Shown piece after piece: positions 1 to 64,000 of a DNA stretch of 64,000 nucleotides. The translations under genes were made by a program, and so were the position numbers. Origin of the DNA: Paratinospora sagittata (taxonomy: Eukaryota; Streptophyta; Magnoliopsida; Ranunculales; Menispermaceae); the NCBI GenBank assembly GCA_035771175.1, contig CM069612.1, forward strand, positions 24,906,987 through 24,970,986, given 5' to 3'. The notes under the pieces were generated by a model. That model saw only the letters and a program-made list of their open reading frames with translations, was not told the DNA's origin and did not search any database. How positions within the stretch are numbered: position 1 is the first letter of the stretch; every line of letters starts with the position of its first letter.

Positions 1-228
1 CATGGTTTAATGGACCCATGCATAAATAATAACATATGCATTATACTTTAATTTAACATGACCCATATACAATTTATAATACACATATTTATATACATTA
101 TCAAGCATTAACTATACAAACATTAAACAACCATCAAACAAACACCAACCATATCAAGGCAATACATAGAGTTTGGGCAAAGTGCAATTGGGTTATGGGC
201 TAGATGAAATAATTTTCGGGGTGTCACA
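1..228 (-). repeat. Partial Ty3/gypsy LTR at window edge
   Basis: This stretch is the reverse complement of the LTR that starts at 10099 on the + strand. Both share the start (TGTGA.GCCCCGAAAATT type) followed by a block that includes CATCTAGCCCATA. On the minus strand the LTR begins at 228 and runs out of the window. The bases right of 228 do not look like a polypurine tract, so this is probably the outer edge of a 5' LTR or of a solo LTR. Seen by eye; the element body is outside the window. Confidence 0.6.
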
Positions 229-1544
229 AAACCATTCAAAACCATGCAAGATTGATTATAATCAAGTAAATTCCTCAATTCAAATCAATACATGACATAT
301 GACCTAATTTGGGAAAAAATATTTACAATAAGCATAGAGCCAAATTACACTAAGTCATATAAAATTAACATAGGTTCAAACATTCTAAATCCATGATTCC
401 AGTCAATTTAGGTCCAATTAGATAATCCTCAAGTCAATATGATCAATTGACTTGGTTTAGGTCAAAATCCTCATTTTGGGCAAAATCCCCAAAATCAAGC
501 TCTATGGCGATTTTACACTACAACTAGGGTTTTCAATGGATAAAAATACTGAACACTACCATCAATCAACTAGAATCAACCATTTATCCAACATAAGGAA
601 ATTCCTAAGTTCGATTTCTAGGGTTTAGGCCTTTACACACAACCCCTCCAATTTCTTGCTAGAAATTAGGGAAAATAGTGTCATTATGTTCCAAATCACC
701 TTAGGAACCCAAATCCCTAGCTTACAACTCGTCATTAAGAGTTTCACACGAAACCCTAACTCCATGCATCACAAAAAACGTGGTGAAATTAATGCAAAAT
801 GCATTCCAAGTGTAAATCTAGGTCAAGGAAGGTTGCTTCTATCATAAACAAACTCAAAAAACCAAAAATCAGCCAACCTTAGGTTAGAAAACACCCAAAA
901 TCGTGACCTATGGAGAAAACTACACCATTAGAAAGCTTACTCTCATCTTCAATGGTGATTTTATGAAAAAAAAAATGGAGAAAAATACTTACTTTAGGGT
1001 GAAAATGGTAAAGATTTTTTCTTGGAAACCCAAGTTTTCCTCCCCTTTTCCTTCTCCAATTCGTCCTTGGCACATATGGGATGAGTAACAACCTTTCCCC
1101 CATTTTAAAACACTCAAAATGGCCATTTTTCAGCCAAAACCGTGCCTAGAAAAGTGGTGAGCGGGCTTTTTCCGCTTAGGAGCCCGCTACTCTTTCATCA
1201 AGGGCGCCTAAACTTCGTTTTGCCACTACGTGCTCAATACACATGAGAATTTTGCGTATGACTAGTCGTTTTCTATGTAAAAATGCATTCCAAACTCATT
1301 TCTAATATTCTCAGGTCCATTCGACATACCAATAATTAATTATCATAAAATCAACACATATACACGATATATTCCAATATAAATGTCATATTTACCATGT
1401 GTTGAAGTACAACATTTCCATATATCAAAGGTGCATTAAATGAGGACATTTAGTGAAGTCTTTTCAACAAGTCATAAGTCAAGATGATGACTTGATCAAC
1501 AAGTTACTTATGTGAAGCTTCTCCAACAAACCACTCACTTAATA
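229..1544. other. No gene seen; TE-like filler
   Basis: About 1.3 kb with no supportable coding region. Short open frames here (for example 656-847 and 903-1088) show no recognisable domain. The text is moderately AT-rich and contains a short GC-rich inverted pair (gcgggc...gcccgc) near 1161-1190. It lies between two fragments that resemble gypsy LTR starts, so it may be LTR or internal sequence of an unrecognised element. Confidence 0.4.
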
Positions 1545-1599
1545 TGGCGAATGATATTAATAATAATAATAACACCACCAATAATACTTTCTATAATAA

Positions 1600-1748
1600 C
1601 ACCACCACCACTAATAATACTTTCTTTTATCTAAGCAATAATCACACATCAAACATACAAATATACATATCAAGACGAACACATAGAGTTTGGGTAAAAA
1701 TACAAATGAGTTATATATTAGATGAAATAATTTCTAAAGTGCTACATT
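1600..1748 (-). repeat. Diverged gypsy LTR remnant
   Basis: The text resembles the minus-strand LTR at 1-228: both carry ACATAGAGTTTGGG and TAGATGAAATAATTT in the same order and spacing. It ends abruptly at 1748, where the promoter block of a lost monellin-like gene starts. It is probably an old LTR whose insertion or rearrangement removed that gene. The AAT/ACC-rich simple sequence just left of it (1555-1625) makes a spurious open frame. Confidence 0.45.
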
Positions 1749-2130
1749 GATAGCTAAACCGGTACTCTAAATTTAAAGTTGAAGCTTGGTGCATAGAAAT
1801 AGTACATGTGGTGCCCACTTGTACTAGCTATCTTTTGTTATATAAATTAAAGGAAAATGCAAAAAGTGACAATCAATAAAACACGTGAATTTTGTACATC
1901 ATAGATAGAAATTTAAAAATGTGGCCATGAGTAGTCTATGTGGCTTTACATTATGAAGAGTACATTATCATTTGAAATGTGGCCATGAGTGCATACCTAT
2001 GTATTTGAAATGTTCGTATTATATGTAGGCATGTATAAGGTGTATGATATATCTTTTAAACCAAGTGAGGTATTTATACATATAGGTGGTATTTGTTAAC
2101 TTTACTAATAACCTTCCAAAAAAAAAAAAG
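1749..2130 (-). promoter_or_regulatory. Orphan promoter of a lost monellin-like gene
   Basis: In order, this holds the blocks found upstream of the intact monellin-like genes: a TAGCTAAAC segment, a GTTGAAGCTTG segment, GTGGTGCCCACTTGTAC, a TTTGTTATATAA box, the G-box region (ACACGTGAATTTTGTAC) and the ATGTGGCCATGAGT blocks. The gene should lie to the left on the minus strand, but gypsy LTR sequence begins there. The region is best read as a promoter left behind after the coding part was deleted or replaced. Confidence 0.6.
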
Positions 2131-2870
2131 AATTAGGTGATGGAAATATTATTTTTTGATAAATATTTTAGTTTTCATACCTCTAATTGAAGCAAAAGTA
2201 TAACCTTTTTATTTATTTATTTATTTATTTATTTAAGCAAAAGTATAACCTTAATTAGTAGAATAAGAAATTTTTTTTCACTTATTATATTAGAGCAAAA
2301 CTTTCTATAATTAGAAGTTCTTTAAATTCAAAGTAAGAGTGGAAGTTAAATAAAGTTACCAAAATGACCAATACAATTTTGTAATAACTAATATCCATAT
2401 ACATTTACTTATATAACTTAATTATTCTCAATATAAATTTTATATATCGCGGATTTCTTTAATATTGAGGTAAGGCTGGTTATAATATAGTGATAATATA
2501 GTGGAATAGAAATATTATTTTCTTAATTTTTGAAGTTACGATATTGCCATTCTTCTTGAGAGCCTTACAACCATAGTAGGAGCTCTTCATTTATATTGAG
2601 TTTGCTTTATCACTACCATTTCTCTCGGTATAATCTACTAAGTCACATTGAGTTCCACATCGTTTCTGTAGGGATTCTTATAGATTGTCTTAATTTTCAC
2701 TTTTCTTTTGGAGGGTTCGCAATGAATTTAATTAAGAAGCAAGTTAAAACCCAAATGGTCAAGATTTCTAAAGTGAGTTTCGCCTTTACCTTTGCCATTA
2801 AAAAGAACCAACAAGACTCTTTTGTTCATCGGCTTCAATCCTGAGATTATAATCTTTTTGATTTTCAAAA
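2131..2870. repeat. Distal upstream block of the monellin-like family
   Basis: Non-coding block repeated elsewhere in the window. Its left part matches 32030-32310 and 36015-36340 (shared text around ATTGGAGC/AGAGCA..AAACTTCTA..AATTAGAAGTTC and GATTGAGGTAAGGCTGG). Its right part (about 2700-2810) matches 39600-39735 (TTCGCAATG, then AGCAAGTT, then GCCATTAAAAAGAA). It is the far 5' part of the ancestral tandem unit. A (TTTA)n run occurs near 2205-2235. Confidence 0.5.
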
Positions 2871-2945
2871 GTAAACAGTGAGAATTAGAAAGTATTGAAA
2901 TCATTTTTATTAGGCTTGTGTGGATTCAAATAATAGTCATACATC

Positions 2946-2970
2946 ATATATATATATATATATATATATA
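2946..2970. repeat. (TA)n microsatellite
   Basis: About 12 uninterrupted TA units, directly visible. The neighbouring 2871-3278 contains no recognisable gene. Confidence 0.9.
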
Positions 2971-3278
2971 CACAGTATGTGAATAAATATATTACAAAAT
3001 ATAATTTGAAACTTCACCGTTGAGTATATAAAATGCTTTTTTAAGTGAAACTCACGTTGACCCTAAAATAGTTTACTTTGGAATAGTATCGGATCCAGAT
3101 TCCTCCAATTAAGGTTACACCCGTGCAATTGCTAATTGGCCGCAAATGGTATATAGTTCCTTGTAATAGTAATAATTATAGTTGATTTCACATCAATCAT
3201 GCAATGTGTGATCGTTATGAATAATCATATTTTGAAAGCGAGACAAAGAGGCAGTTCAATTTTCTCACAACTTATTCA

Positions 3279-4498
3279 CACTGCAAGAAAAAACCCTTTT
3301 AATAGCATTAAACTATAGCAATTTTTAAAAATGCTTAATAAATAAGTAACATTTTAATCAATAGCATTTATTAAGTAAAACATTGCATTTTTATTGTGAA
3401 AAAAAGTGCAATTTAAGAATGGCGTCAAAAAAAAAAAAAAAAAATTCACATTCCCATTCCCGTGCACACACACCCATTCTTCTCGTTCTTCCTCTTTTCT
3501 CCTTCTCTCCTCTCTTTACCATGGAAATGAAGATCGAGAGATTGAAGATTTAGGTCAAGGAAGAAGATTGAAGATCGAGAGTTGAGGATTTCAAGATGAG
3601 AAGCATTGTTATGAAGAGGATTTGAGGATTTCAAGATTTAGGTTGTTGGAGGATTGTTGCCAAATGTAGACTGGAGTTCGTGAGAGAGAAGATTGAAGAG
3701 CGTCCAGTCTGAATTTAGTTCATGAATTTGTAGACAACATAAGAAGATCAGACTTGCACCTGCGAAATTTGAGAGTGAGCGATTCTGTGGAAGAGCACCT
3801 GCGAAACTTAGCTGATCATCGTAATCGCGCAACTGAGCATTGTTGTTGAAGGATCTGATCGTGGCTGGAGCAACGACTGGAGAGCGGCCGCAGTGCAGGA
3901 GTTTGTTCACCGAGCTTTTCTGGTGACTTCTTCGTTCTTCGATATCCTTTTCTTATGCTCTGTTTTCCAGGTTTTTGTATTGTATTGGAAAATGCTGCTG
4001 ATTTTGGAGATTTGAACCCTAAACGCGATAGCTCTTTCATAATGCAACATATTTCATCCTTGGGGTTTGCAGAATTAGATATACTTTAATAATTTCTGAA
4101 GGTAAAAAACAAAATTCTTAAATAAAGAAATCTACATTCACATCTTATTCGAAGTGTTCAGTTTCTAATTTAGGTTTGTGAACTCTGATTTGTTTCAGAT
4201 ATTTGTCTCATCAGTAGCTGTTGCACGGTGATTTATGGTCTTTAGACTTTGGAGGTCTATTTGCAAGTTATCCGAAAAGCTTCAATAGAGTGATCAACTT
4301 GGGACAATAGAAGATCATATTTAAGAAAACATCAGTTTTATGATTCATGTACTTCAAAAGAATTGAGACTTTTTTATTATTTTATTATTTTTTTATAAAA
4401 AGCTTTCAAAGTCTATCTTAAGATAGCACATATAAAATGCTATATATATATATATATAACATTTTTTAAAAGCTATAAAAAGTTTTTTTCTTGTAGTG
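3279..4498. mobile_element. Non-autonomous CACTA (En/Spm-type) transposon
   Basis: The left end reads CACTGCAAGAAAAAA and the right end reads TTTTTTTCTTGTAGTG, the terminal inverted repeat typical of plant CACTA elements. A perfect 3-bp target duplication TCA flanks it (3276-3278 and 4499-4501). Length is 1220 bp, with no transposase. Sub-terminal A/T-rich repeats containing TAGCATT or ATGCTAT occur at both ends. The middle (about 3450-4300) is richer in G+C, has pyrimidine-rich leader-like text and a possible intron (GTAAAA at about 4101 to TTTCAG at about 4199), so it may be captured host transcript sequence. Open frames on the minus strand (3638-4040) match no family I recognise. Confidence 0.85.
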
Positions 4499-5152
4499 TC
4501 ATGTCCCTTGGATCAACACGGATATACGTGCATTAACTGGATTTACACAAGGGACTTGAAAGTGTTTGATTATTCTTGCAAGTGAGTCTATCTGTCAGGG
4601 TCTCCTTCCATGTGCAATTCAAAAATCATGTTTAGGATGGAAAGAGAGCGAGGCATTTGAGCTCCTCATTCTTCTGCTCATATATTTCCAAGCTGTTCTT
4701 GTTGCTTGATTTTCAATTGGCAAATAATCATTGAGATGCATAAAACAAATATATCCAATGAATTTAAAGTTGTAGTTGCACTTGTATAATTACATTTTTT
4801 GTAGTTAGAATGATAATATTTTACTTTTTCTCTTATGGAAACTAGAGATTATAAGGTGAAACAAAATTGGGGATAATAGAAAGAGAAGGGGTAGGAGACG
4901 AGGGTGTAACAATTAATATATCCTTTTGTTTGTTGAAAAGAGTATGAGAGTTATTCGATCCCTAAGGCAGGTGTGCATTTTTATTAATCTGTTTATAATA
5001 TATTCTTCTTCTTTGCTTTTCATAAAAAACAGAAGAAATAATAATAATCAAACAAATTAGAAAATCACACATGAGCACATTATTATTACTTCATACAAAG
5101 CGAGTAACTACAACACACACAGAAACTCATAAATGACCTCCTTGTTATTACA
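4499..5152. other. 3' flank of first monellin-like gene
   Basis: No gene seen in the left part. From about 4920 the text matches the region downstream of the other minus-strand family members (TTTATAATATATTCTT, AGAAGCTCATA-like and AACGAGAACATA-like segments). It is therefore the conserved 3' untranslated or downstream part of the 5153-5596 gene. Confidence 0.5.
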
Positions 5153-5596
5153 TCATGGATGGTTTGGTTCAAAGGACTTGAGCTCCTTGACATCTCCAGA
5201 TAAGCTCTCATACACAACAACATTATAAGGCAGAGGACCAATGTGCTTTTCAAAGCAGGCATAAATTCGTAATTTATAATTGTATCCAACCACCTCGTCG
5301 ACATTAGCTAATATTATAGATTTGGATATTAGATTATTCTGTCGGTAAACCTTCTGGCGCCAAGCTCTTGCTACCCTTGTGAAGTTTAGATGTGGATAAT
5401 TGTGTTGCTCGTTCTTCTCATTCACGGCACACTTTCCGAGATCTATCACATGATCTGTTACGTCTATGGGTTCATACTCCCCCTGCTTTATATCATCAGA
5501 TACCGATCCATCACCAGCGAAAGCCACATTAAAGAACAAAGGAAAAAGAAGAAGAAGAATAGTATGGATAATGAACTGTTCAACTTGAACCTTCAT
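5153..5596 (-). CDS. Monellin-like/cystatin-fold secreted protein, copy 1
   Basis: A 147-residue single-exon gene. The start ATG at 5594-5596 is shared with its paralogues. Residues 1-27 are a classic signal peptide (hydrophobic run rich in Leu/Phe ending NVAFA), so the product should enter the secretory pathway. The mature part has a cystatin helix motif LGKCAVNEKN (53-62), a QxVxG-position loop DEVVG (100-104) followed by YNYKLRIYA, and a final strand KELKSF. The IDV at 44-46 and the helix and GY.Y.L.IYA pattern resemble monellin more than papain-inhibiting phytocystatins. The Gln of QxVxG is Asp and the C-terminal Pro-Trp is absent (VVYES), so classical cysteine-protease inhibition is doubtful. 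Function is unknown; fold assignment is fairly secure. Confidence 0.8.
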   Translation of the reverse strand: MKVQVEQFIIHTILLLLFPLFFNVAFAGDGSVSDDIKQGEYEPIDVTDHVIDLGKCAVNEKNEQHNYPHLNFTRVARAWRQKVYRQNNLISKSIILANVDEVVGYNYKLRIYACFEKHIGPLPYNVVVYESLSGDVKELKSFEPNHP

Positions 5597-5825
5597 AATA
5601 TTAATGGAAGGATTGATATGACAAGGAGTTCAATAGCTAAACTGATACTCTGTATATAAAAACACGTGAATTTTGTACGTGGTAGATAGAAATTTATAAA
5701 TGTGGCCATGATTGGTCCCATATACCTTTGGATTATCAAGAAGAGTACAGTGATTACATTATCATTTGAAATGTGGCCATGAGTGGACTGACTGTATATC
5801 TATTTGAAGTGTTTGTATTGTATTT
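5597..5825 (-). promoter_or_regulatory. Promoter of monellin-like copy 1
   Basis: Carries the family's upstream blocks. CACGTG (G-box core) is at about 5663-5668, with GTACGTGG beyond it and two ATGTGGCCATGA blocks. The segment between the initiation region and the G-box, which holds the usual TATA (CTATAAATT) in the paralogues, is deleted here. A TATATA at about 5653-5658 sits in its place, closer to the G-box than in any other copy. Light, ABA or stress control is possible from the G-box alone but is not shown. Confidence 0.5.
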
Positions 5826-5840
5826 AGGCACGCATAAGGG

Positions 5841-5842
<2 letters not shown>

Positions 5843-5884
<42 letters not shown>
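5843..5884. repeat. (TA)n microsatellite
   Basis: About 20 uninterrupted TA units, directly visible, at the distal end of the copy 1 promoter. Confidence 0.95.
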
Positions 5885-5887
<3 letters not shown>

Positions 5888-6565
5888 GTATTTGTTAACT
5901 TTACGGATAACCTTTAAAAAAAATAAGTTGATAGAAATATTAGATTGTGTTTGGTTAGTGATTCAAAAATTGAATCTAATAAAAAAAATAAAAAATTTAG
6001 AAAACAATGTTTCATTGTTTTCTTTACAAAAAGTAAAAAAATTCTTTTCAAATTTTCTTCAACTAAATAGATTTTTTGTGTTTTCAAATTTTGGAATACC
6101 AAAACCTGAATCTGGATATTAAATCAAACGCACCCTTAGTTTTTTATAAATATTTTTATTTTTCTTACCTCTAATTAAAGCAAAGATATAATCTATGTAG
6201 GAATAAGCAATATTTTTTTTTACTTGTTATATTAGAACATAAACTTCTACAATTTGAAGTTCTTTAATTTCAAAGTAAGAGCAAAAGTTAAATTGATACA
6301 AGGTTCTACATTCTTTGCTCTTTTCTTTTTCAAATACAACTTTAGCCATTTCACTTTGTTTCATTTATTTTGTTCTCTTGAATCCTAATAGTGCTGTGTT
6401 ATGATCAATAACTAGGTCGGTATGTGTTAATTGAATGACTTGTTTCAAGAAATTAATTGAAGAGAAGAAGCTCCTTACAAGCTTACATGATACAATTTTT
6501 GTGAGAAAAAAACTACTGAGATTGGAAATGGATAAAAAATTATGTTCAAATATAAATGAATGAAT
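5885..6565. other. AT-rich intergenic, no gene
   Basis: Contains another partial copy of the family's distal upstream block (GTTAACTTTAC, later AAACTTCTACAATT.GAAGTTC near 6240-6265). The open frames here are AT-rich and opposite-strand mirror images of each other, with no domain. The copia LTR begins at 6566. Confidence 0.4.
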
Positions 6566-7119
6566 TGTTGGGAAAAACATCCAAAACTCTCCAATATCAC
6601 ATATTCAATAAAGAAAAGAATAATAGATATCAACACCCACAACTCAAAGATATAAGTGGAAAAACCTCAAAATAAAGAAAAAAATCACACGCAAAAAATA
6701 ATCCACTATCAATTAATAAGTACCTCAAAGGAATTAAATACCTCAAGTACTTCTATACCAGATAGTATACAAATTTGAGACTTTGGTAAAAAAGAATAAC
6801 AGAAAGAGAATACTCAAGAGAAAACTAGAACTCCAACTACGTCACATGCACAAGTTCTAAACCTTATACTCTTTCACAAAGTTTCCAAGGACCAAGATTC
6901 TCCTTCTTCTAGATCTCACTCACTAATTTGGATGATCAATAAACTATGAGAGACTTCCTATATATAGTTTTTCTAGCCATAATAGTTAGAAACCGTGACC
7001 AACAAGGATTCCTCATTCTACACTAACATAGTTTCCTTATTCAAATATTACTAGATCATAAAATACATGTTTCATGTTCTAAAACAATAAGGAATTCATG
7101 TTTGAGCCAAAATCTAACA
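6566..7119 (-). repeat. copia-1 3' LTR
   Basis: On the + strand it begins TGTTGGGAAAAA and ends ..CTAACA; it is the 3' LTR of the minus-strand element. On the minus strand the bases just before it (7120 rightward) read CGCCAAGGTGAAGAT, the polypurine tract. It is similar throughout to 8593-9177, with scattered substitutions and a missing segment near 7075 where the other copy repeats ACTAGATCATAAAA. Confidence 0.75.
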
Positions 7120-8578
7120 ATCTTCACCTTGGCGAAAACACCAATGCTTCATCTCATGTTTTTGCCCCTTTGTCCTCATGGGTCATGATACTCAATGCTG
7201 AGAATCACCCAAGTCCAAGTCATCCTTGACCTTGCCAACTGGAACCCACTTTCTGATCAACCTTTTAGACTCTGATCTTGCTCCACGTGCTAATCCTGGT
7301 TTGCCCATCAACACATACAAGTTTCTGTCTTGAACACTTTTCATGATCATAGTAAACTTCTAGAAAACTTCCAATACTTCATCTTTACCAGAGTACCAAT
7401 AACCTTCAGAATCTAACTTGGAAAGAGAAATCAGATTATGAATAAAACTCAATACATGTCGAACATTATGAAGTGTAATAACGTGTCCGTAAAACAACTT
7501 CACTTGAACTTCACCCACTCCCATTATTGGCCTTTGGGAGCCATCAGCCATCGACACAAACTCACCACCAATACACCTTGCATACTTGCAAAACCATGCC
7601 TTGTGTGGCCCCGGTATCAATCACCCAATTGCGCTTATGTTGTAAATTTCCACCATTAACAGATGTCATAAGAACAAAATCACCGTTGAACTCGACAACA
7701 TTCAGATTGGTAACGTTGTCATCGACATTCTTATTTGCCGACTTGGAGTTATTTGTCGAACTTGCTCCTTTTTCTTTCCAATTCTTGCAATCTTTCCTTA
7801 GGTGCCCTGATTGCCCAAACCCCCAACATGTCCCCTTAACAAACTTTTTAGGATTTCCCTTCTTTCTACCTACTCCTAATGCCCCTTAACAAACTTTTTA
7901 GGATTTCCCTTCTTTCTACCTACTCCTAATGCTGAACCCTCAGAAGAATCATTAATAGCACCTTTTAATCTTCTCTCTTTAGAACGTAGCGTACTAGTAA
8001 CTTCTTTAAGATTCACAGTATCCTTCCCATACATTAACGTACTCTGAAGATGCTTATAGGAAGCTAGAAGGGACCAAATCAGTCGAAGTGCCTGATTTTC
8101 ATCCTCAATTTTTACTCCAACTGCTTCTAACTTAGAAACAATACCATTGAGGACGTTAAGGTGATCAACTATTGTTGTACCTTCTTCCATCCGCAACGTG
8201 TGAAACTTTTCTTTAAGATACAACCGATTTGAGAGACTCTTTGTCATATGCAAGCTTTCGAACTTCTTCTAAAGATCTTTTGCTATAAAATTGCAGTTGA
8301 TATTCCCAAGGACATTTTTTTGCAAGACAAAGCCGTATCATACTAGCAACTCTCATATCCAACTCTTGCAAATCCTCATCACTTTCTTTACCTTTTTCTA
8401 TCAAAGCCTTTCGCAGCCCAGACTGAATTAATAAATCTTTGACTTGCAATTGCCACAAGCCAAAATTTATTTTTTCATCAAACTTTTTCACATCAAACTT
8501 CAAGTTGGAAGAATAATTCGACATCTCTAAATCTCTTCACACTTTAATGAATCAATTGAAATACAACTCGAACCGTAG
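7120..8578 (-). pseudogene. copia-1 gag-protease remnant
   Basis: Read right to left. 8213-8524 encodes the start of a copia gag (FDEKINFGLWQLQVKDLL, IRLCLAKK). 7876-8253 continues gag (SNRLYLKEKF, LLASY). Then come a CCHC knuckle (CWGFGQSGHLRKDC, about 7793-7835) and 7360-7620 with protease/pre-integrase text (MADGSQ, HNVRHVLSFIHNLISLSKLD). The pieces lie in different frames. A 50-bp tandem duplication breaks the frame just before the knuckle. Nothing of pol after the pre-integrase region remains. No function is expected. Confidence 0.8.
7832..7931. repeat. Perfect 50-bp tandem duplication
   Basis: Two identical 50-bp units (7832-7881, 7882-7931) inside the copia-1 gag region, each starting CCCCTTAACAAAC. 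Fifty is not a multiple of three, so the duplication shifts the gag frame. The perfect identity implies a recent slip or repair event. Confidence 0.9.
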
Positions 8579-8592
8579 CTCTGACACCAATT

Positions 8593-9177
8593 TGTTGGGA
8601 AAAAATACCCAAAACCCTCAAATATTACAGATTCAATAAAGAAAAGAACAATGGAGATCAACACCCACTACTCAAAGATATGCGTGAAAAAGCCCCAAAA
8701 TTAGGAAAAAAAACCACGCTAAAAAACAATCCACTTTCAATTAATAAGTACCTCAGAGGAATTAAACACCTCAAGTACTTCTACACCAGATAATACACAA
8801 ATTTGAGACTTTGGTAAATAAGAATAACAAAAAGAGAATACTCAAGAGAAAACTAGAACTCCAGTCGCGTCACCCTCACAAGTTCTAAACTCTACACTCT
8901 TTCACAAAGCTTCCATGGACCAAACTTCACCTTCTTCAAGATCTCACTCATTAGTTGCGATGATCAATAAAAAATGAGGGACCTCCTATATATAGACTTT
9001 ATGGCCATAATAGTTAGAAACCGTGACCAACAAGGATTCCTCATTCTACACTAACATGGTTTCCTTATTCAAATACAACTAGATCATAAAACACTTATCC
9101 ATAAAACACTAGATCATAAAATACATGTTTCATGTTCTAAAACAATAAGGAATTCATGTTTGAGCCAAAATCCAACA
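8593..9177 (-). repeat. copia-1 5' LTR
   Basis: On the + strand it begins TGTTGGGAAAAAA and ends ..TCCAACA. The adjacent left bases 8579-8590 read CTCTGACACCAA, the complement of a tRNA-Met primer site, which fixes this as the 5' LTR of a minus-strand element. Confidence 0.75.
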
Positions 9178-9232
9178 ATCTTCACCTTGGCGAAAACACC
9201 AATGTTTCATCTCATGTTTTTGCCCCTTTGCA
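9178..9232. repeat. Stray copy of copia-1 interior
   Basis: These 55 bases repeat 7120-7173 almost exactly (ATCTTCACCTTGGCGAAAAC...). They should lie inside the element but here lie outside the right LTR. At 9233 the text switches to gypsy integrase. This is the footprint of unequal recombination between LTRs of two copia-1 copies, or of a tandem LTR-interior-LTR-interior array later truncated. Confidence 0.75.
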
Positions 9233-10098
9233 GAGGGAGCTCGGCACCAGACTAGATCTCAGTACCGCTTTTCACCCTCAAATGGATGGCCAATCCATGA
9301 GGTTGATATCGATTTTGGAAGATATGCTTCGAGCTTGTGTCCTTAAGTATAGTGATAACTGAGAGGAGTACATACATCTGTGTGAGTTCGCGTACAACAA
9401 CAACTATCAGTCCAGTATTGGCATGGCTCCCTTTGAGGCGTTGTATGACCGACCCTATAGATCTCCAGTCTATTGGACTGAGGTAGGGGATATTGCAGTG
9501 ATGGGACCTGAGTTTGTACAAGAACACACAGAGAAGATTAAGCGGATCAAGCATAATATGGAGGTAGCTCAAGACAGACATAAGAGTTACGCTAATGTTA
9601 AGCGGAAGGTCGTAGAGTTTGAGGTGGGTAACCAAGTTTTGTTGAAGGTCTCACCTCAGAAGGGCCAGACCAAATTTGGGATAAAAGGAAAGCTCGCTCC
9701 GAGATTTATTAGGCCGTTTGAGGTTTTAGAACGAATTGGTCCCGTCGCTTTCTGATTAGCTTTGCCACCTCAGTTAGCAGCAGTCCACAATGTCTTTCAT
9801 GTGTCGATGTTGAGAGTGTACATGAGTGATTTTGATCACGTCCTGGACTGGAGAAACATTGAGCTGAGGCAAGATGAGACTTACGATGAGGAACTTGTTC
9901 AGATACTTGACCGAAAGGTACAAAGGTTGCGTAATTGGGAAATTCCTATGGTCAAGGTGAGATGACAGTTCCATGGTGAGGAGCAGGTTACTTGGGAGCG
10001 TGAGGACTACATGATGGAGCACTTCGCTGAGTTCATGGGCTTAGGCAATTTCTTAACCTTAAACTTCAATGACGAAGTTCTTTCTAAGGTGGGTGTGA
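9233..10098 (+). pseudogene. Ty3/gypsy integrase C-terminal remnant (gypsy-1)
   Basis: Frames at 9233-9362, 9423-9755 and 9762-9965 give the end of a gypsy integrase. Seen in order are the catalytic-core end (RLDLSTAFHPQMDGQS, LEDMLRACVL), the Tyr/Asn-rich segment EFAYNNNYQSSIGMAPFEAL, the GPFE-type segment RPFEVLERIGPVAF, and VHNVFHVSMLRVY with a chromodomain-like tail (TWERED, about 9988). In-frame stops at about 9361, 9754 and 9963 break it. The 5' part of the element is absent. A polypurine tract AAGGTGGG (10086-10093) leads into the 3' LTR. Confidence 0.8.
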
Positions 10099-10860
10099 TG
10101 TGAAGCCCCGAAAATTATTTCATCTAGCCCATAGCCCAATTGCATTTTATCCAAATTTTATATGTTTGCCTTGATATGTTTGGTGTTTGTTTGATGGTTA
10201 TTTAATGTTTGAATATTTGATGCTTGATAATGTATATAAATGTGTGCATTATAAATTATATATGAGTCATGTTAAATTAAAGTATAATACACGTGTTATT
10301 ATTTATGCTTGTACCCATTAAACCATGAATTGATATGGGTTATGATTAATTGAATAAAATGATTAATAAGAATGAAAATTTGGTGTATTAAATGGATTGG
10401 ACATTAAAATACATTGAAGCATGAGATTGATTAAAATACATGTGGTCGGAATGGATAGTATGAGACCAACACATGTGAAGTTGATGCATGAGAATGAACA
10501 AGTTTCTCATGCCCCATTTCTCTTCTCTAACACGTGTCAAGTTGGTGCATAATAGCACATGTAAAGTTGATGCATGAGAGTTGACAAGTGTCACATATTC
10601 TATTTCTCTTCTCCAACACCTGTCAAGTTGGTGCATGAGAATGGAATAAGAATGATTTTTTTTTCAAGCTGAAGCGATGAAATACATCTTTTCGAAATAC
10701 TTGAACGCAGAGAAGGGATAGCGATTACAGTAGGGTGATTTTCCATGAGATTTATTTTTATAATAGAATGCGTGTTTTGATGAGATGATTCATGCATGAC
10801 TGATTGACTACTGATTTTTATAATTTTCAAATATTGTTATATGCATATATGTTTACTATT
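10099..10860 (+). repeat. gypsy-1 3' LTR
   Basis: Starts TGTGAAGCCCCGAAAATT just after the polypurine tract. Its first 230 bp match 1-228 in inverted orientation. The right end is not clear to me; I place it near 10860, where the text becomes plain AT-rich. The internal repeats at 10455-10645 lie inside it. Confidence 0.55.
10455..10645. repeat. Imperfect tandem repeats in gypsy-1 LTR
   Basis: A unit containing ACACGTGTCAAGTTGGTGCAT or a variant, followed by CATGAGA..GA and CATTTCTCTTCT, occurs about three times at roughly 55- and 110-bp spacing. Each unit carries an ACANGTG core resembling an E-box or G-box. Confidence 0.65.
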
Positions 10861-11340
10861 TTGGTGTATTATCTCGAATGATTAATTTTGATTTGATAAG
10901 AATAGTTATAATTACTATTTTCAACAAGTAAAATGATATATTAATTCATTAGACTCTCAAACAACTAAGACACTTCCTATTTAACAAACACTTAAAATTA
11001 CACACTTTTTATTTGAATTCTAGCTAGTGCCAAATGGTTGGTCCATTATAATGAAATTATCGCCTACTGTTCAAATCTACAATGTCATCTTTAAAAAGAA
11101 AAAAAAAAAAAATCTATATTATCATAATGATAATGATAATGAGAATGTACTCTCCTGATAATGTAACGTCACGGGATGGCTCACGATAATAATAATGACC
11201 TAATGTTCAAACCTGTAATATCATAACGATCGCAATAATGTACTCCCTTGATAATCTAACGCCACGTAGACCACTAATGCCCACATTTTTTTCACGTGTT
11301 TCTAGTTAATAAAAAAGACGGCTCCTACAAGTGAACACCA
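10861..11340. other. AT-rich intergenic, no gene
   Basis: No gene. An imperfect duplication of about 100 bp (near 11120-11180 and 11205-11275, sharing AATGTACTC.C.TGATAAT.TAACG.CACG) is visible. Confidence 0.4.
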
Positions 11341-11450
11341 AAACTACTATTCCTATCTAGCAAGGTTCAACTATAAATTGGGAGTACTATAACTTTAGCT
11401 ATCATCAGAACAAAACAACCGTATCATATCATATATATTGTTACCTTAAT
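11341..11450 (+). promoter_or_regulatory. Orphan promoter of a lost + strand monellin-like gene
   Basis: CAAGG.TCAACTATAAATTG then GGAGTACTA (TATA at about 11372) is nearly the same as the promoter of the intact + strand gene (27861-27890). It is followed by the same leader style (TAGCTAT...ACAACCGTATCATATCATATATA). No cystatin-fold coding sequence follows; gypsy-2 sequence starts instead. Confidence 0.65.
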
Positions 11451-11679
11451 TTCAGAAAGAAGAAGAAAGAAACATGAAAGAGAAATTTTCATTACTGCCG
11501 AAAAATGATTCTACAGGGCTTTTCAAAGTATTGCAAGCTATTACAAACTAACCTTTCAACTAACCAAAAAAAAAAAAAAACCTCTAATAATATTCTAACA
11601 GAATACCTAACTGCTATAGCTAACTATCTCTAACTATCTATAGTAACAGGTACTAACTAACTAATCTTACGTAGTTGAC

Positions 11680-11990
11680 CTCAGTCTGACCGCCCGTTTG
11701 TGGATGATGAACACTGCTGAAATTAAGCTTTGTACTCACCATCTTCCATAAACTTTGCCAAAAATAGCTAATGAAACGTCTGTCACAATCTAATACAATA
11801 GAAGGAGGGAGCCCATGGAGATCATAAATCTCCCAAAAAAAATAGGACTACAACATTGACCTCATCTGTAATCTTCTTACAAGTGATGAAATATGTCATC
11901 TTTGAGAAACGATCAACAACCACAAAAATAGAATCATGACTCATCTGCATCCCCGGAAGACCAAGTACAAAATCCATGCTAATATCTGTC
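11680..11990 (-). pseudogene. gypsy-2 integrase core remnant
   Basis: The minus-strand frame holds [12 protein letters not shown] and [16 protein letters not shown], the first catalytic-Asp region of a Ty3 integrase (usual motif VDRFSKM.HF). Out-of-frame text for the second Asp region (LDCDRRF) and HHPQTGGQTE follows to about 11690. Frames shift near 11830. Confidence 0.7.
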
Positions 11991-12412
11991 ACACCCCAGT
12001 ACACAGCACACCGCAGTGTCTAGTACCTCCGGAATGTGATGGGTACCTCATACCGAGCGTATCCCAGCCATTATATACAACAAAATATTGTCACATCCCA
12101 GTACATAACACACCGCAGCGACTAGTACCCCCGGGATCATTTGTCCATACTATTCACTCATGAATAGTGCAGGGCCTCCCCCAAATTCTAACTCACAATC
12201 TCATAAGGAGAGGTTGCGAGTTCGACTTAGGGGGAGGCCCCCTTTGTGGAAAAAAAACCTCGAGGATACTAGACGTTGTGTGCGGGCTGTGTATTGAGGT
12301 ATAACAATATTATGTGGTACTATGGCTAGGGTACGCTCTGTATGAAGTACCTATCACATCCCGGGGTATTAGACACTGCGGTGTACTGTGTACTGGGGTG
12401 TGACAATATCTG
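11990..12412. mobile_element. Foldback element inside gypsy-2 integrase
   Basis: The left end (about 11989) reads GTCACACCCCAGTACACAGC.. and the right end reads ..CTGTGTACTGGGGTGTGAC, long inverted repeats of at least 40 bp including GCAGTGTCTAGTACC or its complement. Flanking copies of AATATCT (before and after) look like the target duplication. The interior has a second half-copy of the end (12090-12140), a perfect stem GGGCCTCCCCC...GGGGGAGGCCC (about 12172-12242) and a GGTTGCGAGTTCGAC box. It has no coding capacity. Confidence 0.7.
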
Positions 12413-12990
12413 TCCATGATTGGGTAGAAATGAGCAAAGGGCGATATAACCCATAACCCAGCATTAGTAGCTTTTCTCTTGGACACTTGGAAAACACAAC
12501 ATCGTTCAACAAATCGACCCACTTATTTGTGCATAGTTGGCCAAAAATAGAAATAAGAAACAAGCTAAAAAGTACGGTCATGTCCCACGTGGCCTTCACC
12601 ATGCAACTCCTGAATGATCTTCAAACAAAGACGACATCAGGAATACACAATTGAGTATGCTTAAAGAAGAACCTATCCTGCAAAACAAAATCAGTCCCCA
12701 TCCTGTATCTGTTGTAGGATCTCAGAAAAGTAAGGATCATCAGCATGTTGGTCTGCAATATAATCAAATCCTGGGACCTCAACCCGCATCTACACCACAA
12801 AATTATGTCTCCTACTCAATGCGTCTGCTACTCGGTTTAGGATGTTGGCTTTATGCTTGATCACAAAAGTAAATTGTTACAAGTACGCTGCCCAAGATGC
12901 ATGTCGATCTGATACTTTGTCTTGAACACCCACGTGCTTCAACGCATCATGATCGGTGTACAAAATGAACTCCCCATGGAATAAATAGTG
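12413..12990 (-). pseudogene. gypsy-2 integrase zinc-binding and RNase H end
   Basis: The minus strand contains WVDLLNDV and, in another frame, FVERCCVFQVSKRKATNAGL, the HHCC zinc-binding end of a Ty3 integrase. To the right are degenerate RNase H and tether sequences (12860-13030: text for HYLFHGEFILYTDHDALKH is present in mixed frames). No intact frame. Confidence 0.6.
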
Positions 12991-13042
12991 ATGCCAATGT
13001 CGAATAGCTTGGACCATTACATAAAACTCCACATCGTATGTA

Positions 13043-14255
13043 CTATATATAGCGTTGATTCACCCCAAATAACTTCTCATTGAAATAAGCAATAGCCCGA
13101 CTCCGTTGGCTTAAAACGGCTCCAATGCCAACCTTGGAAGCATCACAATATAACTGAAAAGGCAAGAAGAAATCTGGAAGCTCCAAAACTGGGGTTGTGG
13201 TGAACTTCTGCTTGATCAGTTGGAATACAGCTATAGCCTCATCTTTCCAACTGAATATTCCATTCTTCATGCAATCAATGATAGGTGGCATGATACTGTT
13301 GAAATGCAGAATTAATCTCCTATAAAAGGAAGCAAGCCCATGAAAACTGTGCACCTCTGTAATGGTCCTAGGCTGAGGCCATTGTTGCATGGCTGCCACC
13401 TTAGCTTCATCCACTACTAAGCCTTCACTGGATACCACATAAGCCAAAAATAACACCCGATCTAACCAGAATGTGCACTTTTTAGGTGCAGTGTACAACT
13501 TATGACTACACATAGTCAAAAGTACCTCTCGCAAGTGTTATAGATGCACTATAGGGTTAGGGCTATAAATCAAAATATCATTAAAATAAACCACCACGAA
13601 CTTGCCGATGAAAGGTCTGACGACTTGATTCATCACCCCGCATGAAAGTGCTAGGGGCATTGGACAACCCAAAAGGCATCACAAACTATTCAAATAGTTT
13701 CTCCCGTGTTTTGAATGTTGTCTTTCACCCATCTCCAGGCATGATGCGGATCTGATGATAACCACCCTTCAGATCTAGCTTGTTGAACATTGATGCACCT
13801 TCCAATTGGTCTAGTAGGTCATCTAGCCTTGAGATAGGAAATCGATAACGCACTGTAATCTTGTTGATGGCCTGACTATCCACGTACATACTCCACGATC
13901 CATCATGTTTTGGGGTAAGAAGGGCTAGAATAACACATGGACTCAAACTCTCACGAACGTGGCCTTTAGCTAGAAGCTCCTCAACCTAGCATTGTAACTC
14001 CTCATGCTCTTTGGGACTCATCCTATAATGCAATCTGTTAGGCAAAGTGGCCACAGGAACCAAGTCAATTTGATGTTGGATATCTCGGAGCGGTGGTAGC
14101 TCCGCTGGCATCTCATCAAGAAATACATCAGATAACTCCTCTACTAAGGGCTTGGCCAGCTTAGGAATGGTAGTCTCTGATTCCACTTTCTTGATCTTTA
14201 AAGAAAACACCATGCCTGACTCCTTCATCTCTTGCTCGAACTTTGCCTGAGTCAA
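13043..14255 (-). pseudogene. gypsy-2 reverse transcriptase/RNase H remnant
   Basis: 13043-13534 holds the thumb/RNase H start (KKCTFWLDRVLFLAYVVSSE, FSWKDEA, YCDASKVGIGAVLSQ). 13725-13946 holds RT palm text ([32 protein letters not shown]). 13986-14255 holds the linker from protease (LPPLRDIQHQIDLV). The catalytic YxDD region between 13535 and 13724 is frame-shifted and contains stops. Confidence 0.8.
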
Positions 14256-14271
14256 AAGGTTGGTAGCATGA

Positions 14272-14770
14272 CTAGTAGGCTTTGAGGGTCATTCCTCTTT
14301 GCTGGGCAACAACACAATTGTTGATCCTCCAAATTGGAAATTGTAAATATTGGCCCACCCATATATCATGAAGCAAGTATTTGTCATACTGCCATGGTCG
14401 TCCAAGTAACAGATGGCAAACATCCATAACCACAACATCACACAACACATCATCTTTGTACTTGTTGTCGATGGAAAGAGTAACCGATACGCGATGAGAA
14501 ATTGTAACCTCGTTGCCATTTTTCAACCAAGCCAATTTGTAGGGATTCGGGTGCTTGGTTGTTGACAAGCCTAATTTTTGCACAACTTCTTTTGGGATCA
14601 CGTTTTCGCAACTGCCCAAATCAATCACAAAACAACAGACCTTGCCACCAATGGTACAAGTGGATTGAAAGATATTGTTCCACTAATGGTACAAGTGGAT
14701 TGAAAGATATTGTTCCGCAACCAATTATCTTGTTGTCATGGTGCTAAGAATAGTCGTCGTAGCACCAGCA
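14272..14770 (-). pseudogene. gypsy-2 protease remnant
   Basis: 14272-14628 encodes IDLGSCENVIPKEVVQKLGL, the Ty3 protease in which the catalytic D(S/T)G appears as DLG, followed by LGRPW (the ILG-type motif). It then runs to RRGMTLKAY. The Ser/Thr of the active-site triplet is replaced by Leu. A 35-bp tandem duplication lies just upstream, at 14650-14719. The homologue at 34081-34328 keeps DSG. Confidence 0.75.
14650..14719. repeat. 35-bp tandem duplication
   Basis: Two units beginning AATGGTACAAGTGG at 14650 and 14685, identical over most of their length, near the gypsy-2 protease start. The unit is not a multiple of three. Confidence 0.8.
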
Positions 14771-15354
14771 TTGACCCGAAATCAGATGATCTAAACTGCA
14801 TGAGAAATTCAGATTTTCCACCAATTGTATTTGAAAGGTTATAACTCTTAACATCAAACATCGATCACGATCTTCACCGACCAATCAACATGTTCCAACA
14901 ATTTTCATCTCTTTTTTTTTATTTATCAAGTCAATCTAAGCTCATTCTAATTCATGGTCCAATGAGCCCACAGACAAATAATACAAATACATTTATATAA
15001 CTATGACTCATATACAATCAATAATACATACTTTTATATTAATGTGGCCCATATACAATTAATAGCAAAAACATTAATATTAGTATATTAATGTGTCATT
15101 ATTAATACCTTACTTTTTATGATGGGTATTATTATCACTATTAATATCATTAATATCAAAATAATAATAATTATCTAAAATGACATGCATTTTACACACC
15201 ATCAACTAATTAATAATAAATAAAATCATACACATAATAAACACATCAAGCAATACACAACACAAGCACACATACATTTTCATCAATCATAGGCACATAG
15301 AGTCGAGCATATATGAACTAAGGTACAAGTCAGGTGGTAGAATCTTCAAGGCGT
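14771..15354. other. AT-rich, no gene
   Basis: Nothing coding. ATTAATA-rich text and CATATACAATTAATA segments vaguely resemble gypsy LTR text of the 1-228 type on the minus strand, including GCACATAGAGTCGAGC near 15294 and GGCGTTACA at 15351. It may be a diverged LTR. Confidence 0.35.
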
Positions 15355-16683
15355 TACATCTTGGAAATAGATGTGTTATGGAATTGATATGTGTGAACTA
15401 TTGTGCATTACAAGACTTTGTGTTGGAATTGGATTGAGTATCTCTTGTGTGGGGATAGGATATTGCTCTCATTGGCTTGGTTGTGAGTAGAATTCTTTAT
15501 ATTTATTTCTTTATGTCATTATATGAATTATATGTGTTATGTTTAAATGCATAAATTGTGTTTTAAATAGTGGGTGTGTGGTACAAAAAACTCTATGGTG
15601 GCGGTTTGATCCCATTGACTTATTGACATGACTATAGTCTTGGAGTATGCCCACGATGAGAGGCGTAGCAAGACTTAGCAAGATCAATTGGAAAGAAAAT
15701 CAAGCCACAGGAGAGTTTTGAAATAATAAAAGGGAAAAGGAAAGTCATGTCCCTATGTGACATGTGTGTGTACTCCCTTCGAATGTGAAAGTGAATATGA
15801 AAATAAATAAGTTCGAGATCATAGCGTTGTGGTGCTAGATCTCACTGTGCGTAAGGCCTGAACTAGAATGTGAAAATGGAAAGTGATGAATTTTACTTTG
15901 CATGAGATATACGATGAATGTTGGATATTTATGTGTTATATACTTTTAATCATCTTGTAGCATTATCATGCATACATGGATTTTATTGATGAGTATTGAT
16001 GACATATCTGAATTTTATTCACTGTGCATTGTTGGCTCACCCCCATTTTTCTTTTACAGAATCTACAACTCAAGATAAGAGAAAGGGAGTTATTATCTAC
16101 CGAGGACCTAACCAAGCTGAGCTTAGCATATATAGATGTGAGGAGGGTTTCCCTTTTTGTATGACTCTTGTAATTTGGACACATCTATGTATATATTTTG
16201 TAATTTTGGAAACCTACGCATGTATTAATACTCAACCCATGAAATTGGTAGATGGTAAGGATGTATGCCTATACCCTGATATTGGTTTTTGGTTATTGGA
16301 TCTAGGCGTTGGAGGACAATGCAAGTATAGATTTCTAATGTTGAGATCATGTGGTCATACTTAAATGTTGGGTTTTGTGAACTATAGACTTCGATGGATT
16401 AATATGACATGATCTTATCTTGTATGTGTAGAGTTTATTGTCTATGGATTGTAAAGACTGTGTAATTGAAGATTGTAGAACTGTTCAGGTTTATCAAGTT
16501 GTGTTCGATGATGTTAAAAAAAAAATATGGGACTCTATGAGGAGTTTGGTTGAGGCTAGTAGGGTTTCAATCATTCTTTAGGATGATGTGGGGTGGTTGT
16601 GGATGTCTATGCGGGGTGTCTCATTCTGGCATTTCTCACACCGTTCCTCTGGGGATGGTGGTCAGGGGAGTGGGGTGGTCACA
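15355..16683 (+). repeat. Probable gypsy solo LTR
   Basis: Contains the TTCACTG..GTTGGCTCACCCC signature near 16018-16043, also seen in the LTR-like blocks at 35550 and 52050 and, inverted, at 23750. It ends GGGGTGGTCACA (about 16683), an LTR-like CA end. There is no flanking pol sequence. The left boundary is uncertain. Open frames inside (15996-16364, 16550-16810) show no domain. Confidence 0.4.
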
Positions 16684-17159
16684 ATTTACATTTATAATTT
16701 GTTGCATTATCTACTTTATGTCTATGATATATTTATGTTATATTTTATTAGTTTATAATTTAAATAATGCATTCTTGCACCTCTTTATTCACTTAAAAGT
16801 GTGCGCCTAAAGTAAGCAACACTGGTAAATCGTGTTTATCTGTCGGTCAACCGTGTTTACCGATCGATAAATAAATTTTAAATGACCATAATTTTTTTTA
16901 TTTTAACTTTAATTTAAACTATTTAAAAGGTGTTAAAAAATAAAAAAAATCTTTTTAACGTATTTTTATTCAAATTAGGATGGAAATAAAAAAAGTTATA
17001 GCCATTTAAATTTATTTTACGGATCGGTTAAATATAAGAGGAGCAAAATAGAAAAGTGAAAACTTAAATCGATGGGTTAAATAGATGATGACCCCAATTC
17101 TAATTTTTCAAACTTGAGGAACCTACGCTCTAAAAATCTCAAACTAATACGGCGCTAGA
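16684..17159. other. AT-rich intergenic, no gene
   Basis: No gene. The short motif GTAAATCGTGTTTA..GTCAACCGTGTTTACCG (16823-16861) is a near-repeat, otherwise featureless. Confidence 0.35.
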
Positions 17160-17600
17160 TTATCAAAATGGTACATTTCTCATGATTGCGTATCTACTTA
17201 AAAATCATGAGGGCAGTTGATATTGGATTTGAGCAAGTAGTCACTTTTAAGTCTCACTTCAAGAAAAAATTATACAATTGGGTTCCGAATTACGGTTTAA
17301 GAGATTTTGACCCTAGTTTTTTTCAAAAATCAATTAAACGTGATATTAGACACCTCCTCAAAATTTTTTGAAATTTATAGAACTTTTTGACAAGTTCTTT
17401 AAAATAATTTCTCGAAGAACTAATTTTATTTGGAAAAGAAATACTATTGATAGATTTATATTTTTCGAAAGCCATTCAAATGATGTTGAAGGTGACTCAA
17501 ATAATTCTTATAAATTTAAAAATATTGTTAGATATTTCCTCAAGTTTTAAGTAATTTTTTAAAATTATTTCGTTAAGAACATCACTTATTAGTAAACCGA
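17160..17600 (+). promoter_or_regulatory. Partial orphan upstream block (monellin-like family)
   Basis: CATGATTGCG.ATCTACTTAAAAATCA, GGGCAGTTGATATTGGATTTG and TTTAAGTCTCACTTCAA match the region upstream of the intact + strand gene (27720-27830) and the blocks at 18390 and 24810. It is followed by the AT-rich text also seen at 18560-18830 and 25070-25310. No gene follows. Confidence 0.45.
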
Positions 17601-17649
17601 TAGCTAGCCAAAGCCACACGCATTCAAGATAAAAAGAAAGAAGTAAAAG

Positions 17650-18134
17650 ATAGATATAAGATTTAGGGGTGAAATCGGGTTGAATTTTTGCCTTCTAACA
17701 TATTCGACAGATGAGGTCAGGTGATAGCGGGTTAGACCCAATGTCATCTAGTTTAAGGTTTAGTCGGGTCGATCGGGTTAATCAGGTTCATCCTCATTAA
17801 ATAGTCTAATTTTTTAAAAACTTAATAACTATTATTTAATAATAAAATATGTTAAATTATTATATATTTAACTTATTATACTATTATTTAAATTTTAAAA
17901 AATATTTTTTTAAAAGAATTTATATATGAACTAAACTATTTTTAAATTTAACTTATAAAAATAAAAATAAATTTATATATATATATATATATAAATTTAA
18001 AAAAATTTCAGATCAAATTTAGTTGAATTATTAATAAATTAATCTGATTAATTTAATATATTAATTAAATTCAACCCGACCGACTCAAAATGATCGAATT
18101 TAGGGTCTGAATCAGATTAGGTCGGATTGTTCAC
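17650..18134. mobile_element. MITE-like element with GGTCGGGT-type ends
   Basis: The left end region reads TAGGGGTGAAATCGGGTTGAAT with GTCGGGTCGATCGGGTTAATC further in. The right end has AACCCGACCGACTC and AGGTCGGATTGTTCACC. Inverted GGGTTGAAT / ATTCAACCC arms of this kind are typical of small plant TIR elements. No target duplication is established. A partial counterpart is at 24240-24565. Confidence 0.4.
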
Positions 18135-18239
18135 CAGCCGGACTGAACTTTTATTTTGGTTTTTTCTGGAAGCCGCAAGACTGAACTTGAATGAATTGGT
18201 TTTGTTGTCATTGTAGGCGAGACTTGCTGAGATACGGAT

Positions 18240-18470
18240 AGAATTTGTGGTGCCCCTTGTATGCTTGGGCTGTCTATGTTATAAAGAGACACGTGAATTT
18301 CGTACGTTGTTGATAGAAAACTAAAAATTGTGGCCATTGGTAGTGGTCCATGTGGCGTTAGATTATCGAGAGAGTACATTATCATGATTGCGCATCTACT
18401 TAAAAATCACGTGGGCAGTTGATATTGGATTTGACGTGAAGATAATATTTAGTTTGTGTGGCAACAATAT
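18240..18470 (+). promoter_or_regulatory. Orphan promoter block (monellin-like family)
   Basis: GAATTTGTGGTGCCC, AGACACGTGAATTTCGTACGTTGT, TGTGGCCATTGGTAGTG.TCCATGTGGCGTTAGATTATC and ATCACGTGGGCAGTTGATATTGG occur in the order found upstream of the + strand gene at 27955. The TATA and gene are absent. Two CACGTG-type cores are seen. Confidence 0.5.
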
Positions 18471-19560
18471 AAATTAGTATTATATCCCAAAGGTGATTTA
18501 AATGGAAATGTTACCCATAGTATTTTTTTTTTATTTTCTTTTTTTTTACAATTGAACATGATATTATTAGATACCTCCTCAATTTGTTTTTGAAATTTCA
18601 TCAAACTTTTTGAAAAGTTTTCTAAAATTATTTCTCGAAAGAACTCATTTTAGTTGAAAAAGTATTACTATTGATAGATTTAATTTTCAAAAGCAATTCA
18701 AATGATGTGGAAAATGGCTCAAATAATTCTTATAAATTTAAAAATAATTTTAGATATTTTCTCAAATTTCAAATAATTTTTAAAAATTATTTCGTTAAGA
18801 TTAACACACTTATTAGTAAAAAATATTAATATTGAGTTTTTAATTTATTTCAACTAATTTTAAATTATTAATAAGGTGTGGCCACATACAATGAAAATTC
18901 TTAGGTTAAATAGTTGCTATGTACATAAAAATAATTTTATTAAATTACAAATATGTACCTTCTTTATTTAAAATGCTTATTTCATAAAATTATTAGTTTC
19001 TGAAGTGATTTTGAGAAAGTAATTTTTTAAAATTATTTCGTTAAGAACATCACTTATTAGTAAAAATATTAATAATGAGCTTTTAATTTATTTCAACTTA
19101 TTTTAAATTATTAATAAGGTTTGGTCAGATACTGTGTAAATTTTTTAGGCTAAATAGTTACTATGTACATCAAAATAATTTTATTAAATTACAAATATGT
19201 ACCTTCATTATTTAAAATCTATATTTCATAAAATTATTAGTTTCTGAAGTGATTTTGAGAAAGAAATTTCACACCTGGTGATAGTGTGGTTTGGGTGGGT
19301 GTCAACATAAACATATAACAGTACATAAAAATTACTGATTTTCCAAATAAAATAGCATAAAATATTGAATCATCTCATCAAAAAACATATTCAATTATAA
19401 AATAATTATTTTTTACAAGAAATCACCATTACCTCAATTATTATCCCTCACGTCTATTCATGTGTTTCAACAAGATGATCTAAACTTGAAAATGAGACTT
19501 ATTCTTATCATGAGTAAAGAGTAATTACATCAATTCAATAAGCTGTTGTTGCCGCTTGAT
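18471..19560. other. AT-rich filler in the duplication, no gene
   Basis: Non-coding. It contains an internal duplication: TTATTTCGTTAAGA..A.CACTTATTAGTAAAAATATTAAT through CATAAAATTATTAGTTTCTGAAGTGATTTTGAGAAAG occurs twice (about 18785-19020 and 19030-19265). Confidence 0.6.
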
Positions 19561-19827
19561 CTACAACCAGCGAACAACCCAATTAAATGATATGTGTTTT
19601 GATGATACCCGGAGGCGCGCAGTTAATTGTTTATAATATATTATTTGTTTTTAAAAAAAAATAAAAAAAAATAAATAAATAAAAGCTCGTATGTGAGCAA
19701 CTTTTATTTATGGCATCATACAAAACGAGAACATACATAATAACTACCAACACAACATTAATTAGCAACTTTGCATATATGTATGCACGTCCTCATACAA
19801 ACGTTGATGAGTACCTTATTATAATAT

Positions 19828-20316
19828 TTAAACAAAGAAGTCCATAAATGACCGACCACCTTGTTCTATTTCCGTTTGAACAAAATACAGAAGCCTCTTT
19901 TCATTTGTAGATGTGTTCTCATACACAAAAGCCACATAAGGTAGAGGCGCCATCCTTTGACGGTGGGCATAAATAAGTAACATATAATAGTATCCACCCA
20001 CCTCGTCGACTTCAGCCAATATTGTAGATTTGGACAGTTGGTTATTCAGTTGGTAAGCCTCCACTCGTCCCGCGAATCCTACCCAATCGAAGATTAGGAA
20101 GTATGGTAAATCGCCTTGCTTGTTTTTCTCATCCACGGCATACATTGCGAGAGATCTCACATGATCGGTTATGATTATTGGTACATACCCACTCTCCTTT
20201 ATGTCATCAAATACCGATCCATGATCACCAGCGCCGAAAGCCACATTGAAGAACAAAGTAAAAAAAAGAAGAAGAAGAACAGCAGAGATCATGAACTGAT
20301 GAACGTGACCTTTCAT
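19828..20316 (-). CDS. Monellin-like/cystatin-fold secreted protein, copy 2
   Basis: 162 residues, single exon, ATG at 20314-20316. It has a signal peptide of about 28 residues (ILLLLFF-type core, ending NVAFG). The mature part has the helix LAMYAVDEKN (56-65) and the loop DEVGG (104-108) followed by YYYMLLIYA, then LPYVAFVYEN and a last strand region RLLYF. The Gln of QxVxG is Asp and the Pro-Trp hairpin is missing. The last dozen or so residues (EIEQGGRSFMDFFV region) are translated from what is the stop codon and start of the 3' UTR in the paralogues, so the C-terminus is extended. The IDI/IDV tripeptide of copies 1 and 5 is III here. An open but diverging copy; expression unknown. Confidence 0.75.
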   Translation of the reverse strand: MKGHVHQFMISAVLLLLFFTLFFNVAFGAGDHGSVFDDIKESGYVPIIITDHVRSLAMYAVDEKNKQGDLPYFLIFDWVGFAGRVEAYQLNNQLSKSTILAEVDEVGGYYYMLLIYAHRQRMAPLPYVAFVYENTSTNEKRLLYFVQTEIEQGGRSFMDFFV

Positions 20317-20590
20317 ATTAATGGATGGATTGATATGACCTGTTGTTTTTATTTTTATTTGACGATGAGTTCAATAGCTAAACTGATACCTCTAATTTAT
20401 AGTTGATGTTTGATAGACATATGAGAGTGATGTTTAAGTAACATTTTTTTGATGTTAAAAGTTGGACAACTTTGTGTTATATGTGATTTGAAGTAATCTA
20501 ACCATTCTTAAAATATTTAAAAATAATAGATGTGGTGCCCACTTGTACAATCTGTCTTTGGTTATATGAAAACACGTAAATTTTGTACTT
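20317..20590 (-). promoter_or_regulatory. Promoter of monellin-like copy 2
   Basis: On the minus strand, AACTATAAATTAGA (TATA at about 20394-20403) lies about 80 bp before the ATG. Further upstream are GTGGTGCCCACTTGTAC and AAAACACGTAAATTTTGTAC, where the G-box CACGTG of the paralogues has changed to CACGTA. The upstream ATGTGGCCATGA blocks are missing because a truncated gene copy follows directly. Confidence 0.6.
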
Positions 20591-20663
20591 TTGGTCAAGA
20601 GTCTTTTACTGGCGAGTTTATTTTTTGTAAGTAAAAGTATGTTTTTACCAATGAACTAAAGTT

Positions 20664-20747
20664 ACCAGCGAAAGTCACATTGAAGAACAAAAGAAAAAGA
20701 AGAAGAAGAATAGTAGAGATAATGAACTGATAAACTTGAACTTTCAT
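20664..20747 (-). pseudogene. Monellin-like copy 3: signal peptide only
   Basis: ATG at 20745-20747 starts a signal peptide nearly identical to copies 1 and 5 (ISTILLLLFLLFFNVTFAG). At about 20664 similarity to the family stops and unrelated sequence follows, ending at a stop near 20595. All of the cystatin fold is lost. It could in principle still be a short secreted peptide of about 50 residues, but the tail has no family resemblance. Confidence 0.75.
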
Positions 20748-21110
20748 ATAAATGGATGGATTGTTATGATATGGTTTTTGTTTTTTTCTTTGTTTTGACG
20801 ATGAATTCAATAGCTAAACTGACACTCCCAATTTATAGATGAAGCTTGATACATAGAAATGGTAGATGTGGTGCATGCCCACTTGTGCGAGCTATCTTTT
20901 GTTAAATAAAAACATACATGTGAATTTTGTACGTGGTAGATATAAATTTAAAAATGTGGCCATGAATGGTCCATATGACTTAGAGAGTACAATGATTACA
21001 TTATCAATTTGAAATGTGGCCATTAGTGGACCAGTACTATCAATTTGAAATGTTTGTATTCTATTTAGGCATGTATAAGTTATACGCATAGGTGGTGTTT
21101 AATTATTAAC
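20748..21110 (-). promoter_or_regulatory. Promoter of monellin-like copy 3
   Basis: A full set of family blocks: minus-strand ATCTATAAATTGGGAGTGTCAG (TATA about 20831-20838), GTGGTGCATGCCCACTTGT, TTGTTAAATAAAAACATACATGTGAATTTTGTACGTGGTAG and two TGTGGCCAT blocks. The G-box CACGTG is changed to CATGTG. The promoter is intact in layout although its gene is truncated. Confidence 0.55.
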
Positions 21111-22195
21111 TTTACTGACCCCTGAGTTGTCATCGACAATACCAAGCCAGCTCGCATTTGAGAGAAATTATTACGATCCTCTGTATCCTCAACCTACCAC
21201 ATTTACCTCATTATAATTACACGTGTCATCTTTCTATTAGATTAAACTTGTTCCAAGTAATTTTGTGCAAGCTCCATTGGATGGGCTATGTTTTTAAGAA
21301 AAGTTTGTTACCATGTGCTCATTTAGGCTTGCTGAGATAATACATGTGTGGGGGCTATTAGTACCGCTGAGCTATCGTACGCTGTATGCTTCATTCGACA
21401 CCTGTACACGTGTATTCCACCTTCGCACGCGTGCGTTGGAGCCAGCTGTGTACGTGTTGGGATGCAAAGGCATGTGCGACTGCGAGTGCGAAGGTGGTTT
21501 ATAGCGCTTCGTAGTTGGACTACAAAAGGTAGCAGCCCGCAGATTGGTAGTCGTCTTTCAAACAAGTTTTTTTTTTTTTTTTTTTGGAGGGGAAACAAAA
21601 AGGTGTTAGATAAATATTAAACACTAAATTATTACACTGGACACTCCCCACAGGGTATCTAGCCTGAGATCGACTAATCCTTATACCAACAAACAGACCT
21701 AAGACCCTTAAACACTCCAAGTTGTTTTCAAGCTAAACTATTTTTTAAAGTATCATTTTTGAAACAAGTTTCATTCGAAATATGAAATTATACTTTTATC
21801 TCTTTATTAAAAGTATACCAATCGACTAGTCCTTATACCAACAAACAGTTGTACTTTAACTTATATTTCTTTTAACTGTACCAAGAGCTATAACAGTAGT
21901 TATACAAACTGTTAAATCCTTGTTTTCGTATTTAGACAAATAGTCTATTCATATTAGTCAAGTTGAGCACATAGATAGTTTTCTAGCCTGTAAATCGAGA
22001 AGTGTATAAGTTGTTCTCAAGCTCATAAGTTAAGATAAATAGTTCTCTAACCTGTAAATCGAGAAGGAGTGGTTGTTTTCAAACCGATAAATTGAGAAAA
22101 TATAGGTAATTTTTAGCCTGTAAGTCGAGAGATTGTGAAAGTTTAGTCTTCAGGTGTGAAGAAGATCCCCAAAGATGCCATCCCAACACAACAAC
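21111..22195. other. Unassigned insertion, no gene
   Basis: About 1.1 kb separating two family members. It contains a CG-rich patch (21395-21500, with CACGCGTGCG and TGCGAGTGCG), a run of 21 T at about 21568-21588 and A-rich text after it. A short tandem repeat also lies here (see 21975-22140). No domain is recognised in the open frames of the CG-rich patch. It is possibly a non-LTR or SINE-like insertion judging by the homopolymer. Confidence 0.35.
21975..22140. repeat. Imperfect repeat with TAGCCTGTAAATCGAGAAG core
   Basis: The core occurs about three times (near 21983, 22050 and 22116; variants TAACCTGTAAATCGAGAAG and TAGCCTGTAAGTCGAGAG) at about 66-bp spacing, with half-copies (CTCATAAGTTAAGAT, CCGATAAATTGAGAAAAT) in between. 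Confidence 0.7.
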
Positions 22196-22256
22196 ACTAC
22201 TAGTTAGAATAATAATATTACACAAAGAAACTCATAAATGACCACCTTGTTATTAC

Positions 22257-22996
22257 AATGGTTTGGTCCAAAGGACTTTTTTTTTTTTCCTTTTCTTTTG
22301 TACAAGATTCATTTATATTTCTATATCATCTCTAATCTCGTAGTACATTCTGCCAACAAAGATGATACGTTCTAGAGTACAATGATACACAACAATGGAC
22401 TCTTAGGCTTACAAAGAAAGAAGGCAAAACCCAAGAACAGAGGATATAATCCTCGCAACAAGAGGCTAAAAACATCACAATAAGAAGGTAAAACCCTTTC
22501 AATAAACCCTCGTTATTAGCATAAAAATCCTACTTAGACTACACTAGACACAAACTTAATCAAATCAGGAAAGAAAGCATTTAAGGTCCCTAACATCTCC
22601 CGATAAGCTCTCATACACATAAAAAGTATAAGGCAATTGCTGCTTTTCATTTATAAAGTAGCAAGACAGATGTAATCTATAATTGTATCCAACCACCTCG
22701 TCGAATTCAATCAATATTCTAGATTTGGATAGTAGATAATTCTGTTGCTTAACCACGTCGCATTCAACCCTTGTTACCCTTACAAAGTAAAGGTAAAACC
22801 AATAATCACCTCTCCTGTTTTTCTCATCCACGACATACTTTCCGCGATCATTCACATGATTGGTTATACTTATGATTTCATACACACGGTGCCTTACACC
22901 ATCACATACCGATCCATCATCAACGAAAGCCACATTGAAGAACAAAGGAAAAAGTAGAAGAATAATAGAGATAATGAACTAAACTTGAACTTTTAT
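22257..22996 (-). pseudogene. Monellin-like copy 4, disrupted
   Basis: The coding text is recognisable from 22996 to about 22575 and, after an insertion, at 22278-22257. The ATG of the paralogues reads ATA (22994-22996). A 3-base deletion relative to the paralogues creates TAG in the signal peptide (22979-22981). The remaining frame (22565-22945) keeps the helix (RGKYVVDEKN), DEVVG with YNYRL, and VYESLSGDVRDL. The final codons are separated by about 296 bp of foreign sequence (22279-22574). The mature core has otherwise stayed open, so inactivation may be recent. Confidence 0.8.
22279..22574 (-). mobile_element. Roughly 300-bp insertion in monellin-like copy 4
   Basis: Foreign sequence starting with a T-run (TTTTTTTTTTTCC) that interrupts the last codons of the pseudogene. 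On the minus strand this is a 3' poly-A-like end, as expected for a retroposed SINE-type insertion. No Pol III boxes or target duplication are identified with confidence. Confidence 0.4.
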
Positions 22997-23054
22997 ATTA
23001 ATGGATGGATTGATATGATATGTTTTTTATTTTTGTTTTAATGATGAGTTTGAT

Positions 23055-24220
23055 TGTGACGGCCCACACCCCGGACAGCCATTCCTCATGGATCGGCGTG
23101 CAGAAGTGTCGAGATGGGACACCCGGCGTAGGCATCTACGACCACCTCAAATTATCCAATGAGATGATCGGGACCCTACAAGCCTCAATCAAACTCTCAC
23201 ATAAAATCCCTAAATTTTTGTTTTTGTTTTTATCCACATCAAACCTGATAGACTTAACAATTCAACATCAAAGTCCATATGAATCAACAAGATATAATCT
23301 CTCAAGGCATACCATAAACATAGACCAAAAAGGATGATCCTCCAAAGTATACAAGACAAATACAATGATCATAATAGTCTTCGAATAGAACATACAACCA
23401 TGATCAAAAGTCTCCAATTAAACCCAAAATAGTCTAAGGCAACATGCCTAGAACCATCATAAAATCTAAGTTCAAAGTATATAACCAAATACATCAATCC
23501 AAGGCCACAAGGCCAATATACATCAGCAACCATAATCCCTCTCACCGTCTAGGTTTAACAAATGTTATAGATTACATATATATCAAATTAAGCAAAACAA
23601 TATACATATGTAAATAAATGACATCCATCCATACACATCAAACCTAGACTCACGTCAGGATGTCCCTAACTGCTACAGTGGCAAGCTCTCAAGTGTATGC
23701 TATGTTTTTGCCCTTACCCTTATTAGAAGAACCTGAAAAGAGAGTGAGAGGGTGAGCCAACGGAGCCCAGTGAATAATGTTTAATAGTGCTATCATTTAT
23801 GTATCAATAAAAGTCATATATGTATATGCATGAAATAATTCTCATAAGTATGTAAATCATAAAACACATAATAAAATAAGCATCCACCATTTTCATGTAT
23901 TTCAAATCCATTCATTTTCCATCATCATTTTCCTGTTGTAGAGACCAACATGGCCCTCCCTTATTGGGGTACAACTGACATAGAGATCATTAACTCGTAA
24001 ATGACATGATCCTCCTTTAATTGGGGTATGTCATTTCCTCATTGCCATATCATTTTCCTATTGTAGAGATCAACTTATGATCCTCCCTTAATTGAGGTAC
24101 GGCTGACACAGAAATCATTCACAGCAAGTGCAATGATCCTCCCTTAATTGGGGTATGTCATTTCTACTTCTAGAGACAAGTTAGCTTGGTAATTATTCAA
24201 GCCTTCTAGATACTCTTTAG
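23055..24220 (-). repeat. Probable gypsy solo LTR, minus strand
   Basis: The left edge TGTGACGGCCCACACC (minus-strand ..GGTGTGGGCCGTCACA) looks like an LTR end. The antisense signature GGGTGAGCCAACGG..CCAGTGAATAATG near 23752-23780 matches the sense signatures at 16020 and 35550. No internal coding is present. The right boundary is approximate. It lies between the promoter of copy 4 and the duplicated block at 24240. Confidence 0.45.
23935..24185. repeat. Degenerate tandem repeats with TCCCTTAATTGGGGTA
   Basis: A unit of about 60-130 bp (GTAGAGA.CAAC, then GATCCTCCCTTAATTG.GGTA, then GACA.AGA.ATCATT) occurs three to four times inside the minus-strand LTR-like block. Each unit contains the short palindrome-like TTAATTGGGG. 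Similar repeats (CCCTTGTTAGGAC-type, inverted) occur in the LTRs at 35.2 and 51.7 kb. Confidence 0.65.
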
Positions 24221-24669
24221 GAAGTATTGATAATAAAATAGTTTAATTTTTATAAAACTTAATAACTACTATTTAAGTTTATATTATTAATAAAATATGT
24301 TAAATTATTATGTATTCAACTTATTAAATTATTTTTTAAATTTTAAAAGATGAGATTTTTTTTTTGAAAAACTTATATATGTATAAAATAAATTATTCTT
24401 AAATATGACTTATGAAAATAAAATACATATATATATATATATATATTAAAAATTTTCAGATCTAATTTAGTTGAATTATTAAAAACTTAATCTTTAATAT
24501 ATCGATTAAATTCAATCCAACCCTACTCAAAATAATTGAATTTAGGATCGGATCAGATTTACCACCCTGACTGAACTTTTTTTTTGGTTTTTTTGAAAGC
24601 CACAAGACTGAACTTGAATGAATTGGTATTGTTATCATTGTAGGCGAGACTTGCTTAGACAAGGATAGA

Positions 24670-24960
24670 ATTTGTGGCGCCCCTTGTATGCTTGGGCTGT
24701 CTATCTTATAAAGAGACACGTAAATTTCGTACGTTGTAGATAGAAAACTAAAAATTGTGGCCATTGGTAGTGGTCCATGTGGTGTTAGATTATCGAGAGA
24801 GTACATTATCATGATTGTGCATCTACTTAAAAATTACGTGGGCAGTTGATATTGGATTTGACGAAGGAGTCACTTCCTCATATTTATATTTGTATGGTAT
24901 TTAAGTCTCACTTCAAATAAAGTTAAGAGATATGACCTGAAGATAATAAGTAGTGTGTGT
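24670..24960 (+). promoter_or_regulatory. Orphan promoter block (monellin-like family)
   Basis: Same block order as 18240-18470 and 27585-27830: GAATTTGTGGCGCCCC, AGACACGTAAATTTCGTACGTTG, TGTGGCCATTGGTAGTGGTCC and TTACGTGGGCAGTTGATATTGG, then TTTGTATGGTATTTAAGTCTCACTTCAA. No TATA or gene follows. Confidence 0.5.
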
Positions 24961-26130
24961 GGCAACAATATTATATCCCAAAGGTGATTTAAATGGAAAT
25001 CTTAACCATAGTATTTTTTTTATTTTCTTTTGCCAAAGATTTGTTTTCTTTTTTTACAATTGAACATGATATTATTAGATACCTCCTCAATTTTTTTTTT
25101 TGAAATTTCATCAAACTTTTTGACAAGTTTTCTAAATTTTTTTCTTGAAGAACTCATTTTAGTTGAAAAAGTATTACTATTGATAGATTTATTTTTCAAA
25201 AGCGATTCAAATGATGTGGAAGATGGCTCAAATAATTCTTATAAATTTAAAAATAATTTTAGATATTTTCTAAAATTTCAAATAATTTTTTAAAAATATT
25301 TCGTTAAGATTAACACACTTATTAGTTAAAATATTAATAGAGCTTTTAATTTATTTCAACTAATTTTAAATTACTAATAAGGTGTGGATACAATGAAAAT
25401 TTTTAGGTTAAATATTTACTATGTACATCAAAATAATTTTATTAAATTACAAATATGTACCTTCTTTATTTAAAATGCTTATTTCATAAAATTGTTAGTT
25501 TCTGAAGTAATTTTGAGAAAGTAATTTTTTAAAATTATTTCGTTAAGAACATCACTTATTAGTAAAAATATTAATAACGAGCTTTTAATTTATTTCAACT
25601 TATTTTAAATTATTAATAAGGTTTGGTCAGATACTGTGTAAATCTTTTAGGTTAAATAGTTACTATGTACATCAAAATAATTTTATTAAATTACAAATAT
25701 GTACCTTCATTATTTAAAATCTATATTTCATAAAATTATTAGTTTCTGAAGTGATTTTGAGAAAGAAATTTCATAGTGTGGTTTGGGTGGGTGTGAACAT
25801 AAACATATAACAGTATATAAAAATTACTGATTTTCCACATAAAATATTGAGCCATCTCATCTAAAAACATATTCTATTATAAAATAATTATTTTATACAA
25901 GAAATCACCCTGACCTCAATTATTATCCCTCACGTGTATTCAAGTGCTTCAACAAGATGATCTACACTTGAAAAGAGATTTATTCTAATTATGAGTAGCA
26001 ATTGTCTTGAAAAAAGAAAAATAAAAGAAAGAGTGATTACATCCATCCATTCAACAAGCTGCTGTTGTCCCTTGATCTACAACCAGCGAACAACCCAATT
26101 AAAGGATATGTGTTTTACGATAACCAGAGG
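24961..26130. other. AT-rich filler of duplication, no gene
   Basis: Matches 18471-19600, including the internal repeat ending CATAAAATT.TTAGTTTCTGAAGT.ATTTTGAGAAAG (about 25485-25525 and 25730-25765). The open frame at 25030-25293 is low-complexity. Confidence 0.5.
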
Positions 26131-26428
26131 CAGTTAATTATTGTTGTTTTCTTTTTTCCTTGGTGTACATTTATATTTATATGTTTATAATATATATTCT
26201 TAGCTTTTCAAAAACAAAGAATAAAAAATCAAATCAAACAAATTAGAAGCTCATATGTGAGCACCTTACTATATATATTGCATCAGATAAAACGAGAACA
26301 TGCATAACAACTATCGACACAACATTAATTTTGATTAGCAACTTCACATGCATGCACCCTCATACAAACATTGATGAGAGTAGCTTATTATAATATTTAA
26401 ACAAAGAAGCTCATAAATCACCTCCTTA

Positions 26429-26881
26429 TTATTCCATCATACGGCTGTTGAATGGAACAAACTCCTTAAGCTCCCTGTCATTTCCCAATAAGCTCTCATA
26501 CACAACAGCCACATAAGGCAGAGACCTCATCCTTCCAATGTAGGCATAAATAAGTAATCTATAATCGTATCCGATTACCTCGTTGGCTTCAGCCAATATT
26601 ATAGATTTGGACATTAGGTTATTCGGTTGGTATTCCCTGCGTCCAGCCGATGTTACCCTTTCGAAAAATAGGCGTGGAAAATCGCCTATCTTGTTTTTCT
26701 CATTCACGGCATACTTTGCGAGATCTTTCACATGATCGGTTATGTCTATGGGTACATAATCACTCTGCTGTATATCATCAGATACCGATCCATGATCACC
26801 AGCGAAAGTCACATTGAAGAACAAAGGAAAAAGAAGGAGAAGAATAGCAGAGATAATGGACTGATAAACTTGAACTTTCAT
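26429..26881 (-). CDS. Monellin-like/cystatin-fold secreted protein, copy 5
   Basis: 150 residues, single exon, ATG at 26879-26881. It is the best-preserved member. A signal peptide covers residues 1-27 (ILLLLFPLFFNVTFA). The mature part has VPIDITDH (43-50), the helix LAKYAVNEKN (54-63), KIGDFPRLFFERV (64-76), a conserved spacer SKSIILAEA (91-99), the loop NEVIG (100-104) with YDYRLLIYA, LPYVAVVYES (121-130) and the last strand RELKEF. The IDI, the ENKIG..GRL.F.KV-like text and the GY.Y.L.YA text follow monellin's B and A chains in order. The spacer between them has no counterpart in mature monellin. The inhibitory Gln and Pro-Trp of phytocystatins are absent. Probably secreted; biological role unknown. 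Confidence 0.82.
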   Translation of the reverse strand: MKVQVYQSIISAILLLLFPLFFNVTFAGDHGSVSDDIQQSDYVPIDITDHVKDLAKYAVNEKNKIGDFPRLFFERVTSAGRREYQPNNLMSKSIILAEANEVIGYDYRLLIYAYIGRMRSLPYVAVVYESLLGNDRELKEFVPFNSRMME

Positions 26882-27100
26882 ATTAATGGATGGATTATTA
26901 TGATATGACTGTTTTGTTATGCTGAGGAGGTCAATAACTAAACTGATACTTCCAATTTATAGTTGAAGCTTGATACATAAAAATAGTAGATGTGGTGTCT
27001 TTGGTTATATAAAAACACGTGACTTTTGTACGTGGTTGATAGAAATTAAAAAATGTAGCCATCCCTATACCATTGGATTATCAAGAAGAGTACAATGATT
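26882..27100 (-). promoter_or_regulatory. Promoter of monellin-like copy 5
   Basis: Minus-strand AACTATAAATTGGAAGTATCAG puts a TATA box at about 26953-26962, some 75 bp before the ATG. A G-box CACGTG is at 27014-27019, with GTACGTGG at 27027-27034. The GTGGTGCCCACTTGTAC segment of the paralogues is reduced to GTGGTGTC. The promoter faces away from that of copy 6, giving a head-to-head pair. Confidence 0.65.
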
Positions 27101-27103
27101 ACA

Positions 27104-27142
27104 TTATATATATAATATATAATATATAATATATAATATATA

Positions 27143-27180
<38 letters not shown>
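27104..27180. repeat. (ATATAAT)n minisatellite and (TA)n
   Basis: Seven or so ATATAAT units followed by an uninterrupted TA run, directly visible between the head-to-head genes. Confidence 0.9.
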
Positions 27181-27584
27181 GTATAGGTGGTATTGTTAAC
27201 TTTGCGAATAACCTTTAAATATTAGTTTATTATAAATATTTTTATTTTTATTTTCTCTAATTGAAGCAAAGATATTTTTATTTTTAAATAATAATTTATG
27301 TGGTGGGCCTCATATGAAAAAAGAAGAAGAAGAATAAAACAAGAGGTCCGTCTCATATGTCTAAAAATAAAACAAAAATAATAATAAATAATGCACCGAT
27401 AGAGAACGCGTTAATCTCTCTTTCGGCGTTGGATTAAAATATAAAAAAGTTTTTAAATAATAAAATAAAATCCTCGCAAAAAATCTTTATTTAAATAAGA
27501 TGGAACCATCAGAGTGATTAGAAATAGTGAATTATATATTACTAAATATCCTATATCATCCTTGCTTATAGATAAGAATAGAAT
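27181..27584. other. AT-rich intergenic, no gene
   Basis: No gene. AT-rich with short purine runs (AAGAAGAAGAAGAATAAAA, 27320-27339). Lies between the two head-to-head promoters. Confidence 0.4.
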
Positions 27585-27954
27585 TTGTGGTGCCCACGTC
27601 TATGATTGAGCTGTATTCTTTTATGAGACACGTGAATTTCTTACGTTGTGGATAGGCACTAAAAGTTGTGGCCATTCGTAGTGCGCCATGTGTCGTTAGA
27701 TTATCAACAGAGTACATTATCTTGAATGCATATCTACTTAAAAATCACGTGGGCTGCTGATATTGGATTTCGGCAAGTAGTCCACTTCTTGATATTTATT
27801 TTTGTATGGTATTTAAGTCTCACTTCAACAAAAATTTTAGTTGAGATTTATTCTTGGCAGCAAGGCTCAACTATAAATTGGGAGTACTAGTTTTGCTATT
27901 AAACTCACAATAACCATATCGTATCATATATATCAATCCATCGTATCGATTACG
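27585..27954 (+). promoter_or_regulatory. Promoter of monellin-like copy 6
   Basis: TATA box CTATAAATTGGGAG at 27871-27884, about 80 bp before the ATG. Upstream is the block series GAATTTGTGGTGCCCAC, AGACACGTGAATTTC, TGTGGCCATTCGTAG, ATCACGTGGGCTGCTGATATTGG and TTTAAGTCTCACTTCAAC. Two CACGTG cores are present. This same series without TATA and gene recurs at 17.2, 18.3 and 24.7 kb. Confidence 0.65.
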
Positions 27955-28383
27955 ATGAAGCCTCAAGTTCAGTTCTTTATATCTGCTCTTCTTCTTCTTA
28001 ACCTTTCTTTGTTGTTCAATGTGGCTTTCGCTCGAGATATAGAGCAGGGTGGGTATAAACCCGCACTCATAACGGATCATGTGATGGATCTCGCGAAGTT
28101 TGCAGTGAATGAGCACAACAAGAAAGGCGGTCCACACCTATTCTTCTCAGGTATAAGAAGGGCCGAACGCGAGGAACTTTACCAACGCAATAACCTAGTG
28201 TTCAAATTCCCAATATTGGCTGAACTTGACCAAGTGGTGATTGCATACAATTATAGATTAATTATTGCTGCATACATTGGAAGAATGCTCGACAGATATT
28301 ATGAGGCTATTGTGTATGACAACTTTTCTAAAAATTTCAGTGAGCTTAAGTCTTTTAAGCTACTCGAGGATGGTATGATGTAA
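27955..28383 (+). CDS. Monellin-like/cystatin-fold secreted protein, copy 6
   Basis: 142 residues, single exon, the only intact + strand copy. Signal peptide 1-26 (ISALLLLNLSLLFNVAFA). This member is the closest to true phytocystatins: a Gly-Gly pair (QGGYKP, 32-33), the helix LAKFAVNEHN (46-55) matching the plant LARFAV.EHN signature, and QVV at 93-95 with Gln kept. However, the loop reads QVVIA, so the final Gly of QxVxG is missing. YYEAIVYDN replaces the Trp-containing hairpin. Last strand ELKSFK (130-135). It could be the family's least derived member. Inhibition of papain-like proteases is possible but not supported by an intact loop. Confidence 0.82.
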   Translation: MKPQVQFFISALLLLNLSLLFNVAFARDIEQGGYKPALITDHVMDLAKFAVNEHNKKGGPHLFFSGIRRAEREELYQRNNLVFKFPILAELDQVVIAYNYRLIIAAYIGRMLDRYYEAIVYDNFSKNFSELKSFKLLEDGMM

Positions 28384-28600
28384 TAATAAGTTAGTCACTT
28401 ATGAGTTTCTTTCTGTAATATTATAATAAGGTCCTCGTCGATGTTAGTATGAGGGTGGATGCATGTGGTGCGCAGCTAATCAAAATGTTTTGTTGTTAGC
28501 TGTTATGTATGTGATCATTTTGTATATATGATGTAATAGTAAGGTGCTCGTGTATGAGCTTCTACTTTGTTTTTATTATTTTTCATTTTTTGTTTTTAAT
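28384..28600 (+). other. 3' UTR of copy 6
   Basis: Conserved with the 3' flanks of the minus-strand copies: ACTTATGAGTTTCTTT.TGTAATATTATAATAAGG, GATGTTAGTATGAGGGTGGATGCATG, then GTAATAGTAAGGTGCTCGTGTATGAGCTTCTA. Conservation outside the coding part shows that whole transcription units were duplicated. Confidence 0.6.
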
Positions 28601-29345
28601 AGCAAAAAACAACACCAATTAACAGTTGGATCTACAATCTCTAATTCTTTATTTCTCATAAATTCTATTGTATTATAACCTACTATATAGTGTACTTATA
28701 ATCACCAATCACAATTCCTAAACAAGTTTGTGTTCATGAGAAGAGTTGAGGAAGAGTGAATTTAAGGGTTTGGTGATTTTGGATTGGAGTTTTGGGGATT
28801 TTGGCTCCTAAGGTACGAATTCTTACTTAAATTCTTCATATTTCTGCCTTCTTTGATGTTTCCTAGATTGGGAATGCATTTTTGATGACGTGTGTACTGG
28901 ATCATCGTTTGGATTGGGGGTTTAAGATTGGAAAACCCAGATTGTGAGGATTTGAAGTTGAATTCCCAGATTTGTGATTGTTCTCCTCTGTTTTATTGGT
29001 GAATTCATGAAGTCGTTGGGTTTTGTTGTGAGGTTAGAATTTGGGTTTGCATGTGGCCATTAATGGTGGTCGCCGGTCATGAATGGTGTATTTGGAGTCC
29101 TAATTCTATTATAAATGGTTTTTTGTTTTTATGAGTTTTGAATGAAAATATGAGAGATTGGAGTTGAGAATTGAGATTAGGGACGTTGGCAACCTATGGG
29201 GTTTTACTGGGATTTTGAATTTTTTTTCATGGACGTTTTGTAATTAATCAGAGGATGTGATTTATGTTATTTCAGGACATTGCATTGAATTGGTTCAAAT
29301 GGGATTATATAAGCTTGATTGTTAACCAAGTGGACCGGGTATGAG
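28601..29345. other. Unassigned, possibly copia-2 LTR/leader
   Basis: No coding sequence. Text such as GGTTTGGTGATTTTGGATTGGAG and GGGGATTTTGGCTCC is repetitive in G and T. It directly precedes the gag start of copia-2 and may be its LTR and leader, but no second LTR is present to confirm this. Confidence 0.35.
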
Positions 29346-30740
29346 TATTTCTCACTTTTCACACAAGATCTCGATCAAGTTGAATAGTGATAATTTTTTG
29401 TTGTGGAAGCAACAAAAATTCTTGCAGCAATTTGAGGAAATAAGTTGCTGCATTTTCTTGAAGTCGATTCTGCACCAAATAAGTTCTCTCACAAGAAGAT
29501 GAGAGAATTCGAAGATACAATCCAGAGTTCTCAAATTGGGAGTAGCAAGATCAGCTCCTGATGTCGTGGTTATTGTCTTCAATGATTGAAGTCTTCTGAC
29601 GAGGATGGTTGGATGTGAAAATTCAGCACAAATCTAGTCGAATCTTGAACAATATTTTTCATCTCGGATCTGTGCCAAGATCTAACAGTTCAAGAAGAAA
29701 TTACAGAATACTAAAAAAAGGTTCTCTCTCTGTTGATTCCTATCTTTTGAAAATAAAGAATTGTAGATATACTTGCCTCAGTTGGTTACTTTCTTTCCCC
29801 CAAAGATCATATTGATGCAATCTTTGATGGCCTTCCTGAAGAGTATTACACTTTTGTTGTCTGTTTCATCAAGATCAAATGAATACAACTGTTGTTGAAA
29901 TAGAATCACTACTCCTAGCACAGAAAGTTGGGATAGAGAAACATGAAAAGCAGCTAGATGCTAGTCTCCAGGTGAATCTCACCAATGCAAGACCACAATT
30001 CTATAATCCTCGAGGTTCTTTTGCTCCCAATCGTGGAATGCAGTTCAATAGAGGCAGAGGACAGTTCCCCAATCCTTTCGTGGCTCAAATCAGCACAGAG
30101 GTGGCTTCACTCAACATTGGCAACAAAATCCTAAACCACAATGTCAGATCTGTGGTAAATCTGGCCATGGTGCTTTTCAATGTTTTTACAGATTTGATAA
30201 ATCTTTTTCTACTTTCTCTCCATCGACTTCATCTACACCAGTTCAAGCTATGTTAAGACAGAACTATGAACTGGATTTCCCAACTGCTATGGAAGTTGAA
30301 GGACCTTCCAACATCAATCCAGCTACTGCTTGGGACACCAATTGGTATCCTGATTTCGGTGCTATAATTCATGTTACACATGAAGCTGGCAACCTGATGA
30401 TGAGTAATACTATACTGGTCCTGAGAAAGTTCTTGTAGGTGATGGAACAGTTTGTCCATTGAACATGTTGGTCATTCCTTATTTCCTTCTCTACATTCTT
30501 CTAAATTATTGTCTCTGAATAATCTATTACATGTTCCCAACATTACCAAGAACTTGATCAGTGTGTCTCAATTTGCTAAGGGTAATCACATTTATTTTGA
30601 GTTTCATCCTCAACATTGTTATGTGAAGGATCAGGTCACACATTAGATTTTACTGTCGGGGAAGCTTAGCAATGGGCTCTGTGTTTGATAAGTCACAGAT
30701 CCAGCTGCTGTCACAATCAAGTTCTGCTTCTCAAGCTTCA
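29346..30740 (+). pseudogene. copia-2 gag/protease/pre-integrase remnant
   Basis: Broken frames give, in order: the gag start (ISIKLNSDNFLLWKQQ, about 29367), gag spacer with NPRGSF and NRGMQFNRGRGQFP, a CCHC knuckle (CQICGKSGHGAFQC, about 30139-30180), protease region text (WYPDFGAIIHVTHEAGNL, where the usual DSGA reads DFGA), and pre-integrase text LLHVPNITKNLISVSQFAKG (30510-30575). Several frameshifts and stops occur. It stops at about 30740 where the 3' flank of another monellin-like gene resumes. This is an older element of a different copia lineage from copia-3 to copia-5. Confidence 0.75.
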
Positions 30741-31035
30741 AGTTTTGTAATTGGTGTACGTTGTTTTGTTTTCTCTTTGATGTACATTTATATTAATCTG
30801 TATATAATATATTCCTCTTCTTTGCTATTAAAAAACAAAAATAATAATCAAACAAAGTAGAAGCTCATACATGCTTACCTTACTATTCATCATATATATA
30901 TACAAAACGAGAGCATACATAAGAACTAACAACAAAACACTTTAATTAGCTACGTACAACATGCGTCCACCTTCATATTAGCATTGATGAGAGTGCCTTA
31001 TTATAATTTTTGATGAGAGTGCCTTATTATAATAT

Positions 31036-31191
31036 TTAAACAAAGGAGCTCATAATTGACCGCCTTGTTATTCCATCATACGGCTGTAGAGTGGAACAAA
31101 CTACAAGATCACCGGCGAAAGCCACGTTGAAGAACAAAGGAAAAAGAAGAAGAATAGTAGAGATAATGAACTGATGAACTTGACCTTTCAT
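31036..31191 (-). pseudogene. Monellin-like copy 7, middle deleted
   Basis: ATG at 31189-31191 begins a signal peptide (ISTILLLFPLFFNVAFAGD). The text then jumps directly to the family's C-terminal and stop region (the nucleotides around CCATCATACGGCTGTAGAGTGG match the end of copy 5). The whole cystatin fold between them, about 300 bp, is deleted. Text downstream (30741-31035) is the conserved 3' flank. Confidence 0.8.
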
Positions 31192-31730
31192 ATTAATGGA
31201 TGGATTGATATGATATGGTTTTTTTGTTCTGATGATGAGTTCCATAGCTAACCTGATACTCCTAATTGATTGGTATGGGTTTTATAGAAAAGGGTCTCTC
31301 TCTTTTCTTGATGATTGGATATTAGAGAAGAGTCATAGGTACAATTTGAGGATCATAACCATTTATAAAATCTTAAGTTTGTTTATTTCAATTTTAGCCC
31401 ATCATAAAATTAGAAATAAAACTTTTGGTATTTGTACTTACATTATGAAGTTTATACTATGTGAGATGTCATTAAACCCAATAACTTAAATTTTATTAGA
31501 TTATTTTAAATGAGCTAATTATTTAGATAGTTTATAACACATAATTAATGATATATGTAGACCACATATTAGATAAATATCAATAGTGGTGCCCACTTGT
31601 ACAAGCCTTCTTTTGTTATATAAAAATACACGAGTTTTGTACGTGGTAGATAGAAATTAAAAAAATGTGGCCTTGAGTGGTCGATATGGTCACATTATCA
31701 TTTGAAATGTAGCCATTAGTGGACCAGTAT
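31192..31730 (-). promoter_or_regulatory. Promoter of monellin-like copy 7, split
   Basis: Proximal TAGCTAACCTGATACTCCTAATTGAT is next to the gene. About 300 bp of unrelated AT-rich text (31270-31560) follows. Then the distal blocks GTGGTGCCCACTTGTAC, TTGTTATATAAAAATACACGAGTTTTGTACGTGGTAG and TGTGGCC resume. The TATA (CTATAAATT) is lost at the junction and the G-box reads ACACGAG. Confidence 0.5.
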
Positions 31731-31732
31731 CT

Positions 31733-31859
31733 ATTTAGCATTACTCATATCTTTCAAAACAAGTGATTCTGAGGGGAGCTATTTATTAGGTAGGTGGTAT
31801 TTATAACCACCTACCTTATAATAGCTCACTTGTTTTGCAAGATATGAGTAATGCTAAAT
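31733..31859. repeat. Long inverted repeat / foldback hairpin
   Basis: The left arm begins ATTTAGCATTACTCATATC and the right arm ends GATATGAGTAATGCTAAAT. The arms extend about 55 bp each with few mismatches, through ACAAGTGA / TCACTTGT and AGGTAGGTGGT / ACCACCTACCT, around a loop of only a few bases. Transcribed, it would form a miRNA-precursor-like hairpin; as DNA it is a MITE-like foldback. Confidence 0.85.
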
Positions 31860-32029
31860 GGATTGAAATCAACACACCAATCTCCGACACATCAGATTTT
31901 TACATTAATTCATTGTACAACATATTTTACAAGAATTCAACAAATTTGATATGGAGCCTTAGACACATAAAATTTGTAGCAAATGATATGGAGATTTAAT
32001 CTCCTCACCGTTTTTCTTTAATTATTAAC

Positions 32030-32330
32030 TTTACCAATAACCTTTGAAAAAGATTAGTTGAGGGAAATATAATTTTTTGATAAATATTTTATTTTTCTTT
32101 CCTTTAATTCAAGCAAAGGAAAGATATAACCTTTGCACGGGAATAAGCAAAAACTTTTTACTTATTCTATTGGAGCATAAACTTCTACAATTAGAAGTTC
32201 CTAACTTCAAAGTAAGAGAGCATAAATAGAGTTACTAAACAAGCCCATAAGATTTTGTAATAATTAATAACCATATACATACAGTTATATCACTTAGTTA
32301 TATGCTGAAGTAGTCCAACAAGAGTTGACA
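32030..32330. repeat. Distal upstream block of the monellin-like family
   Basis: Matches 2090-2420 and 36015-36240 (ATTGGAGCATAAACTTCTA.AATTAGAAGTTC, then AGAGAGC.TAAATAGA.TTAC.AAACA). Because 32030-32310 and 36015-36240 carry the same stretch on either side of the gypsy-3 region, the flank was duplicated rather than simply interrupted. Confidence 0.6.
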
Positions 32331-32898
32331 TATTTTTATAAGTTAGAACATCTCAAGAAGGAGATGGTGTAATGAAAATGACGTACTCGGAACTTTCTTA
32401 AAAGATTGCGCGTAAGATTTTGTGGATTTTGACAAAGCGACCATGCTTCTGAAGAAAAATGGTGCGCCGATCAATACCCACTGCAATGGTGTGACTAACG
32501 CCATTTTTTAGGCAAATTCATTCGTTTAGGCTTTTGAATTCACGTTTTTACTATTTTAAAAAAGTTTTGTCCCGAGTATAACTCTAATTAAGAGAGTCCG
32601 ATTTTGTTTTCGTTTTTTCCTATACGATATACATCGCGAGATCTTTCTTTCTAGGTAGGTTTTAGCGAGCTTTTTATTTTTAGTATTTGAGTCGGACCAA
32701 GAGTTTTTTTAATTTAAGGCCATTGTACGCATTATAGATTATTATTCGAATATTATTGATTGTTTTAGAGAAATTGCAAATTTTTCACCTCTTTTCTCCT
32801 TATTCTATGGAATGAACGAATCTAGAGAAACACGTTTATTGTCTTCCTATCACGGCCTACATCAGTTATGGTTTCAAAGTCATTTTCGTTCTTCCGGC
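32331..32898 (+). other. gypsy-3 leader and possible 5' LTR part
   Basis: No coding sequence. Immediately before gag, TATGGTTTCAAAGTC (about 32868-32882) is a plausible degenerate tRNA-Met primer site, and CGGCCTACATCA just before it could be an LTR end. The LTR start is not identified. Confidence 0.4.
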
Positions 32899-34328
32899 AT
32901 GCCTCCAAGAAGACAACAGCAGGAAGCCCAACTCGATGACGTGTATAGACGTGACGATCATGCCCGACTTGAGTAGCAAATCGCTCAGTTAACGTAGCAA
33001 TTTACTGTGTTCCAGGCCGTGCTGCAGAGACAGGATCCAATCCCAAATCCTGTAGATGCTGATATAGATGATGATGGCAACCCATTTGGTCACGCACCAC
33101 AGCCACGTAGGGACCTTATGGTGTGCGGTGGGGAAAGGCGATGGGATTTGGGGATCAAGGTCGACATCCTAAAATTCCATGGGAACATCAAGCCAGAAGA
33201 GTTCCTTGATTGGCTTGCTGTTGTTGAGGAGATCTTGGAATTTAAAGACATTCTAGATGATCGACGGGTTCCCTTGGTAGCCACTATGCTACAAGTTAGG
33301 GCAGTGGCAAGGTAGTAGTAGAATAAAGCAATGAGGGTGCGATTGGGCAAACCCAAACTTGCGACTTGGGAGAAGATAAAGAAACACATGCGGGCTACCT
33401 TCATCCCATATAATTATGTGTGAACGATGTTCCAACGACTTCAAAAATTGCACCAAGGACCTCATTTTGTAGCTGACTACACGACAAAGTTCTATCAATT
33501 GTTGGCTCATAATGACATCATGGAGACAGAAGATAAGTTGGTGTCACGCTATATTGGCGGCATGCGTCCACAGTTTCAGGACATGTTGAACATGTTTGAT
33601 GTTGTTACAGTTTCTGAAGCACACCAGAGAGCCCTACAGTACGAGAAACAGTTAGCCCGCCGAGGTGGTGTGACTTTTGACACAGTGGGAACGGGAGCTG
33701 ATCAACAACGTCCTTCCGGATCTACACCAACGACTGTTAAACCATCACAAGATTAGAAGACAAGATTTGGACCTAGATCTGGATCTGAATCTAGTAATAT
33801 GCGTCGTTTTTGGGTGCAAAAAACCAGGGCATCGACAATCAAAGTGTAAAATGAAACGCAAGGCACTAATGGTTGACAGTGCTAAAGAGGAAGACAATGT
33901 ACCAGAGATTGCAGTCGAGCCCGAATTTGATATTGGTGAGGAGTCCCTAGGTGGCGATGAGCAACTTGAAGGTGATTTCGAGCCAATGCAAGTGGTACGA
34001 CAACTGTTCTTAGCACCACAACAGCTCGATAATTAGTTGCGGAACAATAGCTTCCAATCCACTTGTACCATTAGAGGAAAGGTTTGTCATTTTGTGATTG
34101 ATTCGGGCAATTGTGAGAAAGTGATCTCAGAATAAGCTGTGCAAAAATTGGGCTTGTCAACAACCAAGCACCCGAAGCCCTACAAATTGGCTTGGTTGAA
34201 AGAGGCAACGAGGTTACAGTTTCTCATCGCGCATCAGTTAGTTTTTCTATCGACAACAAGTACAAAGACGACGTGTTGTGTGATGTTGTGGCTATGGATG
34301 CCTGCCATTTGTTACTTGGACGACCATG
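32899..34328 (+). pseudogene. Ty3/gypsy gag-protease remnant (gypsy-3)
   Basis: Starts MPPRRQQQEAQ at 32899. The capsid-type gag domain is visible (WDLGIKVDILKFHGNIKPEE, FLDWL, then MFQRLQKLHQGP, YTTKFYQLLAHND, RYIGGMRPQFQDML), followed by a knuckle (KKPGHRQSKCK, about 33820) and the protease (IDSG..KVI, KLGLSTTKHP, LLLGRPW). In-frame stops occur at about 32974 and 32992, 33313 and 33421, and there are frame changes before the knuckle. At 34328, just after LLLGRPW, the text switches to an LTR-like block. The same family as gypsy-2. Confidence 0.8.
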
Positions 34329-34503
34329 GCTGTCACACCCTAGGTTACACAGCGTGCCCTCTACCCAGGTGCGGGCGCACCCCTTCGGGGCGAACGCCTA
34401 GCCATAGTACCACATAATATTGTCATATCGCCATGTAGCAACCCAACCGCAGCGGGTCTACATCGAAACGATTATTTGCCCATACTATTCCCTCATGAAT
34501 AGT

Positions 34504-34592
34504 AAAGGGCCTCCTTAGGAATCGAACTTGAGACCTCCCTTAAGGAGTCTAATTTCGCATTCCTAGTAGCCACTGAACCAATTCACTGTTCA
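34504..34592 (-). other. tRNA-like (SINE head?) segment
   Basis: On the minus strand this reads TTGGTTCAGTGGCTACTAGG, then about 30 bases on CTCAAGTTCGATTCCTAAGG. The first resembles a Pol III A box (TGGCNNAGTGG) and the second a B box (GGTTCGANTCC), at about tRNA spacing. A related B-box-like GGTTGCGAGTTCGAC lies in the foldback at about 12214. It does not fold as a functional tRNA by eye; a SINE or tRNA-derived fragment inside the LTR is the likelier reading. Confidence 0.4.
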
Positions 34593-34695
34593 TAGTGAAC
34601 AGTGAACAATGAATAGTGAATAGTGCACATCCTACAGTGAATAGTGCATAGTGTACAGTGAATAGTACACAATGCACAGTAAACATTGACCAGTG
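34585..34695. repeat. GTGAACAGT/GTGAATAGT short repeats
   Basis: Eight or more imperfect copies of an 8-10-base unit (AGTGAACAGTG, AATGAATAGTG, ACAGTGAATAGTGCA) in tandem or near-tandem. The same motif recurs in four other elements of the window. Confidence 0.8.
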
Positions 34696-36014
34696 ATGTG
34701 AACCTAATGAAACCCCGGTTTGAGATCATAGAATCGTGAAGAACTGAATTCGGGACGTTAGAACATGATATTTAGATATGCTTTGATAGTTGTATATGGT
34801 GTCGTGAAAATATGATTGGAAATCTATTTTCACTGTTCTTTCTTGTGGAAATATCTAGATTGACCACAGAAACGAGATAACTGCTTATGAGTCCTAAATG
34901 GATTTATTATTCGTGATTTGAAGTGAGTTGAGAAATATAAATATGAAGACATGAAATTGAATTATGGAGTGATTGTGACAGGTTAAATTAGTTGGATTTA
35001 ACTTGGAGCTGGACTCGAAAGCGACGATGATTGAGTTTAAGTGGAACGTGTTGTACTGTGAGTATAGTTTTCTTGATTTGGTTCTTGTATGGCATTGTAC
35101 GCATATAAACTGTTTAATTGTATGCATGTGATATTATATATAATGCATTGAGTTTTATGGATTATGCAAACAGATTTTAGCAATTGGAGTTTGGAATGAT
35201 GAGGCTTTGCGAATCCTCATTGTCATTTCGTTAGGAATTAGACCCGGATGAGGTTTTGCGAGTCCTCATTGTCAGTAGGTCTGTCCTAACAAGGGTTGCG
35301 ATCCTTGAAATGACTGTGAATTGGGTAATGAGAGGCTGTGTCTACCTTGTACGGTCATACAAGGGTTAGACCCGCTCTCTTGCCTTGCGGAGGAGGGAGA
35401 TTGTGCATTGTGGTATTGAAAATCATGCAATTTATGTTGTTGACATGTATAATATATTTGTTGAACGATGCATGTGTTGAATAAGTGTTTGAAATGATAA
35501 TGTCATATTTTTCTAAATGTATATAATTGTCATCTCAAGAACTATATTCACTGAGCCGTTGTTTGCTCACCCCATTTCCTCCAATATTTCAGGTATTGAG
35601 TCGAAGGGAAAAAGGAAAATCCGTGAGTGACACGGGAGCCTTCGTCTGATATGTGTATGTCTGCTCGGAGGAAATAACTTTTGTTATTTTGATATGTATA
35701 ATTATCACACACTATATATATGTAATATCACCTAGATGGGTTGTGGGAATATTATATAATACTTGGGATGATGAAATGAGATGATCATAGATATTTATCT
35801 GGTGATAATTTAATTTGTGGAATGAATGGAATGGTTATAGATAGCCATATTGGATTTGATTTGTGGTATAGGAAAAAAAAATTTCTGTATATTTTGAGAA
35901 AGATTGTGAGAGTATGTGGAGGCTGACAGTGTATTATATATTGTATATGGGTATGTATAGTATATAATATACTGTGTCGGTCATGACGTTAGCCTACGTC
36001 AGGGGCGTCGTGAC

Positions 36015-36340
36015 ATATTTTATTTTTCTTGAGGAAAGGCATAACCTCTACAAGAATAAGCAAAACGATTTACTTATTCTATTGGAGCATAAACTTCTAT
36101 AATTAGAAGTTCTTTAACTTCAAAGTAAGAGAGCTTAAATAGAATTACCAAACAGGCCAATAAGATTTTGAAATAATTAATAACCATATATATAGGCTTA
36201 TATCACTTAATTATATTCTCTATATAAAATGTATGGCAATAAATTTCTTTAGGATTGAGGTAAGGCTGGGTATATTACAGTGATAATATAGTGGAGTAGA
36301 AATATATTTTTCTTAATTTTGAAGTTATGATATTGCCCTT
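36015..36340. repeat. Distal upstream block of the monellin-like family, split copy
   Basis: Matches 2130-2560 (TTATTCTATTGGAGCATAAACTT, GATTGAGGTAAGGCTGGGTA, AGTGATAATATAGTGGA.TAGAAATAT, GTTA.GATATTGCCC). Its continuation (the 2700-2810 part) appears only at 39600-39735, so about 3.2 kb was inserted here. Confidence 0.6.
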
Positions 36341-36878
36341 CATCTTTTTGAGCTAAATATTTAAGTAGAACCCACGTGTAATTTTGAATGAGACCAAGTT
36401 AAATATTAACCTCTAATATGTAGAGATTAGAAATATAAAATTATTTAGTTATATCCATTTTCATATGAATACGAAATTAAGTCTAAAGTAGTCTACTCAA
36501 TAAGTATAAAGTGATAAAAATTAGTAAATAAAGTTTAGTCCTACATAAAAAAATTTAAAAATAAAGTGTTTGCTTATAAGTGATAGCTAGAAGCTTTCAC
36601 TTGAATTTAAGCTCACCACACACACACAAAACGAAGGCTTAGGGGTGAGGCAAAGCATGTCCCCGCGACACGCTCTTGCGCATACGAGGGCGCCACAACA
36701 CTTTGCACTTTGTACGTGGGCATCATCGTTAGGAGCTGAAGAGCTTTTTATTTTCAAAAATCAAGGCAGATCAGACAGGTTAGATGTGTCTGTAGAGGTG
36801 GCATAAGGAACATTTGTTGGAGGCGTCTAGATACAATGAACAGCTTATGTGTCTAGGTTCGATGAACCTAGTCAAGCA
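36341..36878. other. No gene seen
   Basis: AT-rich to about 36610, then a GC-richer stretch with CACGCTCTTGCGCATACGAGGGCG (about 36668). No domain. Confidence 0.35.
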
Positions 36879-37181
36879 ATGAGAGCCCCAGGATTGTGCA
36901 TGCACGATCTGACGATGCGGGATTGGGTGCACCGATCAGAGCCGTTTGATTGCGACCACATGGATCGCAATCCGAAGGTGCGAGATTGGGTGCGTCCATT
37001 GGAGCCGTTAGACGCGTTTACACCAATCGAGTGCTATCCAAGGGTATACGATGAGGTGCTACGATTGCAACCATTTGTCGCTCCCCGAATTTCTGCCCTT
37101 AAATTTTCAAGTAAATATCCTTTTTCCAATTTATATTTTTTTGTACACCAAAACAAATTGAATAATTCCGCTGAAACCTAA
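36879..37181 (+). CDS. Unrecognised ORF with degenerate 22-residue repeats
   Basis: A 100-residue frame from ATG at 36879. I do not recognise the family. It contains three imperfect repeats of about 22 residues: MRDWVHRSEPFDCDHMDRNP, then VRDWVRPLEPLDAFTPIECY, then a short YDEVLRLQPFVAP. The DNA is markedly richer in G+C and CpG than its surroundings up to about 37090, then turns AT-rich at TTCAAGTAAATAT, which could be a splice donor. It may be an exon remnant of a lost gene or part of an unknown element. Promoter and 3' end are not identified, so coding status is weak. Confidence 0.3.
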   Translation: MRAPGLCMHDLTMRDWVHRSEPFDCDHMDRNPKVRDWVRPLEPLDAFTPIECYPRVYDEVLRLQPFVAPRISALKFSSKYPFSNLYFFVHQNKLNNSAET

Positions 37182-38690
37182 TGAGTGAATTTCTCATCTA
37201 CTTGCCTTAACGCTCACTTTATTCTCATGCAACCCTGTTGTTTTTAATTATTCTCAAGTTAAGACAAGTATATATTATCTCACGGACATGCCAAGGCCTT
37301 AACTTATATATCAAAATCTCATATGTTCAAATACAAAGGTATTCAACCTTGTCAATATACTTTGGAACTAACCCTTTTCAACTTCATTAATGAGGTAATT
37401 ACCAATAACAATCTAGATCAAATAAGTACCATGACATGCATGCTCATAATTCAATAACTAAAATTAATTGTATATTAATCACAATTCATGAAATCTAGTT
37501 CCATTTCAAACATAAATAACCAACTATACAAGTTAACTCATTTTTTCTTTCATGATTCATCATAGCTTTCTAAATAAGATATATGCATACATCAACTAAA
37601 GGGATAAATGTTTCAACCTAGTAGACTCCTACATGACACAACTAATTTAAAAATAACTTGGGTACTTTCTAGGCTTCATTCTTTGCTGATTACACTAAGA
37701 TTATGTACCTGCGTGTGTAAAAAAAAATTGAGGTGAGTTTCAAAGCCGGGTGGTTCTTCATAACCATATACACAGGAACATGTAAACAAGTTTCAAACGC
37801 CTAACGTTGCATACATTAAATTATTTTTAAGCCAAAAAATTGTCTTTAGGGGATTCGCCCCAGGATGGTACCTCCGCAAAAATAAAAGCTCGTTGGCAAT
37901 ATTCATTAGAATAATTGCCCCGTAACAATCATTGACGATATTCATTAAAATAATTGTCCTATATATGTGACTTTTTTAATCTTAATAGTATTCTTTAGGA
38001 AAAATATGCATGGTACATGATATCAACATCAAATACACAATCGTACTTTCATCGAAATTGACAATAATAGCATCAGTTGTGCATCTAGACCTTTGAGAGG
38101 GACAAAGGAAAACATATAAAATAATTATAACTGAAAAAAATAACTATCAACAACTTTTATATATAAAAGATAGACAATTATTTATATGCATATATAATTT
38201 AATAATTACAAATATGAATTAACAAGGCAAAACTTAGTTTGAAAGTGTCAAAACTAACCTAGGTCATTAGACCAACCCAATACACCCATTTCATTTAATA
38301 TAAGTTTATTTAATTTAATGAATTCATCATTGTTAATTAATTAGTCATTAAAACAGTTTTTAAAAAAATATTTTAGTTAGTTGATATTTCGGTTTATATG
38401 GAAATTAATTTCAACTGTAGTTTTTATTGTTTATTTGTAAGTTAAAAGTTTAATCTACAATGCATTTATGGATAAACAACTTTTAATTGTTTATGTTTAC
38501 TATATTGTACTATAATTTTTTTGTATTTTTATTATAAACAAATATTTACTCAAATCAATTAAGTCTTTTTCTAACTATATGGGTGGGATACTCTTCCACT
38601 CACTTCTACTGAGATCGGCATGACATCTTATCCTATGCGTAGGTTGATTTAGATTCATAAATAAATTTCTATTCTTATACAATATTTTTA
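37182..38690. other. AT-rich intergenic, no gene
   Basis: About 1.5 kb of AT-rich sequence with no recognisable gene or repeat. An internal near-repeat CGTTGGCAATATTCATTAGAATAATTG / ATTGACGATATTCATTAAAATAATTG is at 37892-37957. Confidence 0.4.
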
Positions 38691-38699
38691 TAGATATTA

Positions 38700-39425
38700 A
38701 TAATAATTTGTAAAACGAACCGCGGGCGGATGAAAGCTTGTACATAAATATTAAATATGGAGTTGAGCGGTGCACTGATCAAATAGAAGATATCATTATG
38801 CTTTGTTGGGATATTTGGCACTCTAGAAATTTGCAGGTGAGAGGAGAAGACAAGGTCGGAAGAAAAGGTAACCCAGATGGTGCATTTCTCTTGCTGGATA
38901 AATTTAAAGCTTCTCATTCGCCTTCCTAAAGACATAATGTGAGAGCCCTTGTGAGATGGAATCCACTAATAGGGGATGACATCAAAATGAATGTTGATGC
39001 AGGCAAATGGAAAAATTCTGATTTCATTGGCATTGGCACCATTATTAGAAACAGTGCAGGCTCAGTATTGGCAGCCAAGACAAAGAAGTTAAAGAGTGTA
39101 CAGTCTCGACAGATATGGCTGAAGCTCTAGCCAAGTAACCATGAGAGAAAGTCTTATTTTTGCTAGAGAAACGGGCATTCCGGTGTGTTCTTTGGAAGGT
39201 GATTAAATTAAAGTCATGACAGCTCTAAAATCTGAGAATCAAGGCATTGATGAGTTCTCTTTTATTATTGAAGATTGTAAATATCTTGTAAATCAGTTTC
39301 CTGTTACATCAATCAATTTTGTTTATAGGGAGGGTAATGAGGCTGCATATTCAAGATTGGGAGGTTTTGTTGGAGGATATTCCCCCAATTATTTTGGACA
39401 TTGTACATGCCGAATCTATCTCTAA
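38700..39425 (+). pseudogene. RNase H-domain relic (LINE-type, RVT_3-like)
   Basis: 38738-38929 gives the region before RNase H (LCWDIWHSRN, typical of the reverse transcriptase zinc-binding/RNase H junction of plant LINE-like proteins). 38939-39130 gives IKMNVDAGKWKN..IGIGTIIRNSAGSVLAA, the first RNase H strands with the catalytic Asp. After a frameshift near 39125, text for AEALAK.TMRESLIFA, then 39216-39425 MTALKSENQGIDEFSF and NFVYREGNEAAYS with the NxAAH-type end (His changed to Tyr). No reverse transcriptase is upstream. Frameshifts make it a pseudogene. Confidence 0.7.
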
Positions 39426-39539
39426 TTAATAAATTTCCTTTGATAAAAAAAATATATATATATATGGAGTTCAGCTATAAGCAGAGGCCTTGAGAGAGCA
39501 TTCCTCTGCACATTTTGGCCTCACTGGAATCCACCGAGT

Positions 39540-39745
39540 CTAATTAAGTTCACTAAGACTGTTTCTTCACTGATTCTTACAGATTCTCTTCATTTTCACA
39601 GTTTTTCTGCAGGATTCGCAATGTAATTAATTAATGAAGAGGAAGCAAGTTGAGACCCAAATGGCCAAAGAATTCAACAAAAAAGAAAATCCAAAAAATT
39701 AGTTTGACCTTCACTATCGCCATTAAAAAGAATTAGCATTGTTTT
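39540..39745. repeat. End of split distal block
   Basis: TTCTGCAGGATTCGCAATG, AGGAAGCAAGTTGAGACCCAAATGG and TTTGACCTTCACTATCGCCATTAAAAAGAA match 2690-2810. Completes the block that begins at 36015. Confidence 0.55.
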
Positions 39746-39979
39746 TTTATTAATATCTATTTATTTTCACTTAATATACATAATTTTATCTAATAGATAA
39801 AACTTATAGGTCAAATGATTTCTAATTTTATTTTAGAAGTCTCTTATCAAGTTCAAGTAGAACCCTGCAAAGGATTGAGAAAACAGAGATTACAATTTTC
39901 AACAAGTTGTGCAAATAAGGTTTCTCTTTCAAAATCACATTTATTATCATAATCACACATAAATTTGTTGGGTCCCTTA

Positions 39980-40194
39980 TGTGGGGTCCACCCCATTAAT
40001 GAAACATCAAAAGAAAAAGGTTGGTGGCCGCCCTTATTTTTGGTCACGCCGAAAATATTGAATTAGTTTGATAACCACCTAAGGGTGGAGTAATACAAGA
40101 GTGCTGTCTTCCGTGAATGTAGGCAATTTATCGAACCACGTTAAATTTGTTGTCTTATTTTTTCTTTCATGCTTTACTCCGATTCCGCATAACA
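39980..40194 (+). repeat. Solo LTR of the copia-4/copia-5 family
   Basis: Starts TGTGGGGTCCACC and ends TTCCGCATAACA, flanked by a perfect 5-bp target duplication CCTTA (39975-39979 and 40195-40199). The right half (CTAAGGGTGGAGTAATACAAGAGTG to the end) matches the LTRs of copia-5 and copia-4. At 215 bp it is shorter than the 350-419 bp of the others, so it has an internal deletion. It formed by LTR-LTR recombination. Confidence 0.85.
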
Positions 40195-40360
40195 CCTTAA
40201 TGATTCTTCCATGCGTTTTCCACAGCGTGTTCACAACACTATGAAATTACACCCGGAAGTTATTGATAGTACAAAAAAAAAAAAAAAAAAACGTTTACTG
40301 GAACGTGTATTGAAAAAAATGGGATTTTGCGAGTGATTTAATGCTGCTACGTTTGAATCT

Positions 40361-40499
40361 TATTACGATATTCATATGTTTTTATGGAACATGTTTCCTG
40401 ATAACATGTTTTCTGTTTTTTAGGCTTTGTATTTTGTAATGGATATATATTTGATGGTTGTAAATGGAAATAAGAACAAGATGGAGTGAAATTTTAACA
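40361..40499 (+). repeat. copia-3 5' LTR (139 bp)
   Basis: Runs from TATTACGATATTC to ATTTTAACA, ending next to the primer site. It begins TA rather than the usual TG in both LTRs. Confidence 0.85.
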
Positions 40500-41689
40500 T
40501 GGTATCAGAGAGACGAGATGTAAACCTGCTCCGACGAGTCCAAGAGCGGCGAGTCCGGTGGCGGGTGCACTCGCCGACGAGTATTCTCTGCAATCTCTCC
40601 ATTGTTCTTGATTTTGTTGTTGCAGTGATTCGTTCGATTTGATTTTCGGACGGTGACGGTGACGGTGGTGCGAAAGAGAAATCTGCTACTGATTTGATCT
40701 GCGCGTGGTAGCCTCTCCTCGGCGTCTTTCCGTCCATGCCCCTCTCTGCGTATAGTGAGACCCTGACCCAGATTTAAGCAGATCTGAGAAGACGACTGCG
40801 CGTGGTAGCCTCTCCTCGGCGTCTTTCCGTCCATGCCCCTCTCTGCGTGTAGTGAGACCCTGACCCAGATTTAAGCAGATCTGAGAAGATGACGCCATTG
40901 GGAGGACAGGTAAGACGAACAGATTTGACGCCGTAACCCGGTGTTGCGACGCATCGTCGTTTAGGGCAGAGTGCTGCTCTCTTCCACCGGAGCCGCCGGA
41001 GGTTGCGCGGAGAAAAGAAAAGCCCGAGACTGCGGCTGTGGTGGAAGCCAACCAACTAATTTTTAAATTCGTTGGTGGAAGTGAATGGTTGCTGTTATAT
41101 AAAATTAGTTGGTGGAAGCCAACCAACTAATTTTAAATTCCCAACCATTATATAAAATTCGTTGGTGGAAGCCAACCAACTAATTTTAAATTCCCTTTTG
41201 AATGGTTGCTGTTATATGTATTCTTGATTTGGTGCTGGCCCTGCAGCAGAACATAGAGATTTCTGCTCCAATCACATTCCTCTTGAAAGCTGAAGGAACT
41301 TTATACAGACCGAAGTTGACCAGTCCATGGTGGCCACCACAGAGAAGTCGTCAAGTCAATGATGTCCATCAACAATAGTGGAGACCGTTGAATTAGAAGA
41401 GAGAAAAACTGTTTCTGGAGAAGAGGAACAGTGGTGAATAGCGTGAATAGTTTACCGGCGTGAATAGTATACCGGCATGAATAGTTTACCGACCTGAATA
41501 GTGTACCGGCCTGAATAGTGTGAACATTGCGCAACGTGCATGAATAGGGCGTGACCAGAGCATGCACAGCGCAGATGAACAGTGCGGATGAACAGAATAG
41601 ATGAACAGTGCATTTCGGTGGGTTTATCGTCACCGTCGCAATTCCGTTCGGTTCGCGAGACACTTGGATTAGTTCTTTAACCTCCACGT
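40500..41689 (+). other. copia-3 leader with repeats in place of gag
   Basis: Where gag should be, there are a roughly 97-bp tandem duplication (GCGCGTGGTAGCCTCTCC..., 40702 and 40799), three copies of TTGGTGGAAGCCAACCAACTAA near 41040-41190, and a series of CCGGC.TGAATAGT and GATGAACAGTG repeats (41440-41612). An antisense coding-like fragment follows (see 41612-41690). It has no gag similarity. Confidence 0.7.
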
Positions 41690-41690
41690 G
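41612..41690 (-). pseudogene. Captured enoyl-CoA hydratase N-terminal fragment
   Basis: On the minus strand, opposite to the element, the frame reads VEVKELIQVSREPNGIATV then TINPPK. This closely follows the first strands of plant peroxisomal enoyl-CoA hydratases of the crotonase family (pattern ENLIQV.RE..GIA.VTINRPK). It is bounded by a stop at the 5' side and by element repeats at the 3' side, so only about 25 codons were captured. It has no ATG (GTG at the usual position). Resemblance is from memory of the family and short, hence moderate confidence. Confidence 0.5.
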
Positions 41691-42817
41691 TGCTCATGGC
41701 CGGCGGAGGACATAGTGTATCGTCTGTCCGCGCACATAAAATCGACGGGACTAGAACTTCATCTGGGCAGCACGAAGGGAACTCGCAGGGGCTGGTGGGT
41801 GCAACCGACGTTGGGGCTCTTGCAGGTGTTTCCGCAACGCAACTGCAGCAACTTATTGCATTTTTGAACTTGGACAAAACAAAAGATCAACTACATGGTA
41901 AAAATAGTCATTTTAGTTGGATTATCGATACAGGTGCGTCGAACCATGTGACGTGCGACTTGTCTATATTGAAGAATGTGAGAAAGGTGCAGTACTGTCC
42001 GGTGGGTTTGCCGGATGGAAATACGGCAGAAGCAAACCAAGAGGGGAGTGTCATGCTGCCAGGAGGATTAAAGCTCGACAATGTGCTTTATGTCCCACAA
42101 TTGACATGCAATTTAATTTCTGTTACTCAATTAATCGATGAATCAAATTGTGTTGTACAATTCACTAATAATATTTGTGTTATACAGGACCAACCGACGA
42201 GGAAGGTGGTTGGAGCGGGTGAAAGATTGGATGGACTTTATTTTTTCCGTGGCGTTCCTCAAGTGCAGGTCTTGACAGTGGATGGTGATTCGTCGTTCGA
42301 GTTGTGGCATCAACGAATGGGGCATCCGTCGGAGAAAATATTGAAGATGATTCCTGCTGTAAGTCATTCTTGTAGGTCAAATAATAAATCTTGTGATGTG
42401 TGTCCGCGTGCAAAGCAATCTAGATCCAGTTTCCCCATTAGTACGAATAAAGCTGGTAGAATTTTTGAACTTGTTCATTTGGATTTGTGGGGACCTTATA
42501 AGACTCGTTCTTCGTGTGGGGCTACCTATTTTTTGACTATAGTAGATGATTTTTCCAGAGGAGTTTGGGTCTATTTACTTTGCAATAAAATGGAAGTTGA
42601 ATCTATGTTTATTCATTTTGTTGCTATGGTTGAACGTCAGTTTGAACAAGTGATAAAACGTGTGAGAAGTGACAATGGGACCGAATTTAATTGTTTGCAT
42701 GATTATTTTCAAAATAATGGGATTATTTTCAAAATAATGGGATTATTTTTGAGACTTCTTGTGTTGGGACTCCTCAACAAAATGGGAGAGTTGAGAGAAA
42801 ACATCAACACATTTTAA
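41690..42817 (+). pseudogene. copia-3 protease and integrase part
   Basis: A 375-codon frame. Protease active site DTGA at residues 80-83 (WIIDTGASNHVTCD), LDNVLYVPQLTCNLISVTQL, pre-integrase LWHQRMGHPS (about 205) with CDVCPRAKQ, then the integrase core HLDLWGPYKTR, VDDFSRGVW and RSDNGTEF. A 20-bp tandem duplication at 42712-42751 throws the frame and the protein ends shortly after. The remainder of pol continues in another frame at 42820. Confidence 0.88.
42712..42751. repeat. 20-bp tandem duplication breaking integrase
   Basis: Two copies of GATTATTTTCAAAATAATGG in the integrase region between the second catalytic Asp and the Glu region. Twenty bases is not a multiple of three, so pol is split. 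This looks like the only major lesion in this otherwise open element besides missing gag. Confidence 0.9.
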
Positions 42818-42819
42818 AT

Positions 42820-45174
42820 GTGGCTAGAGCCCTAAGATTTCAAGGGAACTTACCAATCAAATTTTGGGGTGAATGTGTGTTGGCAGCGTGTCACTTGATT
42901 AATAGGACACCCTCTGCTTTACTTAAGACTAAATCGCCATATGAAATGTTGTTTGGGAAAGTGCCTTCTTATGATGCTATTCGTGTCTTTGGTTGTCTTT
43001 GCTATGCTCATAATCAACGACACAAAGGTGATAAATTTGCAAGTAGGAGCCGTAAATGTATCTTTGTTGGCTATCCTTTTGGGAAGAAAGGTTGGAAATT
43101 GTATGATTTAGAAACACATGAGTACTTTGTATCAAGGGATGTGAAGTTCTTTGAGAAAGAATTTCCTTTTATGCCAAACCAACCAACGAATGTGGTGACT
43201 CCTGTGCTGGCGAACAATGAGGCTGGGGCATGGAGTGAGGATGAGGGTGTCGATGAGTGTGCTGCGTGCGTTGAGGGGGGGTTGGAACCAGCATCCACCC
43301 TCGAGGGAGGGTTGGAACCAGCATCCACCCTCGAGGGGGGGTCCGGTGCTGCGGTGCTGCCCGCATATGAGGATGTGCGTGATGAGGGGCTGGAGAATAC
43401 GGTGGAGGAGCAAGGTGTGGAAGTTGACAGTGAGCTAGGGCGAGGAAAACGAACCAAAACTCCTTCAACACGGTATCGTGATTTTGTTACTCATACTATA
43501 CGAAAAATAAGTCCATCCGAGAATTCATCAGCTCCTTCCTCTTCCTCAGGTACGCCATATCCTTTAACACATTTTGTGAATTGTGAACGTTTTTCTGTGA
43601 GACATAGGAATTTTCTTGCAGCTGTGACAGCGGGACATGAGCCAAAGCATGTTAAAGAAGCAATGAAAGACTCGGGATGGCGAGATGCGATGGGTAAGGA
43701 AATACGAGCCCTGGAAGACAATGAGACTTGGGTAATGGAGACTCTTCCACCCGGCAAGAAAGCACTAGGGAGCCAGTGGATATATAAAATTAAATACAAA
43801 TCCGATGGCAGCATAGAGCGACTAAAAGCAAGACTTGTGATTTATGGCAATCATCAGGTGGAAGGAATTGACTATACCGAGACATTTGCTCCTGTGGCAA
43901 AAATGGTGACGGTTCGTACTTTTCTTGCAATTGCTGCTGTTAAAAATTGGGAAGTACATCAAATGGATGTGCATAATGCTTTCCTTCACGGTGACTTAAG
44001 TGAGGAGGTTTATATGAAGGTTCCTCCAGGTTTCAAAAATACAAATCCTAACATGGTTTGCAGGTTGAAAAAGTCATTATATGGTCTGAAACAAGCTCCC
44101 CGATGTTGGTTTGCAAAACTGTCAACAGCATTGAAGAATTATGGTTTTGTGCAATCCTATTCAGATTATTCCTTATTTGGGTTGTGCAGGGGAAGAACTC
44201 AGATCAACGTGTTAGTTTATGTTGATGACTTGATTATTGCAGGGAATGATAAGGTTGCATTGACAACTTTTAAAGATTACCTTGGCAGGTGCTTTCATAT
44301 GAAGGATTTGGGAGTTTTGAAGTATTTCTTAGGGCTAGAGGTAGCCCGTAATCCAGAAGGAATTTTTCTTTGCCAACGAAAATACACACTCGAGATAATT
44401 TCTGAAACGGGTTTATTGGGAGCCAAGCCTGCGGCATTTCCTATGGAACAAAATCACAATTTGGCCCTTGCTAAGGGCGAATTCCTTGCGGATCCGGCAC
44501 CTTATAGGCGACTTGTAGGGAGATTGATTTACTTGTCTGTGACGAGACCTGATCTTGCATATTCGGTTCATATTTTGTCCCAATTTATGCAACAACCTCG
44601 TGAGGATCATTGGGAGGCAGCTCTCAGGGTCGTGCGCTATTTGAAGAAGAGTCCGGGGCAAGGGATTTTGCTTCGTGCTGATAGTGACCTTCGTCTAGAA
44701 GGGTGGTGTGATTCAGATTGGGCTAGTTGTCCACTTACGCGGCGTTCCTTGACAGGATGGTTCGTGTTACTTGGTTGTTCTCCTGTGTCGTGGAAGACCA
44801 AGAAGCAACAAACAGTGTCTAGATCATCTGCGGAGGCTGAGTATAGATCAATGGCGGCAACAGTGTGTGAGTTAAAGTGGCTTCACCAACTTTTAAATGA
44901 CTTAGGTGTGCGACATCCGAAGGGTATGAAGTTATTTTGTGATAGTCAGTCGGCGTTGTACATTGCTCAAAATCCGGTTTTTCACGAAAGAACAAAGCAT
45001 ATAGAGGCTGACTGTCATTTTGTTCGAGATGCGGTGACTGAAGGAATGATTTGTCCGTCATATGTTTCCACTCGTGTTCAATTGGCAGACATCTTTACAA
45101 AAGCGTTGGGGAAAGCGAACTTTGAGTTTCTACTCTGCAAGTTGGGCGTTCGAGATCTTCACGCTCCAACTTGA
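42820..45174 (+). pseudogene. copia-3 integrase end, reverse transcriptase, RNase H
   Basis: A 784-codon open frame. Integrase C-terminal part (FWGECVLAACHLINRTPSAL, GYPFGKKGWKLYD). A linker containing a perfect 10-residue duplication, GGLEPASTLE twice (about 43276-43335). Reverse transcriptase: ETWVMETLPPGKKALGSQW, DYTETFAPVAKM, QMDVHNAFLHGDL, KSLYGLKQAPR and an intact YVDD at residues 467-470. RNase H: EGWCDSDWASC, SRSSAEAEYRSMA, LFCDSQSALYIAQNP, RTKHIEADCHFVRD. It is complete to the usual end, with a stop just before the polypurine tract. The reverse transcriptase/RNase H part may be functional in sequence, but it has lost its in-frame start. Confidence 0.9.
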
Positions 45175-45181
45175 GGAGGGG

Positions 45182-45320
45182 TATTACGATATTCATATGT
45201 TTTTATGGAACATGTTTCCTGATAACATGTTTCCTGTTTTTTAGGCTTTGTATTTTGTAATGGATATATATTTGATGGTTGTAAATGGAAATAAGAACAA
45301 GATGGAGTGAGATTTTAACA
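45182..45320 (+). repeat. copia-3 3' LTR (139 bp)
   Basis: Nearly identical to 40361-40499 (differences seen at TTTTCTG/TTTCCTG and GAAATTTT/GAGATTTT). Preceded by the polypurine tract and followed by the AATCT target duplication. Confidence 0.85.
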
Positions 45321-45485
45321 AATCTATATTTTCCTGTAGATGAATTCTCAACATTCTGTGGAAATTTCGAATCCTTGTTTAATACCACATGTTCATCTGC
45401 AATAACCCATCTATTTATTTCTAGTTTTTCTCGTATTGTTTGAATTACATGCAGATTGGCAAATTTACAGAGGAAGGAATTAAGA

Positions 45486-46774
45486 ATGAATGATCCATTA
45501 ACTAGTAATTTTCTACCTTCCTTACTATTCTTCATCTTAGCTTTATCTTCATTACTACTAGTCAGCAGCAGTAGTAGTAGTACTGGTAGTAAGGTATATA
45601 AGTTAACAATGGGCGTGTCCATTAGGAGGAACCAGACATTAATTTCTGAGTCTGGAAGATTTGCATTGGGCTTCTTTAATCCTGGAAAATCCAGCAATCT
45701 GTATCTGGAATATGGTATAATATGATCCCAGAACAGACTATTGTGTGGGTTGCTAATAGAGATGCTCCATTTACAAACAATTCTAATGTAGTTTTGATGC
45801 TTAGTGATAGGATACAAGGTGTGTTTCGTCATCTAATATCACTTTTCTTGATGTTCCCTTAAGCAATTCAATTGTTGCAGTACTTAAAAACTCTGGGAAT
45901 CTTTTATTGAGAAATAGAACTGGGAGTGTTTTATGGCAGAGCTTCAGCCATCCCACTGATACATTACTACCTCGCATGGAAATTTGCATGAGCGCAGAAA
46001 ATCATGATAAACGCCATCTCACGTCGTGGAAAGATGAAGATGATCCAGCACCTGGGCTGTTCACCCTTGGGCTTGATCCTCGAGGACATGACCAGCTTTT
46101 TATATGGAAGGATTCTCATCCATACTGGAGAAGTGATGTTTGGGATGGTACTATGCCTCAATTATCACTTCAGATGTCTGGCAAAATTGCCATGTCTCTC
46201 TACTTTGTTCCAGACGGCCCTCATGTCACTTTCAATGTATTGGACAAGTCGATCATTTTAAGGTTTAAGTTAGATAGAACTGGATCAATTAAGTTGCTGT
46301 TATGGCAGGAAAATTTCAAGAAATGGGTGTTTTTGGGGCAGCATGCTTCAGATGGGTGTGATTTTTACCATCCGTGTGGTCCATTTGGGAGATGTAACAT
46401 AAAGAACTCATCTAAGATATGTAACTGTTTACAAGGTTTCAACCCTAAAGTTAAAAATGATTGGGATATGGGGGATTGGTCTGGTGGCTGTGTTAGGCAT
46501 AAGGAACTGAAATGTGACGTGGGAGATGTGTTCGTGAGACTTGAAGGGAAGATGAAAGTGCCTGATCATTCATTTGTATTGAACGACTTGAGTATGAAGC
46601 AATGTGAAACTGAATGCCGTAGGACCTGTTCTTGTACAGCATATGCATACATTAATGCTGATCCTAAAGCTTGGAGGACGTCGAGATGCCTGTATTGGAT
46701 TGGGAATTTGATGGATGTTAAGCACAACTCTGGTGGACAGGATCTTTATCTACATGTTGACCGCTCTGAACTAG
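45486..46774 (+). pseudogene. Receptor kinase exon 1 (lectin, SLG, PAN)
   Basis: ATG at 45486 followed by a signal peptide (FLPSLLFFILALSSLLLVSS). B-lectin text: RNQTLISESGRFALGFF, then after a one-base shift near 45716 IVWVANRDAPFTNN; a further frame break lies between 45820 and 45900; then VLWQSFSHPTDTLLP. From 45907 the frame is open. SLG domain (LTSWKDEDDPAPGLFTLG, GCDFYHPCGPFGRC, CNCLQGFNPK) and PAN domain with conserved cysteines (CETECRRTCSCTAYAY, CLYWIGNLMDV, GGQDLYLHVDRSEL). The splice donor GTAACC is at 46775. Confidence 0.88.
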
Positions 46775-46945
46775 GTAACCGAACGATGATTCTCTTTCCT
46801 TTGCTTGTTTGTTTTCAAGATTAAGTTAAGCTTTGGTTTTCCTACAACAAGGTGGTATAATTCATCATGATTCGGGGCTTCCACAAATTCAAAGATTTGA
46901 ACTAACATGTCATCTAGTTGAACTTCTGATTTACCTTTATAGCAG

Positions 46946-47074
46946 GTGACACTGGTGAGGTTGGTGAGACTAGGCGATCAATTGTAATAGCGGGAATTGT
47001 AGGATCTACAATGGGTATTCTTTTTATTGTTACTCTCGGCGGCATCTTGCTTCGGAGAAAGTTAAAAAAGCAGA
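46946..47074 (+). pseudogene. Receptor kinase exon 2 (transmembrane)
   Basis: After acceptor ATAGCAG the frame continues in phase from exon 1. It encodes GDTGEVGETRRS, then a hydrophobic helix (IVIAGIVGSTMGILFIVTLG), then a basic stop-transfer LRRKLKKQ. Donor AGTAAAT at 47075. This matches the single-pass helix of S-receptor kinases. The exon itself is intact. Confidence 0.85.
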
Positions 47075-47194
47075 GTAAATATCTCACTACCCTCTTGTTG
47101 ATGTTGCCATTAACAAAAAAAAACATGAAAGATAAGTTATGTATGCGTTAGTAGTATAATTAAAACTGTATATTTCTTTTTAATTGCAATGCAG

Positions 47195-47208
47195 GGGGGA
47201 GAACATCA
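47195..47208 (+). pseudogene. Receptor kinase exon 3 stub
   Basis: After acceptor TGCAATGCAG, 14 bases of juxtamembrane exon remain before the copia-4 LTR starts at 47209. The rest of this exon and the kinase N-lobe (Gly-rich loop, VAIK Lys) are absent from the window. Confidence 0.6.
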
Positions 47209-47627
47209 TGTGAGGACCACTCACATGTGGCAGACAATAAAAGTGGCAGACAAAGGAAAAGGAGGTGCCGAAAGAAATCGCGCCGAAAGAAAAAAAAAAT
47301 GGCGCCGAATGCGGCCGCCGCGCGCCGAAAATTTTTATTTAAATATAAATATATTATTTTAATATATTTATAATTACGAAAATACCCCTGATTACACCTA
47401 TAAATAGAGCTTAACTTCATTCTTCAAAATTCATTCCTAAGAGTCAGAGAGTTCTATTCTGAGAGATCTATTTAAGAGATCTAATCTGTAAGATTCACCT
47501 AAGGGTGTAGTTTGTATTCTCTGATAATACAAGTTTGTTGTCTCCCGTGGACGTAGGCAATTTGCTGAACCACGTTAAATTTGTTGTCTTATTTTTCTTT
47601 CATACTTTACTACGATTCCACACAACA
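47209..47627 (+). repeat. copia-4 5' LTR
   Basis: 419 bp. Contains a CG-rich inverted segment GGCGCCGAATGCGGCCGCCGCGCGCC (shown as two joined motifs GGCGCCGAAT and GCGGCCGCCGCGCGCC, about 47300-47330). Later come a TATA-like CCTATAAATAGAG (47398-47409), then AGAGAGTTCTATTCTGAGAGATC shared with copia-5. The TATA-like box is the likely transcription start signal of the element. Confidence 0.75.
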
Positions 47628-47839
47628 AATTGGTATCAGAGACAAGGTGAAGCTTTGGAAGAAAAAACAGACACTCTGTCGAATTTTTCGATACAGCGTC
47701 GAAATTTTCGAGATTCTGTAAAAGTGATCGAAACAGTTTTCTGATCACCCGTGGAGGTAGCTCTTATTCCCAGGAGTCCAACGCAATCAATGGCGAGAAA
47801 AACTGACAAGAAATGAGTTCACAGGAGCCGATCAAAGTT

Positions 47840-48240
47840 TGATCCCTGTACTGCATTTGCCGATACTGTTCATACCCGGTTCCGACACTGTTCATCATTT
47901 TTCACAGGCCCATTCCCTGTTTCGACCGTCACTATTTACGGCCCAGCCCCAGTTTCAGCCCGGCACTGTTCACCGGCCCAGCCACTATTTCGGCCCGTCA
48001 CTGTTCACCGGCCCAGCCCCAGTTTCGGCCCGTCACTGTTCACCGTCCCAGCCGCTGTTTCGGCCCGTCACTGTTCCTCAGGCCCAGTCCTCGTTCAGCC
48101 CGATCCTATTCATCAATTCCTGTTCACCAACCATATTCGGCTCATTTTTCGTCTGATTTCAGCAAAGTCAGACTCGTTTCCACCATTTCGACCGTTCCGG
48201 ACGCAACCGTGCAATCAGTTTCTGCAGATTCAGCTGCTAA
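47840..48240 (+). repeat. copia-4 leader repeats with ACTGTTCA
   Basis: About 8 copies of a unit near 30-45 bp with core CGGCCCGTCACTGTTCACC or GGCCCAGCCCCAGTTT between the primer site and gag. It is the same unit as in the copia-5 leader (58090-58500, inverted). The open frame 47839-48156 is a by-product of the repeat. Confidence 0.8.
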
Positions 48241-48316
48241 GTTATTGATATAGCTTAGTTGGAGTTGTTTATCATTTTTCAAGCACTTGTCGGCGTCATA
48301 AATATCTTCGGTCTAA

Positions 48317-49375
48317 ATGGCGGAAGAAATCTCAAGCACAAGCAGGCCTTGGCAAAGAAGTTCGATGTCCAACGCAAAGTTCGAGGTGGAGAAATTCAAC
48401 GGCACCAACAACTTTGGCATGTGGCAATGCGAAGTTCAAGATCTACTGTTCAGGGAAGGATCACATATTGCCTTGGAAGCCAAACCCAAGGATATGTCCG
48501 ATGATGATTGGAATTTTGTAAATCGTCAAGCTTGTGGCACAATCCGACTCTGTTTGGCGAAGGATCAGAAGTACTTTGTCATGAAAGAGACTATGGCAAT
48601 AAGTCTCTGGAAGAAACTGGAGGACAAATACATGACGAAAAGCGTAGAGAACCGCCTCTACCTGAAGAAGAAGCTCTATCGTTTTCAGTACAAGGAAGGT
48701 ACTCCCATGAGTGAGCATCTTGATAAATTCAACAAGATTATTGTTGATCTACTAAATCTTGATGTTGACCCTCTTAATGAGGATAAGGCACTATTGTTGT
48801 TAAACTCTTTGCCTGAAAGTTATGAACATTTAACAACAATTTTGCTATATGGTAAAGATGAAGTTAAATTCAGTGATGTTTCAAATGCTTTGGTGAGCAA
48901 CGAGTATCGAAGGAAGGACCAACGCGATCACAAGGAAGCATTACCAGCAGCCTTGACAGTATCCAGAGGCAGGGCTAACAACAGATCTGATAAATCCAGT
49001 GGACGAGGCCGATCCCGCTCAAAGTCAAAAAGTCCTTCATCACGTCAACGTCTTGCAAAGGATGAATGTGTCTATTGTCACCAAAAGGGGCACTGGAAGA
49101 AAGATTGTCCAAATAAGGGCAAGACAGATGCAAATGTGGCACAGAAGGCTGAAGAAGATTCTGCATTCTCAGTTTCATCTATAGACATTCAGTCTGATAG
49201 ATGGATTTTAGATTCCGGATGTTCCTATCATATGTGTCCGAATCGCCATTGGTTCTCAAAATTGGATGAGTTCGATGGAGGAGTCGTGGTAATGGGCAAC
49301 AACAATACCTGCCACACAAAAGGTATTGGAACTATACGCCTTAAGATGCATGACGGTACACAAAAGGTATTGGTA
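48317..49375 (+). pseudogene. copia-4 gag (truncated polyprotein)
   Basis: ATG at 48317, MAEEISSTSRPWQRSS. Gag domain with FNGTNNFGMWQCEVQDLLF, TIRLCLAKDQKYFVM, LWKKLEDKYMTKS, NRLYLKKKLYRFQYKEG, LLLNSLPESYEHL. Zinc knuckle CVYCHQKGHWKKDC. Protease start DRWILDSGCSYHMCPN. The frame is open to the break at about 49375 and then runs 26 codons into foreign sequence. This gag could still be translated, but the polyprotein is cut within the protease/pre-integrase stretch. Confidence 0.85.
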
Positions 49376-50336
49376 ATATGGATTGTGTTAAATAAAGATG
49401 GGATTCAAATGGTATCTTATGGGTTATGGGTAGAAATGATACCAGTTGGATAACCATTATTAGTGGACTGGTAAGTCTATATATTCTTCCAATGAACACC
49501 AGAATTCTATTGATAGACTGAGCAGATTGTATATGTGTGAGATAGAGAGATTTGATGGGAGTACTCAGATATTTTTCATGTCGGATTAAGATCCGAAGAT
49601 TGTGTCGAGATCTGATATATGATGCAGACTCGTATTGGTACTCATCTCCTTCTCAGTGTGATATGTACTTTCAGACTGGTTGACAGACTGAGAGAGTGAC
49701 TTTGATGCTTGCGAGCATGCTCGGGTCTAGTATATTTGAATTTTGGTGGAAGTTGGAAGGAATATTTTGTGTGTAACTGTATGTGTATAAATAGCTATTA
49801 TAAGAGCATAATGATGGCACTCTAAAGGTTTGATAAGAAGCCTTATCCATCTCCAACTTGTTGATTTAAAAGTATGGAGTTATTGTTATTGGTGCCACAG
49901 GATATTATTAAATGCACAAGGTTGGTATAAGGCCTTGAAATGTATTGTGGCTGACTTAGTTTTGCTAAGGGTCTTACCACAGAAAGGCCAAATGAGATGT
50001 GGGATAAAAAAAAAAAAACAGCGTGCACCGCAATCTGTTGGACCATTTGAGATCCTTGATAGGATAGGTCCATTGGCTTACCGATTTGCTCACCAATTTG
50101 CTCTACTGTCACAGTCGATAAGTGTCCGGAATAGTTTCTATAAGGAAATATCCTTCGGATTCCATATATGTTATGATATAACTCAACGCTAAGTTGGGGA
50201 GGATACCACGTATCAAGAAGAGCAAACATGGAAGCGAAAATATAAAATGCCGGAGCAGTTTCTGGAAGTGAGTATCACTTGAGGAATAGTCTTTGATTCT
50301 AAATTTCGAGGACGAAATTCCTTAAGTTGGGGAGAT
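49376..50336 (+). pseudogene. Ty3/gypsy integrase remnant (gypsy-4)
   Basis: Degenerate integrase text with many stops: around 49550-49600 a D-rich core segment (IFFMSD then DPKIVSRSD), around 49725-49760 text for LNFGGSWKEY, then 49963-50090 (VLPQKGQMRCGIK, VGPFEILDRIGPLAYR). An A-run of 13 at 50007 interrupts it. It ends with a polypurine-like TTAAGTTGGGGAGAT before the LTR. All upstream domains are missing. Confidence 0.7.
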
Positions 50337-52449
50337 TGTAACACCCCGCAATTTGAATTAAATATATACGTTGAAGTACGCGTATATCGAGATGTACGTA
50401 TTTTATACGTATGAGCTAAATATACGCTTGAGAATACACGTATTTAGCTAAATATACGCGTGTATGAAATACATGCTATAATTATGGAATGTGAGTAAAT
50501 AAATAAAATTATTAAATAAAGAATATGAGTTGTATTAGTTGAATTGAGTTGAATTAAATTGATCAATTTATGGGATTGGATAATTAAATATGTGGATTGG
50601 AGTATGATTTAATGAATTATGAATAGTATGATTGAATGAATGAAAGTGAATGAATGAATTAAGATGGGGTGAGTTGGTTTGTTAAATGACATGAGGAGCA
50701 TGGGATAAAAAGAATAATAAAATAAATAAAAATAAAAATATGCTCTTTTCTCCATTTGACAAGAAGAGACAAAAAAAACAAAATGAATAAAATAAAAAAT
50801 AAAATAAAAGAAGATAAGGAGAAGTTGCTGAAGGTTGAATAAAAAAAATAAAAATAAAAGAAAGATAGCTTATCTACGTGTTACAACAAGAGGAATAAAA
50901 AAAAAATAAGCATGAAGGAAACGAAGTTTCCAGAGAGCGAAAGAAAGAAGCAGAGGGAAAACGGAGAAGAAGGAGAAGAAGAAAAAGGGAAAGCGCGCGA
51001 TTCGAACGAAATTCAGACCGTCGGTAAGTAATTTTCACGCTTTTTCTTCGTAAAATTACTATCTAAGCTATTCTAGCGGAGAAATTTTGACTGTGGGAGC
51101 CGTTTTACGGCGTTTTGACAAATTGGAGTTTTGACCCCAACGTGAATGAAAACCCGCTATGAAGATAGAAAAATGCTCTCTGGACTGTCAGGACTCCGAA
51201 TCTGTGGTTAGATTCAATTTCATAAGTTTTGGAGACCAATTGACAATTTTAATACAATTTACATTTTTCGGATGAATAGTAAAAAGAAATAGTAAATAAT
51301 AAATAGTAAATAGTAAATAATGAACAGTGAATAGTAAATAGTGAATAGTAAAAATAAATAGTGAGATTGTGATTTTTGGATATGATTTGAGATTTTTAGT
51401 AGCTAACGATATGATAAATGGTGCTTCTCATGATAATCTATGGTCATTTCAGTGATTAAATTGAGAGCTTAAGGGCATGGATAAACGCTCTTGAGGAAAC
51501 AACATTGTTGCTTGATTTTAGAGAAACTCGTGTAACCACTGTGAGTATAGTTTCCTTGATTTGGTTCTTGTATGGCATTGTATGCATATAAAATGTTTGA
51601 TTGTATGCATGTTATATTTATATATAATGCATTGAGTTTTATGGATCATGCAAACTGATTTTAGCATTTGGAGTTTGTAATGATGAGGCTTTGCGATTCC
51701 TCATCGTTATTTCGTTAGGAATTAGACCCGGATGAGGTTTTGCGAGTCCTCATTGTTAGTGGTCTGTCCTAACAAGGGTTGCGATCCTTGAAATGACTGT
51801 GAATTGGGTAATAAGAAGCTGTGTCTACCTTGTACGGCCATACAAGGGATAGACCCACTCTCTTGCCTTGCGGAGGAGGGAGATTGTACATTGTGATATT
51901 GAAAATCGTGCAATTTATGTTGTTGGCATGTATAATATATTTGTTGAATGATGCATGTGTTGAATAAGTGTTTGAAATGATTTTAAATGTCATATTTCTA
52001 TAAATGTATATAATTGTCATCTCAAGAACTATATTCACTGAGCTGTTGATTGCTCACCCTATTTCCTCCAATATTTCAGGTATTGAGTCGAAGGGAAAAG
52101 GAAACTCCGTGAGTGAGTCTGGTACGTGTATGTCTGCTTGGAGGAAATAGCTTTTGTTATTTTGATATGTATAATTATCACACATTATAGATATATGTAT
52201 TATCATCTAGATGGGATGTGTGGGCATATATTTATATTGGATGAGGAAATGATAATTTGATGTGTGAATGAATGGAATGGTTATGGGATTTGATTTGTGG
52301 TATAGGAAAAAAAAATTATTGTACATTTTGGGAAGGTTTGTGAGAATACGTGAAGGCTGACAGTGTATTATATACTGTATATGGATATGTACAGTGTATA
52401 GTACGCTGTGCCGGTCATGACGTTAGCCTACGTCTGGGGCGTCGTGACA
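50337..52449 (+). repeat. gypsy-4 3' LTR (2.1 kb)
   Basis: TGTAACACCCCGCAATTT to GGGGCGTCGTGACA. The beginning is dense in TACGTA/TATACGCG palindromes (50365-50480). An A/G-rich stretch is at 50700-50950. GAATAGT/GAACAGT repeats lie at 51273-51360. The second half matches 35059-36014. Its right edge abuts kinase coding sequence at 52450. Confidence 0.8.
51273..51362. repeat. GAATAGTAAATAGT short repeats
   Basis: Around ten copies of a 7-8-base unit (AATAGTAA, GTGAATAGT, ATGAACAGT) inside the gypsy-4 LTR. Confidence 0.8.
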
Positions 52450-52450
52450 T

Positions 52451-52608
52451 CACAAGTGCTCCCGATTGAGAATTATTCACAGGGATCTAAAAGCGAGCAA
52501 CATTCTGTTAGACGGTGCAATGAACCCAAAGATTTCGGACTTTGGAATGGCCAGGATTTTCGGAGGGAACCAAACTGAAGCAAATACTCAAAGAGTGGTA
52601 GGCACATA
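52451..52608 (+). pseudogene. Receptor kinase catalytic-loop exon (partial)
   Basis: The frame starting at 52451 reads [20 protein letters not shown] then [19 protein letters not shown], ending RVVGT. This includes the catalytic HRD, the Mg-binding Asn and DFG. The 5' part of the exon is replaced by the gypsy-4 LTR. The exon ends in phase at a conserved donor (ACATA then GTATAT at 52609). The TAG in the unspliced frame belongs to the donor, not to a mutation. Confidence 0.85.
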
Positions 52609-53505
52609 GTATATATCATTCTTGATTTCTGCTGCTTACTATATATATATATACTTGCATATGAGTACAATGTTAATTCAAATTATATTGTTTTAACTTT
52701 CTCTTTGTTGACTCGCTGATGGCAATCTTCAAAATAATCAATTAGATTAGTTTACAGTCTAAGTGGTAGAGTCACAATGGTCTCGCTTAAATATTACTCT
52801 TTTAGAGCAGCAAGTCGTCTCTCGTTCACTATTTAAAGGTACTAGAAACAAAACTGTGTCTAATTAAACTAGATCAATTACTATTTCAGTAGAGTAACGG
52901 CATAGATTGAGGTTAGAGTATAACTCTATATCCTTAAGACAATTTTGTCTTGCTTAGATGCTCACTGTGTATGATGTTTGTCTCTCGGGATACAACAATC
53001 TCTTTCTAGTGACAACAACACTTTAACTCACAAGAATAATCGAACCAAAATTGGTTGTACTCACTCACAAAAAAATGTTCAAAGAATTGTGGCGGTACAT
53101 GGTGCCTGTTCTGTACCATTGGATCAAGTCTAATTGCCTCTACATCGTATCTGGACGTCCCAGATCTGATCTTTCATGGACACATCTCATCCGTTAGATC
53201 TATCTCGATCTCTGAAAACGAAAAGCTCCCTAGATCCTCACAACGATGTGTACGTGTGAAGTGCAAAGTGTTGTGCGCCCTAAATCGCCTAATCCCACTC
53301 GCTTGTGCGGGGTTACATCACTCCTGAGCCTTCCTTGTGTGTGTTCTAATTGAAATTTAAGTGTAGTACTCTAGCTACACTTACAAGTAAATAATTAGAA
53401 TTTTATATATCTCACGTAAGATTAAAAGATTATTTTCAAATTTTACCACTTTACACATATCAATTAGGTTACTTTAGACTTAATTTCTCATTTATATATA
53501 AATAG
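52609..53505 (+). other. Receptor kinase intron, left part
   Basis: Intron sequence from donor GTATAT to the copia-5 insertion. No coding sequence. 52780-53340 has text with restriction-like mixed composition and CGATC motifs that may be another old element, but no domain is recognised. Confidence 0.5.
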
Positions 53506-53871
53506 TGTTGTGCGGAATCGGCGTAAAGCATGAAAGAAAAAACAGGACAACAAATTTAACGTGGTTCGGAAAATTGCCTACGTCCACGGGAGGCAGCACT
53601 CTTTTATTAGATCACCCTTAGGTGGATCTTACAGATTGGATCTCTTAATAGATCTCTCAGAATAGAACTCACTGAACATGAATTTATGAATGAAGTAAGG
53701 CCCTATTTATAGGAGTATTCAGGGGTAAATGTGTAATTTAAATATATATTTAAATAACCATATTTCTAACAATTCGGCGCAGCGCCGATTTGTTAGACCA
53801 AAATGTTGGCCGCCCACATGGGCGGCCAACAACCACCTCTTGCTTTTATATTATTTGAGGTGGACCCCACA
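53506..53871 (-). repeat. copia-5 3' LTR
   Basis: 366 bp on the + strand from TGTTGTGCGGAAT to GACCCCACA. It has 16 bp (about 53812-53830, ATGGGCGGCCAAC region) lacking in the other LTR. Confidence 0.85.
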
Positions 53872-54912
53872 AATCTCCACCTCCACCTCATGTGGAACAA
53901 GACTCCTCCATACCTGCAATCTCTCTACAGATAGCAAGCTTCCTTCAAAAAATTGTTGCTGCCTGATCAAGTCCAAACAATGTTGGAACTTGATCCCTGT
54001 AACTACCTTTGTAAGCATATCTGCAGGGTTATCTGCAGTCTTGATCTTTTGCAGAAGAATACTCCCTTCTTCTACTATTTCTCGAACAAAATGAAAACGA
54101 ACATCAATATGCTTCGTTCGACTGTGATAAACTTGGTTCTTTGCCAAACAAATGGCACTCTGGCTGTCACAGAAAACTTCAACATTCCTCTGCCCAATTC
54201 CCAAGTCTTTAGTCAATCCATGAAACCAGATTGCTTCCTTGAAAGCTTCCGTTACTGCCATGTACTCTGCCTCTGTAGTAGACAAAGCAACTGTTGACTG
54301 TAGTGTTGATCTCCAACTTACTGGTCCTCCTGCCATAGTGAAAACATAACCAGTAGTAGATCTACGCTTGTCAAGATCTCCAGCATAGTCAGAATCCACA
54401 TATCCGACTAGATGCTTACAACTTTTCGTATCTCTCTCGAACTTTAAACCAATATCTACAGTACCATGAATATACCGTAGAATCCACTTCACTGCTTGCC
54501 AGTGGCCTTTACCTGGGTTGTGCATGTAACGACTTACCATACTTACAGCATGTGAAATGTCAGGTCTGGTACACACCATAGCATACATCAAGGCACCAAC
54601 TGCATTTGCATATGGAATATTCTCCATTTGCTTCTTCTGATCTTCGAAATTTGGTGACATTGATGAACTTAGCTTGAAATGTGGTGCCAATGGTGTGCTC
54701 ACAGGCTTTGTGTAATTGCCAATGCCAAAGGTTTGAAGAACTTTCTTCAAATACTGAGTCTGAGTCAAACAGATTGTGCTTTTGGCCCTGTCTCGAGATA
54801 TCTCCATCCCGAGAATTTTTCTGGCCTCTCCAAGATCCTTCATTTCAAATTCTGAGCTCAATTGAGCCTTCAGCTTGTTGATCTCCACCTTGCTTTTAGA
54901 TGCGATTAACAT
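53872..54912 (-). pseudogene. copia-5 reverse transcriptase end and RNase H
   Basis: Open frame of about 340 codons, MLIASKSKVEINKLKAQL.. (directly after VDD of the active site), FEMKDLGEARKILGMEI, PYANAVGALMYAMVCTRPDI, then RNase H (VGYVDSDYAGDLDKRRSTTG, ALSTTEAEYMAV, VFCDSQSAICLAKNQ, RTKHIDVRFHFVRE). The end of the frame runs into the 3' LTR. This is the C-terminal part of the polyprotein. Confidence 0.88.
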
Positions 54913-55800
54913 ATCATCTACTTATAAAAGCAAATAGATAAATGTACCGTCTTGAAGTTTGCGATAGTAAACACAATGATCAAACTGACTTCGGGTATAT
55001 TTTTGCCCTTGGATGAAGCTGTCAAATCTCTTGTACCACTGTCTCGGTGACTGCTTCAGGCCATACAATGACTTGCTCAGCTTGCAAGCCCAATTCTCTC
55101 TTCCTGGTACTTTGAATCCTTCTGGTTGAGACATATAGATCTCTTCTTCCAAATTACCATGCAGAAAAGCAGTTTTGACATCGAGTTGGGCTAAATCAAG
55201 ATCAAATTGTGCAACCAAAGCCAATAATATTCGAATTGACGAATGCTTAACAACATGTGAGAATACCTCATTGTAGTCAATTCCTTCCCTCTGAGCGTAG
55301 CCTTTGGCTACCAGTCTGGCTTTGTATCGGATATCATCTGTGCTGGGAGAGCCTTCCTTCTTAGCGAAAACCCATTTGCAGCCAATTGGTTTCTTTCCTT
55401 TCAGAAGTGGAACCAATTTCCAAGTCTGATTCTGATGGAGTGATTTCATCTCCTCATTCATTGCCATTTTCCACTTATCACTTTCCATACTCTGACTAGC
55501 ATCTTTGTAATTGTATGGAATATCATCTCCGGTGACTGGTAATGCATATGCAACCATGTCAGTGTACCGAGCCGGTTTGCGGATTTCTCTTCTTGGTCGA
55601 CTGGTGGCAATTGATTCTGATTGTTGACTGATGTCTGGCCCTGGAGCCTCCACCTCAACTGAGATTTCCTCCTCGTCTTCTTCAGGATGGTTGGATATCT
55701 CTGCTGACTTGACAGGAGTTACTGGAATATCTAACTCCACCTGCTGAGGCAAATCTGGATCTCGATCTTCTTTATCAGAAACTGTATGCTTTAACATCAC
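54913..55800 (-). pseudogene. copia-5 reverse transcriptase N-part
   Basis: Open frame giving the integrase/RT linker (SRPRREIRKPARYTDM), RT start (NQTWKLVPLLKGKKPIGCKW), EGIDYNEVFSHVVKHSS, LDVKTAFLHGNLEEEIYM and KSLYGLKQSPRQWYKRF. It ends at a TAA (54922-54924) exactly at the first residue of the catalytic YVDD box; VDD is still encoded at 54913-54921. Confidence 0.88.
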
Positions 55801-55854
55801 AGATTCGTCAAAAGTTACATCTCGACTTTGTACAATCTTCTTTGACTCAGGGTT

Positions 55855-56520
55855 TCATAGTCGGAAAGCCTTAACTCCTTCACTAAAGCCCATGAAAATT
55901 GCTTTCTTGGACCTAGGATCCAGTTTGGATTCCTTCACATGGAAATATGCAGTGCATCCAAAAATGCGCAAAGAATCATAATCTGAAACGGGGTGTCCAG
56001 ACCATACCTCAGTGGGAGTTTTGCCATCTAGTGCTGTTGCAGGAAGTCTGTTGATGATATGAGAGGCATATGACAAAGCTTCAGCCCAAAATGCCTTGCT
56101 TAGTCCAGAATGAGATAACATGCAGCGAACTTTATCTACCAAAGTACGATTCATGCGTTCAGCAACACCGTTTTGTTGTGGCGTGCCTGGGACTGTGAAA
56201 TGTCTGAAAATCCCTTCATTCTCACAAATTTTCTAAAATGGGTCTGACTTGTATTCTCCTCCATTATCAGATCTGAGCCTCTTAATCTTCCTTCCTGTTT
56301 GGGTTTCTACCATTTTCTTTCATTTAAGAAAGATGTCTAGCACTTCATCTTTATGCTTCATGGTATAAACCCAAACATAGCGAGAGAAATCATCAATGAA
56401 AGTAACAAACCAACGTTTACCTCCCAATGAAGCATTTGGAGAGGGTCCCCAAACGTCGGTATGAACATAATCCAATGTTCCTTTTGTGCGGTGGATTGCA
56501 GTGTCAAACTTGACTCTCGT
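55855..56520 (-). pseudogene. copia-5 integrase, broken
   Basis: 55855-56154 gives the integrase C-terminal part (NRTLVDKVRCMLSHSGLSK, EALSYASHIINRLPATALDG, IFMGFSEGVKAFRL) and ends at a TGA (55855-55857). Right of it the core is recognisable (VWGPSPNASLGGKRWFV, DDFSRYVWVY, RLRSDNGGEYKSD) but cut by stops at about 56234 and 56321 and by the TAG at 56521-56523 after the pre-integrase finger. Confidence 0.82.
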
Positions 56521-57993
56521 CTACTTGCCTAAGATACAGTGCTCGCAGAAGTCAAGTTTCCCGGTTTTTGCACCTTTCAGATAACCTTGCTTTATCAAGG
56601 TTTGAAGAGCCTTCTCTCCAACATGTCCGAGCCGCATGTGCCAAAGTCTTGAAGTGTCTGATGAAACATCATTAGAACGGGTGCAAGCTGATACACTTCC
56701 GATTACTGTGTGTCCGTCAAGGAAATAGAGATTTCCTTTCTGAGTACCCTTCATGGCCAAGAGTGCTCCACGTACAACCTTCAGAACTCCACCTTCAATG
56801 GTTACCTTGTAACCGCTGGAATCAAGGACTCCTAGGGAGATCAGATTTTTCTTCAGATCTGGGACATATCTGACGTCCGTGAGCCGTCTTGTTGTACCGT
56901 CATGCATCTTGAGGCGTATAGCTCCAATACCCTTTGTTTGGCAGGTATTGTTGTTGCCCATGAGCACGACTCCGCCATCGAACTCATCCAGTTTTGAGAA
57001 CCAACTTCGATTCGGACACATATGATAAGAACATCCAGAATCTAATATCCATCTATCAGACTGATTGTCTATAGATGAAACGGAGAATGCAGAATCTTCT
57101 TCAGCCTTCTGTGCCACATTTGCAGTTGTCTTGTCCTTATTTGGACAATCTTTCTTCCCGTGCCCCTTTTGGTGACAATAGGCACATTCATCATTGGCAA
57201 GACGTTGACGTGATGAAGGTCCTTGTGACTTTGAGCGAGATCGGCCTCGCCCACTGGATCTATCAGATCTGTTGTTAGTCTTGCCTCTGGATACTGTCAA
57301 GGCTGCTGGTGATGCTTCCTTGTGATCGCGTTGGTCCTTCCTTCGATACTCGTTGTTCACCAAAGCATTTGAAACATCACTGAATTTAACCTCATCTTTA
57401 CCATATAGCAAAGTTGTTGTTAAATGTTCATAACTTTCAGGCAAAGAGTTTAACAACAATAGTGCTTTATCCTCATCAAGAGGGTCAACATCAAGATTTA
57501 GTAGATCAGCAAGAATCTTGTTGAATTTATCAAGATGCTCACTCATGGGAGTACCTTCCTTGTACTGAAAACGATAGAGCTTCTTCTTCAGGTAGAGGCG
57601 GTTCTCTACGCTTTTCGTCATGTATTTGTCCTCCAGTTTCTTCCAGAGACTTATTGCCATAGTCTCTTTCATGACAAAGTACTTCTGATCCTTCGCCAAA
57701 CAGAGTCGGATTGTGCCACAAGCTTGACGATTTACAAAATTCCAATCATCATCGGACATATCCTTGGGTTTGGCTTCCAAGGCAATATGTGATCCTTCCC
57801 TGAACAGTAGATCTTGAACTTCGCATTGCCACATGCCAAAGTTGTTGGTGCCGTTGAATTTCTCCACCTCGAACTTTGCGTTGGTCATCGAACTTCTTTG
57901 CCAAGGCCTGCTTGTGGTTGGGAGTTCTTCCGCCATTAAGACCGAAAATATGTATGACGCCGAAAAGTGCTGAAAAATGATAAACAACTCCAA
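56521..57993 (-). pseudogene. copia-5 gag-protease-pre-integrase
   Basis: Open frame of 490 codons (the true start is probably the ATG of MAEELPTTSRPWQ at about 57936). Gag domain nearly identical to copia-4, zinc knuckle CAYCHQKGHGKKDC, protease WILDSGCSYHMCPNRSWFSK, then LTDVRYVPDLKKNLISLG and pre-integrase LWHMRLGHVGEKALQ with CEHCILGK. It ends in TAG. Gag and protease are uninterrupted, so capsid could in principle still be made. Confidence 0.88.
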
Positions 57994-58089
57994 CTAAGCT
58001 ATATCAATAACTTAGGAGTTGAATCTGTAGAAACGGATTGCACGACTGCGTCCGGAACGGTCGAAAATGGTGGAAACGAGTCTGACTTT

Positions 58090-58500
58090 GCTGAAATCGA
58101 AAAAAAAATTAGCCTGATGAACAGTATCAGGCCTCGGATGAACAGTATCAGGTCGCGGATGAACAGTATCGGGCTGTATGAACAGTGACGGGGCCGAAAC
58201 AAATGAACAGTGGCGGACCGACCGGCTGGGCCGAAATAAACAGTGGCGGACCGAGTGGGCTGGGGCTGAGATGAACAGTGACACTGTATGGGCTGGGCCA
58301 CAGATGAACAGTATACTATGTGGGCTGGACCCGGATGAACAGTGCTGACTGTTTGGGCTGGAACGATGATGAACAGTGATGTCTGTGTGGGCTGGACCGC
58401 AGATGAACAGTCGGATTTGGGTCGGGTTCGGATCGGATGAATAGTATCGCTGATGAACAGTGTTGCGGATGAACAGTGTCGTATGAACAGCGTCGGACAA
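58090..58500 (-). repeat. copia-5 leader repeats with GATGAACAGT
   Basis: Around 14 copies of GATGAACAGT or a close variant at 20-45-bp spacing, between gag and the primer site, including three near-identical 21-22-bp units (58115-58180). Counterpart of 47840-48240. Confidence 0.85.
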
Positions 58501-58733
58501 AAATTACAAAATACAAAGATCAAACTTTGATCGGCTCCTGCGAACTCGTTTCTTGTCCGTTTTCCTCGCCGTTTGTTGCGTTGGATTCCTGGCAACAAGA
58601 GCTACCTCCTCGGGTGATTAGAAAATAGTTCCGATCACTGTTGCAAAATTTCGAAAATTTCGACGCTGTCTCGAAAAATTCGACAGAGGATCTGTTTTTC
58701 TTCCAAAACCTCACCTAGGCTCTGATACCAATT

Positions 58734-59083
58734 TGTTGTGCGGAATCGGCGTAAAGTATGAAAGAAAAAATAGGACAACAAATTTAACGTGGTTCGGCAA
58801 ATTGCCTACGTCCACGGGAGGCAACACTCTTTTATTAGATCACCCTTAGGTGGATCTTACAGATTGGATCTCTTAATAGATCTCTCAGAATAGAACTCAC
58901 TGAACATGAATTTATGAATGAAGTAAGGCCCTATTTATAGGAGTATTCAGGGGTAAATGTGTAATTTAAATATATATTTAAATAACCATATTTCTAACAA
59001 TTCGGCGCAACGCCGATTTGTTAGACCAAAATGTTGGCCGCCCACCACCTCTTGCTTTTATATTATTTGAGGTGGACCCCACA
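58734..59083 (-). repeat. copia-5 5' LTR
   Basis: 350 bp, almost identical to 53506-53871. Contains on the minus strand CCTATAAATAGGGC, a TATA-like promoter box (about 58928-58941). Confidence 0.85.
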
Positions 59084-59253
59084 AATCGGTATAGCTAAAT
59101 ACTTATATATTCTTCATCTTTACATATCAAAGATTAATAATCAACTTGGTCCCTCTCAAAATTATTTGTGAGTCCTACTTTAATATTTAGCTGAAAATGG
59201 TAAAAAATCATGTTTAATTACCCATTTTCCAATAATCTTATCATGAAATGCAG

Positions 59254-59404
59254 TGGCTATAAGTCTCCCGAATACGCATTAAACGGAGTTTTCTCGGAGA
59301 AATCCGATGTTTTCAGCTTTGGAGTGCTACTAATAGAGATTGTTAGCGGTAAAAAGAATACTAGTTTTTATCCAACTGATCATGTTTCCACCCTTTTGGG
59401 ATAT
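59254..59404 (+). pseudogene. Receptor kinase exon after activation loop
   Basis: After acceptor ATGCAG the frame, in phase with 52608, reads [20 protein letters not shown] then [16 protein letters not shown] and ends LLGY at a GTGAGT donor (59405). It has the APE-type motif (SPEYA) and subdomains IX-X. The exon is intact. Confidence 0.88.
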
Positions 59405-59429
59405 GTGAGTATATTAAAGAATACTGGTT

Positions 59430-59639
59430 CAAATCGGGCTTTTGTGTGTCCAAGACGACACAGTTGCTCGACCAACAATGTCTTCCGTTGTTTTCATGTT
59501 GTGTAATGACACTTCATCTCTTCCATCTCCTAATGAGCCTGCTTTCTTCACAGGAAAGAGTTCATCGAATTCTGGTTATTCGTCGAATACAGGGGAGAAT
59601 TATTCCATAAATGAGATGACAATTAGTATTACAGAATAA
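59430..59639 (+). pseudogene. Receptor kinase last exon, 5' deleted
   Basis: The frame [40 protein letters not shown], ending NEMTISITE and stop is the normal C-terminus. The roughly 40 residues that should lie between LLGY and this point (subdomain X-XI helix) and the intron are absent; only 25 bases separate the donor from this frame. An internal deletion is inferred. Confidence 0.85.
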
Positions 59640-61069
59640 AGATAGAAGTGATTCACTTCATATTCAATTCTCCCTTGTCTCTACATTGTCGAACTTAATT
59701 TGCAACTCCATATGATGGAATAAGTTTTTCTTACTCCTTAAATCAGAGTCCAGCTCTTCTTACATGGAAAAAGAGGTAAACTCTTAATGTAATAAAGCAT
59801 CAAGTTTTTTATTCTCAATGTAAAGAGAGTCAAATGATATAGAATAAGAGATTTTTTTATTTTTTTATAGTACAACTTGATTAATTTAACTAGAAGTTAA
59901 TATTGTCAAACATCGTCAAAAGTACTTTAAAAAAACTCTCTTAAACGCAACAAATTAAGTTAAAACACGGGTTTAACTGAAGTCAGTTCTTGAACATGCG
60001 TTACACCACTAATTGTCAATGTTATAATTTTGTAATAAGGCCTTTAAGAATTAGCATTAAAAGTTCTTTGAATTTTGTTAGGTTTGAATTTCAGTCACCC
60101 TTCAACATATTTTTCTTCCACTTCAGAATTAAAAAATTAAAAAAAATTCATGTAGTGGTTTTATTTGACTCATATCCATAAAAAATAAGAGTTGGCAGTA
60201 GTATAAACTAAGTCTTAATTACATTATTAAGTCAAATTTATACCAATTGATAAGTAAATACAAAAAAAAAAAAGTGATACTACATTGACATTCAAAATAT
60301 ATATTCAAAGTATACTTTACTTTTATAAATCATTGAATTGTTTCAAATTATATGTTGGTATATGATTCAAATTATATCAATAGTGTACAATAGTGATATA
60401 TACTTTAGACATACCTTTAAATGGAATTTTTTACTTGATTATCACAGAAAATTTAAAAAAAAAATTTTACAAAATGCCATTAAAATAAAAATAATGACTA
60501 ATTTGCTATAAGTTGACCAGTTAACTATCTGGTAACAAATAATGTGGCGCCACTACATAAATTCTAGATTTACTGGCTTAGAGCTACTGAGAATTTTCAA
60601 AAAAAAATAAAAAATAATGAAGGCGTTTTTCACTCAGGTGGCACCCAATAAGCAAATTTGGAATTCAAGATGTGCCACATCATTTGCTGATTGGACATTA
60701 ACGTTAACTTAGGACATATGAATTATTATTTCTATACAATTTGTTTTTAATTTCCTCTAACAATCAGAAGCCCGTTTGGATGTCTATCACTCAATAAAAA
60801 ATTGTAAAATATCATATTACATCGACGGAGATCATGTAGGCCCTGGTTTGTTGACTTCAAGGGTAAGCAGAAAAAAAAAAAAAAAGAATGCTACGACTAT
60901 GGCACGTGTCATCTACTTGCCACGTTGTAACGGTTCTGATCATAAGCATCAATCTTTGAATATTTTAAGTGGACTCAATAACATAAATAATTCCGCCGTA
61001 TCGAATGTTTGTTCAACTAGGTAGAGTTTAGGGCCCTTGACTGACGCCTTTGCAAGAAGAAGCAAAACA
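59640..61069. other. Intergenic, no gene
   Basis: 3' flank of the receptor kinase, then AT-rich sequence. GTGGCGCCACTAC (60543-60555) and GGCACGTGTCATCTACTTGCCACG (around 60901-60924, ACGT cores) are the only notable motifs. The frame at 60776-61024 has no domain. Confidence 0.4.
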
Positions 61070-61990
61070 AATTTAATTGAGTTAATTGAACCATCCTAAA
61101 TTTTATAAGAAATAAATAAATATAAAAAACATAATAAAAAAAATACTTTAAAATCCACAAACATTATTTTTCCCGTGCTAGAAAGTACGTGAAAGCCACT
61201 GCCCATGCCACGTCAGCGTGATTGTCCTTTACACTACACATCATTAAAAATTTAATACTAATAGAGTAAAATAAAGTAAGTTTTTTTTTTTAAAAAAAAA
61301 AACCCGAAATATCAACTTTTAAACCAAAAACCTATAAATATGATGCTTTCCTCTTGGTAGAATCTGTCTTTTTTTTTTTTTACTTTCACTTTAGTCTATT
61401 TTGTGATTACAGTTTAAGAATTAAATTAAATTATTTTTAAAATACATTAATATATATATATATATATATAATTTCAAAACTTTTTAACTTACTACTTTTT
61501 AAAGATATTCTTAAATTATTCCTTATTTTTTTAAAGTTTTATTATTTATTAAATTTAAATATTAGAGGTAATATGATAATAAACTATTAATAATATTGAT
61601 CCTATTATACCACTATTTACTATTTACTATATATATATTACATAATATCATCCGTCAACTAATGTCTTAATTGGTACACATAAGATAAGATTATTTTTTG
61701 TCTAATTTTTATGTTTGGCTGCCAGATTAGATAATATAAAAAAAATAATCTCATTTAATTTTTTTGTCTTGTTCTAACGGGATAAAATAGTAACAACTCA
61801 AAGTTTGAGATTAATCCATTTCGTTTCATTGCGCGTTCACAAGTACTCTTCGGTATTCTTCTTTTTCATTCACAGGTACTCTTCTTCTTCTTTTTCGTTC
61901 ACAGGTACCTTTTTTCTTCTTTATTCTTCGTTCTTCCTTCTCTCTTTTTTTTTTTTTGAGTAATTGCAAGTTTTTTTTTAATCCTATCCT
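61070..61990. repeat. Direct duplication, left copy (promoter-like)
   Basis: Collinear with 63075-64000. Shared are AATTGAGTTAATTGAACCA, GCTAGAA.GTACGTGAAAGCC, GCCACGTCAGCGTGATT (ACGT cores), ACCTATAAATATGATGCTTTCC (TATA-like, about 61331) and later GATAAAATAGTAACAAC. It reads like the 5' region of a gene facing right, but no coding sequence follows. Confidence 0.75.
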
Positions 61991-62724
61991 ATAATTCACC
62001 TAAATAATATTAAAATTAGTCTAATTTTATCTTATTCTATCTAATTCAATCTAATTCTATAAAAATAATTTTATCATATTATGCACCAAACAAGTCTTAA
62101 ATGTCATTAGTAATAATCAAGTTATTTATTATTACAACTTTAATTAAATCTACTTTCACGAATAAGGTTGTTGAAACTATGGAGGGCCCACGGCCCCACA
62201 ACGGCCAATCTCTAGATCTTTGCTTGAATATGAGATTTGATTTCGATACTTTATTCCAAGTTTTAATCTTACAATTTTTGTGTTATTTTGTATGATTAGC
62301 ATCGAACAAGGAGAATGCCAAAGCCAAAATGGATAATGTTTCCTTAATTTTTTATTATTTTATTTTATTCATAATTCTAATAATCTCAAGTTGATAATTT
62401 CGTCCATGGATAATCTTCTTTTAATTTAATTTAATAGTGAAATAATTAGTCTTTTTAAAATCCCCAAAAATATATAATAATAAGATTTTTGGAGAGTGGA
62501 AATCCGACTCGGCATAAAGAAAAGTGAAAAGATTAAAAAAAAAAGAAAAAGAAAAAGAAAAAGAAAAAAAGAAAAAAAAGTGCCTCTCTTTAGAATTATA
62601 TGTGATCTTTGTTGTTAATGGTATCCGAGAAGCCACTTAGATATTCAACTAATAGCCTTAATTTCTTGTGTGCCAAATTGCACTCTCATTTATTCATGCC
62701 CTAGCATTAGAAATTTAACCATTG

Positions 62725-62760
<36 letters not shown>
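61991..62760. other. Spacer between duplicated blocks, no gene
   Basis: AT-rich. A purine run of AAAAAG units lies at 62535-62580, and a (TA)n run of about 15 units at 62730-62759 directly left of the MITE. Confidence 0.5.
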
Positions 62761-62761
<1 letters not shown>

Positions 62762-62915
62762 AAAATGTTAATCTAACTACAATTTTTGTAATTATATATG
62801 TAACTACAGATATATATTTATTATATATTAATGTTTTACACATCTTAAAGTGTGTAATAAATAATTTAATAAGTATAAATGAGTAGTTACATATGCAGTT
62901 AGATTAACATTTTTC
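62761..62915. mobile_element. Small MITE with 18-bp inverted repeats
   Basis: Begins GAAAATGTTAATCTAACT and ends AGTTAGATTAACATTTTTC. It is about 155 bp with an AT-rich core, flanked on both sides by TA microsatellite, consistent with TA-target insertion (Tc1/mariner-type MITE). There is no coding sequence. Confidence 0.8.
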
Positions 62916-63074
62916 ATATATATATATATATATATATATGACATACAAATTTTATACTAAGGTTATAATTAAATGGTTTCCCGCTTATATCAATTTGAAA
63001 CTGAGAATCTTTCCAAAACTTCAAATTTACTTTCTATTTTTCTTTTCTTTTTTTTGATTGGATGTATTGTTTAC

Positions 63075-64000
63075 TTTAATTGAGTTAATTGAACCACCCA
63101 AAACTTTATAAGAAATAAATAAATATAAAAAACATAATAAAAAAATACTTTAAAATCCACAAACATTATTTTTCCTGTGCTAGAAGGTACGTGAAAGCCA
63201 CTTCCCATGCCACGTCAGCGTGATTCTCCTTTACACTACACATCATTAAAAATTTAATACTAATAGAGTAAAATAAAGTAAGTTTTTTTTTAAAAAAAAA
63301 ACCTGAAATATCAACTTTTAATCCAAAAACCTATAAATATGATGCTTTCCTCTTCGTAGAATCTGTCATTTTTTTTTTTTACTTTCTCTTTAGTCTATTT
63401 TGTGATTACAGTTTAAGAATTAAATTAAATTATTTTTAAAATGTATATAATGTTAAAACTTTTTAACTTCCTGTGTGTGCCACTTTTTAAAGATGTCCTT
63501 AAATTACTCCTTCTTTTTTTAAAGTTTTATTATTTATTAAATTTAAATATTAGGGGTTATATGGTAATATACCATTAATAATTGATCTAATTATACCACT
63601 ATTTACTATTTACTATATATATGTTACGTAATATCATTAGTCAACTAATGTCACTTCTCTTAAGGGCTCATTTAGTGCACTGAATAGAATAAGATAAGAT
63701 TATTTTTTGTCTAATTTCTATGTTTGGCTGTCAGACTAGATAATACAAAAAAATAATCTCATTTAATTTTTTTGTCTCGTTCTAACAGGATAAAATAGTA
63801 ACAACCCAAAGCTTGATATTAATCCTTTTCGTTTCATTGCGTGTTCACAGGTATTTTTCGCTCTTCTTTTTTTTTCGTTCGCAGGTACTCTTCTTCTTCT
63901 TTATTGTTCGATCTTCCTTCTCTTTTTTTTTTTTTTTAAAAAAAATTAACTTGGCTTTGCCTTCTTCTTTTTTAAGTAATTGCAAGTTTTTTTTTTAATC
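63075..64000. repeat. Direct duplication, right copy (promoter-like)
   Basis: Second copy of 61070-61990 at an offset of about 2 kb, continuing to the window end, with TATA-like ACCTATAAATATGATG at about 63330. Differences are mostly homopolymer length and single substitutions, plus loss of a (TA)n. Any associated gene would lie beyond 64000. Confidence 0.75.

Follow-up and report, generated by a model that had tools for sequence, protein, structure and literature searches.

The window, by which we mean the whole 64,000-nucleotide stretch of Paratinospora sagittata DNA analysed here, carries at positions 5153–31191 a real tandem array of cystatin-fold genes of a non-canonical kind. We propose, with a probability of about 0.68, that these genes represent a fast-evolving, probably non-inhibitory lineage of secreted, single-exon cystatins derived from CYS5-type phytocystatins, in which the papain-binding wedge has been lost and a long β2–β3 hairpin gained, and of which monellin, the sweet protein of the serendipity berry Dioscoreophyllum cumminsii (Menispermaceae; PDB 3mon, 1fa3; PF09200), is either a member or a sister. 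The copies have lost the inhibitor motifs, their hairpin is lengthened in a way that is in part common to monellin, and monellin is both the nearest PDB sequence for two of them and a constituent of their clade in our trees. Judged by sequence comparison, the kinship of the array with monellin is well supported although not proven, and we found no sequences more closely related to monellin than its members. The cystatin fold of monellin has reportedly been known since Murzin's work of 1993. A 2025 paper (PMC12458679) gives monellin as having no gene model and no known homologue in other plants, calls its likeness to cystatins convergent, and uses the nucleotide record JQ282905. We found neither a monellin-like gene cluster nor a Dioscoreophyllum genome in the literature searched, outside which lay most subscription journals and preprints. 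The array makes the origin of monellin testable; it runs from phytocystatin-like to monellin-like copies and offers intermediates, promoters, and a gene order in which the chain B equivalent precedes that of chain A in one frame.

When the copies were compared with the window by tblastn, seven loci with a common signal-peptide and 5' region were found on both strands within 5153–31191, five of which (5153, 19828, 22565, 26429, and 27955) also contain a mature domain. These five match one another with E values of 1e-13 to 1e-43, far beyond chance, and the tandem family reported in the first-pass annotation is therefore real. That annotation gave all seven members a signal peptide, a helix, and a GY.Y.L.YA strand; the signal peptide is indeed common to the seven, the helix and strand are limited to the five, and the strand reads GYxYxL in four of these and AYNYRL in 27955. 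The four intact proteins that it mentioned correspond to single-exon open reading frames at four of the seven loci, namely 5153–5596 (minus strand; 147 aa, with a signal peptide and a cystatin-fold domain), 19828–20316 (minus; 162 aa), 26429–26881 (minus; 150 aa, the best monellin match of the array), and 27955–28383 (142 aa, on the opposite, plus strand, the least derived copy and one that matches phytocystatins). Its decayed copies were likewise recovered. In 22565–22978 (minus) the mature-domain frame is open, the start codon is lost (ATA instead of ATG), and the signal peptide is interrupted by a stop. The relic at 20649–20747 (minus) consists of the signal-peptide coding part alone, and in that at 31105–31191 (minus) the signal peptide is fused directly to the 3' flank, which points to deletion of the mature domain; the flank itself (30760–31102) matches 26143–26463. 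Two further relics suggest that the family was once larger: a promoter at 1750–2151 (minus) with no recognisable gene, which extends the family past the start at 5153 given in the annotation, and a promoter and 5' region at 11297–11438 (plus), which runs opposite to the promoters of the minus-strand copies.

Genes 19828 and 26429 are partners in a segmental duplication, its two units lying at 17796–20415 and 24233–26975, respectively. The spacers within them (18175–19481 and 24602–25963) are 93–100% identical in 100-column bins and the adjoining genes only 73–89%, a disparity that indicates, at the sequence level, that the spacer was recently converted or transposed. The promoters attributed to the array were borne out in part. 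TATAAAT lies 80–90 nt upstream of the ATG in four of the seven loci (at −90 in relic 20649–20747) and at −102 in 5153, TATAAAA lies at −95 in relic 31105–31191, and a search upstream of 22565 found no TATA element. As a yardstick, 6.6% of 70-nt stretches drawn at random from this region contain TATAAAW, but the four TATAAAT loci are homologous and so not independent.

The motifs by which cystatins inhibit papain-like proteases are largely gone from the array. In the alignment QxVxG is kept in none of the five mature domains, which have NEVIG, DEVVG, DEVGG, DEVVG, and QVVIA in its place, and the second-loop [AP]W is likewise kept in none. The plant-cystatin helix motif ([LVI][AGT][RKE][FY][AS][VI]x[EDQV][HYFQ]N, as given in PMC12458679) occurs in one copy, 27955 (LAKFAVNEHN), and is missed at one position by 26429 and likewise at one position by monellin. 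The N-terminal wedge Gly, assigned by eye, is found in three copies (5153, 19828, and 27955) and not in 26429 or 22565. Taken together, these losses would make canonical papain inhibition by the array proteins unlikely. PF16845, a cystatin-like Pfam family, is matched by every one of the five mature domains, with E values from 3.4e-15 to 9.4e-4 and with two of them over the curated cut-off; 27955 scores highest (56.6 bits) and 22565 lowest (19.9 bits), and none matches PF00031 (Cystatin) at E values up to 10. Two ordinary phytocystatins that we tested match PF00031 and score 82 and 89 bits with PF16845, with which monellin scores just 14.8 bits. All copies fall below the cut-off of the Pfam Monellin model (PF09200), the best being 26429 (19.3 against 23.6 bits, E 0.001).

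A lost papain wedge in proteins that still match the family might also mean that the array proteins inhibit another class of protease, in the manner of SQAPI, the squash aspartic proteinase inhibitor (PDB 2kxg), which PMC2784779 describes as a cystatin recruited away from papain inhibition. The relation to monellin would then be incidental, although such a function would be compatible with the lineage that we propose. We regard this as a real but rather unlikely alternative. Ordinary phytocystatins also match PF16845, so the name of that model (SQAPI) carries no information on aspartic-protease inhibition, and no likeness specific to SQAPI was seen in the array beyond the model, Foldseek giving E 6.6 from a weak structural model.

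The lengthened β2–β3 hairpin (L1) links the array to monellin. In copy 26429 it is encoded at 26573–26653 (minus strand; residues 77–103, TSAGRREYQPNNLMSKSIILAEANEVI), and the other four copies have equivalents. The residues that separate the helix Asn from the L1 Gly, both excluded, number 40–42 in all five copies (counted to Ala in 27955), 30–31 in monellin, which is split into its two chains at this point, and 21 in 124 of 128 phytocystatin matches (from 112 of the 120 proteins listed), the sample being the best 120 of 1316 plant-protein matches to query A5, eight of which gave no pattern match. The exceptions among the 128 are one match at 24 and three at 14, where the pattern was caught early. 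The array therefore has 9–12 more residues before the L1 Gly than monellin and 19–21 more than CYS5-type phytocystatins. In the MAFFT alignment monellin chain B ends at an Asn-Asn of the array, and the β3 strand is where chain A is placed, leaving 9–10 array columns unmatched, and since chain B ends ENE in PDB 3mon, its end lies within one residue of the array-aligned Asn. The Asn-Asn is found in the hairpin of four of the five copies, and about 10 residues of the form x-x-S-K-S-x-I-L-x-E/N lead from it to the β3 strand, also in four of five. In PMC6349918 the QxVxG hinge of cystatins and loop 1 of MNEI are discussed as the same β2–β3 hairpin. As read from these alignments, we take the shared lengthening to be evidence separate from the columns used for the trees.

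Array and monellin also agree in the order of their elements, the equivalents of chains B and A following one another in a single open reading frame of the array, and both lack QxVxG and the second-loop Trp. The starts (GEYEPIDV in 5153, GEWEIIDI in monellin), helices (AVNEKNKIG in 26429, AVDEENKIG in monellin), and strands (GYDYRLLIYA and GYEYQLYVYA) are alike, and the IDV/IDI before the helix in 5153 and 26429 and the NKIGDFPRLFFERV of 26429 that had drawn attention to monellin are present as described. Unlike monellin, the array proteins are encoded as single chains and have an acidic stretch behind their signal peptide; the β4–β5 part differs as well. With CYS5-type phytocystatins (P0024, an Arabidopsis hybrid; P0025, Actinidia; PF16845) they have in common the signal peptide, and 27955 in addition has the GGYKP start, the helix motif, and the NYRL strand; the absence of QxVxG and of the [AP]W loop sets all five copies apart from these proteins.

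A sequence search of the PDB retrieved monellin for 26429 (E 4.7e-6; 39% identity over 70 residues) and, as the only related match, for 5153 (E 1.1e-5; 35% over 75 residues), with no phytocystatin in either case. Gene 19828 matched monellin weakly (E 0.21) and 27955 matched phytocystatins (E 1.3e-7) and no monellin, these two copies having little specific resemblance to it. In plain aligned identity to monellin among the 120 phytocystatins listed, P0060 reaches 35%, compared with 33% for 5153 and 32% for 26429, and at two columns MNEI keeps the majority residue of those 120 where the array has lost it. A phytocystatin query found two engineered monellins weakly (E 0.82 and 1.2). Foldseek gave monellin as its top entry (E 0.018) from a model too weak to be decisive (pLDDT 49.5), for which the VIA-align rows were tied. 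In the protein database, profile A1, with 2175 candidates, gave no relative at E values of 1 or less, and the array consensus gave none among 16; the candidates had to share 5-residue words with the query, a requirement by which more distant relatives, including monellin, can escape the search. As separate observations, P0016, a two-domain cystatin with a GEYKPI start, is the best phytocystatin match of monellin among the matches listed and does not group with it in the tree; the end of its first domain, RKLIYFKPVPVPGPEP, recalls RKLLRFNGPVPPP of monellin. P0019, from Stephania cephalantha (Menispermaceae), also has two domains, the first without the second-loop Trp and with VYEGLKGQRTLKYF resembling VYESLSGDVKELKSF of the array. 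This domain was a neighbor of the array in a 24-row tree (86/77) and not in a 31-row tree, and was dropped as a sign of a Menispermaceae origin.

Each of the seven trees (22–31 rows) places monellin inside the clade formed by the array, with support of 97/93 and 99/99 in two analyses and by topology in a further one. The MNEI branch is very long (3.73), so a long-branch artefact is possible, and several other positions of MNEI are not rejected by the AU test, namely outside the array (p 0.33), beside CYS5-type (p 0.062) or OC-type (oryzacystatin; p 0.085) sequences, or with P0016 (p 0.17 and 0.19). The first-pass annotation had read the array as closer to monellin than to classical phytocystatins and looked to a tree with both and to PDB comparison of the intact proteins. 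That reading survives in the placement within the array clade and in the nearest solved structure of 26429 and 5153; it weakens at 27955, which is closer to CYS5-type proteins, at the low score of 19828, and at the outside placements (p 0.062–0.33) that the AU test keeps. Those placements leave room for an ordinary CYS5-type cluster with decaying copies, whose likeness to monellin would be a convergence of two fast-evolving, non-inhibitory branches. The clearly CYS5-like character of 27955 and the PF16845 matches that all five copies share with ordinary phytocystatins agree with such a cluster, as does a dN/dS near 1, which suggests weak constraint and does not separate relaxed from diversifying selection. 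We judge such convergence to be unlikely.

In the lineage that we propose, tandem and segmental duplication of CYS5-type phytocystatins would have given rise to the array, with QxVxG and the second-loop Trp of the papain-binding wedge lost and the long β2–β3 hairpin gained. The resulting proteins would no longer inhibit papain-like proteases and may have an altered role in defense or storage, extracellular or vacuolar, under relaxed or diversifying selection. One site in the array hairpin would separate the counterparts of monellin chains B and A, the former preceding it and the latter following it, and the two chains could derive from one precursor that was cut or trimmed there, an account that the array makes testable. 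It is a speculative and improbable extension that the array is the very family that gave rise to monellin, that its members are single-chain precursors from which a segment of about 10 residues between Asn-Asn and the β3 strand is excised, perhaps by asparaginyl endopeptidase, to yield two-chain proteins of the B/A type, and that other members may act on taste receptors; were hairpin excision to occur in the array family, the two chains of monellin would reflect a processing habit of the family.

An unrecognised in-frame intron, which would make the mature loop short and the shared lengthening illusory, is very unlikely. In its favor, a GT where the insert begins and, some 81 nt away, an AG where it ends each recur in at least four of the five copies, and in 27955 each is one base off (by eye). 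Against it, no GT preceding an AG at the same columns was found conserved in all five, the single indel within the insert is a whole codon, the hairpin left by splicing would fall about 8 residues short of that in the aligned phytocystatins (counted on the alignment), and monellin, known as a protein, retains about half of the lengthening. CYS5-type genes are not known to contain introns. PMC12458679 describes most genes of clusters I1 and I2 as intronless.

The window as a whole is plant-like DNA, with a GC content of 25–44% in 4-kb steps and remains of copia- and gypsy-type elements. A copia polyprotein lies at 41681–45171, followed at 45811–46821 (plus strand) by a fragment of a G-type lectin receptor ectodomain with B_lectin, S_locus_glycop, and PAN_2 domains. 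The stretch 47525–58837 holds a pair of copia-type retroelements, inverted with respect to each other, whose arms (48276–49360 and 56893–57977) are 95% complementary.
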